Assembly (NCBI GenBank): GCA_024734495.1
Contig: JALMQS010000055.1
Coordinates: 7,621,386-7,685,385, forward strand
DNA from: Forficula auricularia
Lineage: Eukaryota > Arthropoda > Insecta > Dermaptera > Forficulidae
Direction: 5' to 3'
Length of the DNA stretch: 64,000 nucleotides
A model generated the notes under the pieces. The model ran no database searches and was not told the DNA's origin. It worked only from the letters and a program-made list of their open reading frames with translations. Shown in pieces: positions 1 through 64,000 of this stretch. Made by a program: the position numbers and the translations under genes. Position 1 is the first letter of the stretch, and the number at the start of each line of letters is the position of its first letter.

Positions 1-465
1 AGTCTTCTGGGGTCCCACTGATTATATATACAAAATTTGGTTGAGTTTGGTCAAATGGCCTAGATTTTTAATTTTTAACCCCTCCACCCCCCTTAATTTT
101 GGGAGATATGCACCACAATGTAATCAGCTCTTAATCTCAATGGATAAAAACTAGGTGTGAAATTTGGTTTCGATATTCACACTAGTTTCTGAGCTAGCTC
201 GTCAGCAAAATTTGGTAACGCACAGACTAACTAACAACCAGACAGACAAACTGACATTTTGACAAAACAATTATTATCTCGAAAAATATAATTTTTTCGA
301 TATTTACTTATTTTAGCTTTTTGTAGAGCGAAATGTTATGGTTTCGCTCAATTTTTTTAATCAAAATAGTTTAAGCTGTTTTTGAGATATTTCGAAAAAA
401 AGAAGGAAAAAACCACTTTTTTCATGCACGATTACAATACTTGACCATACCCTGTATGGTAAAGT
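1..465 (+). repeat. Dispersed repeat family A, copy 1 (cut by window edge)
   Basis: The sequence matches five other copies in the window (19.7, 27.1, 46.9, 50.3 and 52.7 kb). Shared landmarks are a GTAACGCACAGACTAACTAA block, a GAAAAATATAATTTTTTCGA block and an end with ACCATACCCTGTATGGT followed by AAAGTAA. Only the 3' part is present because the window starts inside it. Complete copies begin with AAATAAGCTGACGTG and carry ACTTTACCATACA near the 5' end, which is the inverse of the 3' end, so a non-autonomous DNA element with subterminal inverted repeats is likely. No coding capacity is seen. The superfamily is unknown. Confidence 0.85.
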
Positions 466-797
466 AAAAACAAATTCAATTACTTCAAAAAGTCGATGAA
501 AGAAACAAACAAAATGCTTCCTTATATATAAATATATAGATAATTAAAAAAAAAGAAAACAAATTGATTCTCTATTTTAATGCCTCTGCTAACGAAGAAG
601 AAAATTTAAACACTGATTTGGAGAGAGAAGAAAGAAGCATTTTATTTGTTTCTTTCATTGAGCCTTTGAAGTAACTAAATTTGTCTTTTCTATTGATAAT
701 ATTGCTGTTTGATTTTTACTTGTATTTATAATTGTATTACTGTCGATGAAATGAATGATGACCAACCCCGATTTTTATAATTTTGTAAATTGGTTTG

Positions 798-842
798 TAG
801 TTCCTGAAGAAGGAGGGAAGAATCCTCCGAAACGTCGGTTTG
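798..842 (+). ncRNA. Hammerhead-like motif (weak stem I)
   Basis: CTGAAGA at 804-810 is followed by one spare A, a 5-bp hairpin (GGAGG paired with CCTCC), then GAAAC at 829-833 and GTC at 834-836. This is the core order of a type I hammerhead ribozyme, in which the fifth core position may be any base. Stem III is reduced to the two bases on each side of the cleavage loop. Stem I is poor: C-G, then a G-U wobble, then mismatches. It is probably a decayed copy. Confidence 0.42.
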
Positions 843-1091
843 AAAGGAAAGGAGGAAAGAAAAAAGGGAATGAAAATCCAATAAATTACGCCTTATATGG
901 ATATGTGATAATTTTTTCTTTATTCCATACCCCTGGGCAGCCTTCCATTACTTTAAAATTACTACCAGTCCTTCTCTCCAGAGAAAATTTCGTGCAGATA
1001 AATTTATGATATCTTTTTCATATCATAATTGGTGAAACAAGTGAAAAAATTTCAAAATTCGCTACCCGCTCAGGCTAGAGCTAAATAGACT

Positions 1092-1619
1092 CAGGGCCAA
1101 ATTTATCCAGTGCCGCCCTGGGGCACCCTGAAAAATGCCACCCGATTACCTAAAGCCTAAATAAAATGGGTAAATGTTTCATAGACAGTTTTCAAATAAA
1201 GAAAATTATTCATTTATAGTCGAAAATCTTACACAAAAATTATTTTTTACATATTGAAAATCATAAATTGTCAAACAAAAAGATTGGTCATAAATTGCGA
1301 CAATAATGATCATATCTAATAAGTTGTGAGCGAGCCAACAACTTTCAAAAATTGTAAATAATAAAATACATATAATATTCTCTTTACTAAAAATATGTGT
1401 AAAATTCTAGACATTGAAGTTTTATCACAATTTTATTAATAAATACTACAGTGTTTATAATCATTTATTACACACATTCTTAGTAATGAGAAAAACTATT
1501 TTATTTGTTTTAATTCATTCATGTTTTCAAATTTTTCTCACGTTCCAAATTTTGACGCCTCTGGAAATTTGCCGCCCTCGGCCCTAGCCCCCAGTGCCCT
1601 TAGTGTAAATCCAGCGTTG
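1092..1619. mobile_element. hAT-like non-autonomous element
   Basis: Both ends are related when read inward: CAGGGCCAAATTTATC on the left, and CAACGCTGGATTTACAC on the right when read on the minus strand. Both lead into GC-rich subterminal blocks containing GCCGCCCT. The flanks AATAGACT (1084-1091) and AATACCCT (1620-1627) match at 6 of 8 positions, which fits an old 8-bp TSD as made by hAT transposases. The interior is AT-rich with no transposase frame. The assignment rests on TIR style and TSD length. Confidence 0.55.
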
Positions 1620-1847
1620 AATACCCTAATTGTTTATTTATAAAGTTCATGTTACTAAGAGAAATAGATTTAAATTTACTAAGAAAATTACAAAATAGGG
1701 TGTCATTTATTAGATTCGAGATGGAAAATATTATTTTTGGATCTGTCTTTTATATAAATTAAATAATTGTTCGGGCCATAAAAAGAATCAAGTACAATTG
1801 AGTTAATTCAGAAATATGTGCACATCTATCTTAAAATTAATCATAAT

Positions 1848-1906
1848 TCATTGAGGCGCCTGATGAAGCCAAAATAAAATTGGCGAAACGTCGCGTAAAT
1901 CAATGA
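1848..1906 (+). ncRNA. Hammerhead ribozyme-like motif, well formed
   Basis: The conserved boxes are in order: CTGATGA at 1860-1866, one spare A, a hairpin closed by GCCAA/TTGGC (1868-1884), GAAAC at 1885-1889 and GTC at 1890-1892. Stem I is strong: CGC pairs with GCG next to the core, then after a small internal loop TCATTGA (1848-1854) pairs with TCAATGA (1900-1906). Hammerheads self-cleave after the H of the GUH triplet, here after C1892. Stem III has no loop (ACGT), so it could form only between two molecules. Activity is untested. Confidence 0.68.
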
Positions 1907-1994
1907 GAAATTTTTGATTTGCTACTTTCCTGTCAAAATACCTTCCAACATACTTGATTAATTATATTTAATTATATGTCAAAAGAGTTGTTTT

Positions 1995-2062
1995 TTACTC
2001 TCTTGGGAATCGAACCAATAATAGCAATCCGGGCCAATTGGCTTACACCCTGTGAGGTGAAC
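1995..2062 (-). repeat. tRNA-like SINE head (family D-like)
   Basis: Read on the minus strand, the stretch has GGTTCGATTCCC, a good RNA polymerase III B box, about 20 bases downstream of an A-box-like TAAGCCAATTGG. The same layout, including GGTGT before the A box and a GC-rich clover-like middle, recurs at about 25310-25390. The element's tail and TSD were not identified. Confidence 0.35.
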
Positions 2063-2084
2063 CCCCTGACATTTATTTACCTAA

Positions 2085-2837
2085 ATGTGTTAAATATTTC
2101 ACTGAACAATTTAAATGTTCATTTGTAAAATTTCACCGTCCAATGATTCTAAATTTAAACACGTCATAGCTATGGTACATATAGTTAATCTTGTTTTCCT
2201 AGTTATAGATATCACTATTTCATCTTTCCTTAAAATCAGTTGGTTTTTGGAATATCCGGCATCGTTTTTGGAAATGATGTATGCACAAATGTATATTATA
2301 ATTTCTAAGTTTTAATAATGGGATTCATCCCCATTTCAGAAAGGCAGATGACTCATTTTAAACAGACTGTGCGTCCGGGGTTTCAATTTTAATTGGAAAA
2401 GAATCTTCTCTGCCAGTGGGTGGAGTCCGCTCATAATTCTCGTCCCCTCTACCCTCCTCTTCACTTTTATCTATGCGTACTTATTTTAATAAATTTTCAA
2501 ATCAGGTTCCTCACAGACCTCCATAGCCTATAATTAGTCCATAGTTTGATAAAGCTTCTGGTGTTAACCAAAACCGGCACAACAGCTCTCATCTTCGTCA
2601 TCGACAACACCGACAAACATACGCTAAGTTAATTACATCCTTTGTATAGGGAATAAAGAAGCTGTTCAATTAGAAAATTAAAGAATTTTGATTATTTGAT
2701 TCAGGAGTTGTCGATTGTATGTCAGATGTGTGAATGAGAAATTTTTTTATTTCCATTTGCAGACTTTTTGCATGCTGTGCCAACATCAACAAAACTTATG
2801 AGAGTGATAGCAGTACAAAGTAAACTCAACAATATAT
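2085..2837. other. No recognisable feature
   Basis: AT-rich sequence. A slightly GC-richer patch lies around 2365-2460. No repeat partner, RNA gene or convincing frame was seen. Confidence 0.5.
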
Positions 2838-2843
2838 CTACTT

Positions 2844-2907
2844 GAAAGAGACAATAAAAGAGTGTCTTCTGCTGGAAATATAAATTTTATTAATATACCT
2901 ACCTCTT
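2844..2907. repeat. Fragment of retroelement family C
   Basis: GAGACAATAAAAGAGTG and TCTTCTGCTGGAA followed by an AT-rich TTTTATTAAT match the left arm of the family C copies at 11.8 and 37.3 kb. The family's leading GCCGAGAGTAGCAG and the inverted second arm are absent, so this is a fragment. Confidence 0.5.
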
Positions 2908-3229
2908 GAGCAATTAATTTTTCGACATCGTTGACAGCAAAGAAAGATCTCATAATATCCGTTGCCTATTCGGATCACGTAGGTAAAGCAAAAATTTGAA
3001 GCTCTTGAAAAAAATTGTTCAAAATAGACTCTGCTAAGAGGAGAGGCAAGTGATGCAAGCATAAACACAGCGAGAATATATACCAAAAAAGTGGTAAGAA
3101 ATAAGAGCTCTCCAGATATGTGGCCCAGATGGGTGAAGTCTCGGAATCTCCAAAATTTAGGCCCCCAAAATATCATATTAGTTTCTAGTTAGCTAGTCTA
3201 GATCTGAAAGAAATAAAACATTTTACCCA

Positions 3230-3660
3230 GCCACCCATTTAGGGTAGTTGATTTTTGCAACAAAAGTTTCGAAGGGCCCTAAAAAGTACTTTAAATATAA
3301 AATTTGGTTCAAATCACATAAATAGTAAGAAATTTTAAATTTTTGACCCCTACACTAATTTGGAGCTGATTTGATATTTCTAGATATCTTGGATGCCTCA
3401 GCCTTTCTATTAATAGTACCAAATTTGAAGTTTCTGGAGAGTCTAGATGTTTCTCATTAATTTATATCTTTATAAAGACACTTTTACGAACCGCCCCCAG
3501 CTCGAACACATAGAGAGTTTTTTTTGTTTTTGTTTTTGAAATGTTCTATATTTTAGGAACATTAACTTCTCCGAAATTAAGTATGAAGTTTCTAGGGGGA
3601 CTACAAGTGTCTCATGAATTGATATTGATTTTCATCTATTTATATATGTTACACAAATAG
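3230..3660 (+). repeat. Possible distant relative of family A
   Basis: The order of landmarks resembles family A: GGGTAGTTGATTTTTGCA, then GGGCCC, AAAATTTGGTT and TTTTTGACCCCTAC, with similar spacing. Identity by eye is low. It ends where the hAT-like element at 3669 begins. Confidence 0.25.
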
Positions 3661-3668
3661 ATCCCAAC

Positions 3669-4522
3669 CAATGGGGTGCGGTCCATGGATGTGTCGATGC
3701 GGCGCATCCCTAAAATTTCAAACATTTAAAGTATTTTCATAAATATATCAAATCGACTTCAAAATTTCAGGAGGATCTTTAAATTTTCAAATTATTATCC
3801 GTTATTTCAAATATTTCCATAAAAAAACATTTTTTTTGTTTTTAAAAGTATATTATATTGGTTCTCGAAATAAAATAAAATTGTTACATAATTTCAAGGG
3901 GCAATTAAAATAATTGATTTTTCTGAAAAGGGTGCTGATAGAAGATTTGAAGTCCCTGTCTGGTATATCTTCGTTCAAGCATGTCAATGACAAGTCCAGA
4001 CGAGTTTTAGTCGAATAAAAATTGTTCTCACTGAGGAACAAAAAAGGAATAAATAAAGATGATTCGGGGATCTTTAGAGTAATCCATTTCTAAGACCTCT
4101 CAATATATAAATATAAGATAGGAAATAACTAAAAGTACCATAGACAAGTCATACCTTGCTTATAATAATAGAATTACGAGAAATTTGAGATTTTCTTATA
4201 AGACAGGTTGATTCATTGTGGAAGATGGTCGATTTTCTTCATCTCAGGGACTGTTAAGTTTAATCAAATTTAGGGAATGTTGGGTTTAAGTCACAAGATT
4301 TAATTTCTGACTCCTACTCTCACTCACACAAACCAGTATCCATTTAGCCCGAAGGTCTCAAAATATATTTTTAAATAATCTAATGTTAAATTTGAAAAAT
4401 AACGAAAATGACGTATTCGATGAAATTTGCAAAAAAAAGCGAAGTTTAAAATACAATTTCAAAAAATGAAGGGTACTTTTTTGGACAGCATCCCCTGGTT
4501 GAAAAGTCACCAACCGCCACTG
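3669..4522 (+). mobile_element. hAT-like element family B, copy 1
   Basis: The left end is CAATGGGGTGCGGTCCATGG (cleaner copies begin CAGTGGCG). The right end read inward is CAGTGGCGGTTGGTGAC. The flanks ATCCCAAC (3661-3668) and ATCCCAGC (4523-4530) are an 8-bp TSD with one mismatch, as expected for hAT transposition. Further copies are at 29312-29832 (inverted, truncated) and 49214-53542 (perfect TSD, heavily interrupted). No transposase frame is visible in this 854-bp copy, so it is non-autonomous. Confidence 0.75.
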
Positions 4523-4530
4523 ATCCCAGC

Positions 4531-6408
4531 ACTTAATATTTACATTTAAAGATGAAGATGTGTTTATTCCAGCACGAAAATTCAATTTTCAGTAGATGCA
4601 GAACAAAAAAATATTTTTTGAACTTTTTTAACTTAGTGTAGTAAAAAAGTATTGTAAAGCAAAATGGCAAATTAATAATTTGAAGTTGTTTAATTAATAA
4701 CGACATACTTTTTAAATATAAATTATTTTATAGTAATAATGAGATTCCCATCACCACTTTATTCCCTATCTGGTTTCACCGAGATATTTTTGCTCTTGGG
4801 ATGATACTTTTAAAGGCCACTTGTCGATTAATATGACTGTAATTTGAGCTACTGGGCTCAGCCTTTAGATTATTATTATTATAATTTTTTTTTTTTTTTT
4901 TTTTAATGAGGAAAATTATTGCTTTTGTAGGGGAAAAAATAAAGCAAAAGAATTCGTGGAATGTATTGAAGTTTTTATCTTCTTTCTCTCTCTATCGTCC
5001 ATCTCTTTAAATCTATCAGGGAAATTTTATATTTCCTAAGATATTTAGATAAATTTCGTGATTAATTTATTCTCTCTTTGGATATAAATTAACTTTCTCG
5101 TAACGGAATGATTAACAAATCTTGATGTTTTTGTCGTTGTCTTTTTTGAGGTTTTATTTGTCAGTTTTTACTTCCTCGTTCATTTTATGACAAGAAATAA
5201 AACAGATTGCAAATGGGCCAAAACAAAATAACAATGAAGAACGCCACCGAATTCCCATTTGTGTGAATAATTTATTAACAGTAAAAATATATTTATTAAA
5301 AACTATTAGCATATATCAACAACATATATATCATTTCAAGATTTCTGCTTTCATGAGATTAATTTATCGGCCGATAATAGATATGTTGTGAGATATACCT
5401 AATGAAGACGCAGATTAATTTTTGTTTTCGAATTTATTTTTTAAAGTTTCCAAAGTAAGATGATCAAGAAGATGTTGGAAGGTTTGCGAAACATGTAAAA
5501 ATTTCAGGGTTTCAAGATAGACCATGAAGGGAATTTTTCTTGTGAACTGAAATGGGATATTTTCAGTGGCCGATCTGTGTTCAATGTCCACCCTTAGCTT
5601 GCCATTAGTTGTTTTATTTGGCTGGCTGGTTCGTTTGCTGGCTGCTCTTTATAATGCAGTATCATGTTAGCAAAACCAATATAGCTCGCCTATCAGGCAG
5701 CCATGTCTATAAATTGCTTTTTTATTTACTCGATCGAATTGTAATTACCTACATTCAACTTAATCATACAAGGGCAATCAAGTCTTGTCGGTGTCTGTAT
5801 GCTAATTAATATTCCAACAATTTAGCAGATGGACGCTTTTAGTTAGTGAGCAGGGTGTGACAAGTAGCCAGCAATTCATCTTGACATCAAGAGACAACAT
5901 TTTTTTTATTTTTTAAATTTATAATTGATTTCATTCAACCAATGGCGATAATAAAAATAAAATCAACATTTTGATATGGGAGATTGTCAGGGATGCAATT
6001 GACCTTTGATGGTTTGAAAATATTCCACGGGCTGGGTCATTTGGAGGGCAAAGGATTTCAATTGAAAAATTATTATTGAAAAAATTAATTGATTTTTATA
6101 CGATTTGAATGAAAAAAATGAAATAGCCATGACAAGAAAATGAAATATGACTATAGATAGAAAAATTGAATTTTTATTAATGTGTCGGGGACCTCCAAAA
6201 ATATGTCGAGATATCTCTAAAATCATATACAATTTTTATATTTTTGTATGATGAAATTTGCTACATAAGTAGTTTGTATTTATCCAAAAATTACCATGAA
6301 TTATTCCCACTATACCTCAGTCAAGCCATGTTCCCGCATCCTATTAAGCTAAAAACATGAAAATTTTAAATGTTAAGAGATCATCTGAAAATTTCAAGTT
6401 TTATGGTC
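4531..6408. other. Mostly unannotated AT-rich DNA
   Basis: A poly-T run lies near 4888-4905. The stretch 5560-5880 has higher complexity (GGCTGGCTGG, a CGATCGAATTG block and TAAT-rich words) and could be conserved non-coding DNA, but I cannot test this. No gene is supported. Confidence 0.4.
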
Positions 6409-6514
6409 CCTAGTAGCACAGTGTTTCAAACTGTATAGGGGCTATATATATTCTCGAAATCTATATAGGAACTATATAGTTACTATATAGTTTGAAACAT
6501 TGTGCTACTAGGGG
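6409..6514. mobile_element. Short palindromic MITE
   Basis: CCCTAGTAGCACAGTGTTTC on the left is mirrored by GAAACATTGTGCTACTAGGG on the right, with further pairing inside (CTATATAG blocks). The whole 106 bp can fold into one hairpin. There is no coding capacity, and the TSD is unclear. Confidence 0.65.
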
Positions 6515-8380
6515 TATCTCTAATCATTTTGATGATAAAGTCACCAGAAAATCGCAAAATTTAGCACTGACATAAAGAACTGAAATTATTTCTAAATTAA
6601 AATTAAATATTACTTCTCTGTACTATTTCAGATTCATTAAAATGTGTTATTATTTGATAGCAGAGATAATCAGAATTCTTGAAAGTAGCTTCTTATTACT
6701 GAAAGAGGTTTGTGGGAATAGTTGGAACTAAGGGATAGAATCCCCAGTTTTTCAGTTTAGAATTATATTTATGTTTTCTATAGAACAATTAAAATTGGGA
6801 AATATATTTTCAAGTTTATTACAAAACTGAAACCAAAACAAACGTTTTTTCAATATTTGAATTTAAAGGATACATGTCGTCATTGTTGCTTTTGGGGTCA
6901 ATTATATGTACTAAACACACATCACTTAAAATACTCTTTTTTTCATATCGAAAGAGAGCAATTCAATTAGAAAGTGAATAGTACAAAAATATAATAAGAT
7001 ATTTCTCCAAGTACACTTTCCTGTCTCACAGTAGCTATCTGCAACTAACTAAATTTATATTAAATGGCAAGTTGACAGAAAGTTCTAGACTGTTTCGTAT
7101 TTGAGTACAAGGGAGGGCTTAATTTTGCAACCACCCTCATCACAATCAACAGCATCGGAAAGCTGAAACTTCTCAAAGAAGAGAAATAACAGACACATAA
7201 TATAATTCCAACATCAAAATTTTTATTTTTACATATTTTTTAATTACAAATATATTCCAAATGAAATTATTATTCGTTTCAATTTAATTATTAATTAGTT
7301 TATTATGAAGTTATTAACTCTATCCTTTAATATTGAATGAGCAATTAATGTATATATATGTTCATTGAGGTTTCCGTGGATGGGTTCCTGGATAACCAGA
7401 CTGAGACCACGGAAACAACCCACCCCCTCTCTTCTAAATGACCCCAAAAGAGGAGCCGAAACGTCGAGAAAACCTCACAAATACACGCGGAGAAACCTAA
7501 AAAACCAGTAATAACATATATATACTAGTACATACATATTTATTTTCATCAAACAGAGGATAATTTTAGTGATTTCTTTTTATGAATCAACAACTCGGTT
7601 CCAAAACAAAACCTTTTGAATTAAATCAAAGATTTTAATTGATTCTTTCTATTTAGATGGTAAAAAGATTTATCTCCTCGAGGATTGAACCCAAGCACCT
7701 ATATACAATAAAAAAAATCATTTCCTACTACTTATGGCGAACCTGGAAAAAATCAGATATCTTACGATGTAACTAATATTATCATCAGCGTAAATAGTTT
7801 CGCAGTAAAAGATATTGACCGATATTGTACTCTAGTAAATCAATATTTTATTTATTAATTTTCTTAATACAATAGTTTTATTTTTAAAAGAATTCCTTTA
7901 AATAAATAAAAGTATTTTCTTCAATTGTGCCCTAAAATAAAAATTCAACGATAAATCTCTATAAACTTGAAATTTCTTTTTTTTTGTCTTTCTCTCCTGT
8001 AGAAAGTCCGAGGGTTGCCTTTTCTCCTGATAGCCAATAATTTAGTATCAAAAGGGGAGAGTATAAAATGTTTATCTTCATTTGTAACGAGGGGGCGGAG
8101 TAAAACAAAAAAAAAGAGAAGATTAAGATTTATTACTCAATTCTCGAAAAAAAAACAATTAGAATTTTTCCACTGGAAGCAAAAAAATATTATTGAATTA
8201 AAAAGGCGAAGGGATTTATTTTAAACTTCCTCTATGGGCAGAATTTCTATCGTTGCTGAGTTGTTTAACTACTGACGAGTTTCATGTTCGCTTAATTTCA
8301 TTCTCACAATAATGATCTAACACTTTATTATCGACCACCATTTTTATTTCTACTCCAGGCATTTTCGGAACATAAAAATT
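6515..8380. other. Unannotated, with a decayed hammerhead-like patch
   Basis: Around 7364-7485 there is GCCGAAACGTCGAG preceded by TCTAAATGACC. TGAGGTTT far upstream pairs with AAACCTCA downstream. It looks like a degenerate relative of the hammerhead-like motifs, but the CTGANGA box is not intact. A B-box-like GGGTTCAATCC (minus strand) lies near 7680-7693. Nothing else was recognised. Confidence 0.35.
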
Positions 8381-8400
8381 AATATATATATATATATATC

Positions 8401-8767
8401 CGCCCCCGTGGTGTAATGGTCAGAATAACTGACTGGCAACCCGGAGGTCTCGGGTTCGATTCCCGGCTATACCCAGACATTTTTTCTGTAAGTATAGGGT
8501 CTGGTAATAAAAATTAAGTGGGAGATAAATTTAACCGAATTTATCGCGCGGAGAATTTACCACTGCTCGAAGCCCCTAAAACCTTAGTAAATTGGATATT
8601 GAATTGTATCTAAGTTTCTGAGATTGGCTCGTGATCCCGGCTTCTTTTCCTTTTACTTTGTTCTTTTCACGATTGAGGGGCCAGCACATACAAGCCTTTA
8701 GGGGATCCACCTTCTGGTGTATCTCCTTCTCTCATCAATATCATTAAAAAAAAAAAAAAAAAAAAAA
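8401..8767 (+). repeat. tRNA-derived SINE with poly(A) tail
   Basis: The head (8401-8475) has an A box (TGGTGTAATGGTC) and a B box (GGGTTCGATTCCC), the internal promoter of RNA polymerase III. The acceptor halves do not pair, so this is not a working tRNA. A roughly 270-base body of unrelated sequence ends in 22 A residues at 8746-8767. Alternating AT tracts on both sides would hide the TSD. SINEs move with the help of a LINE, and RTE-type and Jockey-type LINE remnants occur in this window. The 3' foldback element starts only 14 bases downstream. Confidence 0.8.
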
Positions 8768-8780
8768 TATATATATAAAT

Positions 8781-9412
8781 AGTCCAAGAGCTGGTGACAC
8801 ATTTTGACTACGGATTTGACCCAACTAGAAATAATGCGTAATAGTACCGTCTATGATAGTTGAACAGGGAATGGCCAGTCTGGCTGGCCTAAGCAGGTGG
8901 ACCAGGTACTGCGCATGGTGGGAGTGCGGTAAAAAATACATATGTGTTAAAAAATATTTTTGACCCACAATGAAATTATAAAAATTATAATTTATAGTCA
9001 ATTATAAACATAACATATTAATTCCAGACCATTTGAGTGGTGGAACGTGGAACCAGACCACTCCAAAGTGTATTTTTACAACATGAAAAAATATTTGATG
9101 CTATTTTTTTCATGTTGGAATACAATTTGGGGTGGTCTGGTTCCACGTTCCACCTCTCAAATGGTCTGGAGTGAATATATTATGTTTATAATTGACTATA
9201 AATTATAATTTTTATAATTTCATTGTGGGTCAAAAATATTATTTAACACATATGTATTTTTTACCGCACTCACACCATGCGCAGTACCTGGTCCACCTGC
9301 TTAGGCCAGCCAGACTGGCCATTCTCTGTACAACTATCATAGACGGTACTATTACGCATTATTTCTAGTTGGGTCAAATCCGTAGTCAAAATGTGTCACC
9401 AGCTCTTGGACT
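8781..9412. mobile_element. 632-bp near-perfect foldback element
   Basis: The left arm begins AGTCCAAGAGCTGGTGACAC and the right arm ends with its exact inverse. The two arms, about 305 bp each, stay nearly identical throughout, around a loop near 9096 (TTTGATGC). Both ends touch AAT, a possible TSD. No open frame exists. Transcription through it would give a long double-stranded hairpin. The low arm divergence suggests a recent insertion or ongoing gene conversion. The superfamily cannot be decided from the ends alone. Confidence 0.9.
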
Positions 9413-10605
9413 AATATAGGTATGTTTATTTCTTTCAACAAAACAGTTTAGTTTCCTTCTGATCACCAAAGTTGAGCAATTGTAGTTACTGTAAGACTGA
9501 TAAATAATTAATATTTAAACGAAAACTAATTTAAAGTGCAAATGACATATCAGGGATGTTGATGGATATGCTTAATTTAATTCCGGAAGAATCTAATCCT
9601 CTCAAAGTTGAACCCAAGTGACAAGCTTGGTATCAGAGCAATAATGCTCAAGCTCAACCCTTAAGATGGTTTTTCCCCGACATGTATTTGGTATTGGAAC
9701 AGCTAGGAAATTTCACTCCGAAGTATACCAACATTCATTGCAAAATTTCAATGTCAAATCAAATATTCTTGGTAAAAGCATGTTTTAATACTAGATATTA
9801 GGAATAAAAAAAATCAGGTAAGTTTATTCTAATTTATAAAAATATAGTAGGCATTTGTTCACAATTCAATAATCCCGAAAAACTTTATAAAAGCTATAAT
9901 AATTATTTAATGGTGAAAAAAATTTAAAGACCAATTGACATGATATGATATGATTTTGATTTAGGTCGGACAAGGCCTCTATTAACTCGGAAAGTGAACA
10001 CAATAAGTGCTAAACTTGCTAACCGGTCAGTTGGCTGAACCTTCTAAAGTTTTTCTAAGGTCTCTGGGATGAATGAATTTTGTAAAAAAATACTATATTT
10101 TTAAAAGTTTAAACCGTATAATTTGATTTTAATAGTAATAAAGACCTACTATTTAGATTTTCCATCAGATTTTCGCATAAATGAGACCCTATTTAACCAA
10201 TAGCAGCTCGTTCTTAAGAACTTCGATTGTTTCAAGAGTAATACCATAGAACTTTCTTCAAGATAATCCGAAAAATACCTGTTTTCCAGTTAAAAAAAAA
10301 TAAAACTTCACAACTCTTCGCAAAAAATCTGCGTTTTTTTTTATTAATTGATAAAAACGATGAAGTTTACTTATTTTACTCATTAAAATTATTTGTCTGT
10401 TAGCCTGTTATAACTATTTTCATTACATAATCTTTTCTAGGTTTTTATATACTTTGAAAACTAAAATAACAACTTCTTTCAAATCATAAGAATGACATAA
10501 GATACAAGAGAAAACATTCTTCCATTATTTGAACCCATTTCTGGAATGCCCTATTTTCTAAATGTTAGTTATCAGTTGAATTGTAGCCCTTCTTTATTAT
10601 ATAAA
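9413..10605. other. No recognisable feature
   Basis: AT-rich sequence. TGGTATCAGAGC at 9628-9639 resembles a retroelement primer-binding site but has no LTR beside it. No gene or repeat partner was seen. Confidence 0.45.
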
Positions 10606-10709
10606 ATCTTTGGCCACTTTTGTCACATGATCAATCCAGATTGTCGTTCTTTATACCTAGACCTTGTTCCAAATCTTCGAATATAATGGTTCCTAACTCA
10701 TCATAAGTA
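10606..10709 (+). repeat. 104-bp direct repeat, copy 1
   Basis: It is nearly identical to 11528-11631 (one G/A difference seen), 922 bases downstream. The second copy lies inside a MITE with inverted ends, so this one is probably an internal fragment of the same family without its ends. Confidence 0.85.
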
Positions 10710-11493
10710 GTCTGAAGTTTTAAGTTAATAGAATCAACACTATAGTTTCAAAATTCGATTACTATGTTAGTTGTTAATTGGTTACAAGATCAAGTAGATC
10801 TCGAAAGATCGATATATAATTTTTGGAGGTAATTGCATATTATTATAAAATGGAATGTGAATTAATTTGGAGAGATAAATTTTTATTTATGTCTAATTTC
10901 TACTCAATACTTAATAAATACTTAATCACAAAGACTTCAAATTAATTACTATCTGTCACTTTAATCGCAATTCTCATAAAACAGCTTACTTCTCATTAAT
11001 TAATAGAATTCAAACAAAACAAACGAAGAAAAATAAATGAGTTTGTGAAAATAAAATAGAATTATTTCTCAAAGAAAAGGATAAATAGATTTTGTAAAGA
11101 ATATAAATTTGAGATTATATTACGGTCATTATATCTTTTTCATGTCAATGACGATGGCATGGTGAAAGACTCATGAGATCTCAGAAGTTAAGTAACATAT
11201 ACTAGTACTAGATGTTAAAGGTGTTTTATTGAACCCAGTGATTCCATCTTTGGCTGATACCTCCTCCATCTAGTACAGTTTCATCACAGCCACGAGCTCT
11301 AACAATAAGTAACATATATAGAGAGCAGTTATAATAGTTTTTAGATGGGTGACTGTCGTAGACACTGTTTGCTGTGAGTTATAGACAACTTTAATCCACC
11401 AGTGTTGTATGAAACCCACTGGAATTGTTCGGGGAGATTTCAAAATAAAATTTTGCTAGTTGCGACTGTATCTTCATTTGAGCATAAAGGTAG

Positions 11494-11700
11494 ATTCACA
11501 ATGACTTAGCGTAAATCGTCGTGAAAGATCTTTGGCCACTTTTGTCACATGATCAATCCAGATTGTCATTCTTTATACCTAGACCTTGTTCCAAATCTTC
11601 GAATATAATGGTTCCTAACTCATCATAAGTATGAACGCACATATACATCATGTTCAATACCGCTTCCTTTCACGGCGATTTACGCCAAGTAATTGAGAAT
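11494..11700. mobile_element. MITE with ~34-bp imperfect TIRs
   Basis: The left end ATTCACAATGACTTAGCG, continuing into TAAATCGTCGTGAAAG, is mirrored by the right end, which reads ATTCTCAATTACTTGGCG then TAAATCGCCGTGAAAG on the minus strand. Its interior (11528-11631) is the second copy of the 104-bp repeat seen at 10606. There is no coding capacity. The TSD is unclear. Confidence 0.65.
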
Positions 11701-11731
11701 ATAGCTTAAAGCTGGTCAATAAAATTTTCAT

Positions 11732-11911
11732 TAAATTTAAAGTTTTTGTGCCGAGAGTAGCAGAATTTTTATATATTGAAGGAGACAATAAAAGAGTGTG
11801 TCTTCTGCTGGAATTATGAATTTTATTTATTTATAACGAGACTATAGTTTCGTTATAAATAAATAAAATTTATAATTCCAGCAGAAGACACACTCTTTGT
11901 ATTGTCTCTTT
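11732..11911. mobile_element. Retroelement family C, hairpin copy
   Basis: It begins AAATTTAAAGTTTTTGTGCC with the family signature GCCGAGAGTAGCAG. It then forms a long hairpin in which GAGACAATAAAAGAGTG and TCTTCTGCTGG return inverted, around a centre CGAGACTATAGTTTCG. Fifteen-base flanks (11717-11731 and 11912-11926, one mismatch) look like a TSD. The centre is the GAAAC-TATA-GTC part of the hammerhead core that is complete in the 23.6-kb copy; here the CTGATGA half is missing. There is no protein-coding capacity. Confidence 0.7.
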
Positions 11912-11926
11912 CAATAATATTTTCAT

Positions 11927-12950
11927 AATAAGGCTCACCAAATAATTTTGTGATTATTTTTTTTAGTCAAAATTTTTAGAAAAATTATGATTTAATTAAT
12001 TATTGTACTTGTTGTCAAATGTGTTTTAAATGCTTTGTTTTGTTTATTGTTTTCAGATCTTATGATGGCGTTGAAAATATTTCTAAACGTATTCTTTTGA
12101 AAGTACCTATTAAAAATGGTACTGTCTCTAAAAGTTTTTATTTGTGTCTGTAATCTTAAACCGATCGCTAAATTGGCTCTAAAGAAATTTAACGCCGACA
12201 ATTTAACACCGCATTCTATTTATATTGTGGTTTGATTTAAAAAAAATTTGTTAATAATAATAATATTATTAATAATATTTCTATTGTTCTATTGTATTAT
12301 ATATTATATAGGATGAAATTGAGTTTATTTATGGACTGTGACGTCATAAGAAAAGATGGCCGTCACTCAACGCCTATAAGGTATTCCTCTTCTGTGCTTA
12401 AGAATACAATAGGTTGTATAAGAAATAGGCGCAAAATGTTTTATGATTAAAATTTCATTTAAATTATAAAAAAAATTAGATAACTGAGTATAGTAGATTC
12501 TATTGTCACCAGCACCAAAAGTGTGTGCAAAATTTCAGCTCATTTATATATATATATACATATATATAATTTTTTTAAAATCAAAACACAATATAGAATT
12601 CGGCATTACATTTTTCGGATCTCCGCAAAATTCGATTAATTTTCTACGACATTTTTATTTATTTTTTTATAGTGAAATAGATTTGATCAAAAGAAAATGT
12701 TTAATTATTATTTTAAATGATTACGTTCTTTGTTATTTAAAAAGGGAAAATAATTATGACAGGGTAATTTTTCTCCTAAATTCTCTAATTATAAGATAGA
12801 AAGAAAAGTATTTTAATTCATATTTAAAGTGAAAAGTTTTTTTTTACTTATCTGGAAATATTTCAGATTGTAATCTTTAATACAAACATAGAACTAAAGT
12901 GGTAAAGAATAGCAGGCTGTTTTAATTTATTACGAATAAATTAAAGATTG
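11927..12950. other. Unannotated; short AT and AAT microsatellites
   Basis: AAT-type runs at about 12245-12290 and an AT run at about 12543-12568. No gene is supported. Confidence 0.5.
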
Positions 12951-12954
12951 TATC

Positions 12955-13035
12955 TTTCGCTTAATATAAATATTTGTATTTGAGACTACATTAGCTTCGA
13001 AGGCCCAGTCTTCATCTTCATCTTAAGAATTATTT
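12955..13035 (-). ncRNA. Decayed family C hammerhead-like core
   Basis: Read on the minus strand, GATGA, a hairpin-like AGACTGGGCCTTC, GAAGC and TAGTCTC follow the same order as CTGATGA, hairpin, GAAAC, TATAGTC in the 23.7-kb copy. The first two core bases and the A after GAA are changed, so cleavage is not expected. It is useful as evidence of an older family member. Confidence 0.35.
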
Positions 13036-15415
13036 CAGATGAATATTTAATATAATTAAAATAAAGATACACTTCTTTTGGATAGAAAAGAAGTCGTTAT
13101 TTTTAAGGGTCCGTAGTAGTTAAGAACTCATTGTTTCGATCTGCTTGTTGTCGCTTTGTACTCCAGTTCATCTTATTTCATTTTATCCGTATGTATGTTA
13201 GTCCGTAATTTATAGCCTCATGTAACTTAAATGTTTTACAATCTATTGTAATGAAATTTAATAGATTTATTTTTTTAAGAATCACGAAGTCACCTCTGTA
13301 GAGATTTATAAAAAGTTTAAGGCACTCGACCAAAAAAAGTATGTTTTTTTTAAGTTTTCGAAAAAGTCAAATAGTTTTTTTAAGATGCCTAATAAATATG
13401 TATGTTATCTTGAAATTTTATTTGGATTCTCCGGCTTCGCAATATTGGTCAAAATAAACCAACCAGCAACCCCTTAATTTTAATTTAAAAATAAGAAATA
13501 ATTCAAGCAATAATTTAGACAATGTAAAGAAGATTAATACCAATTCACGCAAATAGCAAAGTATAAGTATTTTCCATGATAATTATGTTGATGTCCTTAA
13601 AATAATTACTTAAATGAGTAATAGTGTAGTAGTAGTAAATGAGCTCAAATTCGGAAGAGGTCGAATTAATAAGTTGAACTTTGCACTGAATTTCACTTTT
13701 TTAGCTATAACCATTTGATGTAAAAAGTAAGAAGAAAAATTTACCAGATCAAATTTTTAATAAATGATTTATTATTATGTCCGCTCACTTGAAAAATACA
13801 TTTTAGTTTAAATATTATGTATACTCGATGCTGATCATGATGTGTATTAATATTTAAAAATTTAAGTAAATTTAATGTAGAAACTATAAAAGTTAATTAT
13901 TTTCTATTCTAATAAATATAAATTTAAAAAAATATATAGAATAAGTTGAAGATCCTATCTTTAATTTATTTCTTAAAACATAAAATTACAGAGTGAAAAA
14001 TAGTTCGCAAAGGGGACTGGGACCTATATCATATTAATAATTCTAATTTTAATCAATTGTTATGAATGCAGGTCTTAACTAGAGGCGTGTCAAGGGTATT
14101 CGCCGCTCAGGTGCGATTACAAACGTCAACGCCTTTGAGAAATTTAAATATTTTTAATTAGAACTTTAGTGATATTCATTGAATTCTATTGCTCATTGGG
14201 TTCAGTGCACCCCACAAACGACGTGGTCCGTTCAAAACTATCTAATCACGCACCAAAAAGTGAACGTTTTCGACACGAACTGCTAATCACCAAAATACCA
14301 ATAATTACAATGCTATTTTTCTATAAACTGTATTTAGTAAGAATTTATTAGCGCCTCTTATAATATTTATATATATAAATGAATATTAAGTCATAAATCT
14401 TAGCACATGATTATCATTATTTTCAAAATTGGATTTTAGCCCCTTGCGTTAATTAAAAAAACATTTTTCCTGTCCTCATATTCATTTCGTGACCGAAAAC
14501 CTTTGATATTTGATTCACAAAAAGCCAGTCTGATAACAACTTTAATATTAAGGGCTCGTAATTTGGTATATATCACAAAAAATGGCGGCTTGTTTTTCTT
14601 TAGTATGATATGATCTTCAAATTACCATATTATCAAATTTTAAGATCTTGTTAAAAAAATAAAAAAATTAGTAATGTGACAGATCCCATAAGAATAGATG
14701 AAAGGTTGATTTTAGATCTGAGTAATAAACATTAAGACTCCATTTGAGAGTAATTATCTGATCGGGGAATCAGTCAACATCTCTTTGAAATAAAATTTAG
14801 AATTATTACATTTTTTATATGAAAATAAAGATAAGTCTAAATTCTATCTTCTATTTAATGGTCTTATATAAAACTATTGTAATTTTCTGGCTATAAGGAT
14901 TCTATCTATCGGAATCTTTCTTTAGGTCCTGATTAATATATTCTCCAATATGACTTTAGCAACATAACTTAGTCTAGATCGGCTATTATGGCAAGTGTAC
15001 ATGAGCTTTCAGGTAACTCCATATTCAATCGAGAGAAATAATTTTATCTAAGGTTTCCTGCAACATAGACAACCTGAAAAACAGCTCACATTCATATTCA
15101 CGTGAGGTGCACTTATGTTGTCAACGTTGCAGGAAAGATTGGTAAAAACTATCCTATTTTTGAAGGAACTGATGATCAGAGATCTATTTAACATACCAGT
15201 CGTTATACTATATATAATAGGCTGGTGCACCCATACAAGGTCCAGGCTGTAGGAAGTCCATAAGTCCCCAAGATAAAAAAAGCATGGTGAATAATTAGAT
15301 TGCAGAATACTGAATAGTATATTTAATAAAATTAAGTTAAAAAATACTCTATTTGTTTTTTTATATTTATTAAAAAAGTAGATTTATTTTTAGGCACTAA
15401 TATTAGGCTATGTAT
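13036..15415. other. No recognisable feature
   Basis: AT-rich throughout. A somewhat more complex patch lies at 14060-14310. No repeat partner, RNA gene or convincing frame was seen. Confidence 0.45.
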
Positions 15416-15426
15416 AACTTCTTCTT

Positions 15427-15616
15427 CACTGGTCTCGTTTCGGCATCGATCGATTATGACGATGTTGGAGTGGGAGTCCGGGGTTCGATCCTGGCTGGCA
15501 AATAAAAATTTCTACCGGCTGAAAACTCGGCCCCCTCACTAACCCCTACTAACACTCTACTTATGTGCTGTCTAAATGGGCTTTGTTCCTGGTGACATTA
15601 AATAAATAAAAAAAAA
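15427..15616 (+). repeat. tRNA-related SINE with 11-bp TSD
   Basis: A B box (GGGGTTCGATCCTGG) lies about 60 bases into the element, with an A-box-like TGGTCTCG at the start. The body is short and ends in AAATAAATA plus an A run. The flanks AACTTCTTCTT at 15416-15426 and 15617-15627 match exactly over 11 bases, which proves insertion by a retrotransposition-type mechanism. It is about 190 bp and different in sequence from the SINEs at 8401 and 45267. Confidence 0.82.
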
Positions 15617-15627
15617 AACTTCTTCTT

Positions 15628-17159
15628 TTAGAATACCTAAATACATTTTCTTCTCCTATTACTTAAGTTATTTGTAGATTTAGAGGTAATTTAGTACTTT
15701 TAGATTACTACAAATCGCGGGATTATCGAAGTTGCAAAACAGAAGAGAACTCTTAGTTCCTAAAGACCAAATTTTAAAAGTAATCGAAATCATTTTGATG
15801 CAAGGGAGCAAATAATGATTTTGAAAATTATATTTATACGGTGTTACCTTAAAATCTCTTGCATTTTGAAGCATTTATCTAGACTATTGAGCTTTTCCTG
15901 AATCAAAGAAATGTTTTAAACACTGGCAATAGACAATTTCTGGTTTGTTTGAAGCATCATTGTCAAATTGGAGAAATGTACAACCATTACATTTGTCACT
16001 TCGTTTATTCCTATGTCTCGCTTGTTTCTCGAATCTTATAACCTTCAAAACTCGATTATACAATCACACTAACTTCCATATTAGCTAATAAATACTATCT
16101 TCTTTCAGGAATGCAAAGTTTCATCATGGCTTATAAATAATGCGCTTTGTTAATGTGCGAATTATTACATATTTATATATAGAAAAAAACGTATATAGGC
16201 CTTTTACCTAACCTTTGATTCACGTGGAATGTTGTGGTCTAGCAAAATTAGTGTGTAAGTCAAAATTGGGCGGATCAAATTCCCATCTCATAATGAAAAT
16301 AAGGTAAATTTTTGGAAATATTTAATTTCAAAAAAATCAGAATATATGTAAGTATATAACTTTTTCAAATCTGTGGCCCTATTAAACTGAAATAATGCTG
16401 TTTACATGAAAGTTTTTCTTTAAACCGTGTTAAGAAGAAACCTCGTGTATTTTTTATTGACTCTGTTCGGACACCTTTGCATTAAACAACAGGGTCAAAT
16501 TCAAGCCATAATTAGACCTTAGCAGAATTACAGTATAATTATTTACTGAAAGAAATATTACGAATAAAAGAATTTAGAAAAATCTATTATGTACCGAAAT
16601 GATTAGTATTTTCAATTAATTCTTAAGTATAATCTCAGTTTCCTTAATTGAAAGATAATACATCGAAATCATTTGTTTGACAACTATTAGAACTTCAATA
16701 TATAGTTATGATGAATGTATTGTTAACTTAAAAGTTTCATTAAAATATTTAATTGAAAAAAATATGACTTGTAACGAATGATTGTTTCTAAAGAAAATTT
16801 TAATTTATTTAGAAAATAAAATTTATTTTTGAAAAATATAATTTCTTCTACAGTCTTTGTTGGTTGCCGACTTCTCTTTGTCTTTTTAAGTGTTAATTAT
16901 CTTAATTTGCTAACATTATCTTTTGTTTATATAATTAATAATTCAATGATGGTGTTGAGTGTTGTTATTTAATTATTTATTTTATTTTTTAATACTTCCC
17001 CTTAAACCATCCCCCACATAATTTGCATTGCGTCGCTGACGGAATTCTAACTTATTAGTATGTTCGGCATTTACCTCTAAGTATAGTATTAATGAATTGC
17101 TTGCTGTTAATTATCGGTTGTGTATTCTGTTAGCGAAGGTGTTGTCTTTTTAGAATTTT
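15628..17159. other. No recognisable feature
   Basis: Uniform AT-rich sequence. No gene, repeat partner or RNA motif was seen. Confidence 0.45.
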
Positions 17160-17480
17160 TTTTTGTTTTGGTTATAAAAATGGGTGTTGAAAGGGGATAG
17201 GATGGGACGGTTAAAGGGAGGCGGTAAGTACTGTCACGGCGAATCCAAAATTACGAGCTATTGGGAGTGTGGTTGCATAATGGGAGGTGGAATGTGCAGA
17301 GGATGGCTTTTTAAGCCTCGCCGCGGAGGCCGCGAAGAAACAAAGGAATACTCACGGGCATATGTGGGCCGCAGTGAGGAAGCCACCCTCTTGCGGGAAT
17401 GCGGCCCCCACGCTCCAGCTTTCCTTCTCTCTCGATCATCACACTAGCACACCTTCAACATACTCATTTACAATATAGAT
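17160..17480. other. GC-richer island, possible exon or conserved element
   Basis: This patch is clearly richer in G and C than its surroundings. It contains splice-donor-like words on both strands: GGCGGTAAGTACTG at about 17220 on plus, and CCCGTGAGTATTCC on minus at about 17350-17363. Open frames of 60-90 codons run both ways but none resembles a family I know. It could hold an exon, a promoter or conserved non-coding DNA. The sequence does not decide. Confidence 0.35.
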
Positions 17481-18889
17481 ATCCATTATAGGTAGATATT
17501 TATTATCCTTTTATGAGCAAATTTCTTGCTCATAATTATAAGGCTTCATTAGTGCCTAAATGATAAAATTTAATACTTTGGATGTATGTGAGATATAGCT
17601 CATCACAAAAGTTATGTAAATTTAGATACATATTAACTAAATATAGCCATTCTTCATAGGTATATTCGTTTGTTTTAAAAGCTCTGCAAAAATTTTGAAA
17701 CTGGTGTAGGAGGGAGATTTAGCTACTTATTTAGCTAGGAGTAGAGCCCAAGTATAAACTATTTAAAATTTATTTCTCAAAACATCTCCTTATTTGTCTT
17801 CTATTAGCAAAACTTGAAAATTATTTATTAATCTAAAAAAAGGTAGTTCGGCCATGATCCATTTTTAAACTGAAAGTTCTCTTTCTGAAAAGCGCAAAAC
17901 AAATTTTTCGAATTAGGAAAACAAATATTGTGGAATAAGAAAGAAACTTTCTGCGACCTCCCGTTGAAGCTAGAAAGCCTAAATTCTACTCTATTTCTAT
18001 AATAGAAAACAAACATTTTGGTAGTGGGGCGAATTTTTTACGAGCTTTGTAAATAAGACGAAAACATAAATGTATTTCCCCACGCAATTCTTATCACGAC
18101 TAAGGAACAAAAAGTTGAAAATTTTTAGCTGATCTAGTGAGCCTAGCAAGTAATGCCTAAATACGAGCAAGAGGTTAAAGATTTTGTGTTCCTCACCATA
18201 CCTTGAAATTTTAAAAATTTAGAATCATATAGATTTATTAAAATTTATAAGATAAAAAATAAAAATAAATAAATTAAGTTCAAAAATTGAGTATCCCTGT
18301 CCTTATTTTTATATCAAGGAAAGAATAAAATAACCTCAAACTAGTGAAGAGACTTATGGGACCTGAATATTAGTTACGACCTCTATTATGTAAAAACATT
18401 GTTAAGAAAGTAAAATAATAATATTAATAATAAAATAGATGTGATTTGAACATATTATATTATTTATATCTAATATAATATATATGTACCATATATGATA
18501 GTTCAATTTCAGAATAAGGTAAATACTTGGATACGTATAAAAATTTCGTTAAAAGGAAATTTCGACTAATTAAAATTTTTATTAATTTTTAGATAAGGCA
18601 TCAAAACTAATTTATCTTCTAGTTGGTATCCAAAAACAGAACCTTCACTGATTCTATTATTATAAGTCTATCGGACATTACTGTATTTTTTTGTTTTATT
18701 TTAATTTTGAAGCCTCATCTATATCTCTCAATTTAAATTCAATTGAATGATCATCAAATTTAAAATTTAAATCCAATTTATATTACCGGAATTTGTTTTT
18801 AGATTGAATTAATTCGATCTTGCTTTTGTTTTTTGTGTTTTTTTTTGTTTCTTTTCTTTCTTCTTTAATGGATGCACACTGAACCACGA
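17481..18889. other. No recognisable feature
   Basis: AT-rich sequence with many short TA/AAT runs around 18415-18490. No gene is supported. Confidence 0.45.
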
Positions 18890-19360
18890 TCGTTGTTGTT
18901 ATTTCGGTTCTTTTTCCAATTAAAATAATATCTAGTGTGGCCGACGCGACGGGTTAGGGTGGTGTTCCAAGAGAGATTAAAAATATAAAAACGTAGGTGA
19001 TTTCTATTCAATTATCAAATGGAATTGAGTCGGCCATTTAATGAATGGATTCTGGCTTGATAATGGTTGACGGCGTTAATAATAAGCTTCAATGCCAGAT
19101 AAGAAGCTGTATAATAAAATAATTCCGTGAACGAGAACGAGAGCGAGGAGGGCAGGTCCCGACCAGAAGAGTGACGGGGGACCCCGATGAAGAAGGCGAG
19201 AGATAACGCCTTCATTAAGGGACATGTCCGAGATCTCAATCACTAATTAACGCTCAACGTTTTAATTAGGTCCCCGGGGCTGGAGCTGGACACTCCACGC
19301 CAATTGCCAATTATGGTGAGTGGAGATGGTGAACAACACTTGCTCTTGCTTCAGAAGCTT
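18890..19360. other. GC-richer island, candidate regulatory DNA
   Basis: High-complexity sequence with CGACGCGACGGGTTAGG, several TAATTA/AATTAG words, GATAAG and GATAAT, and a GC-rich block near 19265-19285. It has no matching repeat in the window and no convincing frame. The mixture of homeodomain-like and GATA-like words in a gene-poor region is what an enhancer would look like, but that is inference only. Confidence 0.35.
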
Positions 19361-19729
19361 GGCCATCCAACTCGAAATAGCCCGATTAAAAAATTAAAAA
19401 TGCCATATAACGTCATACTTATAGGCTGGCAAGGGGATGCCGGAGGCAATTGAGTTGTTAAACTCAACGTGAGTCGTTTGTCATCTGTTGCAGTTTTTTT
19501 TTTCACTTGTTTCTTTTCTTCTAAAGTAGAAGAAACAATACAACGAAGATTCTTATGAAAATTGAATGAAAAAAATAAGATATATGGTACAACAATAGAT
19601 AAATATAGACATAACATGAAATCACAGACTCTATTGTTCAATTAATTTTCTCTTATAACAAAGCGATTTTGTAGTTGATATATGCTACTTATTTATTAAA
19701 TCAAGGCTTATTTCATTCATAAGAAAAAT

Positions 19730-20245
19730 AAGCTAACGTGTTCTGATGTGGCCATCCACTTGACTTTACCATACAACCTGGCCCCTCCCTTATATTTAAT
19801 AGGATTATTTATATTCATGTAAGGGGTGGTTAGTTTTTGCATTTTTAAACTCTTGGGGGCCCAGTGATTATCTATATGAAATTTGGTTGAGTTTGGTACA
19901 AGAGCCTAGATTTTCATTTTTTGACCATTCGATATTCAAACTAGTTTTTGAGCTAGCTCGTCCACAGAAATTTGGTAACGCACAGACTAACTAACAGACA
20001 GACAACCGGACAGACAGACTAACTAATAGACATTTTGACAAAACAATTATTATCTCGAAAAATATAATTCTTTCGATGTTCATTTATTAGAGCTTTTTTG
20101 TAGAGCGAAATGCCATGGTTTCGCTCAATTTTTTAATCAAAATAGTTTCAGCCGTTTTTGAGATATTTCGAAAAAAAGAAGGAAAAAAAACACTTTTTTC
20201 ATGCACTATTACAATACTTAACCATACCCTGTATGGTAAAGTAAT
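19730..20245 (+). repeat. Dispersed repeat family A, copy 2 (full length)
   Basis: It starts at AAATAAGCTAACGTG, has ACTTTACCATACAACC about 35 bases in, one internal GTTTTTGCATTTTTA unit, the GTAACGCACAGACTAACTAA block, and ends CCCTGTATGGTAAAGTAA. The subterminal ACTTTACCATACA is the inverse of the 3' TGTATGGTAAAGT. At about 515 bp it is the shortest complete copy, because it has one internal tandem unit rather than two or three. Confidence 0.85.
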
Positions 20246-20251
20246 AAAGAA

Positions 20252-20493
20252 TATATCGTCGCCTTAGAGTGTAAGCCTGCTAACTTACAACAAGGAAATT
20301 TTACAGTGCAAGAAAAAACAAACAGAATTTAATATTGTTTTTATGGAAAAGAATATATTTTTCACATTTTTTATTATACTACTTACGATTCTAATTTTAA
20401 GTAGCAGAGTTTAATTTGGACGATGTTGCATCTCTTTTTCTTTCGAAAGGTATTAATGAATTTAGCAGGTTTACACTCTAAGGCGACGATATA
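20252..20493. mobile_element. MITE with ~31-bp TIRs
   Basis: ATCGTCGCCTTAGAGTGTAA (then GCCTGCTAA) is mirrored by TTAGCAGG then TTTACACTCTAAGGCGACGAT at the right end. Both ends abut TA, which fits a Tc1/mariner-type TA target duplication. The 242-bp element has no coding capacity. It sits directly after the 3' end of family A copy 2. Confidence 0.75.
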
Positions 20494-20637
20494 CGGACCA
20501 CTTACATAAGTTTGGTAGCTAAATTTTTTAAGATTTACTAATCCCTTATTTCATACAATAAAATCATTCAAGATACTAGTGAATTTCATTAATATGATAA
20601 AGATAATTTTTTAATGGAAAATTGCTGAGAGCAGCAG

Positions 20638-21207
20638 CATTGGCGTAGTTAAGGAATTTTCTAAGGGGGTTTCTAAGCTGATTAGCCACCACAAGATTTC
20701 AATTTCGGTTCGATTAGAGATCAACTAACTTTTTAGTAGAATTGTCAAATTTTGCAAGTAACGAAATAATTTGATGAGAAATTCATAAGGGGCCGTCCAT
20801 AAATTACGTCACACAGTAAGGGGGAGGGCATCTCATATTTGTGACAAAATGTGACAGGGGGTCCGGGAATCTTAAAATTGTGATGGCACACAAGTCAAAT
20901 TAAAAAATTTAAAAATTAAACTTAAAATATATTAAATCCCTTTAGTTTATTTTAATTTATAAAAAAATTCTACAATTATTAAATTAAAGGGTATAAAATT
21001 GATACTGTGACGTCACAAAACAGAGGGGCTCAATGAAAATGTGACACAGAGGAAGGAGGGACTAGAAATCTTGAAATTCGTGTGACGTAATTTATGGACG
21101 GACCCTAAGTGATATCTCGTAATAATGAAGTTTGGATTTTTCTAGAGGAGGGGGTGAGTTTTGTAGGGGGGCACAGACCCCTTGACTCTCCCATAACTAC
21201 GCCCATG
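20638..21207. mobile_element. hAT-like element with perfect 8-bp TSD
   Basis: The ends are CATTGGCGTAGTTAAGG and, read inward from the right, CATGGGCGTAGTTATGGG. The flanks AGCAGCAG at 20630-20637 and 21208-21215 are identical. Short TIRs containing GGCGTAG with an 8-bp TSD are typical of hAT elements. A second MITE lies inside at 20788-21106. Without it the element is about 250 bp and non-coding. Confidence 0.85.
20788..21106. mobile_element. MITE nested in the hAT-like element
   Basis: AGGGGCCGTCCATAAATTAC (then GTCACAC) on the left is mirrored by GTGTGACG then TAATTTATGGACGGACCCT on the right. TIRs of the GGCCGTCCATAAATTACGTCA type are, from memory, common in insect MITEs. The interior has GTGACGTCAC and no coding frame. 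Being nested, it is younger than its host or moved into it later. Confidence 0.75.
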
Positions 21208-21215
21208 AGCAGCAG

Positions 21216-22933
21216 ACTAAGATATCTCAAAAAATCCGAACTGGTATGGATAATTTATATTACATGTCCAAGGGTGGTATTCACCTCCCTTGGGAATTGA
21301 ATCCAAGAATAAACAAATTTCAAAGAAATCCCGTTTATGAAATTCATACTAAATGATACCATTTCTATTTTTAATTTCAAAAATATTAATCTATAAAAAT
21401 TGAAAACAAAAAACAACTCTAATGTATATTGCGACATTTGCTATATCATACATAACTCGGGTGGTAAAGTATTATCAGATGCATATATCAGGGCTTATTT
21501 GCGATCAATTGTGCTAAAACAACAATATTGAAATCCTAAAGGATTATAAAACAGAGATTAATGCAATATAAATTGGCTGATATTGAAATACACCGCTTTA
21601 TAAAATGTTTGCCAATTTTATACTCTCTCTCTCTCACTCGCTGTTCACATTTCTCTTCACCACCACACCCTGTTTCGTTTCAACCTCCCCCATTTACCAG
21701 CAATGGCTAATTTAAGTGCTTTTAGTAATAAATTTAGAATTTACTTTTCAATTTATGATATCTGATTAAAAATATCAATCAATCTATATATAATGATCCC
21801 CAGCTTCTACACAGGCTAAGCCACTGTAAAGGATGAAGGACAGTAATACAAGTAGAAAATAAAAAAAGGAAAAGATGAAAAAAGAAGACATTAAACATAA
21901 CATCAGTTATGTGAAAATTCCATTTTAGGCCTCGAATGAAAAACTGAGACCGGATATCGCAGATGAAACAGCAATTATAGTGGCTCTTCTTCAAAAGTAA
22001 AAAGTAAACTAATAAAGAAATATGTAATTGGAAGGAAAATGAAATTTTTTCGAAACTCGGTATGATCTCTGCACATTTTTGGAATTTGGTAATCCTAGTG
22101 TCTGCAAACGGTTTAAGGAAGAAAGTTGGTGCCCAGAGGTGCAGTTTATTAATACAAACATTTGTGACAATATGAATTCTCTATTTCATGTAACGATTCA
22201 TTTTTTTCTGGATTTCTAGATTTTAAATCTGAAAGTTGTGAAACTATAAAGCCCAGAATTTCATCAACACTTAGTTTTCAGGAAATATAAACAATTTAAG
22301 AGCGGAAGAAATATTTTCTTCTCGAGATATCGTTGGTATCATAATCCAGAGGGACACACAGATAGGTGTTTCACGTTTCAGAGCTATCTAAGCACAAATA
22401 ATAAAGAAAAATGAAATAATGTGAATTAATAATTCGACCGTCCAGTCAGATCTTTCTCCAAATCTACCGAATAAAAATCTCTAAATGCGAGGAAATGTTC
22501 CACCTCCCTTATAGATGAAGAAATATTACATTTATATTAAATAGGAAAGCTCAAACTGAAGATTGCTAGATTGGTTTCCCTACCGATTAAAAACTTCACA
22601 AGAGGGTGACCGTCCTAAAACATTGTATTTATATTTAAATATTTATAGATTTTCAATTCAAATCGTGTAACTAACTACTCTGCATCCCAATAAAATTGAG
22701 TAAGAACGGAAGAAAGCAAGATACTGAGAACCCTGAACTTTTTTTAGAAACAAAAAGTTTATATTTCTTAAAAGTATAGGGCATTATTGCAAGTAGAAAA
22801 GGATCTGGTCATAAGTCTATTAATTTTATGAAATTAATTTAAGAATATTTATTATTATACCATAAATATATTTCATAATAGATGCTTTAAAATAAATTTA
22901 AAACATATTTTCTTTTAGATCACATTAGTACCT
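21216..22933. other. Mostly unannotated
   Basis: A CT microsatellite lies near 21625-21640. A B-box-like GGATTCAATTCCC (minus strand) lies near 21290-21303 beside a small hairpin, perhaps a SINE head remnant. No gene was seen. Confidence 0.4.
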
Positions 22934-23152
22934 ATTCAGGGACTAAACAATTACTGAATTGTTTTCACTTTTATGTTCTAATTATGACGTTTCACCCACA
23001 ATTTGGATTTCTTCAGGTTCTTAGATTAAAGATTAATTTTTTGAAAGAAAAATATCTAAGAGCCTCAAGAAGTCCAAATTGTGGACAAAACGTCAAAATT
23101 AGAAAATAAAAATGAAAACAGTTCAATAATTGTTTGGTCCTTTATACCCTGA
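22934..23152. mobile_element. Inverted-repeat element carrying two opposed hammerhead-like units
   Basis: The left half from TTCAGGGACTAAACAATT returns inverted at the right as AATTGTTTGGTCC ... CCCTGAA. Each half contains one hammerhead-like unit. The left unit read on minus keeps CTGAAGA (23010-23016), a short CCA/TGG hairpin, GAAAC and GTC (22986-22993). The right unit on plus has CTCAAGA and AAAAC, so it has lost two essential positions. The layout recalls the paired ends of Penelope-like elements. No protein is encoded. Confidence 0.55.
22986..23030 (-). ncRNA. Hammerhead-like motif (moderate)
   Basis: On the minus strand CTGAAGA, a short hairpin (TCCA with TGGG, loop about five bases), T, GAAAC and GTC are in order. 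TCTAA upstream can pair with TTAGA downstream as the outer part of stem I, but the pairs next to the core (C opposite A) are broken. The core is intact and the stems are weak. Confidence 0.42.
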
Positions 23153-23555
23153 AAATTAATTTAATCTAATAAAAGTATGGACACTAATAAAAATAATTTA
23201 AAATTTTCTATTATAATTTTGTGGATTTTCATTTTTATTTAGTGTCAACTAGAGGGGACTGGTATGGTCCCTCTTCCTTCGTACATTCCTGGTATTCAAC
23301 AATACTATTCTGGCACAACCTGCTTCATTCTTAATATTCTTAATTTAATAATATTTTGAAAGGACTCAGTTAATTTCCATTTGAAGTGTTTGCATCAGAT
23401 TTAATCCAATTGCGATCCGCTTAAAAATAAGAAGCATCTCCTGACTTTCCTTTTTTACAGATACCTACTATCAAGGCATGTGGTCTGATAGGATGAATGC
23501 AATAATCCCCCTAAAACTTGTGCGCATAGCATGCAATTCGCCACTACGGTGGTCT
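23153..23555. other. No recognisable feature
   Basis: AT-rich flank between two inverted-repeat elements. Nothing recognised. Confidence 0.5.
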
Positions 23556-23569
23556 AATTTGAAAATAGT

Positions 23570-23977
23570 AAATTGAAAAGTTTTTGTTTTGCCGAGAGTA
23601 GCAGAGTTGTTGATTCACAAAGAGAAACAAAGAGGTTGTCCTCTGCTTGATGCAAATAAACATACACACATATATATCGAGATGATATATCTGTATATAT
23701 ATATTATTTATTTGTTTGAGACTATAGTTTCGAAGACTTGGTCTTCATCATCAGTCTTTCTTCAATTATAAATGTTTTTCATGGAGTCAATATCATATGG
23801 ATATTGAAAACTTGGTGTTCTTTCGTCACTGCTGGAGGACTAGGAACTAATAAAGCTATAATAAAGCTATAGTCTCAAACAAATAAATAATATATATATA
23901 CAGATATATCATCTCGATATATATGTGTGTATGTTTATTTGCATCAAGCAGAGGACAACCTCTTTGTTTCTCTTTGT
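23570..23977. mobile_element. Retroelement family C, hammerhead-bearing copy with 14-bp TSD
   Basis: The flanks AATTTGAAAATAGT at 23556-23569 and 23978-23991 are identical over 14 bases. The element starts AAATTGAAAAGTTTTTG, carries GCCGAGAGTAGCAGAG, and has two 111-bp arms (23617-23727 and 23867-23977) that are perfect inverses by eye. The 139 bases between the arms hold the 5' half of a hammerhead-like core read on the minus strand; its GTC lies at the inner end of the left arm. TSDs of 11-15 bp in three family members point to target-primed insertion. No protein is encoded, so movement would depend on another element. Confidence 0.8.
23710..23763 (-). ncRNA. Hammerhead ribozyme-like core with a normal stem III
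   Basis: On the minus strand from 23754 down to 23720: CTGATGA, one spare T, a 6-bp hairpin (GAAGAC/GTCTTC, loop CAA), GAAAC, a TATA tetraloop, then GTC. A15.1-U16.1 and C15.2-G16.2 pairs close the tetraloop, so stem III is short but complete, unlike the other copies. Stem I begins A-U, G-C and then has mismatches, with possible outer pairing of ATTTAT and ATAAAT. Predicted cleavage falls after position 23720. Confidence 0.6.
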
Positions 23978-23991
23978 AATTTGAAAATAGT

Positions 23992-25138
23992 TTATTAAGA
24001 TTTTCATTATGACTTTTAGGGGCTGGAACTCTCCCAATGTCTCCGAATTTCCTGAATGTTTGAACTTCAGTACTTCAAGGCCTCAAGGATATCCAGACAC
24101 ATTCGATTGGCATTTTTCCCTTAACATTAAATTTCTATCGGTAATGAAAGCATCTACCAAGACAAATTCTTCTCGTTGAACTTCAAACTGTTTGAATTGG
24201 ATTAAAAAAACGATCAAAGTAGGTTGACCGTGTTCGCAAACCTCATTTCATTACCAAGCAAATCGGGAGTAGAGTCCCGAGTGTATTTGATTAAAATGTA
24301 GATGAATATAAATGAAAATTGCATTCCATCTAATATAATATTTTAAAAATATTGCACCCCTTTTTAATATAAAATAAATTTAAATGAAGGGATATTCCTG
24401 AAAGATTTATATTCTATTTATAATTAAACAATGAGAGAAATACTATCAGTATAATAGCGAAAGTGTTATAACGAAATTATCAATATATGTATAATATATG
24501 GTATATCCAGAATCCAGTTCCGATTTGGGTTTTTGGTCGGTCTCTTTCTCTCTTTAGGTTCCTGCCCTTTGTCCCTGTCGATAGCCATCGTCCGGGAAAT
24601 GGCTTCCTTCGCAAGAAGGACAGTCAAACCAAAACATTTCGATTTTTTTTTTATTTCACTGCCGCCAACTTTTTTGATGTTGCTTGTTGTTCAGATCCAC
24701 TGCCTTTCAATCAGTGCTTTTATATTATCTTTGTTTCTATCCATTTGCATTCTTTTGTTCGTCGTTATGCTTGATCTTCGTAAGATAAGGTCTATTTCAA
24801 TCAAAATAAAAAAAAATAAAAAAGGCGACACATTTTGAATTTGGAAATAAAATTCGTTATCAACGATTGCATTTTTAATTATATCAAGTAAAATGTAAAT
24901 GTCTTTATGCCTAGTGTTATAAATAATTCTTTTAATGTCAGCCATCAAAATGCATTCTCTAATCTAAAAACGAGCATGTGGCTTGATTTTGCATAGAAAA
25001 TCAATATATATTAAGAATAAAGAGATATTTTATTAAAGGAAAAATTACGATAGAGTATTATAAATAAAAGTAAAGATGATACAATTTGATGGCTGTATAT
25101 GTATATAATTAAGTAATGGAGAGGGATTCAGCCAATGG
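23992..25138. other. Mostly unannotated; complex patch at 24490-24700
   Basis: The patch at 24490-24700 is less AT-rich and has overlapping frames of 95-101 codons on plus, but these differ in frame, are compositionally odd and resemble nothing known. I do not call a gene. Confidence 0.4.
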
Positions 25139-25400
25139 AAAGTAAAGATTTGAGCATCTTATTTTTGAAAATAGTTGGAATGTTTTTCAAAAATCAGCTC
25201 GTGTTCAGTTTAACAAATCAATTTTAAACGAGAAAGAATTTAATTTTTAGGACAGATTCAAAGATTTTAATAGAAATATTATTAAATTCCGATATCAGAG
25301 GGGATTCATCCCCCAGGAGTCGAACCTGAGATCTAACATGATTTCCGGGCAGTCAACTCACACCCTCGAGATAAAAAACCTCTCTCTGAATCACAATATT
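25139..25400 (-). repeat. SINE family D, copy 1
   Basis: On the minus strand an A-box-like GTGTGAGTTGACTG and a B box GGTTCGACTCC (25313-25326) are followed by GGGGGATGAATCCCC and an AT-rich body. The body recurs at 25511-25800 (same words, e.g. GATTTGAGCATCTTATTTTT at 25148 and 25517). It is a tRNA-like head with a conserved body and no TSD found. Confidence 0.55.
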
Positions 25401-25510
25401 TGATATAAGCATAAAAATTCTTCACTCCATTAATATACTAGTATAACGGAAATTAAAAAATGTAGCTTAAAATGAAAAAAGTTTTTCATACAAGTACTCC
25501 TATTTTAATA

Positions 25511-25800
25511 TAAAAGTAAAGATTTGAGCATCTTATTTTTGGAAATAGTTGGAATGTTTTTCAAAATTCAGATTAACAAATCAATTTTAAACGAGAAAGA
25601 ATTTAATTTTTAGAACAGATTCTAAGATTTTAATAGAAATATTATTAAATTGCGATATCAGAGAAAGCATGTTAGTTCTCAAGTTTGACTCCTGGGGGGA
25701 TGATCCCCTCTGATATCGCAATTTAATAATATTTCTATTAAAATCTTAGAATCTGTCCTACAAATTAAATTCTTTCTCGATTATAAATAAAATTCGAGTA
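25511..25800. repeat. SINE family D, inverted fusion copy
   Basis: The body of family D runs from 25511 to about 25663, then returns inverted from 25708 to 25779 (72-bp arms), with a TTTGACTCCTGGGGGGATGA head remnant between them. The result is a hairpin made of two head-to-head partial copies. It may come from template switching or from inversion after insertion. Confidence 0.65.
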
Positions 25801-26935
25801 AAAGAGAAAACTTTAGAAATTGTCTCCGTATATCGAGCCATAAAGTCTAAGCAACAATCTTCAAGAACAAAAAGTTGAATAAAAATATGTGTAATAATAT
25901 ACTAAGTAAAATTATAATAAAAAATTAACAGACAATATAAATATAACAGCTGAATAATATTTATTAGCAAATTTATATAAGTATCATTTAATTTATATTT
26001 TTAAATAAGTTTTTATAAGAAAAGAATGATATATTAAGTTAGTTAATTTTTTTAGAGTGCCTATTGAAGTCTCCAAGCTGGAATTATGTTTGTTTCATCT
26101 CTCACTCACCTATTGAATGTGCAAAGACTCTCTACATTTTTCCATTCAAAGACGTAATAGACATTTTATAAATTGTATGAAGTGTTGAGTGTATTTAATG
26201 GCCTTAGGTTGCACATTTTATCCCAGGAGTTATGGATGAGTAAGTAATACCAGTGTGGGGGACAGACCCACACATTTATAACTCTTGTCTTCCTTGATTA
26301 TTATCATCTATTATTTATTTATTTATTTTTTAATTAAAGAAAAAAAATCTTTTTATAAAAGAAGTAAACAGAAAAAAATGAGATATATGAATAAATTAAA
26401 AAAAAACCTTACAATTCATAGGACAGGTTGTAAAAAATAATGTTATAACAGAGTTAACAATTTCCACTGGTTATCTTTTTATAGATAAAACATCTGACCA
26501 AATAGATTGAAATGATTAGAATAAATAGATTCTGAAACAATATTATATACCTATAAGATAAAGAACATGTTATGTTAAAACTATATATCACTATAGGAAA
26601 AAAATTCATCTATTAGATTAGATATAAGAAATGTAATATCAAATAGGTACAATTTAAGGTCAATAAAATTAGTTATTTTATTCGTTATTCACCATAAGTT
26701 TTTATGTTTACATCCCTCTGGTATCGACAAAAGGGAGTAAGTGGGTTTCTGGAAGGCAACCGTTACTATACCTACCCATCGAAGGCCAAGTGAAAAAAAT
26801 ATAAAAACACTTAATCTCATGAAATTTTAACAATGTTTAGACATATAAATTTATATTAATTTTAAGTAAAAGCGGCCAGGATTATTTTAATCATGTGAAT
26901 CAAAAAATTTTTGTGAACTAAAGAAAAATTGATTT
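25801..26935. other. No recognisable feature
   Basis: AT-rich sequence. A small hairpin (GTGTGGGGGACAGACCCACAC) lies near 26254-26274. Nothing else was seen. Confidence 0.45.
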
Positions 26936-27047
26936 AAATGAAAAGATTTTGTTTGCCGGGAGTAGCATAACGAATATAATTTTGTATATACATTGACCAA
27001 TGGTTCCGCTGTACTTCTCTGCATGGGTGTTCCGCGAATCAAAATAA
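26936..27047. repeat. Possible diverged family C copy
   Basis: AAATGAAAAGATTTTGTTTG and GCCGGGAGTAGCATAA match the start of family C with a few changes. The remainder differs (ATGGTTCCGCTGTACTTC) and no inverted arm is seen. A short AAAAATTG occurs on both sides, a possible remnant of a TSD. Confidence 0.35.
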
Positions 27048-27116
27048 AAATTGGAAAATAATTATAAAGCACTCACAATAGTTGACTAGTGTTTTTAATT
27101 TTTCGTTAAGTGTTTT

Positions 27117-27967
27117 TAACTAAAATAAATAAGCTGACTTGTTCTGATGTGACCATCCAATTGACTTTACCATGCAACCTGGCTCCTCACTTATAATTAA
27201 TATTTAATATAATTATTTATAATTATGTAGGGTAGGGGTGTTAGTTTTTGTATTTTTACATTCTTGGTGGCCCACTGGTTATGTATACAAAATTTGGTTG
27301 AGTTTAGTAAATGGCCAAGATTTTCATTTTTTGACCCCTCCCCCCATTTCGGGCGGTTAGTATTTGCATTTTTAGACTCCTGGGGGCCCACTGTTTATGC
27401 ATACAAAGTTTGGTTGAGTTTGGTAAATGGCCAAGATTTTCATTTTTTGACCCTACACCCCCCCCCCTATTTTGGGCGTTTAGTTTTTGCATTTTTTAGA
27501 CTTCTGGGGTCCCTCTGATTATGTATAAAAAATTTGTTTGAGTTTGCTCAAATGGCCTAGATTTTTAATTTTTAACCCCCTCCACCACACTTAATTTTGG
27601 GTCGATATGCACCAAAATCTAATCAGCTCTTAATCTTAATAGACCAAAACTACGTGTCAAATTTGGTTTCGATTTTCACACTAGTTTTTGAGCTAGCTCG
27701 TCCACAAAATTTGGTAACGCACAGACTAACTAACAGACATTTTACTAGACTAACTAACCAACTAAGAGACATTTTGACAAAAAAATTATTATCTCGAAAA
27801 ATATAATTTTTTCGATGTTCACTTATAAGGTCTTTTTTGTAGACCGAAATGCTATGGTTTTGCTCAATTTTTTTACTCAAAATAGTTTCAGCCGTTTTTG
27901 AGATATTTTTCGAAAAAAAGAAGGAAAAAAAACACTTTTTTCATGCACGATTACAATACTTGACCAT
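27117..27967 (+). repeat. Dispersed repeat family A, copy 3 (three internal units)
   Basis: It starts at AAATAAATAAGCTGACTTG. It has three tandem internal units of about 115-124 bp, each with TTTTTGCATTTTTA or TTTTTGTATTTTTA, GGCCCACTG and TTTTTTGACCC, ending in GGGCGGTTAG. The usual 3' part follows and stops at TTGACCAT, before the terminal CCCTGTATGGT, so the 3' end is slightly truncated. Short frames here are repeat sequence, not genes. Confidence 0.85.
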
Positions 27968-28239
27968 TGGTCTCGAAATTGTAAATTGTCTACCTATTTT
28001 ATATGATAAATTAATGTAATCAAATTTTTAAGTTTGCTAGATTTATAATAGTGAAAAATGGTATTGATATTCCAAATATGTATGCTTCTATTTCAAAATA
28101 ATTAAATCGATAGCAGTGGATCAAAATCGGACACGACAAACATACCGAGAAGCCAACTCTAATAAAAGCATGTAATAAACTTGATTATAGTAGATTAAGA
28201 ATGAATTGAATCAGTTCTGACAAACCGTTTATGAGAATA

Positions 28240-28680
28240 TTGTTCTGAATGTGTGGCTGGAGTGTCCAGCATACGAAGAGCTGAGTGTACCTGAGGCCGG
28301 TCCTCTCGATCTGGATGTCGTTGCTGGAGCCTCACGTAATACAGGAGGCGGCCGACCAGCCTGTCTCCTTCTCTCTCCAGAACCCGTTCCAGGAGGTGGG
28401 GTCCTGGACTGTCCCGTCCTGGACATAACTCAGGACCCTCCGATACAAATCAAACGGCAGCCGAGAAACAATCGAAGGCACCCATTGTGGCTGGCCGCTT
28501 TGTTGAGCCCCGAGAGGCCCGCCGCCCGCCACGGGCATAATTCATATGACGCAATTATAAACACATTCAAGGAATCTATTGTGTATTGATCATCCCTAAT
28601 ATGGCAAGCATTGAGTGGATGCGCTCGGCTCGCAAACAGCCGAGCACACAACACAGTAGCAGCAGTGTCAGAAAATAATT
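28240..28680. other. GC-rich island with coding-like frames on both strands
   Basis: This block stands out sharply from the AT-rich background. On plus, ENIVLNVWLECPAYEEL (from about 28227) resembles the C-terminal tail of LINE reverse transcriptases, which often have a LECPAYE motif. On minus, a frame from ATG at 28538 runs with a low-AT codon pattern to ATTAC at 28336, followed directly by a donor-like GTGAGG. The minus frame contains LPFDLYRRVLSYV and SWNGFWREKETGW, which I do not recognise. Either a LINE tail or a first coding exon is possible. They cannot both be right. Confidence 0.4.
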
Positions 28681-28768
28681 AAATCTATTAGAGAGGCAAC
28701 AGTTCGGAGACGATGACTCCACTTTTTTCACCATTCAATGAACAAAACAGAATCAACTCTCACTCAAC

Positions 28769-28784
28769 CCCCCCCCCCCCCCTC
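28769..28784. repeat. Poly-C tract
   Basis: About 15 C residues in a row inside ACTCAACC...TCCC. It is a simple repeat and prone to sequencing slippage. Confidence 0.9.
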
Positions 28785-29073
28785 CCAAACCACCGCAACT
28801 TGAACTGCCATTCCATTTAACCACACATTCATGTCTGACATATCGAAAACACTTGAGGAATTTCGATTTTTCATCTTGCTTCCTTTCTTTTTATAAATTT
28901 AGAAATATTTAAAAGACAATACTACTCGTGTTTAAAAATTCCATTTAAAAACGTCATTATTATCCGCATTATATTTATTGACGAACTTGGAAAAACTTCA
29001 AGTTTTTTCACGGCACCATTTTTATTCACCTATATCAGAAGTGTTCAACTTTTTGACTTACACGCGACTTTTC

Positions 29074-29118
29074 GTTACCCTGAAGAAGGAAAGAGTAAAT
29101 CTCCGAAACGTCGGTTAT
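29074..29118 (+). ncRNA. Hammerhead-like motif (moderate)
   Basis: CTGAAGA (29080-29086), one spare A, a hairpin with GGA/TCC or GAG/CTC pairing, GAAAC (29105-29109) and GTC (29110-29112). Stem I has C-G, C-G, A-U next to the core, a mismatch, then U-A and G-U. It resembles the copy at 798-842 around the core (CTGAAGAAGGA and CTCCGAAACGTCGGTT), so the two may be one family. Confidence 0.5.
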
Positions 29119-29311
29119 TGAATAAATGTAAAATAATAAAACCGTTATAGTCTTATTTTTTACAACCACCTTGGACTGCCTTCATCAACATCCAATTGCA
29201 TTGTATCTATTTCTTGATAAATTAGACAATCAAGCGGAACTGAAAAATTCAATTCTAATCATTGTAGCCGTCTCTACAGTCGTGGCAGTCTCAATGATTT
29301 TGCGTACATAC

Positions 29312-29832
29312 CAGTGGCTGTTGGTGTCTTTTCAATCAGAGGATGCTGTCCAAAAAAAGTACCCTTCATTTTTTAAAAATTTTTTTTAGAAATTTCATCG
29401 AATACAAGGATCCTAATTCTTTTTGCTATAAACAAGTTATGACTTGTCTATAGCACTCTTAATTATTTCCGATTGTATATATTGAGAGTTCTTAGAAATG
29501 AATTTAATAGTTCCTCAGAGAGAACAATTTTTATTCGAATAAATCTCGTCTCGAATTGTCTTTGACATGCTTGAACTGGAAGATATATCTACCAGGAAGG
29601 GACTTCAAACCTTCTATCAGCACCGTTTTCGAAAAAATCATTCATTTTAATTGCCCCTTGAAAATATGCAACAATTTTATTTCATTTCGAGAATCAATAT
29701 ACTTTTAAAATCAAAAAATGTTTTTATAGAAATATTTGAAATAACAGATAATAATATGAAAATTTAAAAGTTCCTCCTGAAATTTTGAAGTCCATCTTAA
29801 TATATTTATGAAAATACTCTAAATGTTTGAAA
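29312..29832 (-). mobile_element. hAT-like element family B, copy 2 (inverted, truncated)
   Basis: It begins CAGTGGCTGTTGGTG and continues with TCAGAGGATGCTGTCC, the inverse of the right end of copy 1. It follows copy 1 in inverse orientation with one internal deletion and stops at ATGTTTGAAA, before the CAGTGGCGTGCGG end. No second TIR or TSD is present. Confidence 0.75.
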
Positions 29833-30569
29833 GATAGATAGATTATTCAAAAATTTAACAAATGACAATTACAAATGACAGTAACAATTAACAAAAGAAT
29901 TAACAATTCCATCTAGAAAGATATTTCAGGATTGGTCAGAATCAAAGATTTACTAAGGACTTAAAGCAAAGCAGAATTTTAAATAATTTGTGATTTTATA
30001 CGTACCAATATGGAAGTAGAATGGTATTTCAAATGAATTGATTTATTCCTATGGTATCAAGAGATTGGAATTTCCATATATGGTTTAATTCTATTACTAT
30101 CGTTTTTTAGGACCCGATTTCAAAGATATCTCCAACTCCATAACAAGTTTTGGACATTTTTCAAAATAATTATTCTGTGATGTTAGAATCAAATTTGATT
30201 TAAACATTGCTTTTTTTTGTGTGTTTTCTTATGTGATAAAGAATGAATGTATGAATTGGTTGATTCTTTTAACAACTAAAAATTGAAATTCTCTTCCTGG
30301 TTTCATTTTCCCGAATTTAACTTTCTTCATTTTTTCAGGATCCGACTCCACACAAAGCTTCGTCAAGGAACCATTCGTCTATTTTATTTAGAATCAAACA
30401 TGGGTTAAAGAAATTCCTCCTTTGTATGTTTTTAGTATATAAAATATATAAATCTCATTGAGATATATATTCTCTACTCCACGGATAACTTTATCCGATT
30501 CCAATTTCTCATAAAATAAGAATCGCTAATATGTTTGGAAAGATATAAATTGGATTAGATTAAGATGTA
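29833..30569. other. No recognisable feature
   Basis: AT-rich sequence with no repeat partner or gene seen. Confidence 0.45.
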
Positions 30570-31080
30570 AAGCTCCGACACCTTTTGGATAGTTGGTTTG
30601 TTTTTTGTTTGATGAGCAGGGGTGGTGAGATTGAGACTTGTTGCATCCAGCGACCCACCTGGCGGTCCTCGAATAATCACGAAAAAAAATTCCGGAAAAA
30701 AAAGAAAGAGAAGAAACAAAAAACTAAAACGAAAATCATGGGTGTAAATAGAGCGTCAATGGGCTTAATTGAGAGGAGGCGAGTGGCCCCTTGTGAGATG
30801 CGCCGACTATCCGTGGCCTAATCAATCCGTGGTAATCAGACATTCTCGAGGCTGCTGTGCTGCTCTCTCCCCCTCTATCTTGCTCTTAAAAAAATAAAAA
30901 AAAACTTAAAATGGTTCTCGTTTTTTAGGCTGCCCCACGTCCGATCAATATCGGGCCACCATTAATATTATTAGCAAAGCCCCTGGGAGTCCCCACCCAG
31001 GGGACAGCCAATTCGCGTCTTTATTAGCTCAAGATGCCTATAGAAGATACAAAACAAAACACTAATTAGGCATAACGAGG
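30570..31080. other. GC-richer island, candidate conserved non-coding DNA
   Basis: Two complex blocks lie here, 30580-30680 and 30745-31040. They hold CCACCTGGCGGTCC, TTAATTGAGAGG, CTAATCAATCCG, CCGATCAATATCGG and CCCCTGGGAGTCCCC. There is no matching repeat in the window and no long open frame. Binding-site-like words and composition suggest regulatory DNA. Conservation was not tested. Confidence 0.35.
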
Positions 31081-33074
31081 TCCCTCCAACCCAATCCAAA
31101 AATCCATATTCAAAATCTCGATTTACATTTTTACTTTCACTTTCCCAAGAAAGTAAAAGTAAAGACTATATATCACTCGTATACATTTAAGGAGGTTCGG
31201 GACTGTTTATCATTTTTATAAGAAAATTCTCAAATTTTTACCATCGAATCAATGATGTATTAGATATTTATTCCCGATATTTGAAGTTGATCATCTGACT
31301 CATTACCGAGAAATAACTGATTGAAAATTGTATTTTTAAAATGGAAGTAAATAGACCGAGCTTTTAAAAGGGCTATAACTATACAAATTATACCATTTTG
31401 AACAAATTTAGACAGTTCAATAATTCAACTTTTATGAATCGAATGATACAATTTTCAATAGATTTGATAGTCTAGATAATTAGTTATTCATAAATGTAAA
31501 AATAAAAAGTTATTTGCTGCCAACAGAATATGACAATAGCACTAGTGTACAATTCCAACTCTATTTCTTGAAATCATTTTTGTGTCAAATAAATTTTTTT
31601 ATAATGAGAAAAAATTTATCTCAATATTCTTTTTATTAATATTATCAAAACAAAGATTTTTATTCGAAATTAACCTCATTATTAACAAATTTGTTTTTAT
31701 TAAAAAATTCAGTAGGCAGAAGTTGTCACCCCGAGAAAAACAAAAGATTTTTTCGAAGATCAACAAGATAGACAAGCTGTCTCGTACTCCCTTAAGTAGT
31801 AGTAGATGGAAATATTGAGTTGAATACGAATTTTCGATTGAAACAGCAAATTCAGAAATGTTAAAAAGTCACGGGGATAGCCACATCAGTTTATTTTATT
31901 TTCAAGTGATAGTAGATATTCATTTATTTATTTGAATAAAATAATATTTTATGCATGTAAATAACCCTGATATCATATAAGTGCATTTGAATAATTTATC
32001 TATAGATAATAACCTAATTAGTTTTTATTTGTATACCTACTAAATGTATTTATTAAACAATCCAATTATTATAAATAATCACTATTAAATAATATGTAAA
32101 TAATAATTATTATCTATCTCTAAATTAATTGTGGAAAAAGATTTTTAACTCATCTAATAGATAGTGTCACATGACTCTACCTTAAACCGATTCCTAATTC
32201 AAATAATTAAATAAATAAATAAAAAATACTCAAATTTAGGGAAGGCGGTGTTGGTGTATAGGGAAACATTGTTAAAATACTCTTCTTTTTAGACGAACAA
32301 ATAATTTTTTATTTTATTTATAATTTCCCCTATAGGCTATACCAAATTATCATTTTTTCTAAAGAGGAGTCTATTTCGGTTAAAATTTCAGTGAAAATTT
32401 TTAATCAAGACAGGAAGTATTCATACCCTCAAAATGGAGAAGATTAAATTTTTGATTGATGTGAATAAGATAATGATTTGATTCATGATAACCTTGATTA
32501 AAGCAAAATCTAAGCTTAGACCAGATTGCTTGTTACCTCCTTGTTGACTTTGACATTCTCCGAAAGCAGAATGCCAGGGACGTCGCGATAACCCCAACGA
32601 CCCCTGCAATGTGGCGGGGCCTATGGTATGTTACGGGCCCCGAAAACAGATCACTTTAAGAAATTCAATCAACGATTAAACAATAATATCTGCTAAATTC
32701 CTCACAATTTTTGTCTTATTTTAATTAAGAAAACGTCAAAGTATACGTAACTACATTTGAATTTATATTAGTATTTTTTTATTCACTTTTATAAAACTTC
32801 ATTACTTATTCTTATTAAAATATATTTTATAAAATAAACGAAATTTCTCATTTCTTATTGGTCAATTTACTTGAAAAGTCACTTATCTATAATCAAGTAG
32901 CAATTAAGCAAGAACTCTAAATAATACTAGAGGAAGACTTTATAAAACGTCCTATTTCATCATATGCAAATTCGAATAATACCTACAACCTTTAATTACC
33001 CATTTAATTTAATAGAGTGAATGAACTTTATGATTAAATAACAAATTATGTAGGTATCACTGATTTCGACAAAA
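31081..33074. other. Mostly unannotated
   Basis: AT-rich sequence. A GC-richer patch at 32540-32645 (GGCGGGGCCTATGG, ACGGGCCCCG) could be one end of a DNA element whose other end I did not find. No gene is supported. Confidence 0.4.
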
Positions 33075-34190
33075 CCTCTCGATATAACAGAAGAAAAGAA
33101 TTAAATTTTAAATGAGAAATAAGTCGATTTTATTTTATCGATTTAATTTATCTGAAGGTTCATAGTAACATTTTAATACAAGAAAATAACATTTTGATTA
33201 AGAATTTTGTAGTTTAAAAGAAATTGTATGAAAAGATTCAATTTGTTGTCTCCAAGAGCGATTCAAGTAGAAATGGCAAAATTGTTTATTTTTTTTCTCA
33301 TTAGATATTTTTCTAATCTATTGAAATTTCATATCTGTGTGTTATTTTCATTTATCTTTTATATCAAATAATTATTATTAGAAAATTTGCATTTTAAAGA
33401 GTAGTTTATTTGAAGTCCACTTTGAAAAATCGCTAATAACTCAGTTGAAAATTAAAAAAAATATGAAATTAATAGAAATTATAAAACAATTAATAATTAA
33501 TAATTTAATTCAATTTTTAACGAAATCGATTCCGTACTTTTTGAGAAAATCGTCAAAAACCCCGAAAATCGTCTTTGAAAGGCCGTTTTAGAAACATTTT
33601 TAAATTCACCTCCATGTCACAAGTCAATGTTTTGTTTCATATGACTTTTTAAACTTTTTTCAAAAGGCATCTCGTGCTCTCAAAAAACATCGTTTTTTAG
33701 ACGGTTCAGATGGTTTTGGACGGTTTTCTCAAAAAGTAATGAATCTATTTTGTTCAAAATTGAATTAAATTATTAATAATTGATTGTTTTATAATATCTA
33801 TTAATTTTATATTTTTTAAAAAATTTTCAACGGGGTTATTAGCGTTTTTTCAAAGTCAACTTCAAAAAAACTACCCTTTAAAATGCAAATTTCCTAATAA
33901 TAATTATTTGATATAAAAACCGAAAATAACACGGAGATATGATGTTTCATTAGATTTGAATAATTATCTTATGAGAAAAAAAATAGGAGTAAAACTTTTT
34001 GCCATTTCTAGTTGATTCGCTCCCGGAGAGAAGTAATTGAATCTTTTCATACAATTTCTTTTAAACGATAAAATTATTAATCAAAATGTTATTTTCTTAT
34101 ATAATTGACATACTGTGAACCTTCAGATAGATGAAATCGATAAAATAAGATCGTTTTCTTTCTCATTTATAATTCTGTTTTATCAAGAGG
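33075..34190. mobile_element. 1.1-kb imperfect foldback element
   Basis: CCTCTCGATATAACAGAA on the left is mirrored by TTCTGTTTTATCAAGAGG on the right. The two roughly 500-bp arms stay alignable throughout, e.g. CTGAAGGTTCATAGTA against TACTGTGAACCTTCAG, and TTTGCATTTTAAAG against CTTTAAAATGCAAA. The loop is near 33630. Arm divergence is much higher than in the 8.8-kb foldback, so it is older. There is no protein frame. Confidence 0.8.
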
Positions 34191-34876
34191 CTGGGTCGCA
34201 AGTCACCCGGCATCAGCGAGTCATTTGTTACGGGTTTCTAGCTTTTTATCATTATCTTAAAAACTGATCTATCAATTTCGTTCAAAATGGAATATAATTA
34301 TTAATAATCGATTATTTTATGATATTTATTAATTTGATATTTTTAAAAATTATTTCTTTCTTGTTAGAGTGAGTTGCTGGAGTTGGTTGTTGAATGAAGT
34401 TGCTAAGAGTAAGTGGTAAGTTGTTGTTGATGCTCCAGGGGCTCAGGACTACGATCCTATTTTATTAATAAACTCATTTATCGTATTGTATATATTTTAA
34501 ATTGTGTTTTATTTTAAACCCCTCTCGAAGAATTTACTTATAAAAGAAGAAACCCACTCCTACATATATAAACATCAGTAGGTTTGCTAACCAACGCTCC
34601 GCGGCTCAAGACAGAGGACAGAGGAAAGATATTTTCATAATATTAGTATTGAAATAAATTAATATTTTCAGATATTAAAATTTAATATACCGATATAAAT
34701 ATACGAGTACAGCAGCGGGACTGGCGACAAGGGCTCACTCCAGAGGCTCAGGGCCTTGAAAACAATTATTATATTAGTAGTATCGAATAAATAATTATAT
34801 TATTAAATAACATAATGTCTTAGGAGAATGTCATTAAAAAAACTAAGGATTTTAAAGCATTAATTTATATGATACT
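34191..34876. other. Unannotated, perhaps a solo LTR-like patch
   Basis: The stretch 34365-34560 has GTTGCTGGAGTTGGTTG and GGGGCTCAGGACTACG followed by AATAAACTCATTTATCG, which could be the R/polyadenylation part of an LTR. A related CCAGAGGCTCAGGGCC recurs near 34740. No matching second copy or TSD was found. Confidence 0.25.
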
Positions 34877-34965
34877 ATTGAGTGTTTTATTATAGGATGA
34901 GAATTCAATGGTAAAAGGGGCAACGAAAAAGTTATTATACCAAACTTTATGACTTTAATATTTTT

Positions 34966-35090
34966 TTTTTTTTTTTTTGTTTAGGTTTAAAATAAGAGAC
35001 GTGCAGCTTCAATTTTTTTTTATTTATTTCTCAATTCCCACTAACGTTTCGGCCATTGGTTATGGCCATCTTCAGAGCGGGAATTAGTTT
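34966..35090 (-). mobile_element. 125-bp retroposon with poly(A) tail, 12-bp TSD and a hammerhead-like fold
   Basis: Read on the minus strand it begins AAACTAATTCCCGCTCTGAA, contains a hammerhead-like fold at its 5' end, then about 50 bases (AATAAATAA, GAAGCTGCACGTCTCTT, AAACCTAAAC), and ends in about 12 A residues. The flanks TTTAATATTTTT at 34954-34965 and 35091-35102 are a 12-bp TSD. The neighbouring tandem copy at 35196 shows the empty site. The poly(A) and TSD show insertion by an RNA intermediate. No protein is encoded. Confidence 0.85.
35033..35085 (-). ncRNA. Hammerhead ribozyme-like motif, best paired copy
   Basis: On the minus strand CTGAAGA (35075-35069), one spare T, a 6-bp hairpin GGCCAT/ATGGCC (loop AACCA), GAAAC and GTT (35045-35043). 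Stem I is ten continuous pairs: AATTCCCGCT upstream with AGTGGGAATT downstream, one of them a G-U wobble. The triplet GUU is permitted for hammerheads, though usually slower than GUC. Stem III again is ACGT without a loop. Expected cleavage lies just after U at 35043. Confidence 0.7.
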
Positions 35091-35195
35091 TTTAATATTT
35101 TTCTCGACTATAACTTTGATTTGTATTTTTTAAGAACGAAAAGTAGTAGAAAGTACGTTCTTGTGCTAAAATATTTGTAAATAATTATATTATTA

Positions 35196-35361
35196 ATTGA
35201 GTGTTTTATTATAGGATGAGAATTCAATGGTAAAAGGGGCAACGAAAAAGTTATTATACCAAACTTTATGACTTTAATATTTTTCTCGACTATAACTTTG
35301 ATTTGTATTTTTTAAGAACGAAAAGTAGTAGAAAGCACGTTCTTGTGCTAAAATATTTGTA
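35196..35361 (+). repeat. 166-bp tandem duplication, copy 2 (intact)
   Basis: Uninterrupted partner of 34877-35179, running from ATTGAGTGTTTTATTATAGG to GCTAAAATATTTGTA. It serves as the pre-insertion reference for the 125-bp retroposon. Confidence 0.9.
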
Positions 35362-35699
35362 TTTCCAAAACAGGGAGCTAATTAGATTTTCGCGCTTTCT
35401 AGCTTTAGATCTTCTGGTTCAAAAATAAAGAAAACATCATTTTTGGAATGATTTATTCAGGTATTAAATCAATGTTATATTATAATATAAGCATAAATAA
35501 ACAATTTATTTTATATTAGAGTTTATTATTAATTATTATAGATAAAAAAAATATTGCATGGGTCTTAAATAATTTTCTTTTATATTAGATTTTTTTTAAT
35601 AAATGATAATAAGGAAAAACACAAAAGAATTTCTTTCAATCTTAAAATGTCTAGCAAATTTGAGGTTTTTTTCTTGTAAAAAAATTCAAGAATTTTATT

Positions 35700-36064
35700 A
35701 ATGATATGGGGTGGAGAAGAAAAGAGGTTTTTAATTTAGCTACTTCGAGAGAAAGAGATGCGCCTTGAGGGGGGCAGAATCCTCCAATTATATGGCAAGT
35801 GGCTGGCAATATGATTCAAAGCCCCGAGGTCTTATCGGTCTGATCGCCATCAGAACAGAAGCAGGTAGACAGTTCAGGAAAAAAGCTCAAGGGGCGTTCA
35901 TTATAAAACTAAGGAATGCTGGTCGAACAACCATCCAAATGCTATTAAAATATTATTCTAGATCAAAAATTAACAATCAGTTACATTCCGCCCTCTTATA
36001 CTGTAAAACTAGTATTTTTTCTTATTTTTATTTTAAAAACTCAAGGGATTTGTCTCGAAATTGA
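35700..36064. other. Moderately GC-rich patch
   Basis: A frame of 99 codons on plus (35765-36064) passes through GGCAAGTGGCTGGCAATATG and CGCCATCAGAACAGAAGC. Its product resembles nothing known, and the start codon is arbitrary. It may be conserved non-coding DNA or an exon. I favour neither. Confidence 0.25.
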
Positions 36065-37262
36065 AATAAATGAATGTTATAATTTAAATATTTCTTTTTT
36101 TAATAATAATAATTTAAATAAATTATTGTTTATTTTAATTCACTATCGGACGTGAGTGGTAGTCTATCTTCAGTTGTAGATAAATAAAGACTTTAGTTTT
36201 TGGAAAGTGCTAATTAAAATTGTAGAGATTTAAATATTTTATTTATTTTTTATATTACCTACTTGAAAAGAAGGTTTGTAGTCGAAATTTTTAATAAATA
36301 AATACCGAAACAGAAGATATCTTTTGATTAATTTTATATTTCTTTGGGCCTAATTGAAGAAACGGTGTAAGTGGTGTATCTGTTCACAAATTATTACATT
36401 TTTCATTCAGCGAATTAAATGGGTATGATTATATCATTATATTTTTTTTCGGTAGTAATTTTCTTCTTTTTTGTGAGTTGTCTCCACCCCATTTTAAAAG
36501 ACACCCTCTTTAAGACTTCGGCACATTAATAATAAGGAAAAGAGAATAAAGCTGACTAATGTGTAGGAGTCATTGAAACCTTTTATTTCACTAGAAAAGA
36601 GGGAAGTGAACGAGCCAGCTAATCATCAATGGAATTATTTCATTACAAATTTTTGCCCGAAACTTTCTTCTTTTTTTTATTTTTTATTTCATTTATTAAC
36701 AATAATAAGAAATAATAGAAATTATCAATAGCTTTACGGGCTGAATAAACCTGAATTTAAGTTAACATCGCCTTGAGTGCCAAATTAATTGTTAGATTCT
36801 GGTCATTTTTGGTTTTATCTTTAGAAGGACACCACAAAGCTCACTCTTAGTTGATTTGACTGGCAGACAAAGACATCTGGAAGTTTGAATGGAGCTGGAA
36901 ATACCGGCTCTTAAAAGATGAAATTCAATTTTATTAAGAAAATAAACATATTGAATTAGAACGATCTTATGAATTCAAAAGATTCTGTTCATTATATGTC
37001 ACTTGAAAAATGTCATCTTTCTAATGGAAATTTAAATTTTTTGAATGATATGTGACTTTTACAAAAGTGAAATAACTGACAGAGAATCAATTCAAATGTA
37101 TCCGACAAGATGCGTCAAACTAGTCTTAAGACAGATTACTGTATGATGATGAAATTTTACAAAATGAAGATTCAATTTCAAGTTTTCCATAAAAATTTTA
37201 ATTCATCACATATTCCTTTTGTAAAATTTTGTTTTAATTTCTCAGATTTTCCTAGGCTTGAC
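36065..37262. other. No recognisable feature
   Basis: AT-rich sequence with no repeat partner or gene seen. Confidence 0.45.
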
Positions 37263-37273
37263 ACAATTGGATT

Positions 37274-37401
37274 AAATTGAAAGTTTCTTTTTGCCGAGAG
37301 TAGCAGAATTTTTATAAATTGAAGGAGTCATTAAAAGATGAATGTGTCTTCAAATAAAAATTTATTTATCCAGCAGAAGACACACTATTTTATTGTCACC
37401 T
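37274..37401. mobile_element. Retroelement family C, short copy with 11-bp TSD
   Basis: It starts AAATTGAAAGTTTCTTTTTG, has GCCGAGAGTAGCAGAATTT and a collapsed inverted pair (GAATGTGTCTTC against GCAGAAGACACAC). The flanks ACAATTGGATT at 37263-37273 and 37402-37412 are identical. The hammerhead core is missing. It confirms the family's left edge and its insertion mechanism. Confidence 0.8.
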
Positions 37402-37412
37402 ACAATTGGATT

Positions 37413-37997
37413 CTTAAATAAAATAAAATCCATATTCTGGCTATTAAATTTTTGATTCAAAATATAATAAATTTTTAGGTAGAAAAATTCCAAAAAAAAT
37501 TCCAAAAAAAAAAAACTATTTAAAAATATTAAACGAAATGCCACCGAAAATACTTTTGTGAAAAAAGAGGCCAAGTTCGAAAAAGTGCAGCCAAGTTAAA
37601 TTCGCCATTAATAATTAAGTTGAGCAAAAATACTTTCAATTAATATGCATTCTTTCCATTTTGAAATACAATCTAAATTTTTTGAGTATTCTAAATTATT
37701 AATTTAAATTATTTTTATGAAACTTGGCTGTTAGGTACACATTATGCTATTAGGTTAATGAACCAAATCCGTGACCAGCCAAGATTGTCTAAATATCGTA
37801 CAGAGTGTGAGCGGCAAATGCTCAAATTTGGCCTGCGGACTCTGTTCACTCTGATTTACTAAATTTATTATTACCTATCTATTATTTCTATTAAAAATAA
37901 AATAAAATCATAATTTAATAAAAATAATGTAGGTATATGATAATATAAATAAAGTAAAAATATTGAAAAGTAACATAAAGAAAAAAATGTAAAAGTT
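37413..37997. other. No recognisable feature
   Basis: AT-rich sequence; poly-A runs near 37495-37515. Nothing recognised. Confidence 0.45.
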
Positions 37998-38765
37998 CAT
38001 AATTTTCTTAACTTAACTATCTGGTGCAAAGCAAACTTATTTTTTCTAAATTTTGACAAATGCTTCACCATTTCATTCTCAAAAAAGGAATATTTTATCT
38101 CATGCAATTACTATCTGGACGATACTTCTTATTGCATTAGAGTAACTTCAATCAAAGACCTTGGTGTCACGTTTAATGAACATATTAATCATGTGGTTAG
38201 TAAAGCTAACCGAACTTGGGGGTTCATATTTCGCAACACTAAAGCTTTTAGGAGCCCCAATTGTATCAGATACCTATACATAAGTTTGATTAAATCTGTC
38301 GTAATGTATGCTTCAACAATCTGGAGACCGAATCTAAAAACCAACATAGCTAGACTTGAAAGAATTCAGCATAAAGTTTTGAGACATCTAGCGTCTCTCT
38401 CTGGTAGCCCTATGTCTAGATACGATCATGACTACTCGAAAATCGCTGAAACTTTCGACATGTCAACTATTCTTTCGTCTATGATTGCTTCCGACAACTT
38501 ATTCACTTTTAAAATTATGTCTGATACCATTCGTTGTCCTGAGCTTAAAATTCTTTTTCCACTGAACAATCCCTCGTACCCACTACGACAGAATCAACCA
38601 TTCTATCCACCAGTTCCATTTACACGTCATTCCGAAACCAACCCTATTTATAGATTAAGCATCGCTTATAACGCCCTTTCCCAAAAAACATGCGTTTTGA
38701 ATTTTACCATAGATACCAACAGAATGTCTAGAATTATAAAAATAAACACACTTTCATATATTTAA
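37998..38765 (+). pseudogene. Jockey-type LINE reverse transcriptase, C-terminal remnant
   Basis: The frame is open from about 37995 with no start of its own and reads HNFLNLTIWCKANLFFLN, then KDLGVTFNEHI (38155-38190) and a tail that includes YISLIKSVVMYASTIWRP and LERIQHKVLRHL. The WC..N....N..KC and KDLGV blocks lie just after the catalytic FADD of Jockey/CR1-like LINE reverse transcriptases, so the fingers, palm and endonuclease are missing. This is the usual 5' truncation of a LINE insertion. About 256 codons remain, followed by a stop at 38763-38765 and a 3' tail. It could not act alone. Confidence 0.85.
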
Positions 38766-38937
38766 ATACTCACTATCATAATTATTATATCTGATTTACT
38801 CTGTATTATTGTTTATTATTTGTATGTTTAACTTTATTGTTTTTTCTCTACTTTTTACTAAGTAGTGTTTCTTTGTATTACTTTTTGTAATGTTTTTAAA
38901 GGCACATGCCTTTTGAAATAAATAAATAAATAAATAA
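38766..38937 (+). mobile_element. 3' UTR and AAAT-repeat tail of the Jockey-type LINE
   Basis: A T-rich trailer ends with GGCACATGCC (a short palindrome) and TTTTGAAATAAATAAATAAA, a simple-repeat tail typical of LINE 3' ends. No TSD was established because the 5' junction near 37990 is unclear. Confidence 0.7.
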
Positions 38938-39085
38938 TTTGTATTAAATTTTCGTGGAGTGATATTTAATTAATTGGACAGCTGAGTACATTCCAGATTA
39001 AAAGTGTATTGGATGGGATACGAATTGATATTTAAGTCTTAAGGAACATAATCTTACTTTTCGAATTTTTTTCAAATATCATATA

Positions 39086-39515
39086 CAATCGATAGTCGAT
39101 AATTCGAAATCCAAGGGACTACAAGAAAAATTCTATTTATCGAGATTTCGAATTATCAAGAGGAAAAAAACGAATTATTAAGAGTTTTTATTAAATTTTT
39201 GAAAATATGTATGAGATTACATAAGTTTTAGATATAGCCTCAAGTAAAAAAGTAAAAATAATGAAAACGACAAAAAAGAACAAAAAAATTACATACGTAT
39301 TAACATCGCAATAGATAATAATATACCTAATTAAAAAAAAGTTATAAAGTTATAAAATTATAAAGAGGGGAAGTGCCCTAGTTCGAATTATAGAACGTTC
39401 TCTCCACATCTTATTACGAAAAGGATTCGAGTTATCGAGGGTATCAAAATATACAGCATTTTTTCAATTTACCGAAGTTAACAGATGAAGAATTCGATTT
39501 ATCGAGAGTCGACTG
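39086..39515. mobile_element. pogo/Tigger-like MITE
   Basis: The left end is CAATCGATAGTCGATAATTC (then GAA). The right end read inward is CAGTCGACTCTCGATAAATC (then GAA). Both are flanked by TA. TIRs of the CAGTCGACTCTCGATAA type with a TA target are typical of pogo/Tigger relatives. The 430-bp interior repeats ATCGAGATTTCGAATTATC-like words and has no transposase frame. Confidence 0.72.
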
Positions 39516-39699
39516 TACCTACCTACAGGGAAATTGACTTTCTAGCCATTTCCAATTTTTCGATCAACTTGAAACTCGTTTGTTTTCTATCTAATATTCT
39601 AGTTCTCTTCTTCTATGTAGTAAACATTCTTCCGTGATTTTTTTTTTAATTTAAGGTAAGCGAGAAAGTTGGAGGATACTGTATAAAAAATTATACGTC

Positions 39700-40069
39700 A
39701 AAACAAGTCATTTATGAATTATGGTTGGTCCGCGGTACGATAATTTGTAAAAGAGGAGTTTATCCATTGATTCATGGGAAGAGGAAACAAACCGGACCAC
39801 ATCCCGCAGGATAATCGGGCGGCGCCCGGAGAATTGACCAGCCATCCCACTTTCGCCCCCTTGCTAGAAGGATAAATAAGCTGGATAATTTATCGAGTGG
39901 TAATGCGCGGATGTTGAACACGGCTTCACTTTCCTGAGAGGTTTCAACCTAATCGTAGCCCATTTGTCTTGAGACTCTCCCTCTCCTTTTTCTTGAAAAT
40001 CTCACATCACAGTTTCTTGCCCGAAGAAAAGGTGGCCCAGATGCCCTAATTCTGTGCTACTCAGATTTT
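39700..40069. other. GC-richer island, candidate regulatory DNA
   Basis: A complex block, with GGTCCGCGGTACGATAA, CAGGATAATCGGGCGGC, AGGATAAATAAGCTGG, GATAATTTATCGAG and GGTAATGCGCGG. Several GATA-like words are close together. No frame or repeat partner is visible. It looks like a conserved non-coding element, which is inference from composition only. Confidence 0.35.
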
Positions 40070-40616
40070 GTGTTGACTGATTTCAAGAGTTTATTGGTTG
40101 ATAAATAACCAGATATATATTTAATAATTATTCTATTCACAATGTAATATATAAAATAAATAAATAAAAAGCTGAATTAAAGATGTACTTTTAGTGGGCG
40201 ATCAAATCCTGATTTTGTTCATTTATTTTTATTTTATTTTTTTTATTTCTGTGATATTTGATGTTCAAAATATTACTTACACACTTACTTACTTGGGCGA
40301 CCCGTTCCTCAGTGCGCCTATTTGGTGCACGCAGTCCCTACATTGAATTTTTTTTCAAGTTTCAAAATATTCTGATGATAAAGAGAGGGACATATAGTTC
40401 ATTGACAGTGGGTACACTTGGTTGAAAATGGTCTAATTTTATTTAGGGTTTCTTAACCTGACTTTGATTGAAATCATCTACCCGAATTAAAAATTGTATT
40501 ACAATTTTAATTAAATCATTATTTTGTCGGGAAGTGAATTTTTAGAAGGATCGAAATTGAAAAATATTTTTGTATTCAGGAGTGTAATATAACTCAGTAA
40601 ATAAAATAAGATTACA
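40070..40616. other. Mostly unannotated
   Basis: At 40278-40345, CACTTACTTACTTGGGCGAC and CCCGTTCCTCAGTGCGCC could be the 3' tail of another RTE-type LINE, because TTAC-like repeats next to such ends are common. This is weak. The rest is AT-rich. Confidence 0.3.
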
Positions 40617-40648
40617 TCATCATCATCATCATCATTGTGTATACAGTC

Positions 40649-42293
40649 CTAAGACTGGTTTGATGCAACAATCCGTCTCCTCTCGACTCTGTCCCCTGCC
40701 AGCTGTTTGACCTCTCTAAGTGTCTGGCATCCCATATCGCCAATTATTTGGTTGAAATATTCTAATCTGGAGATTCTAAGAAGGAACTTATAGGTTTTCT
40801 TGGTTAATTTTGATGCATTCCTGTCTCGTTTGTTCATTTTTTGTACATACTAGGACCTTGGTTTTATTCTTGTTTATTTTCATTTTGATTTCTTCTATTA
40901 GGATTTGGTTAATTCCATTCAGGGCGTCCTCTAATTCTTTTGTATTGCTTCCTAGAAGGGCAATGTCATCGGCAAATCTTAACTTAGCGATCTTTTGACC
41001 TTGGATTTCGATACCTGTATCAATTTTGTCTTTGAATTCTTTAATCTCTTCTTCTATGTACAAGTTGAAAATCATGGGTGACAGCACACATCCTTGTCTT
41101 GCACCATTTTTTATTTTGGCTTCTCTTTGCCCATCTCCAATATTTATAATTGCCGTCTGGTTTTGATATAGATTGTAGATTACTCTTCTCTCCCTGAATT
41201 TTATTCCCGCCTGTTTTAAGATTTTAAACATAATTTCCCAATTGACGTTATCGAATGCTTTTTCTAGGTATATGAATCCGATGTAGACAGATTCTCCCCT
41301 GATAAAAGCCCTTTCTATTATTAGTCTAAGAGAGAGAATTGCTTCTCGGGTGCCTCTGTTTCTTCTAAAGCCGAACTGGTCTTCCCCCAGATTTTCTTCA
41401 ACTCTTTGTTCTATTCTTCTTTGGATTATTTTGGTTAGGATTTTGGAGGCATGTGAGGTTAGGCTAATGGTCCTGAAATTTTCACATTTATCCGCGCCTG
41501 TCTTTTTGGGAAGTGTGACTATTTTGTTTTTTGGAAATCTTTTGGGATGATTCCCAATTTATAGATTTTGCTAATTAGTTCAAAAAGTTTGTCACGTGCC
41601 TTTTCTCCAGAGTTCTTTAGGATTTCAGCTTGTATATTGTCTATTCCGGGTGCTCTATTATTTTTTAGTTCCTTCAAAGCTGTCTCAAATTCTGACCTGA
41701 GTATGGGGTCTCCTAATTCGTTTTCGTCTACAGATTCTTCTTCTTCTATTGGGTTCATTGTTTTTTCTTCTCCGTAGAGTTCTTCTAGATGTTCCTTCCA
41801 TCTATTTGCCTTTTCGTTTTCGTCTAGAATGATGTGGCCTCCTTTATCTCTTATGTTCTTGCTTTTTGGCTTGTCTTCTTGAAAATTTCTTTTTATTGCC
41901 CTATAGGCTACATCAACTTTTCCCAATACTAGATTTTCGTTGACTTCTTTACATTTTTCTTGAAACATTTTTTCTTTTGCTTTTCTACATTCTCTTATAA
42001 CTTTCCATCTTAATTTTTTATATGTTTCTTTTTCTTCTTCGTCTTTTCTGTTCTTAAATTTTCTTCGTTCGTCAATCAGTTGCAGTATTTCGTCTGTTAC
42101 CCATAGTCTTTTTAATTTCGTTTTTCTTTGATTGAAGGACTTTGTTGGCAGTATCGGCCAGGCTTGATTTCATATCATTCCATTCTTGTTCGATTTCTTC
42201 TTCTTTATTATTTGTAGGTGTTTTTTCTTCCAGTTTCTTATTCATTACCTTTTCGAAGAGTTTTTGGGGTTCCTTATTTTTTATTTTAGACAT
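40649..42293 (-). pseudogene. RTE-type LINE reverse transcriptase, broken
   Basis: The minus-strand pieces run from a lysine/glutamate-rich linker (42293-42072) to the N-terminal region (41968-41519) with NRWKEHLEELYG, LKELKNNRAPGIDNIQAEIL and IPKDFQKTK. A frameshifted stretch follows, then 41231-40788 with GARQGCVLSPMIFNLYIE and LRFADDIALLG. FADD (plus-strand 40965-40976) is the catalytic palm motif. The C-terminal end DRVERRRIVASNQS lies in a third frame. The domain order is complete but the frame is broken at least three times. Confidence 0.88.
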
Positions 42294-43020
42294 ATCCCAG
42301 TTTTTTCGCGATCCCCCCCCCCTTTTTTTATTAGTTTTTTAAATTTTAGTTGGCATTTCATCGCGATTAGATTGTGATCACTAGATATATCAGCTCCAGG
42401 ATAGCTTTTGCAGTCCTTTAATTGATTTCTGAATCTTTGTCTGACTAATATGTAATCTATTTGAAATCTCTCCTTGTCTAACGGCATTTTCCACGTCTAG
42501 ATCCTTCTTGGATGGTGTTGGAAGAGTGTGTTTGCTACTACTAGACTGTGCTTACTGCAAAATTCAATTAATCTTTCGCCCTTTCATTCCTATTTTCTAG
42601 ACCGTGTTCGCCCACCACGTTTCCTTCTTTGCCTTTTTCTACTCTTGCATTCCAATCCCCCATAATTATTAAATTTTTCATCCCCTTTAACGCGCTTCAT
42701 GAGGTTTTCAATTTGTTCGTACATTTCTTCTATTTCTTGGTCCTCATATGATGTAGTAGGCATGTATACATGGATTATCACAGTATCTTTCTGTTTCTGA
42801 ATACACTGTGATCATAACAATCCTTTTTGCTTACCTGTAGATAATTCTTCACTCCTTTGCCCTATTTTTTTATTCATAATAATGCCCACTCCTGCCCCTC
42901 CCATTCTGCCCCCCCCCCCCCCCCCGTGTGAATGATTCTATGGCTGTTTTCAAACCAAAAATCTCCCTCTTCTGGATATCTCATTTCACTAATCCCAATA
43001 ATGTCCAAGATTACCCACAT
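42281..43020 (-). pseudogene. RTE-type LINE apurinic-like endonuclease, broken
   Basis: Reading minus from 43020: DIIGISEMRYPEEGDFW, then RMGGAGVGIIMNKKI, VIIHVYMPTTSYEDQEIEE, LVVANTLFQHHPRR, and finally FQIDYILVRQRF and GADISSDHNLIAMK. These are the recognisable blocks of LINE AP-endonucleases, ending with the SDH catalytic motif. The parts lie in different frames: a run of about 17 C on plus (42909-42925) lies between the first two blocks, and another break lies between 42590 and 42490. It is not translatable as one protein. Confidence 0.85.
42909..42925. repeat. Poly-C tract inside the LINE endonuclease
   Basis: Seventeen C residues (glycine codons on the minus strand) expand a GG position in the endonuclease, where a normal protein has one or two glycines. 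Confidence 0.9.
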
Positions 43021-43419
43021 TTTTTAAATTTAATTCATTTAAAACGAGCAAGGATATTAAATTTGACAAATTCAGATATTCGTTGAATCCGGATTTTTCT
43101 AGATTCTATTCAAACTAATATTGTGAACAAATTTTAGAGTATAAAATATTCATAGTCTGTTTATAAACAACAAATAAAAGTAATATTGAAGTATTTCTTT
43201 TGTTTTCTGTGACAAACTAATATCCTCCCTTTCACAACAAAACTCTAATTGTGGCTATAGTTAATATATACAAGGTTTTCCATCTATTCCCCTATAACGA
43301 ATTTAACAGAAAACAGATATAAATCACAAGCAAATGTTCACTCTATAATTTATACTCGTTAAAATTAATGTTAATCAATTATTCTCTTTCAAGAACTTGA
43401 ACAAATATATTTTAGTCAA

Positions 43420-43420
<1 letters not shown>
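43021..43420. other. No recognisable feature
   Basis: AT-rich sequence upstream of the truncated LINE. No further LINE sequence was recognised. Confidence 0.45.

Positions 43421-43467
<47 letters not shown>
43421..43467. repeat. TA dinucleotide microsatellite
   Basis: About 23 uninterrupted TA units. Confidence 0.95.
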
Positions 43468-43471
<4 letters not shown>

Positions 43472-45255
43472 TAAACGGAATTTGAGGATAATATTTCATA
43501 ATCAAGATGACAAATGACAAAAACATATCTTTAAGCGTGTCACTTAATATGGAAGAATGCAACTGGCTCGTTTATATATATTAGTGGATAGAGAAAAGAA
43601 GATAGATTGATGATTACCTAAAAAGGTACTGGTCAGTCAAGGAAGAAGATATTTTCAACCGAAGCTAAACGACATCTTGGGAAAGGGAGTTTCGATTATT
43701 TCGATAGAGATCCCTCATTACTTGAAGTTTTCACTCTCTTCTTAACACCCTCCTCACAAACATGATATCTTATGTTTGAATTCCAGGACTCATGTTTAAA
43801 GGTCATAGAAATTTTTTCTGAATTAAAATTTTTTATTTTTCAGGACAAAGCGCTGAATAGATTTTGAGCTTTCTAGCTTAAGAACTTACGATAGCAAATG
43901 AAAAAAATATCAATTGAATAATGGCAACAATTTTAATGTCTAAAATTCGGCACACAAGTTTGTATAAATTAAATGCATCCCTTATTCAAGTTTCTATGTT
44001 CTAGCTCTAACTTTACTCTTCTTTTAATTTTAGGATTTCATCCAGAAGCTTCTCAGTTATACACTTATCTTTTAGGTCCTCCACGAGTTCTACTTGTAGA
44101 GGGCATTGATAACAGTGCTAGTGGAGCTTATTGTATAAGCTCTTTCTATTATTCAACTTATATATTGTGTTTTTGTTTATTTCAAATTTGAATTTTAAAT
44201 TTACCCCGCGCAAAGTGACATTTGATGAGAAATTAAAAAATATTCATTTAGCTTGAATTTTACTCAATTTCTCCTTGAAATACTAAAATAAAATTATTTC
44301 GTAAGTTGAATAATGACTTTTATTATTATATTAGTATTAATTAAATTATCGTTCTTCAAACAAATGATTATAATTGCTAAAATTCATTTTCTAACTTAAA
44401 TTCATTCTTTTATAAATTAAAATTATTTGGCCTAATTGTATCAGTAATTTAAAATAACAATTTTCATCAAATTCAAATTTTTATATATAATCTAGTTTAT
44501 TTTTTTTGTTAACTCGCTTAAAAAGGGCATTCCATTTTTTAAATAATTTCACCGGAAAAACCATGACTCGCGTATTCTTTTTACTCTCAAAAACCCACTT
44601 CCGCTTATCGCATCTTTTTTCGGCGTCGCGTCTATAGGAAACATTTCATTTTTATCTTTTTTGTTGCTCCGATCATATAACTATTAAGTATATAGTTGAT
44701 CGTCCTATATCACTTAATATTGTCCAATACAATCAAGTGAATTTTCATTACTCAAACCATCCAGAATATAATATAAATACTTTTATCATTATATTCATAA
44801 ATTGGCCACTCTGTTCGGCAATCCGAGATTATCATCCTTTGTTTAAATTAGATCATTATTATAATCCAGTCCGTCGCAGGTAAATATATCTATTTCACTC
44901 GATTTTATTATATGTTTGTAACTTTTTCTTTTAATATGTGTTTTATTAATTATATTTTTTTTATCGTCGCAGTTCGCAGGTGGATATTCAATCCATTCAA
45001 CGACTTTCATTTCCAAACACAACTGGGAAGCTATTCATCGCTGTTTCTAGTGATATTTTATCAATCCACGTATTAAAAATTGTATTATTTGTGATATTCA
45101 TAAAAACAAACCAGAGCAAGTATCTGTATCATATGTAAAACCAATTATATATATATAAAGTATTAATAAATTTTCTCATTGACTTCATTAACAATCTAGG
45201 TCTTTATAGATCTTTATAATAATTAAATTCATTGCGTATCTATTTATATAGATAC
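43468..45255. other. No recognisable feature
   Basis: AT-rich DNA. A 72-codon frame at 43973 has no known relatives and no supporting context. Nothing else was seen. Confidence 0.45.
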
Positions 45256-45266
45256 AATCTTAAAAT

Positions 45267-45547
45267 GGAGGCGACTGTGGGTCAGTGGGTAGAGTGTTGG
45301 GTCGCTGACTCGAAGATCGCTGGTTCGAGACCGAGTCTCGGCAGATAGATATTTTCAGTCGCCTCCTCTTGAAAGTAATGGCAACCTACCAATAGTATAA
45401 TTGCCTAGTAACCTCTCCAAATTAGCCGTTCGGAACCGGCGTTAAAAGTAGGTCTCATATATCTGTGTAAAACAACTAAACACACTCAGCACAGGTATAT
45501 GTGGAGAGGAGCCGATACCCGTTTCGGGTATGGCATTCAAGAAGAAG
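45267..45547 (+). repeat. tRNA-derived SINE with 11-bp TSD
   Basis: The tRNA-like head has an A box (TGGGTCAGTGGGTAGAG) and a B box (GGTTCGAGACC) within the first 75 bases. The body has two or three short hairpins, including GATACCCGTTTCGGGTATGG. The tail is AAGAAGAAG rather than poly(A). AATCTTAAAAT at 45256-45266 and 45548-45558 is a perfect 11-bp TSD. At 281 bp it appears to be a complete recent insertion. The head starts GGAGGCGACTGTGGG and cannot fold into a full tRNA acceptor stem. Confidence 0.88.
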
Positions 45548-45558
45548 AATCTTAAAAT

Positions 45559-46011
45559 TAATTCTGTTTCATTTTTTTCATTTATATATAATTATTAATT
45601 TAATTATATATCTTGTTATTATATTATTGTTGTTAAAATAAATTTAAAATTCCATATTACTGCATTCAATTTCTACACCCGGTTCTATCCGCCTTATAAA
45701 TTAAGCTTTGATTTCAAATATCTTCTTACAGTCCAAGATATAGAATATTATTATATTCTGGTATTATCAGATTAACCCACAGCGACCTAACCTAAATTAA
45801 CTTTACCTTTTTAAACATTTAAAATTTAAACTCATAAATATCTTTGGAGTCTATAAGCTCCAGTTAGCTTTGCTATTTTCTTGTCCCACATCTTCAAAAA
45901 CATGTTGATGCCATTCCGTATACTAAGACTTAAACCTAATGATCCATATTTCCTTAATGTTCAATTTTTAGTCCTGGTTGCGTCTAACTTTTAGCTGATG
46001 AAAAATTGCCA
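45559..46011. other. No recognisable feature
   Basis: AT-rich sequence between a SINE and a LINE fragment. Nothing recognised. Confidence 0.45.
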
Positions 46012-46540
46012 AATTACTAACATTTTCGGAAAGTGTAAGAGTCATGAATTTCAAGAATCCAGAATTGTTCAAGCTAAAGTAATTCTAAACAAAATTCATT
46101 ATGCTAATTTTCAAACAGTTTGAAAATACGAAGATTGTGCTGGTGACATCTTTATATACAGCATTGCTATACCGATTGAAATCTGGACTATTGGTGAGGC
46201 AGATAGAGACAAAGGCTTTTCAAAATGTGGTGCTACAGAAGAATTTTAAATGGATGGATAGAATTACAAACGAGGGAGTTCTTGAAAAATTTGAAAAAAG
46301 AGAACACCGGGGAAAATCTGAAGAAGAGAAGGTCACAAATGATATGAAACATGTTAAGACACGGAGGATTGCTAAAAGATATTTAGAAGACGATATGTGA
46401 AAGAAAACTGAAAGGGAAGATCTCAATTTGAGTATTTTCCCCTAGATAATGAAAGTATCTGGGACATTTAAAGAAACGAAAGAGTTGGTATGGATAGAGT
46501 TAAACGGACGTAAGAGGTTGTGTTAAACCAGTCTTATAGC
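46012..46540 (+). pseudogene. RTE-type LINE reverse transcriptase tail, fragment
   Basis: ESRIVQAKVILNKIHYANF (about 46050) is the post-catalytic helix region of RTE-like reverse transcriptases. In a second frame, SLYTALLYRLKSGLLVRQIE, then TKAFQNVVLQKNFKWMDRIT and NEGVLEKF correspond to the C-terminal LYG.E.W..., AFE.W.WRR.LKI.W.DR.TNEEVL region. The catalytic part is absent and at least one frameshift is present. It is opposite in orientation to the LINE at 40.6-43 kb and is a separate insertion. Confidence 0.7.
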
Positions 46541-46909
46541 TAAATACTCAATGCTGCTTTAAAAAACATTTTTAAATTTCAGCATTAAATACTAGACTAT
46601 TTTTACCTCTATCTCTCTTAACAATAATTCCAATGACTGTACAGTTCTAGTGGATATACTCTAGCACATTGCCAGTAAAAGCAGGTGGCCTCACTTTCTG
46701 ATCTGTAGTGAAAATACAGAATCCTTATCATTTTGCTGAATAATGATAATATATGTTTTGTTTTTGACTTGTGAGAAAAATTGTCATTATTTTAGAGGTA
46801 AATAAGCGCAAATAAAGAAAATTAAACAATATATTCACAGGGAGCTCAATGATTTTGATTAAATTTTTTATTATAATTTTAAATTGTTCAAAAATATATA
46901 ATGTACATT
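46541..46909. other. No recognisable feature
   Basis: AT-rich sequence. Nothing recognised. Confidence 0.45.
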
Positions 46910-47862
46910 TTTACTTTACCATACAGGGTATGGTCAAGTATTGTAATCGTGCATGAAAAAAGTGTTTTTTCCTTCTTTTTTTCAAAATATCTCAAAAACA
47001 GTTGAAATTATTTTGATTAAAAAAATTAAGCGAAATCATGGCATTTCGGTCTATAAAAAAGCCCTAATAACTGAACATCGAAAAAATTATATTTTTCGAG
47101 ATAATAATTGTTTTGTCAAAATGTCTGTTAGTTAGTTAGTTAGTTTGTCTGGTTGTCTGTCTGGTTGTCCGTTAGTCTGTGCGTTACCAAATTTTTGTGG
47201 ACGAGCTAGCTCAAAAACTAGTTTGAATATCGAAACCAAATTTCACACGTAGTTTCGGTTCATTGAGATTAAGAGCTGATTAGATTTTGATGCATATTGA
47301 CCAAAAATTAAGGGGAGTGGAGGGGGGGTTAAAAATTAAACATCTAGGCAGTTGGAGTTTTACTGGGTAGTCCTTCCTAGTGGAGGTTAGTCCCTTTCGT
47401 TATGTGAATGCGTAAAAGCATTTCCCCACGTTAAAAAAAGGCAGTTTGAGCAATCTCAACCAAATTTTTTATACATAATCAGTGGATTCCCAGAAGTCTA
47501 AAAATGAAAAAATAACAGCCCAAAATGGGGGGGGTCAAAAAAATGAAAATCTTGCCCATTTACCAAACTCAACCAAATTTTGTATACATAATCAGTGGGA
47601 CAGCAGAAGTATAAAAATGCATAAAATAACCGCCCAAAATGGGGGGGGGGGATTGTAGGGTCAAAAAATGAAAATCTAGGCTCTTTTACTAAACTCAACC
47701 AAATTTTGTATACATAATCAGTGGGCCCCCAATAGTCTAAAATGCAAAAACTAACCCCTCCCCTACATGATTATAAATAATTTTATTAAATATAAGTGAG
47801 GGGTAAAGTTTGTATGGTAAAGTCAAGTGAATGGCCACATCAGAACACGTCAGCTTATTTAA
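46910..47862 (-). repeat. Dispersed repeat family A, copy 4 (inverted, three internal units)
   Basis: It reads inversely from ACTTTACCATACAGGG at the left to CAGAACACGTCAGCTTATTT at the right. Three internal units with AACTAACCCC/AACCGCCC and TCAGTGGG blocks lie at 47470-47765. A small retroposon interrupts it at 47354-47439. Confidence 0.88.
47354..47439 (+). mobile_element. 86-bp retroposon-like insertion in family A
   Basis: Compared with the other family A copies, GGAGTTTTACTGGGTAGTCC ... TTTCCCCACGTTAAAAAAA is extra here. The bases GGCAGTT at 47347-47353 and 47440-47446 form a 7-bp TSD, and the insert ends in seven A residues. It has internal symmetry (TAGTGGAGG; CCTTCCTAGTGGAGG). I do not know the family. 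It contains no B box. Confidence 0.7.
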
Positions 47863-49213
47863 AAACATAGATGGTAATTATTTTAACATTATTCTCGATA
47901 CAAATTAAAACAATTTATTAAAAATCAAATTATAGATTATGTTCCAAAATATCGAAGAAGAGGGGTTAAACACATACATATTATTCCTTGCTTCGGCCTC
48001 TATGCAATATCATTTTTGCGAAAATTTCTCCTTCAGTTTGAAAGCCCCTTAAAGATAGTCAACTACACATACACGTCTTTACAATAACCTCATTTATTTT
48101 ACAACGTGACTTTTGACTTAAAACTAATAATCATATAATAATACTATTTTCCTTGAAAGTCAAGTTAGGAGAGACACTTTTGGAAAAAAGTGTTGTGTTT
48201 TTATTATGATTTCTCCAAGAAAATATTCCACTTGTTTGTAAAATATTCTAAAAATCAATGTAACTAGATTGTTATTTATTATGACATTAAGTGACTCAGA
48301 CAACTCTGCATTTAAACTCAATTCCAATTTCAAGTATATTATCATCTCGTTATCTTAAATCTAAGAATCGGACTTTAAAACCCTTTACATTTCAAATGAA
48401 ATAATTCAAAAAGTATTTGCGATATCGAAACCTTGTTTTTACTATCGCAATCAGCATAATCATATTTTTAAGAAATGCGACATATAAATGGAATACTAAA
48501 ATTTAAAATTTATCAATAATTTTTAAAGAGTTAGGTGTCGGTTCAAGGTGAAAGATTTTTAATAAAAGTAAATAAAATTTTTCAGGTAAGTAATGAAAAA
48601 ATTTCTGAAATGACGAATGTAATATAACTTAATGAAATATTTATTCTTTTTTTAGGTTAAAAACGGAACCTTATTAGTATCGATAGTGTGCCAGTTCGAT
48701 TGTCAGAGTATTGAAGCTCATAGGCTAAGTAAAGATACAATTTTGAAATTTACAATTTTCCCCTAAATAATAAATCGCATTGAAATGTATTAATGAGATG
48801 ATTTTTTTGTTGTTTTTTTATTTTTTCGAATTTAACTTATTATAACAATTTGATTTTTCTTCTTGTGTGGAAATCTATGATAACATAAAAACAAAATATC
48901 GTAAAAAGTTCCTTCTAGAGCCAAAATATTTGTATTTATAAAACAAAGAGGCGATTAAATTTTTTTTTTCTCGAATTTCAAATTGTTTGAAGAAAATTTT
49001 CAAGAATCGGGTGGCACTTAGAAAAATATATGGTTTAATATTTTAAAAACGTGATTTGATAACAATAAAAAAATGGCTTATCTTTATCTTATTCCTAATA
49101 GCGTGACTACATATTGCTAAAGCACACTGTCTGGCAAGTATAAAAGATAAGTTCAGAAATCTCCAATTTTTAAGAGTGTGTAAATATATAAATAAATTGG
49201 GAAAAATGTATAC
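47863..49213. other. No recognisable feature
   Basis: AT-rich sequence. No gene or clear repeat partner was seen. Confidence 0.45.
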
Positions 49214-50285
49214 CAGTGGCGTGCGGTCCATGGATGCTGTGGATACGGCGCATCCCGCAAATTCCAAAATGTCAAGAGTTATATTTGAAAATTTGTAAAA
49301 TTTTAAAAACATTTTCATTAAATACTATACAACTAATTCATTTAAAGTTATATAAAATTTAAAATTTACTGAGCTTTAGGAACGTTAGGAAATTTAATGA
49401 AAATGAAAAAAAAATATTCCACATTTCCTATGTTAATCACTTCACTTATCTTGAGGGAAATACTTTGATTTTATGAGGTTAAAAAGTGAATTAATTTACA
49501 TGACTTTCATTTAAAATCTATCAATTTCATTAAACAAATTATTCGTTAAAGATGAACTAAAAGATGTTTGGGCAAAAGTATTTACTTTAATCAAATCGTT
49601 TTGGTCCGAGTGGAAAAAGCCCATTCCTAAAATAATAATAGAAATTAAAAAATTAATCTCTAATAGACTGAAACAGTTTGAGCTCGTATTTGGAATCCTA
49701 GAAATACATCTTAGCTCTAAAGAAAGAGAGATCATTCTATGCGTGCACTTTCTAGTTATTTTCATCGATCAGATTCTAATGAAAGAATCGCTCACCCGCA
49801 TATTAAATAATATCTAAAAGACTCGGTACACTAGAGCTGCCTTAGTAATTATTAATAAAATAAAATAAAAATTGTTCATTTATGGCTATACTATAACATC
49901 CTCTTAAAATCTCAATAGAATAATTCAAAAAATATTTTCTACCTTTTGAACCAGATATTGTAAAACCTAATCTGTAGGTACCATGTATTGATACAAAAGA
50001 ACTTTTTGATTTTTGCGTTATCGTGGGTATCGGAATTCAGACACACAAAGAGACAAAAAATCATAATTGAAAAATATTTTTCTCTGAGTTTCAGAAATTT
50101 TAAAGCAAATATTTATTTTTATGCCTGATTTTTAATTCATTTAATTTGCATTGTGCCTTCTATCGCGGCAGTCAGTTTTCAACTATGAAAAGAATTGAAA
50201 CATCACCATAAGAAGCTGAAGTAAATATAGATTATCCGCTCTGTTTAAATACAAATAGATAAAAAAATCTAATGTTAAATTTGAA

Positions 50286-50408
50286 AAAAATAAGATGACG
50301 TGTTCTAATGTGGCCATACATTTGACTTTATCATACAACCTGGCCCCTAAAACTATTTATAATCATGTAGGGGGGGGGGAATAGTTTTTGTATTTTTATA
50401 CTTCTGGG
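50286..50408 (+). repeat. Dispersed repeat family A, copy 5 (5' end only)
   Basis: It begins AAATAAGATGACGTGTTCT and runs through TTTATCATACAACCTGG to TTTATACTTCTGGG, where family E sequence takes over. Only the first 120 bases are present. Confidence 0.8.
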
Positions 50409-50639
50409 ATTTTATAATTTCACTATCGAGTATTTTAATAATGGAAGAGTTATTTATTTAAATTAATTAGTTTTCAGAGTCAATAACTATAAATCCTGCA
50501 ATCTTATTATTATTATCTTACTCTTTTTATAAACTGCAACTGGATCGTTGCTAAACTTTATCCAAATTCATTTGAAATATTAATATGTTTATTCCTTTAT
50601 ATAAATCAGATATCACTTGCAATTTGCAGTTCATGTTGA

Positions 50640-51350
50640 CTTTAATTCAAAAATAATGATCGATTCTCATTTAACAGTCGAGGAATAACAATTCTACATT
50701 GATTTTTGACATTTCGGTTATTATTGGTAATCATTGCTGAAGACATGGAGGAATCGACTTAAAATCAAAAATAACGATCGATTCTAATCTAATACTAGAG
50801 GAATAACCTTATTGCATTCCATTTTTGATGTTTTGACTATTAATGGCAACCTCTACTGAAAACGTGGAAGAATCGACTTAAAAATCAAAAAGACTAAATT
50901 CAAGCTTGAGTTGTTTGCCATAAAAGAATTTAGTCTTTTTGATTTTAAGTCGATTCCTCCATGTTTTCAGTAGATGGTTACCAATAATAATCGAAACGTC
51001 AAAAATGGAATGTAGTAATGGTTATTCCTCAAGTATTAGATGAGAATCGATCGCTATTTTTGATTTTAAGTCGATTCCTCCATGTCTTCAGCAATGGTTA
51101 CCAATAAAAACCGAAACGTCAAAAATCCAATATAGAATGGTTATTCCTCAAGTACTAGATGAGAATCAATCGCTATTTTTGATTTTAACTCGATTCCTCT
51201 ATGTCTTCAGCAATGGTTACCAATAAAACCGAAACGTCAAAAATCCAATATAGAATGGTTATTCCTCAAGTACTAGATGAGAATCAATAGCTATTTTTGA
51301 TTTTAAGTCGATTCCTCCATGTCGTCAGCAATGGTAACGGATAAGAAAAC
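50640..51350. repeat. Palindromic satellite-like array with CGAAACGTC units
   Basis: Units of about 118-121 bp share GATTTTAAGTCGATTCCTCC, TTCAGCAATGGTTACCAATA and CCGAAACGTCAAAAAT. On the right they repeat at 50941, 51062, 51181 and 51299. On the left at least two units lie in the opposite orientation, 120 bases apart. The centre is near 50912, with AGACTAAATTCAAG facing AAAGAATTTAGTCTTTTT. The inner units have CAGTAGA, and the outer ones CAGCAAT, where a hammerhead would have CTGANGA. Confidence 0.8.
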
Positions 51351-51798
51351 AACGCGGTTGCTATGGTTACTTATAAAATTTCCTCCCAAATTTTTACCAT
51401 TTCACAGCGAGAAGCCTAACCATTCTTACTTAAGTTAGGTTAAATGAGCTATATTAAAACGATCAAATGAATAAATTTTAAAGAATTTAAAATTAAAAAA
51501 AGTACTATTTTACTATAGAGTAAAGTACTTTAAAATATGATTTTACTAAAAACTTTATTTAACCTTTTTTGTGGTCCCCAAGGTACTTAATTAGGATATT
51601 AAATTTCATCAAAATTGGTTAAGTCATTTTCAAGATATTTAGAAAAAACTAAAAAGTACTGAAATAAAGTACTAATGTTTGTGGACCGATATGTACCAAA
51701 AACTAATCAGCGCTTCATTTTGTTAAACTAATGGTAGGTTTTCAATTTCATTTCAATCAGCGCAAAGGTGTGGAAAAAATCGTGGACGAAAAAAACGA

Positions 51799-51840
51799 TA
51801 ACACACACACACACATACATCCATCCATCCATCCATCCCC
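51799..51840. repeat. CA and CATC microsatellite
   Basis: ACACACACACACACA runs directly into CATCCATCCATCCATC. Confidence 0.92.
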
Positions 51841-52708
51841 ACGCACTTCCAAAAAAAATGGCACTTTTTGGCCTCTCGACGAGATTCCAGGTAATTTTTG
51901 GCAAAACCGTCACGTGCTAAAATTCAATCTCATTGAATACTTCAATTTGTGACCTTAATTGAGTCTATGGGTTCCGTAGTCTTTACCTGAGGACCCTTGA
52001 AGTCGCGCTTGCCGCGAGATCGATTCCAATACTTTCTCCCATGCTTCGCATTGGATAAAGTAAAAAGACCTAAAAACAAAATTAATTGAATTGTTTGGAA
52101 TTAATTTTGGGAGATTCTTTTGAGTTAGACTACTGAGGGAGATATTTAAAAATAAATTCAAAATTTTTTGTGTTTTCTAACACGTTTCGGTTTCTTATTC
52201 TTCACTGATGAGAGATATAATAAAAATTAATTAACTCATATAATTGAATTTTTAGGATCATCAAGATCACTTCGAGTTTCATTTTACTAATTCATCTTCA
52301 GGATTAAAAGTCGAATCGTCGGAAAACTCTAGATTTTAATTAATTTTTCTAATTTCATCATAGGAAATCCAACTCGAACTCTATATAGATTTTCTAATGT
52401 TTTAGTACCAATATCCTGATCAATAATAAGTATACATAATTATTTATTAGCAATTATAGAACTTTTCATTTTTCGTTTCAATATTTTTTTCTAACCTAAA
52501 ATTTCGACATCATACATAACAGAGGCCCGCAATAGATAACGTTGTTTAAATAAACTTATCGGATTCTAATAAATTTTCGGCTGCTGAATCTGAAAATAAA
52601 TTTCTTTTTACGTATCACATCTCATTTGTACATTATAAGAATTAATGATGAAAAAGATGCTCAACTTTTGGCATGTAAAAGTCCCAAAATCATATATTTT
52701 CTCAAACC

Positions 52709-53413
52709 AAAATAAGCTGACGTGTTCTGATGTGGCCATCCACTTGACTTTACCATACAACATGGTCCCTAAAATTATTTATAATCATGTAGGTGGAGGG
52801 GGTTAGTTATTGCATTTTTATATTTGTGGGGTCCCACTGATTATGTATACAAAATTGGTTGCGTTTGGTAAATCGCCAAGATTTTCATTTTTTGACTCTA
52901 TACCCCCCCCCCTTTTGGGCGGTTTTTTTTTGCATTTTTAGACTTCTGGGGATCCACTGATTATGTATACAACATTTGGTTGAGATTGCTCAAACTGGCC
53001 TAGATTTTTAATTTTTAACTCCCCCTCCAACCCCCTTAATTTTTGGTCGATATGCACCAAAATCTAATCAGGCTCTTAATCTCAATGGACCAAAACTACG
53101 TGGAAATTTGGTTTCGATTATTCACACCAGTTTTTGAGTCTAGCTCGTCCACCAAAATTTGGTAACGCACAGACTAACAACCAGACAGACTAACTAACAG
53201 ACCTTTTGGCAAAAACAATTATTATCTCAAAAAATATAATTTTTTCGATGTTCACTTATTAGAGCTTTTTGTAGAGCGAAATGCCATGATTTCGCTCAAT
53301 TTTTTAATCAAAATAGTTTTTGCCGTTTTTTAGACATTTTGAAAAAAAGAAGGAAAAAACACTTTTTTCATGCACGATTACAAACTTGACCATACTCTGT
53401 ATGGAAAAGTAAA
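52709..53413 (+). repeat. Dispersed repeat family A, copy 6
   Basis: It begins AAATAAGCTGACGTGTTC and ends CTCTGTATGGAAAAGTAA. Two to three internal units lie at about 52795-53040, then the GTAACGCACAGACTAAC block. It directly follows the end of family E copy 1 and directly precedes the right end of family B copy 3. Confidence 0.85.
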
Positions 53414-54000
53414 AAAAAAATTCTATGATGCAGTTATCGATAAATTTTGCAAAAAGGAGAGAAGAATAAAATATTAAAAAAAAAAATGAAGGTCTATTTT
53501 TTGAACAGTATCCCCTGGTTGAAAAGTCACCACCTTCAACTGATGTATACTATACTATATTATTGTTTTATAAGGGGAATAATATTAGAGGGTCATTTAC
53601 TCATACTCACATTGTTCTATAAAACTATACTTAAAATATTTCGAATCCTTTTACCACCCAAAAGTCGCATTTTTTCAGTTTTAAACATAGTAATATTTAT
53701 TTTATCTTCCATTAAATTTTTATTTTATTGCATTCTCACATTCTTAAGATATTTCCAACTTTATTTTTATACACTTTTTGAGCGTAGAGAACTTGATATC
53801 GATTCCTATATATAATATTATATAAAATAAATGCATTATAAAAATTGCATTAGTACGTTTGTTACTGTTAATAATGAAGCTATAGCTGATGAAACCTTGA
53901 CCCTTAGCGGCTTTTAACGTGACGTTTTTAATGGAAAAATTAAACATAAATATTTAAACATTTTCGATGAAAAAGATTTGTTTTGAATAAATTTTAATTT

Positions 54001-54039
54001 TTAACCGACTTCAAAAAAGGAGGAGGTTCTCTATTCGAC

Positions 54040-54071
<32 letters not shown>

Positions 54072-54745
54072 GTGCCTATGTTACCTCATATCTCCGCCAA
54101 TTCTCAACCGATTTTGAAAATTTTTTTTGCATTGGGTCCAGTCTAGCTTCCGATTGGTCCCATTTTTTTTTCGTTTTTTTCATAGGTATTAGATCTTTTT
54201 TATTAGGTTTGTTTAGACCTAAGCTCTTTGTTTATGAACCGATTTCGATGGTTCTTTTTTTATCCGATAGGGGGTGTCTTGGGGATGGTGCCATATTAAT
54301 TTGATCAAGTTCTGATGATATGATCACTATTAATAACATCACTAAAAAGAGAAAAATAAAATATATTTTTAAGAAAAAAATAAAACCGAGCTTCAAAAAA
54401 TTAAATGCAACAAATAAAATACACTAAAAGGTATAAAATAATTATTATCTTATTTAATTACAACTAAACGACGAAATATTAACATGAAATTACTTTTTGA
54501 AGTTGGTGCCAAACATATACCTTTTATGAATCGCACTCGACGGATGTTACTTAGTACGTTTGGAGGGTATGCTCTCTTATAGGTATAGTTTGTTTGGCAC
54601 CGACTTCAAAAAGTAATTTCATGTTAATATTTCGCCGTTTAGTTGTAACTAAATAAGATAATAATTATTTTATACCTTTTAGTGTATTTTATTTGTTGCA
54701 TTTAATTTTTTGAAGTCGGTTTTTATTTTTTCTTAAAAATTATTT
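54001..54745 (+). repeat. Family F foldback repeat, copy 1
   Basis: It starts TTAACCGACTTCAAAAAAGG (then AGGAGGTTCTC). The second half folds back: arms 54367-54510 and 54596-54740 are inverses, joining AACCGAGCTTCAAAAAATT with its mirror near the right end. ACCGACTTCAAAAA is thus repeated at start, arm ends and loop edge. From memory this ACCGACTTCAAAAAAGGAGG start is widespread in arthropod genomes. I cannot name the family. A poly-T run lies at about 54048-54071. There is no real protein frame. Confidence 0.8.
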
Positions 54746-54770
54746 AAAAAAAAGTTTGTAAGTTCTTTGG

Positions 54771-56595
54771 CTACTTTCTCAAATTTTTACAGAAAATTTA
54801 ATCAAAGATTTGCAAAACTGGAGGGAGAGACAGATTATTACCAACATCAAAATGAAAATTATTGTTAATTTTGATTTTATTATACCTATTCTACCTTACC
54901 TCACTCAATGGATTACAATAATCTCATTTTGAATAGGTAGGTAAAATATTTTTAGATGTTCCTCAATTTTTTTTTTTCAATTTCTCTACACATGGAAAAA
55001 TGAAAACATTAATAATATCCTATAATATACTAGGTACTGTCTATTAAAATTAATCACAATAGGGATGAATTGAAATAGAATCGAAGCTGTGAGATACTGT
55101 CAGACAGAAAAACAAACATGACGTAACTATATAGCAATTCTAGTTTCTACTGAGTCAAAAAAAAATCATAGTAATTATTTATAAGTTATCTAATCGTATT
55201 CAACAAGAAAAAAACCACATAATTAATTTAGATCTATCTCGAAAACAGCTCTATACATTTCGATGAAACCAACGTTATATTCCACGTGAGCAGCAATGCC
55301 CTGATAAATAACTTGTTTGTTTCACTTTTATTAATTCTGGCTGCCAATAAAAATATTAAATTAATATCTCGCCTTTAAATAACACAAAAATTACCGAGCA
55401 AAGGTTAGTATTTAGCTGTATAAAGATAATTTGATACCAAAGTTGGAAATGAATTTTTCTAAAACATTTTTTGTACAAATTCTTTCGAAAGGCCTAATGT
55501 TAACAAAATAATTGCTCAATTTATATTTATCTTTAATTTAACTCACTTGCCTTTGCAATTAACAATAAAAAATTAAATAGCAATCCTGCTAATTTCCAGT
55601 ATAATTTTTCAATTTATCCCTGTCAACTTGGAGCATATTTTGTTTGAAACCATAATTAAGATATAGATATTTTATATATGTCACAATTTGAAATAATGAA
55701 ACCCATCCATCTAGTTAAAATAATCAGCAGGTGAACCCTTGAGTAAATATGGCAATTGGGATCTTATCAGAAAATCCTACATGATGTTGCAGGCTAAGAC
55801 AGCCCACATTTGTGAGTGATACAGTTATATGGATTAGGAATATATAGTAAAATATTTAGATATTACTTAATTAAAATAAATACTCGAATTCCTCTATTAT
55901 TAATACCCGTAATTTATGATATTTTATGTGTTTACCCTCCATCTGCTTACTTACTTTATAAGCATTGTTAGAAACAGGTTAAAAATTCGGAAAATGCGGG
56001 TATTTAAAACTAAATTTGAATGAGTTATATTTGACAGTTCTAAACAACAGGAAAATATGTTCTAAATTAACTTTTTTTATATTATAAGAAGTAAATTATG
56101 GAATATATTTTCACATAAAGATTAAGTGGTAGTTGCTTCAAACCAGTCTTATGAGTGTATAAATAGGTATACTCGATGATGTTGATTAAGTGCATTAAAC
56201 ATAACAAACAAGTATTAAATTTTTGAGTACTTCAATAATTAATTAAATAGCCCCCCCCTCCCCCTAGCTTCATGACTCACTCACCCCCAGTTTCAAGAAA
56301 AGTACCATCTTCCCATTTGATTAACTTCTAAAGAATTAGAAGAGCTTTTTATTACCTTTTTTTGAAATGCAACAATTTTCAACCCCCCCTCCCGTTCCAG
56401 AAATTTCAAAGACGCACTCTGCATGTCAACCCGTTCCTCTGTGGGCACCCATGGCCTAAAAATGAAAGTATCTTATTGATCTTGGAGGATAGATTAAATA
56501 TTTTTGTAAAATATTTATTTCATTTTGAAGTTGTTAAGTTTTGGAAACTACGAGTATAAAGTTGTAGTCTAAAATTAAAAGAAAAAAAATTATTT
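54771..56595. other. Mostly unannotated
   Basis: AT-rich, with somewhat more complex sequence at 55255-55800 and C-rich tracts at 56245-56400. No gene or repeat partner was recognised. Confidence 0.4.
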
Positions 56596-56599
56596 ATCT

Positions 56600-57215
56600 T
56601 AAGTAGAAACCGACTTTATTGAAGTGATAACTTCTTTTGGCGCGCTTTGCATAATTTTTAATTTACTTGGCAGTAAATTGGATTGAGCCGTCACGTGGCA
56701 CGCCGGTTCCCAAGCGTCACGGTTGGGGTCTGTGTCTATATCTGGTTTTCAATTCAAGCCACAGATGGCGCTGCAGCATTAAGTCTAATCTCATATTAAT
56801 ATCTAATATTTTAATTTTGGCGCTTATGTTCATTTTTATTTTCCTGGGCAGTAAATGTGATTGAGCCGTCACGCGTCACGTGACGCTTCGAGTCACACGT
56901 TACGGTTGGGCTGTGGTCTAGTATCAGTTCAATCATTGTCGGAAAATATATTAATTATTCATTTTCAAAAAATAATAAAATTATTAAAATTTACGTCACG
57001 CGTCACGGTTGGGCTGTGGTCTAGTACCAGTTCAATCATTGTCGGAAAATATATTAATTATTCTTTTTCAAAAGATAATAAAAAAATATAAATTTTAATG
57101 ATTTTAGAATATTAGAATTATAAATGACATATAAGTTATCACTCATGTCGTGTGGTCTTAAGCCCACACCCGAAAAATTATTTATATTAAGTAGAAGACC
57201 GACTTTATTTCATTT
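56600..57215 (+). repeat. Cluster of direct repeats
   Basis: CACGGTTGGGCTGTGGTCTA and TTCAATCATTGTCGGAAAAT recur about 100-103 bases apart (56900-56990 and 57003-57095). A diverged third copy lies at 56690-56760 with CAGTAAATTGGATTGAGCCG, which also recurs at 56850-56870. AAGTAGAAACCGACTTTATT (56602) and AAGTAGAAGACCGACTTTAT (57189) form a flanking pair. This looks like a tandemly expanded repeat, not a gene. Confidence 0.65.
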
Positions 57216-57294
57216 ATTGTAAATTCGAGCCTCTGTTATTCCCGGCAACTACCATTTTGACTTTGTTACTAGTTCTCTTTGTCTACTTTGCATA

Positions 57295-57350
57295 GCGTGT
57301 GAAATTGCAGTGTAGCCGCCGGGTCTCGAACCCAAATCCATAAAATGGTT
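57295..57350 (-). repeat. B-box-containing tRNA-like patch
   Basis: On the minus strand GGGTTCGAGACCCGG (about 57320-57335) is a good B box followed by CGGCTACACTGC. No matching A box or tail was delimited, so a SINE head remnant is only possible. Confidence 0.3.
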
Positions 57351-57847
57351 TATTTTTACCCCTAAGAGGATATCAGGCTATATAAAATTGGATTTGCTCA
57401 ACAATTTCTTCTGATCATTCTTTTAAAGCTTCTCGACTTGAACGAAAAAATAATTACTTTTTTTCTTCTTTTTATAATCGATCTCCGAGAGTCATATATC
57501 GATTCTTGCTGGCTGCATTTTAATGAGCGGAAACTGATTTTCTAATAAACAGAAAGAATTTGCTTTATTGCTAATAAATTTTGGATTTTTTCGTTCTTTC
57601 TCCGGTTTTGATAAATAAATAGATCAACATAAATAAATAAAAATGCGAGATTTTATAATCGCACTATCGGGTATTTTAATAGTGGAAGAGTTATTTATTT
57701 AAATTAATTAGTTTTAAGAGACAATAACTATAAATCCTGCAATCTTACTATTATTATCTTACACTTTTGGAAATTTCAAAAAAGACCTAAAAACGAAATT
57801 AATTGAATTGTTCGGAATTCATTTTGGGAGATTCTTTTGAATTAGAC

Positions 57848-57972
57848 TGATGCGTACAAAGCTTACTTGATGTATTGTTAATCGTTTTATTGTTTATATT
57901 TATATGTTGATGTTGTTGTTGAATAAATGTTTTAAATGAGATTACGAGTTCTTAATTAATATGATCGTAATA
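57848..57972 (+). repeat. 5' LTR
   Basis: It starts TGATGCGTACAAAGCTTAC and ends GATCGTAATA. It contains TTTATATTTATATG and a polyadenylation-type AATAAA within GTTGAATAAATG. The 3' LTR differs by a 6-base insertion and one or two substitutions. The ends are TG...TA, not the common TG...CA. Confidence 0.9.
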
Positions 57973-57990
57973 TTGGCGCCCGAACAATGT
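57973..57990 (+). other. Primer-binding site
   Basis: TGGCGCCCGAACA (57974-57986) follows the 5' LTR by one base. It matches the start of the site used by lysine-tRNA-primed retroelements, after which (ATGTG) the match is lost. Confidence 0.8.
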
Positions 57991-58119
57991 GAAAATGATA
58001 AGAAAACCTAGTAGACCACTAGTGAAGAGGAATAAGAAAAATGATTTTGCGAATATGGAAATAACGAGGGGGAGATATCGAAGATCAAGGATCATATAAA
58101 AAAAGGTGAGCATAGAGTA

Positions 58120-58992
58120 ATGGATTTGGGAGAGGAGGTGAATAAATTAAAAAATGAATTCGAAAAAATAATAAAAAAATTAAAAGATGATTTGGAAGAG
58201 GAAAAAAACAAGAGGATAGAGTTGGAAGAAATAATAAAAAGGAAGGAAAATTCGGAAAAGGGAAGTGATTTCGAGATTAATAGGAATATTCAATTAGCAG
58301 ACGTGGGAAAATTCCTTCCGGTGTTTAGAGCTCTCCCAGAGGAAGATCCGAAGTTATTTTTAAAAAAGGTCGAGAATACTCTATTAAAATATAAAGTACC
58401 GGAATATGTTTGGCTCATGGTGGTTTCGGATCAGTTGTTAGATAAGGCCAAGACATGGTGGCGGGTGGTCAATCAATTTCCAGCGTTGGATTGGAAAGAT
58501 TTTAAAATGAAATTTCTCCGAGAATACGATAGTTTAATCGTAGTCTCAAAGTTAAAGGTTATGTTTTATGAGGAGAAACAGAGAAAAGACGAACCTATAA
58601 GGTTATTTATTGAGAATAAGATGGCTTTATATAAGAGAGTTTTTCCGGACGAAGATGCTGGTTCAATCCTTCAAGTTTTAGTGGAGATGATTACTCCACG
58701 TGTTAGATCGTCCATTAGGGGAATGAAATTCACTGATATTGAAGGGTTTATGCAGACGGTAGAAGAAATAGAAAGGGATTTAAAGGATATGGATAAAGAA
58801 GAAATAGAAAGGGATTTAAAGGATATGGATAAAGAAGAGAAGACAAGTCCCACTCAGGATAGAAGTTGCATTCAGGATAGACGTTTTTGTGGATTCTGTA
58901 GGCGGGAAGGACATGGGGAAGACACTTGCTTCAAGAAGGGAAACGAGTGGAGGGGCAAGGAAAAAGGGAGTTCCTTGTCCAAAAAGCAGTAG
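58120..58992 (+). CDS. gag: Retrotransposon Gag with CCHC zinc knuckle
   Basis: 290 residues, intact. Residues 1-50 are a charged coiled coil (KLKNEFEKIIKKLKDDLEEE). The central part has the retrotransposon Gag fold signatures VGKFLPVFRALPEEDPKLF, KAKTWWRVV and DWKDFKMKFLREYD. Near the C terminus CGFCRREGHGEDTC is a CX2CX4HX4C zinc knuckle, the nucleic-acid-binding motif that packages the element RNA. A 12-residue block EEIERDLKDMDK is tandemly repeated (36 bp, 58762-58833). The ATG follows a 147-base leader that contains a donor-like AGGTGAGC just upstream. It is the only intact mobile-element protein in the window. Confidence 0.9.
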   Translation: MDLGEEVNKLKNEFEKIIKKLKDDLEEEKNKRIELEEIIKRKENSEKGSDFEINRNIQLADVGKFLPVFRALPEEDPKLFLKKVENTLLKYKVPEYVWLMVVSDQLLDKAKTWWRVVNQFPALDWKDFKMKFLREYDSLIVVSKLKVMFYEEKQRKDEPIRLFIENKMALYKRVFPDEDAGSILQVLVEMITPRVRSSIRGMKFTDIEGFMQTVEEIERDLKDMDKEEIERDLKDMDKEEKTSPTQDRSCIQDRRFCGFCRREGHGEDTCFKKGNEWRGKEKGSSLSKKQ

Positions 58993-59369
58993 GATTCCCT
59001 AAGAAAGTAGGAATAGAAAGTGAGATCGCTAGTCATATTATTTGTTGTGTGAATAAATTTTCGGAAATCATTAGGCCATCAATGGAATTACAAATAGAGG
59101 AAAGTAGAAGGGCATTAACTAATGAAGATGATTTAATTCCGTACTGGTTGAAGGAAGTCAAGGAGGATGAGTTGAATATAATGGAAGAGGAGAAACTAGA
59201 TGCTGGTCAGATGAAATTAAATCAAAATAAGGAAGAGTTACTTCATCAAATAAAATTATATTTAGAAGAATCGATGGATGGAGCAAAAATTATTGAAAAT
59301 AGTCAAGAAAGGGGCAGGTTAGTTAAATATCATTCGAGTTATTTTAAACCTAGGAAGAAAGAAGAATGA
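58926..59369 (+). CDS. Short frame overlapping gag in -1 (pol remnant?)
   Basis: The frame is open for 147 codons in the -1 frame relative to gag and overlaps it by 67 bases, the usual geometry for ribosomal frameshift expression of pol. I see no canonical slippery heptamer in the overlap. The product has no protease, reverse transcriptase or integrase motif. It is glutamate/lysine-rich and ends GRLVKYHSSYFKPRKKEE, reminiscent of the basic C-terminal end of integrases (...LKPY). It may be the two ends of pol joined by an internal deletion. The start codon is uncertain. Confidence 0.5.
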   Translation: MLQEGKRVEGQGKREFLVQKAVGFPKKVGIESEIASHIICCVNKFSEIIRPSMELQIEESRRALTNEDDLIPYWLKEVKEDELNIMEEEKLDAGQMKLNQNKEELLHQIKLYLEESMDGAKIIENSQERGRLVKYHSSYFKPRKKEE

Positions 59370-59395
59370 TCCTGTGGGAAGCTGCGTCCGTGTTC

Positions 59396-59410
59396 TAAGG
59401 AGGGGAGAAT
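59396..59410 (+). other. Polypurine tract
   Basis: AAGGAGGGGAGAA directly precedes the 3' LTR, the expected position for the plus-strand primer. Confidence 0.8.
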
Positions 59411-59541
59411 TGATGCGTACAAAGCTTACTTGATGTATTGTTAATCGTTTTATTGTTTGTATTTATATTTATATGTTGATGTTGTTGTTAAATAAATGTT
59501 TTAAATGAGATTACGAGTTCTTAATTAATATGATCGTAATA
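59411..59541 (+). repeat. 3' LTR
   Basis: Matches the 5' LTR, with an extra TATTTA unit (TGTTTGTATTTATATTTATA) and TTAAATAAATG instead of TGAATAAATG. It is followed by the AGAC target duplication. Confidence 0.9.
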
Positions 59542-60126
59542 AGACTACTGAGGGAGATATTTAAAAATAAATTCAAAATTTTTTGTGTTTTCTAACACGT
59601 TTCGGTTTCTTATTCTTCACTGATGAGAGATATAATAAAAATTAATTAACTCATATAATTGAATTTTTAGATCATCAAGATCACTTCGAGTTTCATTTTA
59701 CTAATTCATCTTCAGGATTAAAAGTCGAATCGTCGGAAAAACTCTAGATTTTAATTAATTTTTCTAATTTCATCATAGGAAATCCAACTCGAACACTATA
59801 TAGATTTTCTAATGTTTTATTACCAATATCCTGATCAATAATAAATATACATAATTATTTATTAGCAATTATAGAACTTTTCATTTTTCTTTTCACTATT
59901 TTTTTTCTTACCTAAAATTTCCACATCATACATAACAGAGACCTGCAATAAATAACGTTGTTTAAATAAATATGTCGGATTCTAATAAATTTTCGGCTGC
60001 TGAATCTGAAAATAAATTTCTTTTTTACGTATCACATCTCATTTGTACATTATAAGAATTAATTATGAAAAAGGTGCTCAACTTTGCCATGTTAAAGTGA
60101 CAAAATACTACTTTTCTCAAACCAAA

Positions 60127-61083
60127 AAAGGAAAACGAATATAAGTGAAGCTTCTATTTGGGCCTGTAAAAACTTCTATTTGTTTTTTTTTTGAAATATT
60201 TTTGTAATCTCACTTATGATCTGGGCATTGAAGAATAATGAAAAAAAAAAAAATAATAATAATAAATCTTAATTTTTGAGTAAGTTATTAGGGTATGAAA
60301 TGAATGAAAAGTGAGGAAAATTTGACAATTTCAAACTGTACCATCAAATTGTGATGTGATAGATTTTTGTTATACAAATTTCTACTTTATTTGAGTGTAG
60401 GAATTAGAATATTAATCATTAATACGAACAACTTTTCAAAAGTTGAATTTTGTAGACCTGTGTGATTTTGTTAATGAATCTAAATCTGATAAATTTTAAT
60501 TAATTATTTTTCAAATTGATGTAAGTATGTACTAGGTAGGTATGACTTTTTATCTTTTTTGATTTGTTCGTTTAATGTGCTTTATGATTATTGAATCTGA
60601 TTACAATTATCGATTGATTATAAAATATCGCCAGCTAGATTTATTATCGATATTAATATTTATATGTGGTTACTGGTTATATAATCGTCTTAGTGGCCTA
60701 TAGGTGCGTGAGTATGCGTTGTTTTGTTTATTGAAGTGACATAGATAACAACCGGCTTATAAATATATCCTCTCGGCTAAAGATTAATTTGTTAAGTTGA
60801 ACAATCAATTTGTGACCCCCTTGCCCTTTTCAATTCTCTATACAGAACCATATTCGGAGGAGAGATAACACTATTCTCGTTCTTGCTTCTTTACTATTCT
60901 TGTTCTACAAATATGTATAAATAATAATTAATTTAATTAATATTTTGTAGAAAGTCACAAGTTTTACAACATATCGAGATGGCGAGTAGAAGTCAGATGA
61001 TAATAGTGCACAGATATTGATTTCAACATTTAAGGATAATATGTTTGAGTATGTTAGTTTAAGAAACAACATGTATATATATG
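60127..61083. other. No recognisable feature
   Basis: AT-rich sequence. The stretch 60670-60900 is slightly more complex. No gene or repeat partner was seen. Confidence 0.45.
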
Positions 61084-61695
61084 AGGGTGGTCCTGATTTT
61101 GGGTATTTTCGAATTTTTAAGCTAACAGAGTCTCATATGGATCATAAATAAAAAAAAATATCCTCAAATTTCAAGTCTCTATCTCAATTTTAACCTAGTG
61201 ATACAGAGCGATTAAGTTACCCTTCTAAATAACATGGGGCTTTTGGCATTGAATGATCAATTTTTTATTCCAGCCAAAGTAATGGTTCAAAAAATTGAAA
61301 ATTTGTAGACTTTATCTGTATAATAGTAGCTATTCTTCAGAATTTTTAAAGATTTTTAGCTACTACAATTTTGGAGTTACTTCTAGATAAAATATTGCTA
61401 TATCTTAGCATTAGTAAGTTATAGACTCCAAAATTATAATAGCTAAAAATCTGTAAAAATTCTGAGGGATAGCTACCATTATAAGGATAAAGTCTACAGA
61501 GTTTCAAATTTTTTGAACCATTACTCAATGCCAAAAACCTCATGTTATTTACATGGGAAACTTAATCGCTGTGTAGCACTAGGTTAAAATTGAGATAGAC
61601 TTGAAACTTAGGGGATATTTTTTAAAATTTATTTCTAACCATATGAGCCCCTGTCAGCGTAAATATTCAAAAATATCCAAAATAAGGAGCACCCT
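61084..61695. mobile_element. 612-bp imperfect foldback element
   Basis: AGGGTGGTCCTGATTTTGGG on the left is mirrored by CCAAAATAAGGAGCACCCT on the right. The arms (about 300 bp) remain alignable, e.g. TTTTGGCATTGA against TCAATGCCAAAA and CTTTATC against GATAAAG, around a loop near 61390. Divergence is higher than in the 8.8-kb element. There is no protein frame. Confidence 0.78.
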
Positions 61696-62084
61696 AATAT
61701 TCATAAATGTATTTTAAAATTATGTTTCTGATTATTATTATTTATATTTAATAATAATATAACTCTTTGATACTATCAACAAATGGGAAAGCAGATGCAG
61801 AATAACAAGAGAAAACATAAAATGTAGTTGTACTGCCAACTCAACATTATAATAGTTAAGAAACTTGGAATCTTGGAAACTACAAAGATGAGGGCAGATA
61901 TATAATTCAATCTTACTTTAAAGTCTGTGCAAGGGAGATGGAAAGACTTCCTCCTCTACAAAAGTAAACTTAGAACAGCTGAAATAAGGCATCTCGAAAA
62001 GGCTGTTTGGAAAATACAATAATATAGGAAAAGTTTCAAGAAGAAATTAATGAGGGTAACCTCTGTTTAATACAAATATTACCT
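61696..62084. other. No recognisable feature
   Basis: The stretch 61780-62050 is purine-rich and could be an old LINE remnant, but no motif is clear. Confidence 0.35.
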
Positions 62085-62136
62085 ATATGTATTTATATCA
62101 AGGAGAGGACAACCTCATTGATTTCTTCTTGAAAAC
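62085..62136. repeat. Fragment of a family C arm
   Basis: TATCAAGGAGAGGACAACCT and CATTGATTTCTTCTTG resemble the right arm of the 23.6-kb copy (GCATCAAGCAGAGGACAACC). Confidence 0.4.
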
Positions 62137-62170
62137 CGACTACTTTGCTACATTCGACAAGAAACTATTT

Positions 62171-62830
62171 TTAACCGACTTCAAAAAAGGAGGAGGTTCT
62201 CTATTCGATTGATTTTTTTTTGTGCATATGTTACCTTATATCTCCGCCAATTGTGAACCGATTTTGAAAAAAATTGCATTGGATTCAGTCTACCTTCTGA
62301 TTGGTCTCATTTTTTTCATAGGTATTAGACCTTTTTTGTTAGGTTTGCTCATACCTAACTTCTTTGTTTATGAACCGATTTCGATGATTCTTTTTTTATC
62401 CGATAGGGGGTGTCTTAGGGATGGTGTCATATTAATTTGGTCAAGTTCTGATGATATCATCACTATTGATAACATCACTAAAAAGAGAACAATCAAAATA
62501 ATTTTTAAGAAAAAAATAAAAACCGACTTCAAAAAATTAAATGCAACAAATAAAATACACTAAAAGGTATAAAATAATTATTATCTTATATATTTACAAC
62601 TAAACGACGAAATATTAACATGAAATGACTTTTTGAAGTCGGTGCCAAACATATACCTTTTATGAATCGCATTGGAACCGAGTACAAAAAGTAATTTCAT
62701 GTTAATATTTCGTCGTTTAGTTGTAACTAAATAAGTTAATAATTATTTTATACCTTTTAGTGTATTTTTATTTGTTGCATTTAATTATTTTGAAATCAGT
62801 TTTATTTTTTCTTAAAAATTATTTTTATCA
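62171..62830 (+). repeat. Family F foldback repeat, copy 2
   Basis: It starts TTAACCGACTTCAAAAAAGG like copy 1 at 54001, in the same orientation, and shares ATCCGATAGGGGGTGTCTT and the two inverted arms (about 62505-62650 and 62672-62830). The loop is shorter than in copy 1. The 113-codon frame at 62222 is repeat sequence. Confidence 0.8.
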
Positions 62831-63087
62831 AAAGTAAAGTTTCACTTTAAATTCACTCAACTGATTTGAACACGTCCCCGGATCTAAACAGAACAGAAAA
62901 ATCAAAAATCGAAGGCCAGAAAAGATCTGAGTAGACAAATGGATTTTTTTTTTGGGGGGGGGATTTCGTTATTCAGCAACAAATAACAAAGGTGTGCTTA
63001 CTTAATTAATAAATAAATGAAAATGAAATGAAAATAAATAAAAGAATATTGCAATAATTCTACTAATTTATTTATTATATTTCCAGC

Positions 63088-63840
63088 TAATAGAAGAAAA
63101 TAATCAATTAAAAAAAATCTACTAAAGGTAAGCGTTATATATTAATCGTGGGTGTATGTGTAAAATCCCCGTGAATCCCTAATTGATTTCATAACTAATT
63201 CCTATAATTTATTTATTTATTTAATTAATTGAATTTTATTATTTATTTATTCTATTTAAGGAAATAAAAATTAAAGAAGAAGAAAAAATTCCTTGGAATT
63301 TGATTTCCAACGAGGATTTGATGAATTATTATTAAAATATCTAAGATTATTTATTTATTTATTATTAGAGTATCTATTAGTTAGATATTTATATAATATA
63401 CTGAGTAAAACATTGTATAAATTCATATACTGTTTTTTCTCAAATTCAAAAATATTTCCAAACAAGTTTGTTCAGTACCCACCTCTCCATCCCCTCCCTC
63501 GATTAGCACTCATGGATTTAATTTTAACATTTTTTTATTTTATTTTCTTTGAAGGAAAGAAATACGAAAAAAGCCGAGTACCAAAAAAGGTATCGGGAGC
63601 GTGAAAAAAAAAACAAGGTACGGTATATAATTTATATACCGTATATTATATATATTATAATATTTTGCAGTGTAATTTTAAATACGACTGTAAAGTTAGT
63701 AGACATCAGACGAGAAATTAATGATTTTATAATCAATTTCAGTATCGGAGAAAATATAAAAAAAAAAACAAGTAGGCAATATCAACAAGAGTATCGACAA
63801 AGAATAAAAGAAAAAAATACAAAAGATCCAAGGTATGGTA
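63088..63840 (+). other. Possible small exons with a repeated YQ..YR.R motif
   Basis: Four short purine-rich blocks are each bounded by splice-like signals: TATATTTCCAG...AAAGGTAAGC (63088-63127), TTTAAG (63261 on), TTCTTTGAAG...AACAAGGTACGG (63555-63617), and ATTTCAG...CCAAGGTATGG (63741-63831). The third and fourth blocks encode AEYQKRYREREKKNK and SRQYQQEYRQRIKEKN, which share the pattern YQ-x2-YR-x-R. The reading phases of the blocks do not join cleanly, and the first block stops before its donor. Either a decayed gene or a transposon-borne frame is possible. I do not recognise the family. Confidence 0.3.
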
Positions 63841-64000
63841 TGAAAATTATATACATTTTTAATAAATTTATTATTACCATTAATAACTGTAATTAATTTT
63901 AGTACTTACTACTATCGATGCTGTTTTCTCGAGATATTTGGCAAAAATCGAATCACAAATATATATATCTTATTTTAGTTACCATAAAGCTATAGTTTCT

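What the first reader, a model, noticed from the sequence alone, without database searches (positions are those of the whole stretch)
798..35085. Hammerhead-ribozyme-like motifs recur in at least six places in unrelated repeats
CTGANGA, one base, a hairpin, GAAAC and GTC/GTT occur in that order at 798-842, 1848-1906, 22986-23030 (minus), 23710-23763 (minus), 29074-29118 and 35033-35085 (minus), with decayed relatives near 7430, 13000 and in the 51-kb array. The chance of so many intact cores plus complementary flanks in 64 kb is low. Known: compact type I hammerheads occur in Penelope-like retroelements and some satellites. Inference: this genome carries one or more families of self-cleaving repeat RNAs, with the partner enzyme encoded elsewhere.
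Basis: partly seen in the sequence, partly recalled or inferred. Interest (0 to 1): 0.9.

Follow-up and report, generated by a model that had tools for sequence, protein, structure and literature searches.

The report
Hammerhead motifs in Penelope retrotransposon ends
Six short stretches here match a hammerhead-ribozyme-like RNA shape; one lies in an end repeat of a Penelope-like jumping gene and the other five likely do too, in a genome with about 30,700 close matches, so this is a known kind of element, and whether these copies cut RNA is untested.

Summary
With stem II of at least 4 pairs the window has 5 cores against 0.017 per shuffle. A covariance model built only from copies outside the window has these six sites as its best hits, E 3.7e-14 to 1.1e-4. 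Stems I and II show compensatory changes. Rfam 15 misses the sites: helix III is absent and one extra base precedes stem II. A strict pattern occurs 30,720 times in the 1.06-Gb genome, against 7 for the reversed control. Copy D lies in a 285-bp stretch 98% identical to an end repeat of a Penelope-like element (PLE) family; a member has an 858-aa ORF with RT and GIY-YIG domains. A sense motif lies downstream of GIY-YIG in 25 of 30 loci. Of 19 sampled head-to-head units, 15 have a tail on exactly one side and 15 have target-duplication-like repeats. Minimal hammerheads in PLEs are already published. Cleavage was not tested; head-to-head units are predicted to hide the motif in a hairpin (19 of 19), so tandem copies look likeliest to cut.

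The parts
796..844 (+). Hammerhead-like motif A (stems I and II plus core, GAAACGTC)
   Evidence: Core; model R1 45.0 bits, E 7.4e-11
803..1003 (+). pLTR-like arm carrying motif A, ending in the conserved tail (about 961-997)
   Evidence: 80% identical to L014 over 209 columns; tail read from the sequence by eye
463..691 (.). Inverted inner arms (463-523 against 631-691) of the same kind of unit
   Evidence: 83.6% inverted match over 61 bases
1852..1900 (+). Hammerhead-like motif B
   Evidence: Model R1 56.1 bits, E 3.7e-14
1786..1967 (+). pLTR-like arm of motif B, family of locus L021
   Evidence: 84% identity to L021
22978..23024 (-). Hammerhead-like motif C
   Evidence: Model R1 27.9 bits, E 9e-6
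23056..23102 (+). Decayed partner of motif C (CTCAAGA core) on the other arm
   Evidence: Model R1 E 0.008
22940..23140 (.). Head-to-head palindrome holding motif C and its partner
   Evidence: 79.6% self-inverted over 206 columns; no target duplication of 8 bp or more found in the flanks tried
23712..23762 (-). Hammerhead-like motif D (GAAACTATAGTC)
   Evidence: Model R1 24.2 bits, E 1.1e-4; the same motif lies between the tandem PLE ORFs of L059
23570..23976 (.). Head-to-head PLE pLTR insertion with motif D on one arm; the other arm starts inside the motif
   Evidence: 23571-23855 is 98.2% identical to the PLE end repeat of L074; palindrome 23617-23977, 81.7%
23555..23569 (.). Left copy of the 15-bp target site duplication of insertion D
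   Evidence: Repeat also at 23977-23991
23977..23991 (.). Right copy of the 15-bp target site duplication of insertion D
29072..29120 (+). Hammerhead-like motif E
   Evidence: Model R1 45.2 bits, E 6.4e-11
29066..29202 (+). pLTR-like arm of motif E, family of head-to-head locus L023
   Evidence: 94.9% identity; no target duplication found in the flanks tried
35035..35083 (-). Hammerhead-like motif F (GAAACGTT, long stem I)
   Evidence: Model R1 37.2 bits, E 1.6e-8
34966..35090 (-). Single-arm insertion carrying motif F, with a 3' A run
   Evidence: Flanked by 12-bp repeats at 34954-34965 and 35091-35102; a duplicate of the site without the insert is read by eye
50638..51347 (.). 118-bp tandem and inverted array with decayed motif remnants
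   Evidence: model hit 50960-51008 at E 0.078

Best explanation
The six sites carry the conserved hammerhead core with two covarying stems, one of them lies in an end repeat (pLTR) of a Penelope-like retrotransposon and the other five likely do, and they would cut tandem PLE transcripts when two copies pair through a short palindromic stem III. Shown: core, stems I and II, the PLE ORF with RT and GIY-YIG, the motif between tandem ORFs, and head-to-head units of which most have a tail on one side and target-duplication-like repeats. Inferred: the PLE protein cuts both target strands and copies the RNA from each side, using two start sites some 25-45 nt apart; the two cDNAs stop early and join, which leaves a palindrome with the RNA 3' ends outward and a tail on one side. 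Inferred: GAAACGTC and GAAACTATAGTC hold palindromes (ACGT, ACTATAGT) that replace helix III in a dimer, with the cut after GUC. Predicted: head-to-head units hide the hammerhead in a hairpin, so activity would be confined to tandem copies.
For: Model R1, built without window sequence, has the six sites as its six best hits. Covariation: 88.8% of cells paired against 56.1% shuffled, with a change on both sides at 10 of 10 pairs (A1, 8 sequences, 4 of them from the window); 83.6% against 56.2%, 9 of 10 pairs (A2, 11 non-window sequences; for that last count 58 of 500 shuffles reach 9). Genome count 30,720 against 7. P0001, 858 aa: RVT_1 E 1.6e-16, GIY-YIG E 8e-6; 112 homologues at E <= 1e-3 of 7,994 scored, those named with an organism being animals, several of them insects. 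PLE units 2.9 kb apart in tandem with the motif in both inter-ORF gaps of L059. Sense motif within 1.5 kb downstream of GIY-YIG in 25 of 30 loci, in PLEs 48-63% and about 29% identical to P0001 with different stem II arms. Model hit at E <= 0.1 in 20 of 20 fetched GIY-YIG loci. Neighbouring motifs: 19 head-to-head, 1 tail-to-tail, 3 tandem among 100 listed places; GIY-YIG hits: 11 head-to-head, 0 tail-to-tail, 2 tandem among 150. Tail at 0.75 identity on exactly one side in 15, both 0, neither 4 of 19 units; repeats of at least 11 bp at the outer ends in 15 of 19 against 18 of 342 mismatched flanks.
Against: No Rfam hammerhead hit. All copies aligned here have one extra base between CTGANGA and stem II, and helix III cannot form within one molecule. 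Stem I is weaker than stem II: 3.8 of 6 pairs own against 2.75 swapped, 74.5% of cells in A2. The lowest-energy monomer fold shows stems I and II with an open core in only 3 of 14 copies by my reading, and 9 of 14 dimer folds are plain long duplexes, so folding does not single out the double hammerhead. For families A, B and E the loci I held show no PLE ORF beside the motif and I could not fetch more; C and F are not traced to any PLE. In the anole PLE the hammerhead cut only with protein present, was not needed for insertion, left no RNA-seq ends at the cut site, and the two start sites showed no difference between the two target strands (PMC11167929), which speaks against one fixed start per strand.
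Confidence: 0.88

Rival explanations
1. The motif is only a DNA or protein-binding signal of the PLE end, and its hammerhead shape no longer cuts RNA. (This and the next rival share the PLE origin with the best explanation, so the odds are not exclusive.)
For: Extra base and missing helix III; in the anole PLE the insertion reaction works with a dead hammerhead (PMC11167929, section 3). Head-to-head copies are predicted to be held in hairpins (19 of 19).
Against: The core bases are invariant in the copies aligned while both stems covary as RNA pairs, which a linear DNA signal would not need. The core was part of the search pattern, so its invariance is partly built in; the stems were not.
Confidence: 0.25
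2. The head-to-head units arise by self-priming of one cDNA (snap-back) on an antisense template, as proposed for Adineta vaga, rather than by priming from both target strands.
For: Palindromic junctions and head-to-head order were explained this way by the authors (PMC3846280, Discussion); the anole data show no strand difference in start sites.
Against: The anole protein cuts and extends both target strands in vitro; a tail on one end only fits two separate starts, though it does not exclude snap-back.
Confidence: 0.3
3. The repeats are retrozyme-like small circular-RNA elements that use the PLE enzyme, rather than PLE ends.
For: L022 holds four direct copies 117-125 bp apart, and the window array has a 118-bp period.
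Against: In the listing of 100 places close neighbours are head-to-head 19 times and tandem 3 times; published metazoan retrozymes are 150-450 bp repeats with canonical type I hammerheads (PMC7229834 passages).
Confidence: 0.12
4. They are foldback or MITE-type DNA transposons whose terminal inverted repeats happen to contain the motif.
For: Short palindromic units with target duplications.
Against: Units of one family differ in how far the arms reach inward (9 units printed), one end carries an extra tail, and the same motif and layout flank PLE ORFs.
Confidence: 0.03
5. Chance matches in AT-rich DNA.
For: Rfam finds nothing; four of the ten CTGANGA..GAAAC matches in the window look like chance.
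Against: Shuffles, reversed-pattern control, independent model.
Confidence: 0.01

Closest known systems
Minimal type I hammerheads of Penelope-like elements (Cervera and de la Pena 2014; Lunse et al. 2017; both seen only as citations)
   Same: Core without helix III, in pLTRs of PLEs, thousands of dispersed copies in many metazoan genomes, proposed to cut as dimers (review PMC7761336, passages read)
   Different: In my sample most close neighbours are head-to-head pairs; some families carry a longer palindrome (ACTATAGT); cleavage not tested. Whether those papers already report these points I could not see
Poseidon PLE of Anolis carolinensis (PAc, PMC11167929; section 3 read)
   Same: One ORF with RT and GIY-YIG, tandem units, hammerhead at the pLTR-ORF junction, two start sites that explain the tail, cuts and extends both target strands
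   Different: In L059 the motif lies about 200 nt before the first methionine of the frame (read), whereas in PAc it overlaps the start of the ORF
Penelope families of Adineta vaga (PMC3846280; passages and Discussion read)
   Same: Head-to-head inverted pLTRs with palindromic junctions, optional 31-bp tail on one of them, 8-10 bp target duplications in some insertions
   Different: Low copy number there and no hammerhead mentioned (0 occurrences); here tens of thousands of motifs
Metazoan non-LTR retrozymes (PMC7229834; passages read)
   Same: Type I hammerhead core in short repeats; PLEs proposed as their helper
   Different: Those are direct tandem repeats of 150-450 bp with canonical hammerheads; of the loci I fetched only L022 resembles them

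Membership tests
Penelope-like element | Single ORF with RT and GIY-YIG endonuclease | tested here: met
   P0001 from L059: RVT_1 390-589, GIY-YIG 751-790. The window itself has no tblastn match to P0001 at E <= 1e-3: window copies lack the ORF
Penelope-like element | Tandem or partial-tandem units giving pseudo-LTRs | tested here: met
   L059: ORFs at 689-3262 and 3598-6171 plus a partial one at 6506-7786, same strand
Penelope-like element | Inverted head-to-head copies with an optional tail on one side | tested here: met
   window copy D
Penelope-like element | Target site duplication of variable length | tested here: met
   15 of 19 units with repeats of at least 11 bp against 18 of 342 mismatched; in the window D 15 bp and F 12 bp, none found for A, B, C, E
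Hammerhead ribozyme | Core CUGANGA and GAAA with UH before the cut | tested here: met
   the core was part of the search pattern
Hammerhead ribozyme | Stems I and II kept by compensatory change | tested here: met
   stem I weaker than stem II
Hammerhead ribozyme | Helix III within the molecule and Rfam model score | tested here: not met
   ACGT and ACTATAGT leave no loop; no Rfam hit. Filed as a PLE-type minimal variant, not as a canonical hammerhead
Hammerhead ribozyme | Self-cleavage | not testable with these tools
   Needs RNA work
Metazoan retrozyme | Direct tandem repeats with a canonical type I hammerhead | tested here: not met
   Close neighbours mostly head-to-head and no helix III; L022 is a tandem exception

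The most novel reading that the evidence does not exclude
Each PLE insertion in this genome is built by two coupled reverse transcriptions, one from each target strand, that start at two different fixed sites on the RNA. That would give one tail per unit and would have produced a huge class of palindromic mini-elements whose hammerheads switch themselves off, while the rarer tandem copies keep the dimer ribozyme alive.
Probability: 0.35. Interest if true: 0.6.

Novelty: new member of a known kind. Interest (0 to 1): 0.38.

Why it matters
PLE hammerheads are described, but their role is called a mystery in the review I read in passages (PMC7761336). This genome offers some 30,700 strict matches in several families, and the 19 units examined carry target duplications and mostly one tail, so the insertion mechanism could be read statistically. 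Rfam missed all six copies here, so hammerhead counts made with Rfam alone would be too low in such genomes.

Tried and rejected
Rfam hammerhead models: no hit on the window, nor on the 81-base pieces with copies B and F searched alone (the other four copies were not searched alone). The strict GAAACGTC pattern missed the PLE of L059 because that family has TATAG before TC; it was found with a looser pattern. Cofolding of 14 copies did not single out the double hammerhead. The Rfam microRNA-like hits at 9041-9151, 50796-51032 and elsewhere are below gathering score and the two named ones lie on palindromes. The matches at 52301 and 59715 lie in two near-identical stretches 7.4 kb apart with ORFs at 58045-59369 between them that look gag-like to me (no family search done); model E 0.05 each. 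MITE and chance readings rejected as set out under rivals. I looked by eye for clustering of truncation points at the hammerhead (copies A, L025) and dropped it: too few cases. Not done: genome-wide counts of head-to-head against tandem pairs, of the TATAGTC family and of family F, because the genome search did not answer again.

The one-tail test used five probes of 24-38 nt typed from the longer side of some of the same units, so the presence side is partly circular; the absence on the other side is not. In four units no probe reached 0.75: L018 and L020 scored 0.70 and 0.71 on one side and 0.52 and 0.54 on the other; L019 and L021 are families without a probe. The sample L009-L028 was chosen because its copies were close together in the listing, so it is not a random sample of all copies; 19 of its 20 loci were used (the tandem L022 was left out).

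Changes at the second look: D is tied to the 858-aa ORF through its family (the 98% match is to L074, whose own open frame is 449 aa; the 858-aa frame is in L059), the anole strand result and the Adineta self-priming proposal were added against my reading, and that proposal was added as a rival.

Full report
What was checked. Dinucleotide shuffles (60) give 0.33 cores per window where 10 are seen, and 0.017 where 5 are seen with a stem II of at least four pairs. Rfam release 15 gives no hammerhead at gathering score or at E up to 10 on the window, nor on two 81-base pieces with copies B and F. A covariance model made from 11 copies elsewhere in the genome (alignment A2; model R1) has the six sites as its six best matches, E 3.7e-14 to 1.1e-4; the seventh, E 0.008, is the decayed partner of copy C; four more lie between E 0.05 and 0.69. 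Relatives of copies A, B and E are in the model, so those three scores are not fully independent.

RNA structure. Across families the core letters are invariant (they were part of the search pattern) while stems I and II change together. In A1 (8 sequences, four of them from the window) 88.8% of cells pair against 56.1% in shuffles, and all 10 pairs show a change on both sides. In A2 (11 non-window sequences) the values are 83.6% and 56.2%, with 9 of 10 pairs. Swapping stem II arms between 12 representatives lowers pairing from 4.6 to 2.5 of 5; for stem I the fall is smaller, from 3.8 to 2.75 of 6. Two features differ from a textbook hammerhead: one extra base between CTGANGA and stem II, and no helix III. 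In place of helix III stands a palindrome, ACGT or ACTATAGT, seen directly in the sequence; that it pairs between two molecules is inference, in line with the dimer model cited in PMC7761336 (passage). Folding of 14 copies alone and in pairs does not single out this dimer.

Genome scale. The pattern CTGANGANN{4,30}CGAAACGTC occurs 30,720 times in 1,061,512,967 bases, 7 times in the reversed control, about one per 35 kb.

Link to Penelope-like elements. A search for GIY-YIG scored 150 of 3,423 candidates, all listed as over the cut-off. Locus L059 holds two same-strand ORFs of 858 aa about 2.9 kb apart and a third partial one, with CTGATGATGAAGACCAAGTCTTCGAAACTATAGTC in both gaps. The protein has RT and GIY-YIG domains and 112 homologues at E <= 1e-3; those named with an organism are animals. 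In 25 of the 30 best loci a sense motif lies within 1.5 kb downstream of GIY-YIG; 5 have none. These include PLEs 48-63% and about 29% identical to P0001, with other stem II arms and, in the 29% group, with GAAACGTT. All 20 GIY-YIG loci fetched later have a model hit at E <= 0.1. Window copy D is 98.2% identical over 285 bp to the end repeat of one of these (L074), carries the motif of L059, and is flanked by a 15-bp repeat.

Layout. Among the 100 listed motif places, neighbours within 800 bp are 19 head-to-head, 1 tail-to-tail and 3 tandem; among the 150 GIY-YIG hits, within 6 kb, 11 head-to-head, 0 tail-to-tail and 2 tandem. In 19 head-to-head units the inverted arms reach 75-166 bp outward from the start of the motif; in the 9 units printed in full the arms stop at different inner points. 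A tail (probes of 24-38 nt) is found on exactly one side in 15 units, on both in 0, on neither in 4. Direct repeats of at least 11 bp at the outer ends occur in 15 of 19 units against 18 of 342 mismatched flanks. This is the layout described for Penelope in Adineta vaga (PMC3846280), and the tail corresponds to the stretch between two reverse-transcription start sites in the anole PLE (PMC11167929).

How it works. The best reading is that the PLE protein opens both target strands and copies the RNA from each side, that the copies stop early and join, and that this leaves palindromic solo ends. This is inference from the layout and from the anole in vitro work. Against it, the anole start sites did not differ between strands, and the Adineta authors prefer self-priming on an antisense template. 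The hammerhead would cut tandem transcripts as a dimer. In head-to-head units the lowest-energy fold pairs the motif with its own antisense arm in 19 of 19, so these copies are predicted to be silent. The anole paper reports that its hammerhead needs protein to cut, is not needed for insertion in vitro, and leaves no read ends at the cut site in public RNA-seq, so its role stays open.

Copy F is different. It is a single-arm insertion of about 125 bp with an A run, flanked by 12-bp repeats, and a duplicate of the site without the insert lies next to it (read by eye). Its family was not traced.

Novelty. Searches of the paper library found this kind already described: minimal hammerheads without helix III in PLEs, and head-to-head pLTRs with an optional tail. 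In what I read I saw no statement that every unit has exactly one tail, but I read only passages and sections, and the two key papers (2014, 2017) are not held. I file this as a new member of a known kind.

Noticed in passing
L022 (G000:C4:1021700-1024200), 1005-1399: Four direct copies of a GGGGG-stem variant of the GGAGG-type motif 117-125 bp apart, shorter than the published metazoan retrozyme RNAs (170-400 nt); a candidate for tiny circular RNAs.
   Followed up: partly
34600-35400: Local direct repeats (89 bp, 100% and 98.9%) around insertion F that preserve a version of the site without the insert.
   Followed up: partly
52200-59800: Two near-identical stretches 7.4 kb apart with gag-like ORFs at 58045-59369 between them, perhaps an LTR retrotransposon; the repeats carry a CTGAAGA..GAAAC match that looks like chance.
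   Followed up: partly
40788-42169 (-): ORFs that look like LINE-type reverse transcriptase by eye.
   Followed up: no
9041-9151: Near-perfect palindrome that matches an Rfam microRNA family on both strands below its gathering score; perhaps a small foldback element.
   Followed up: no
11730-11916 and 37271-37406: pLTR pieces of other PLE families in both orientations without a hammerhead core.
   Followed up: no
L059, L060, L070, L071: ORF-bearing PLE copies in tandem and head-to-head arrangement, several with long open frames.
   Followed up: partly
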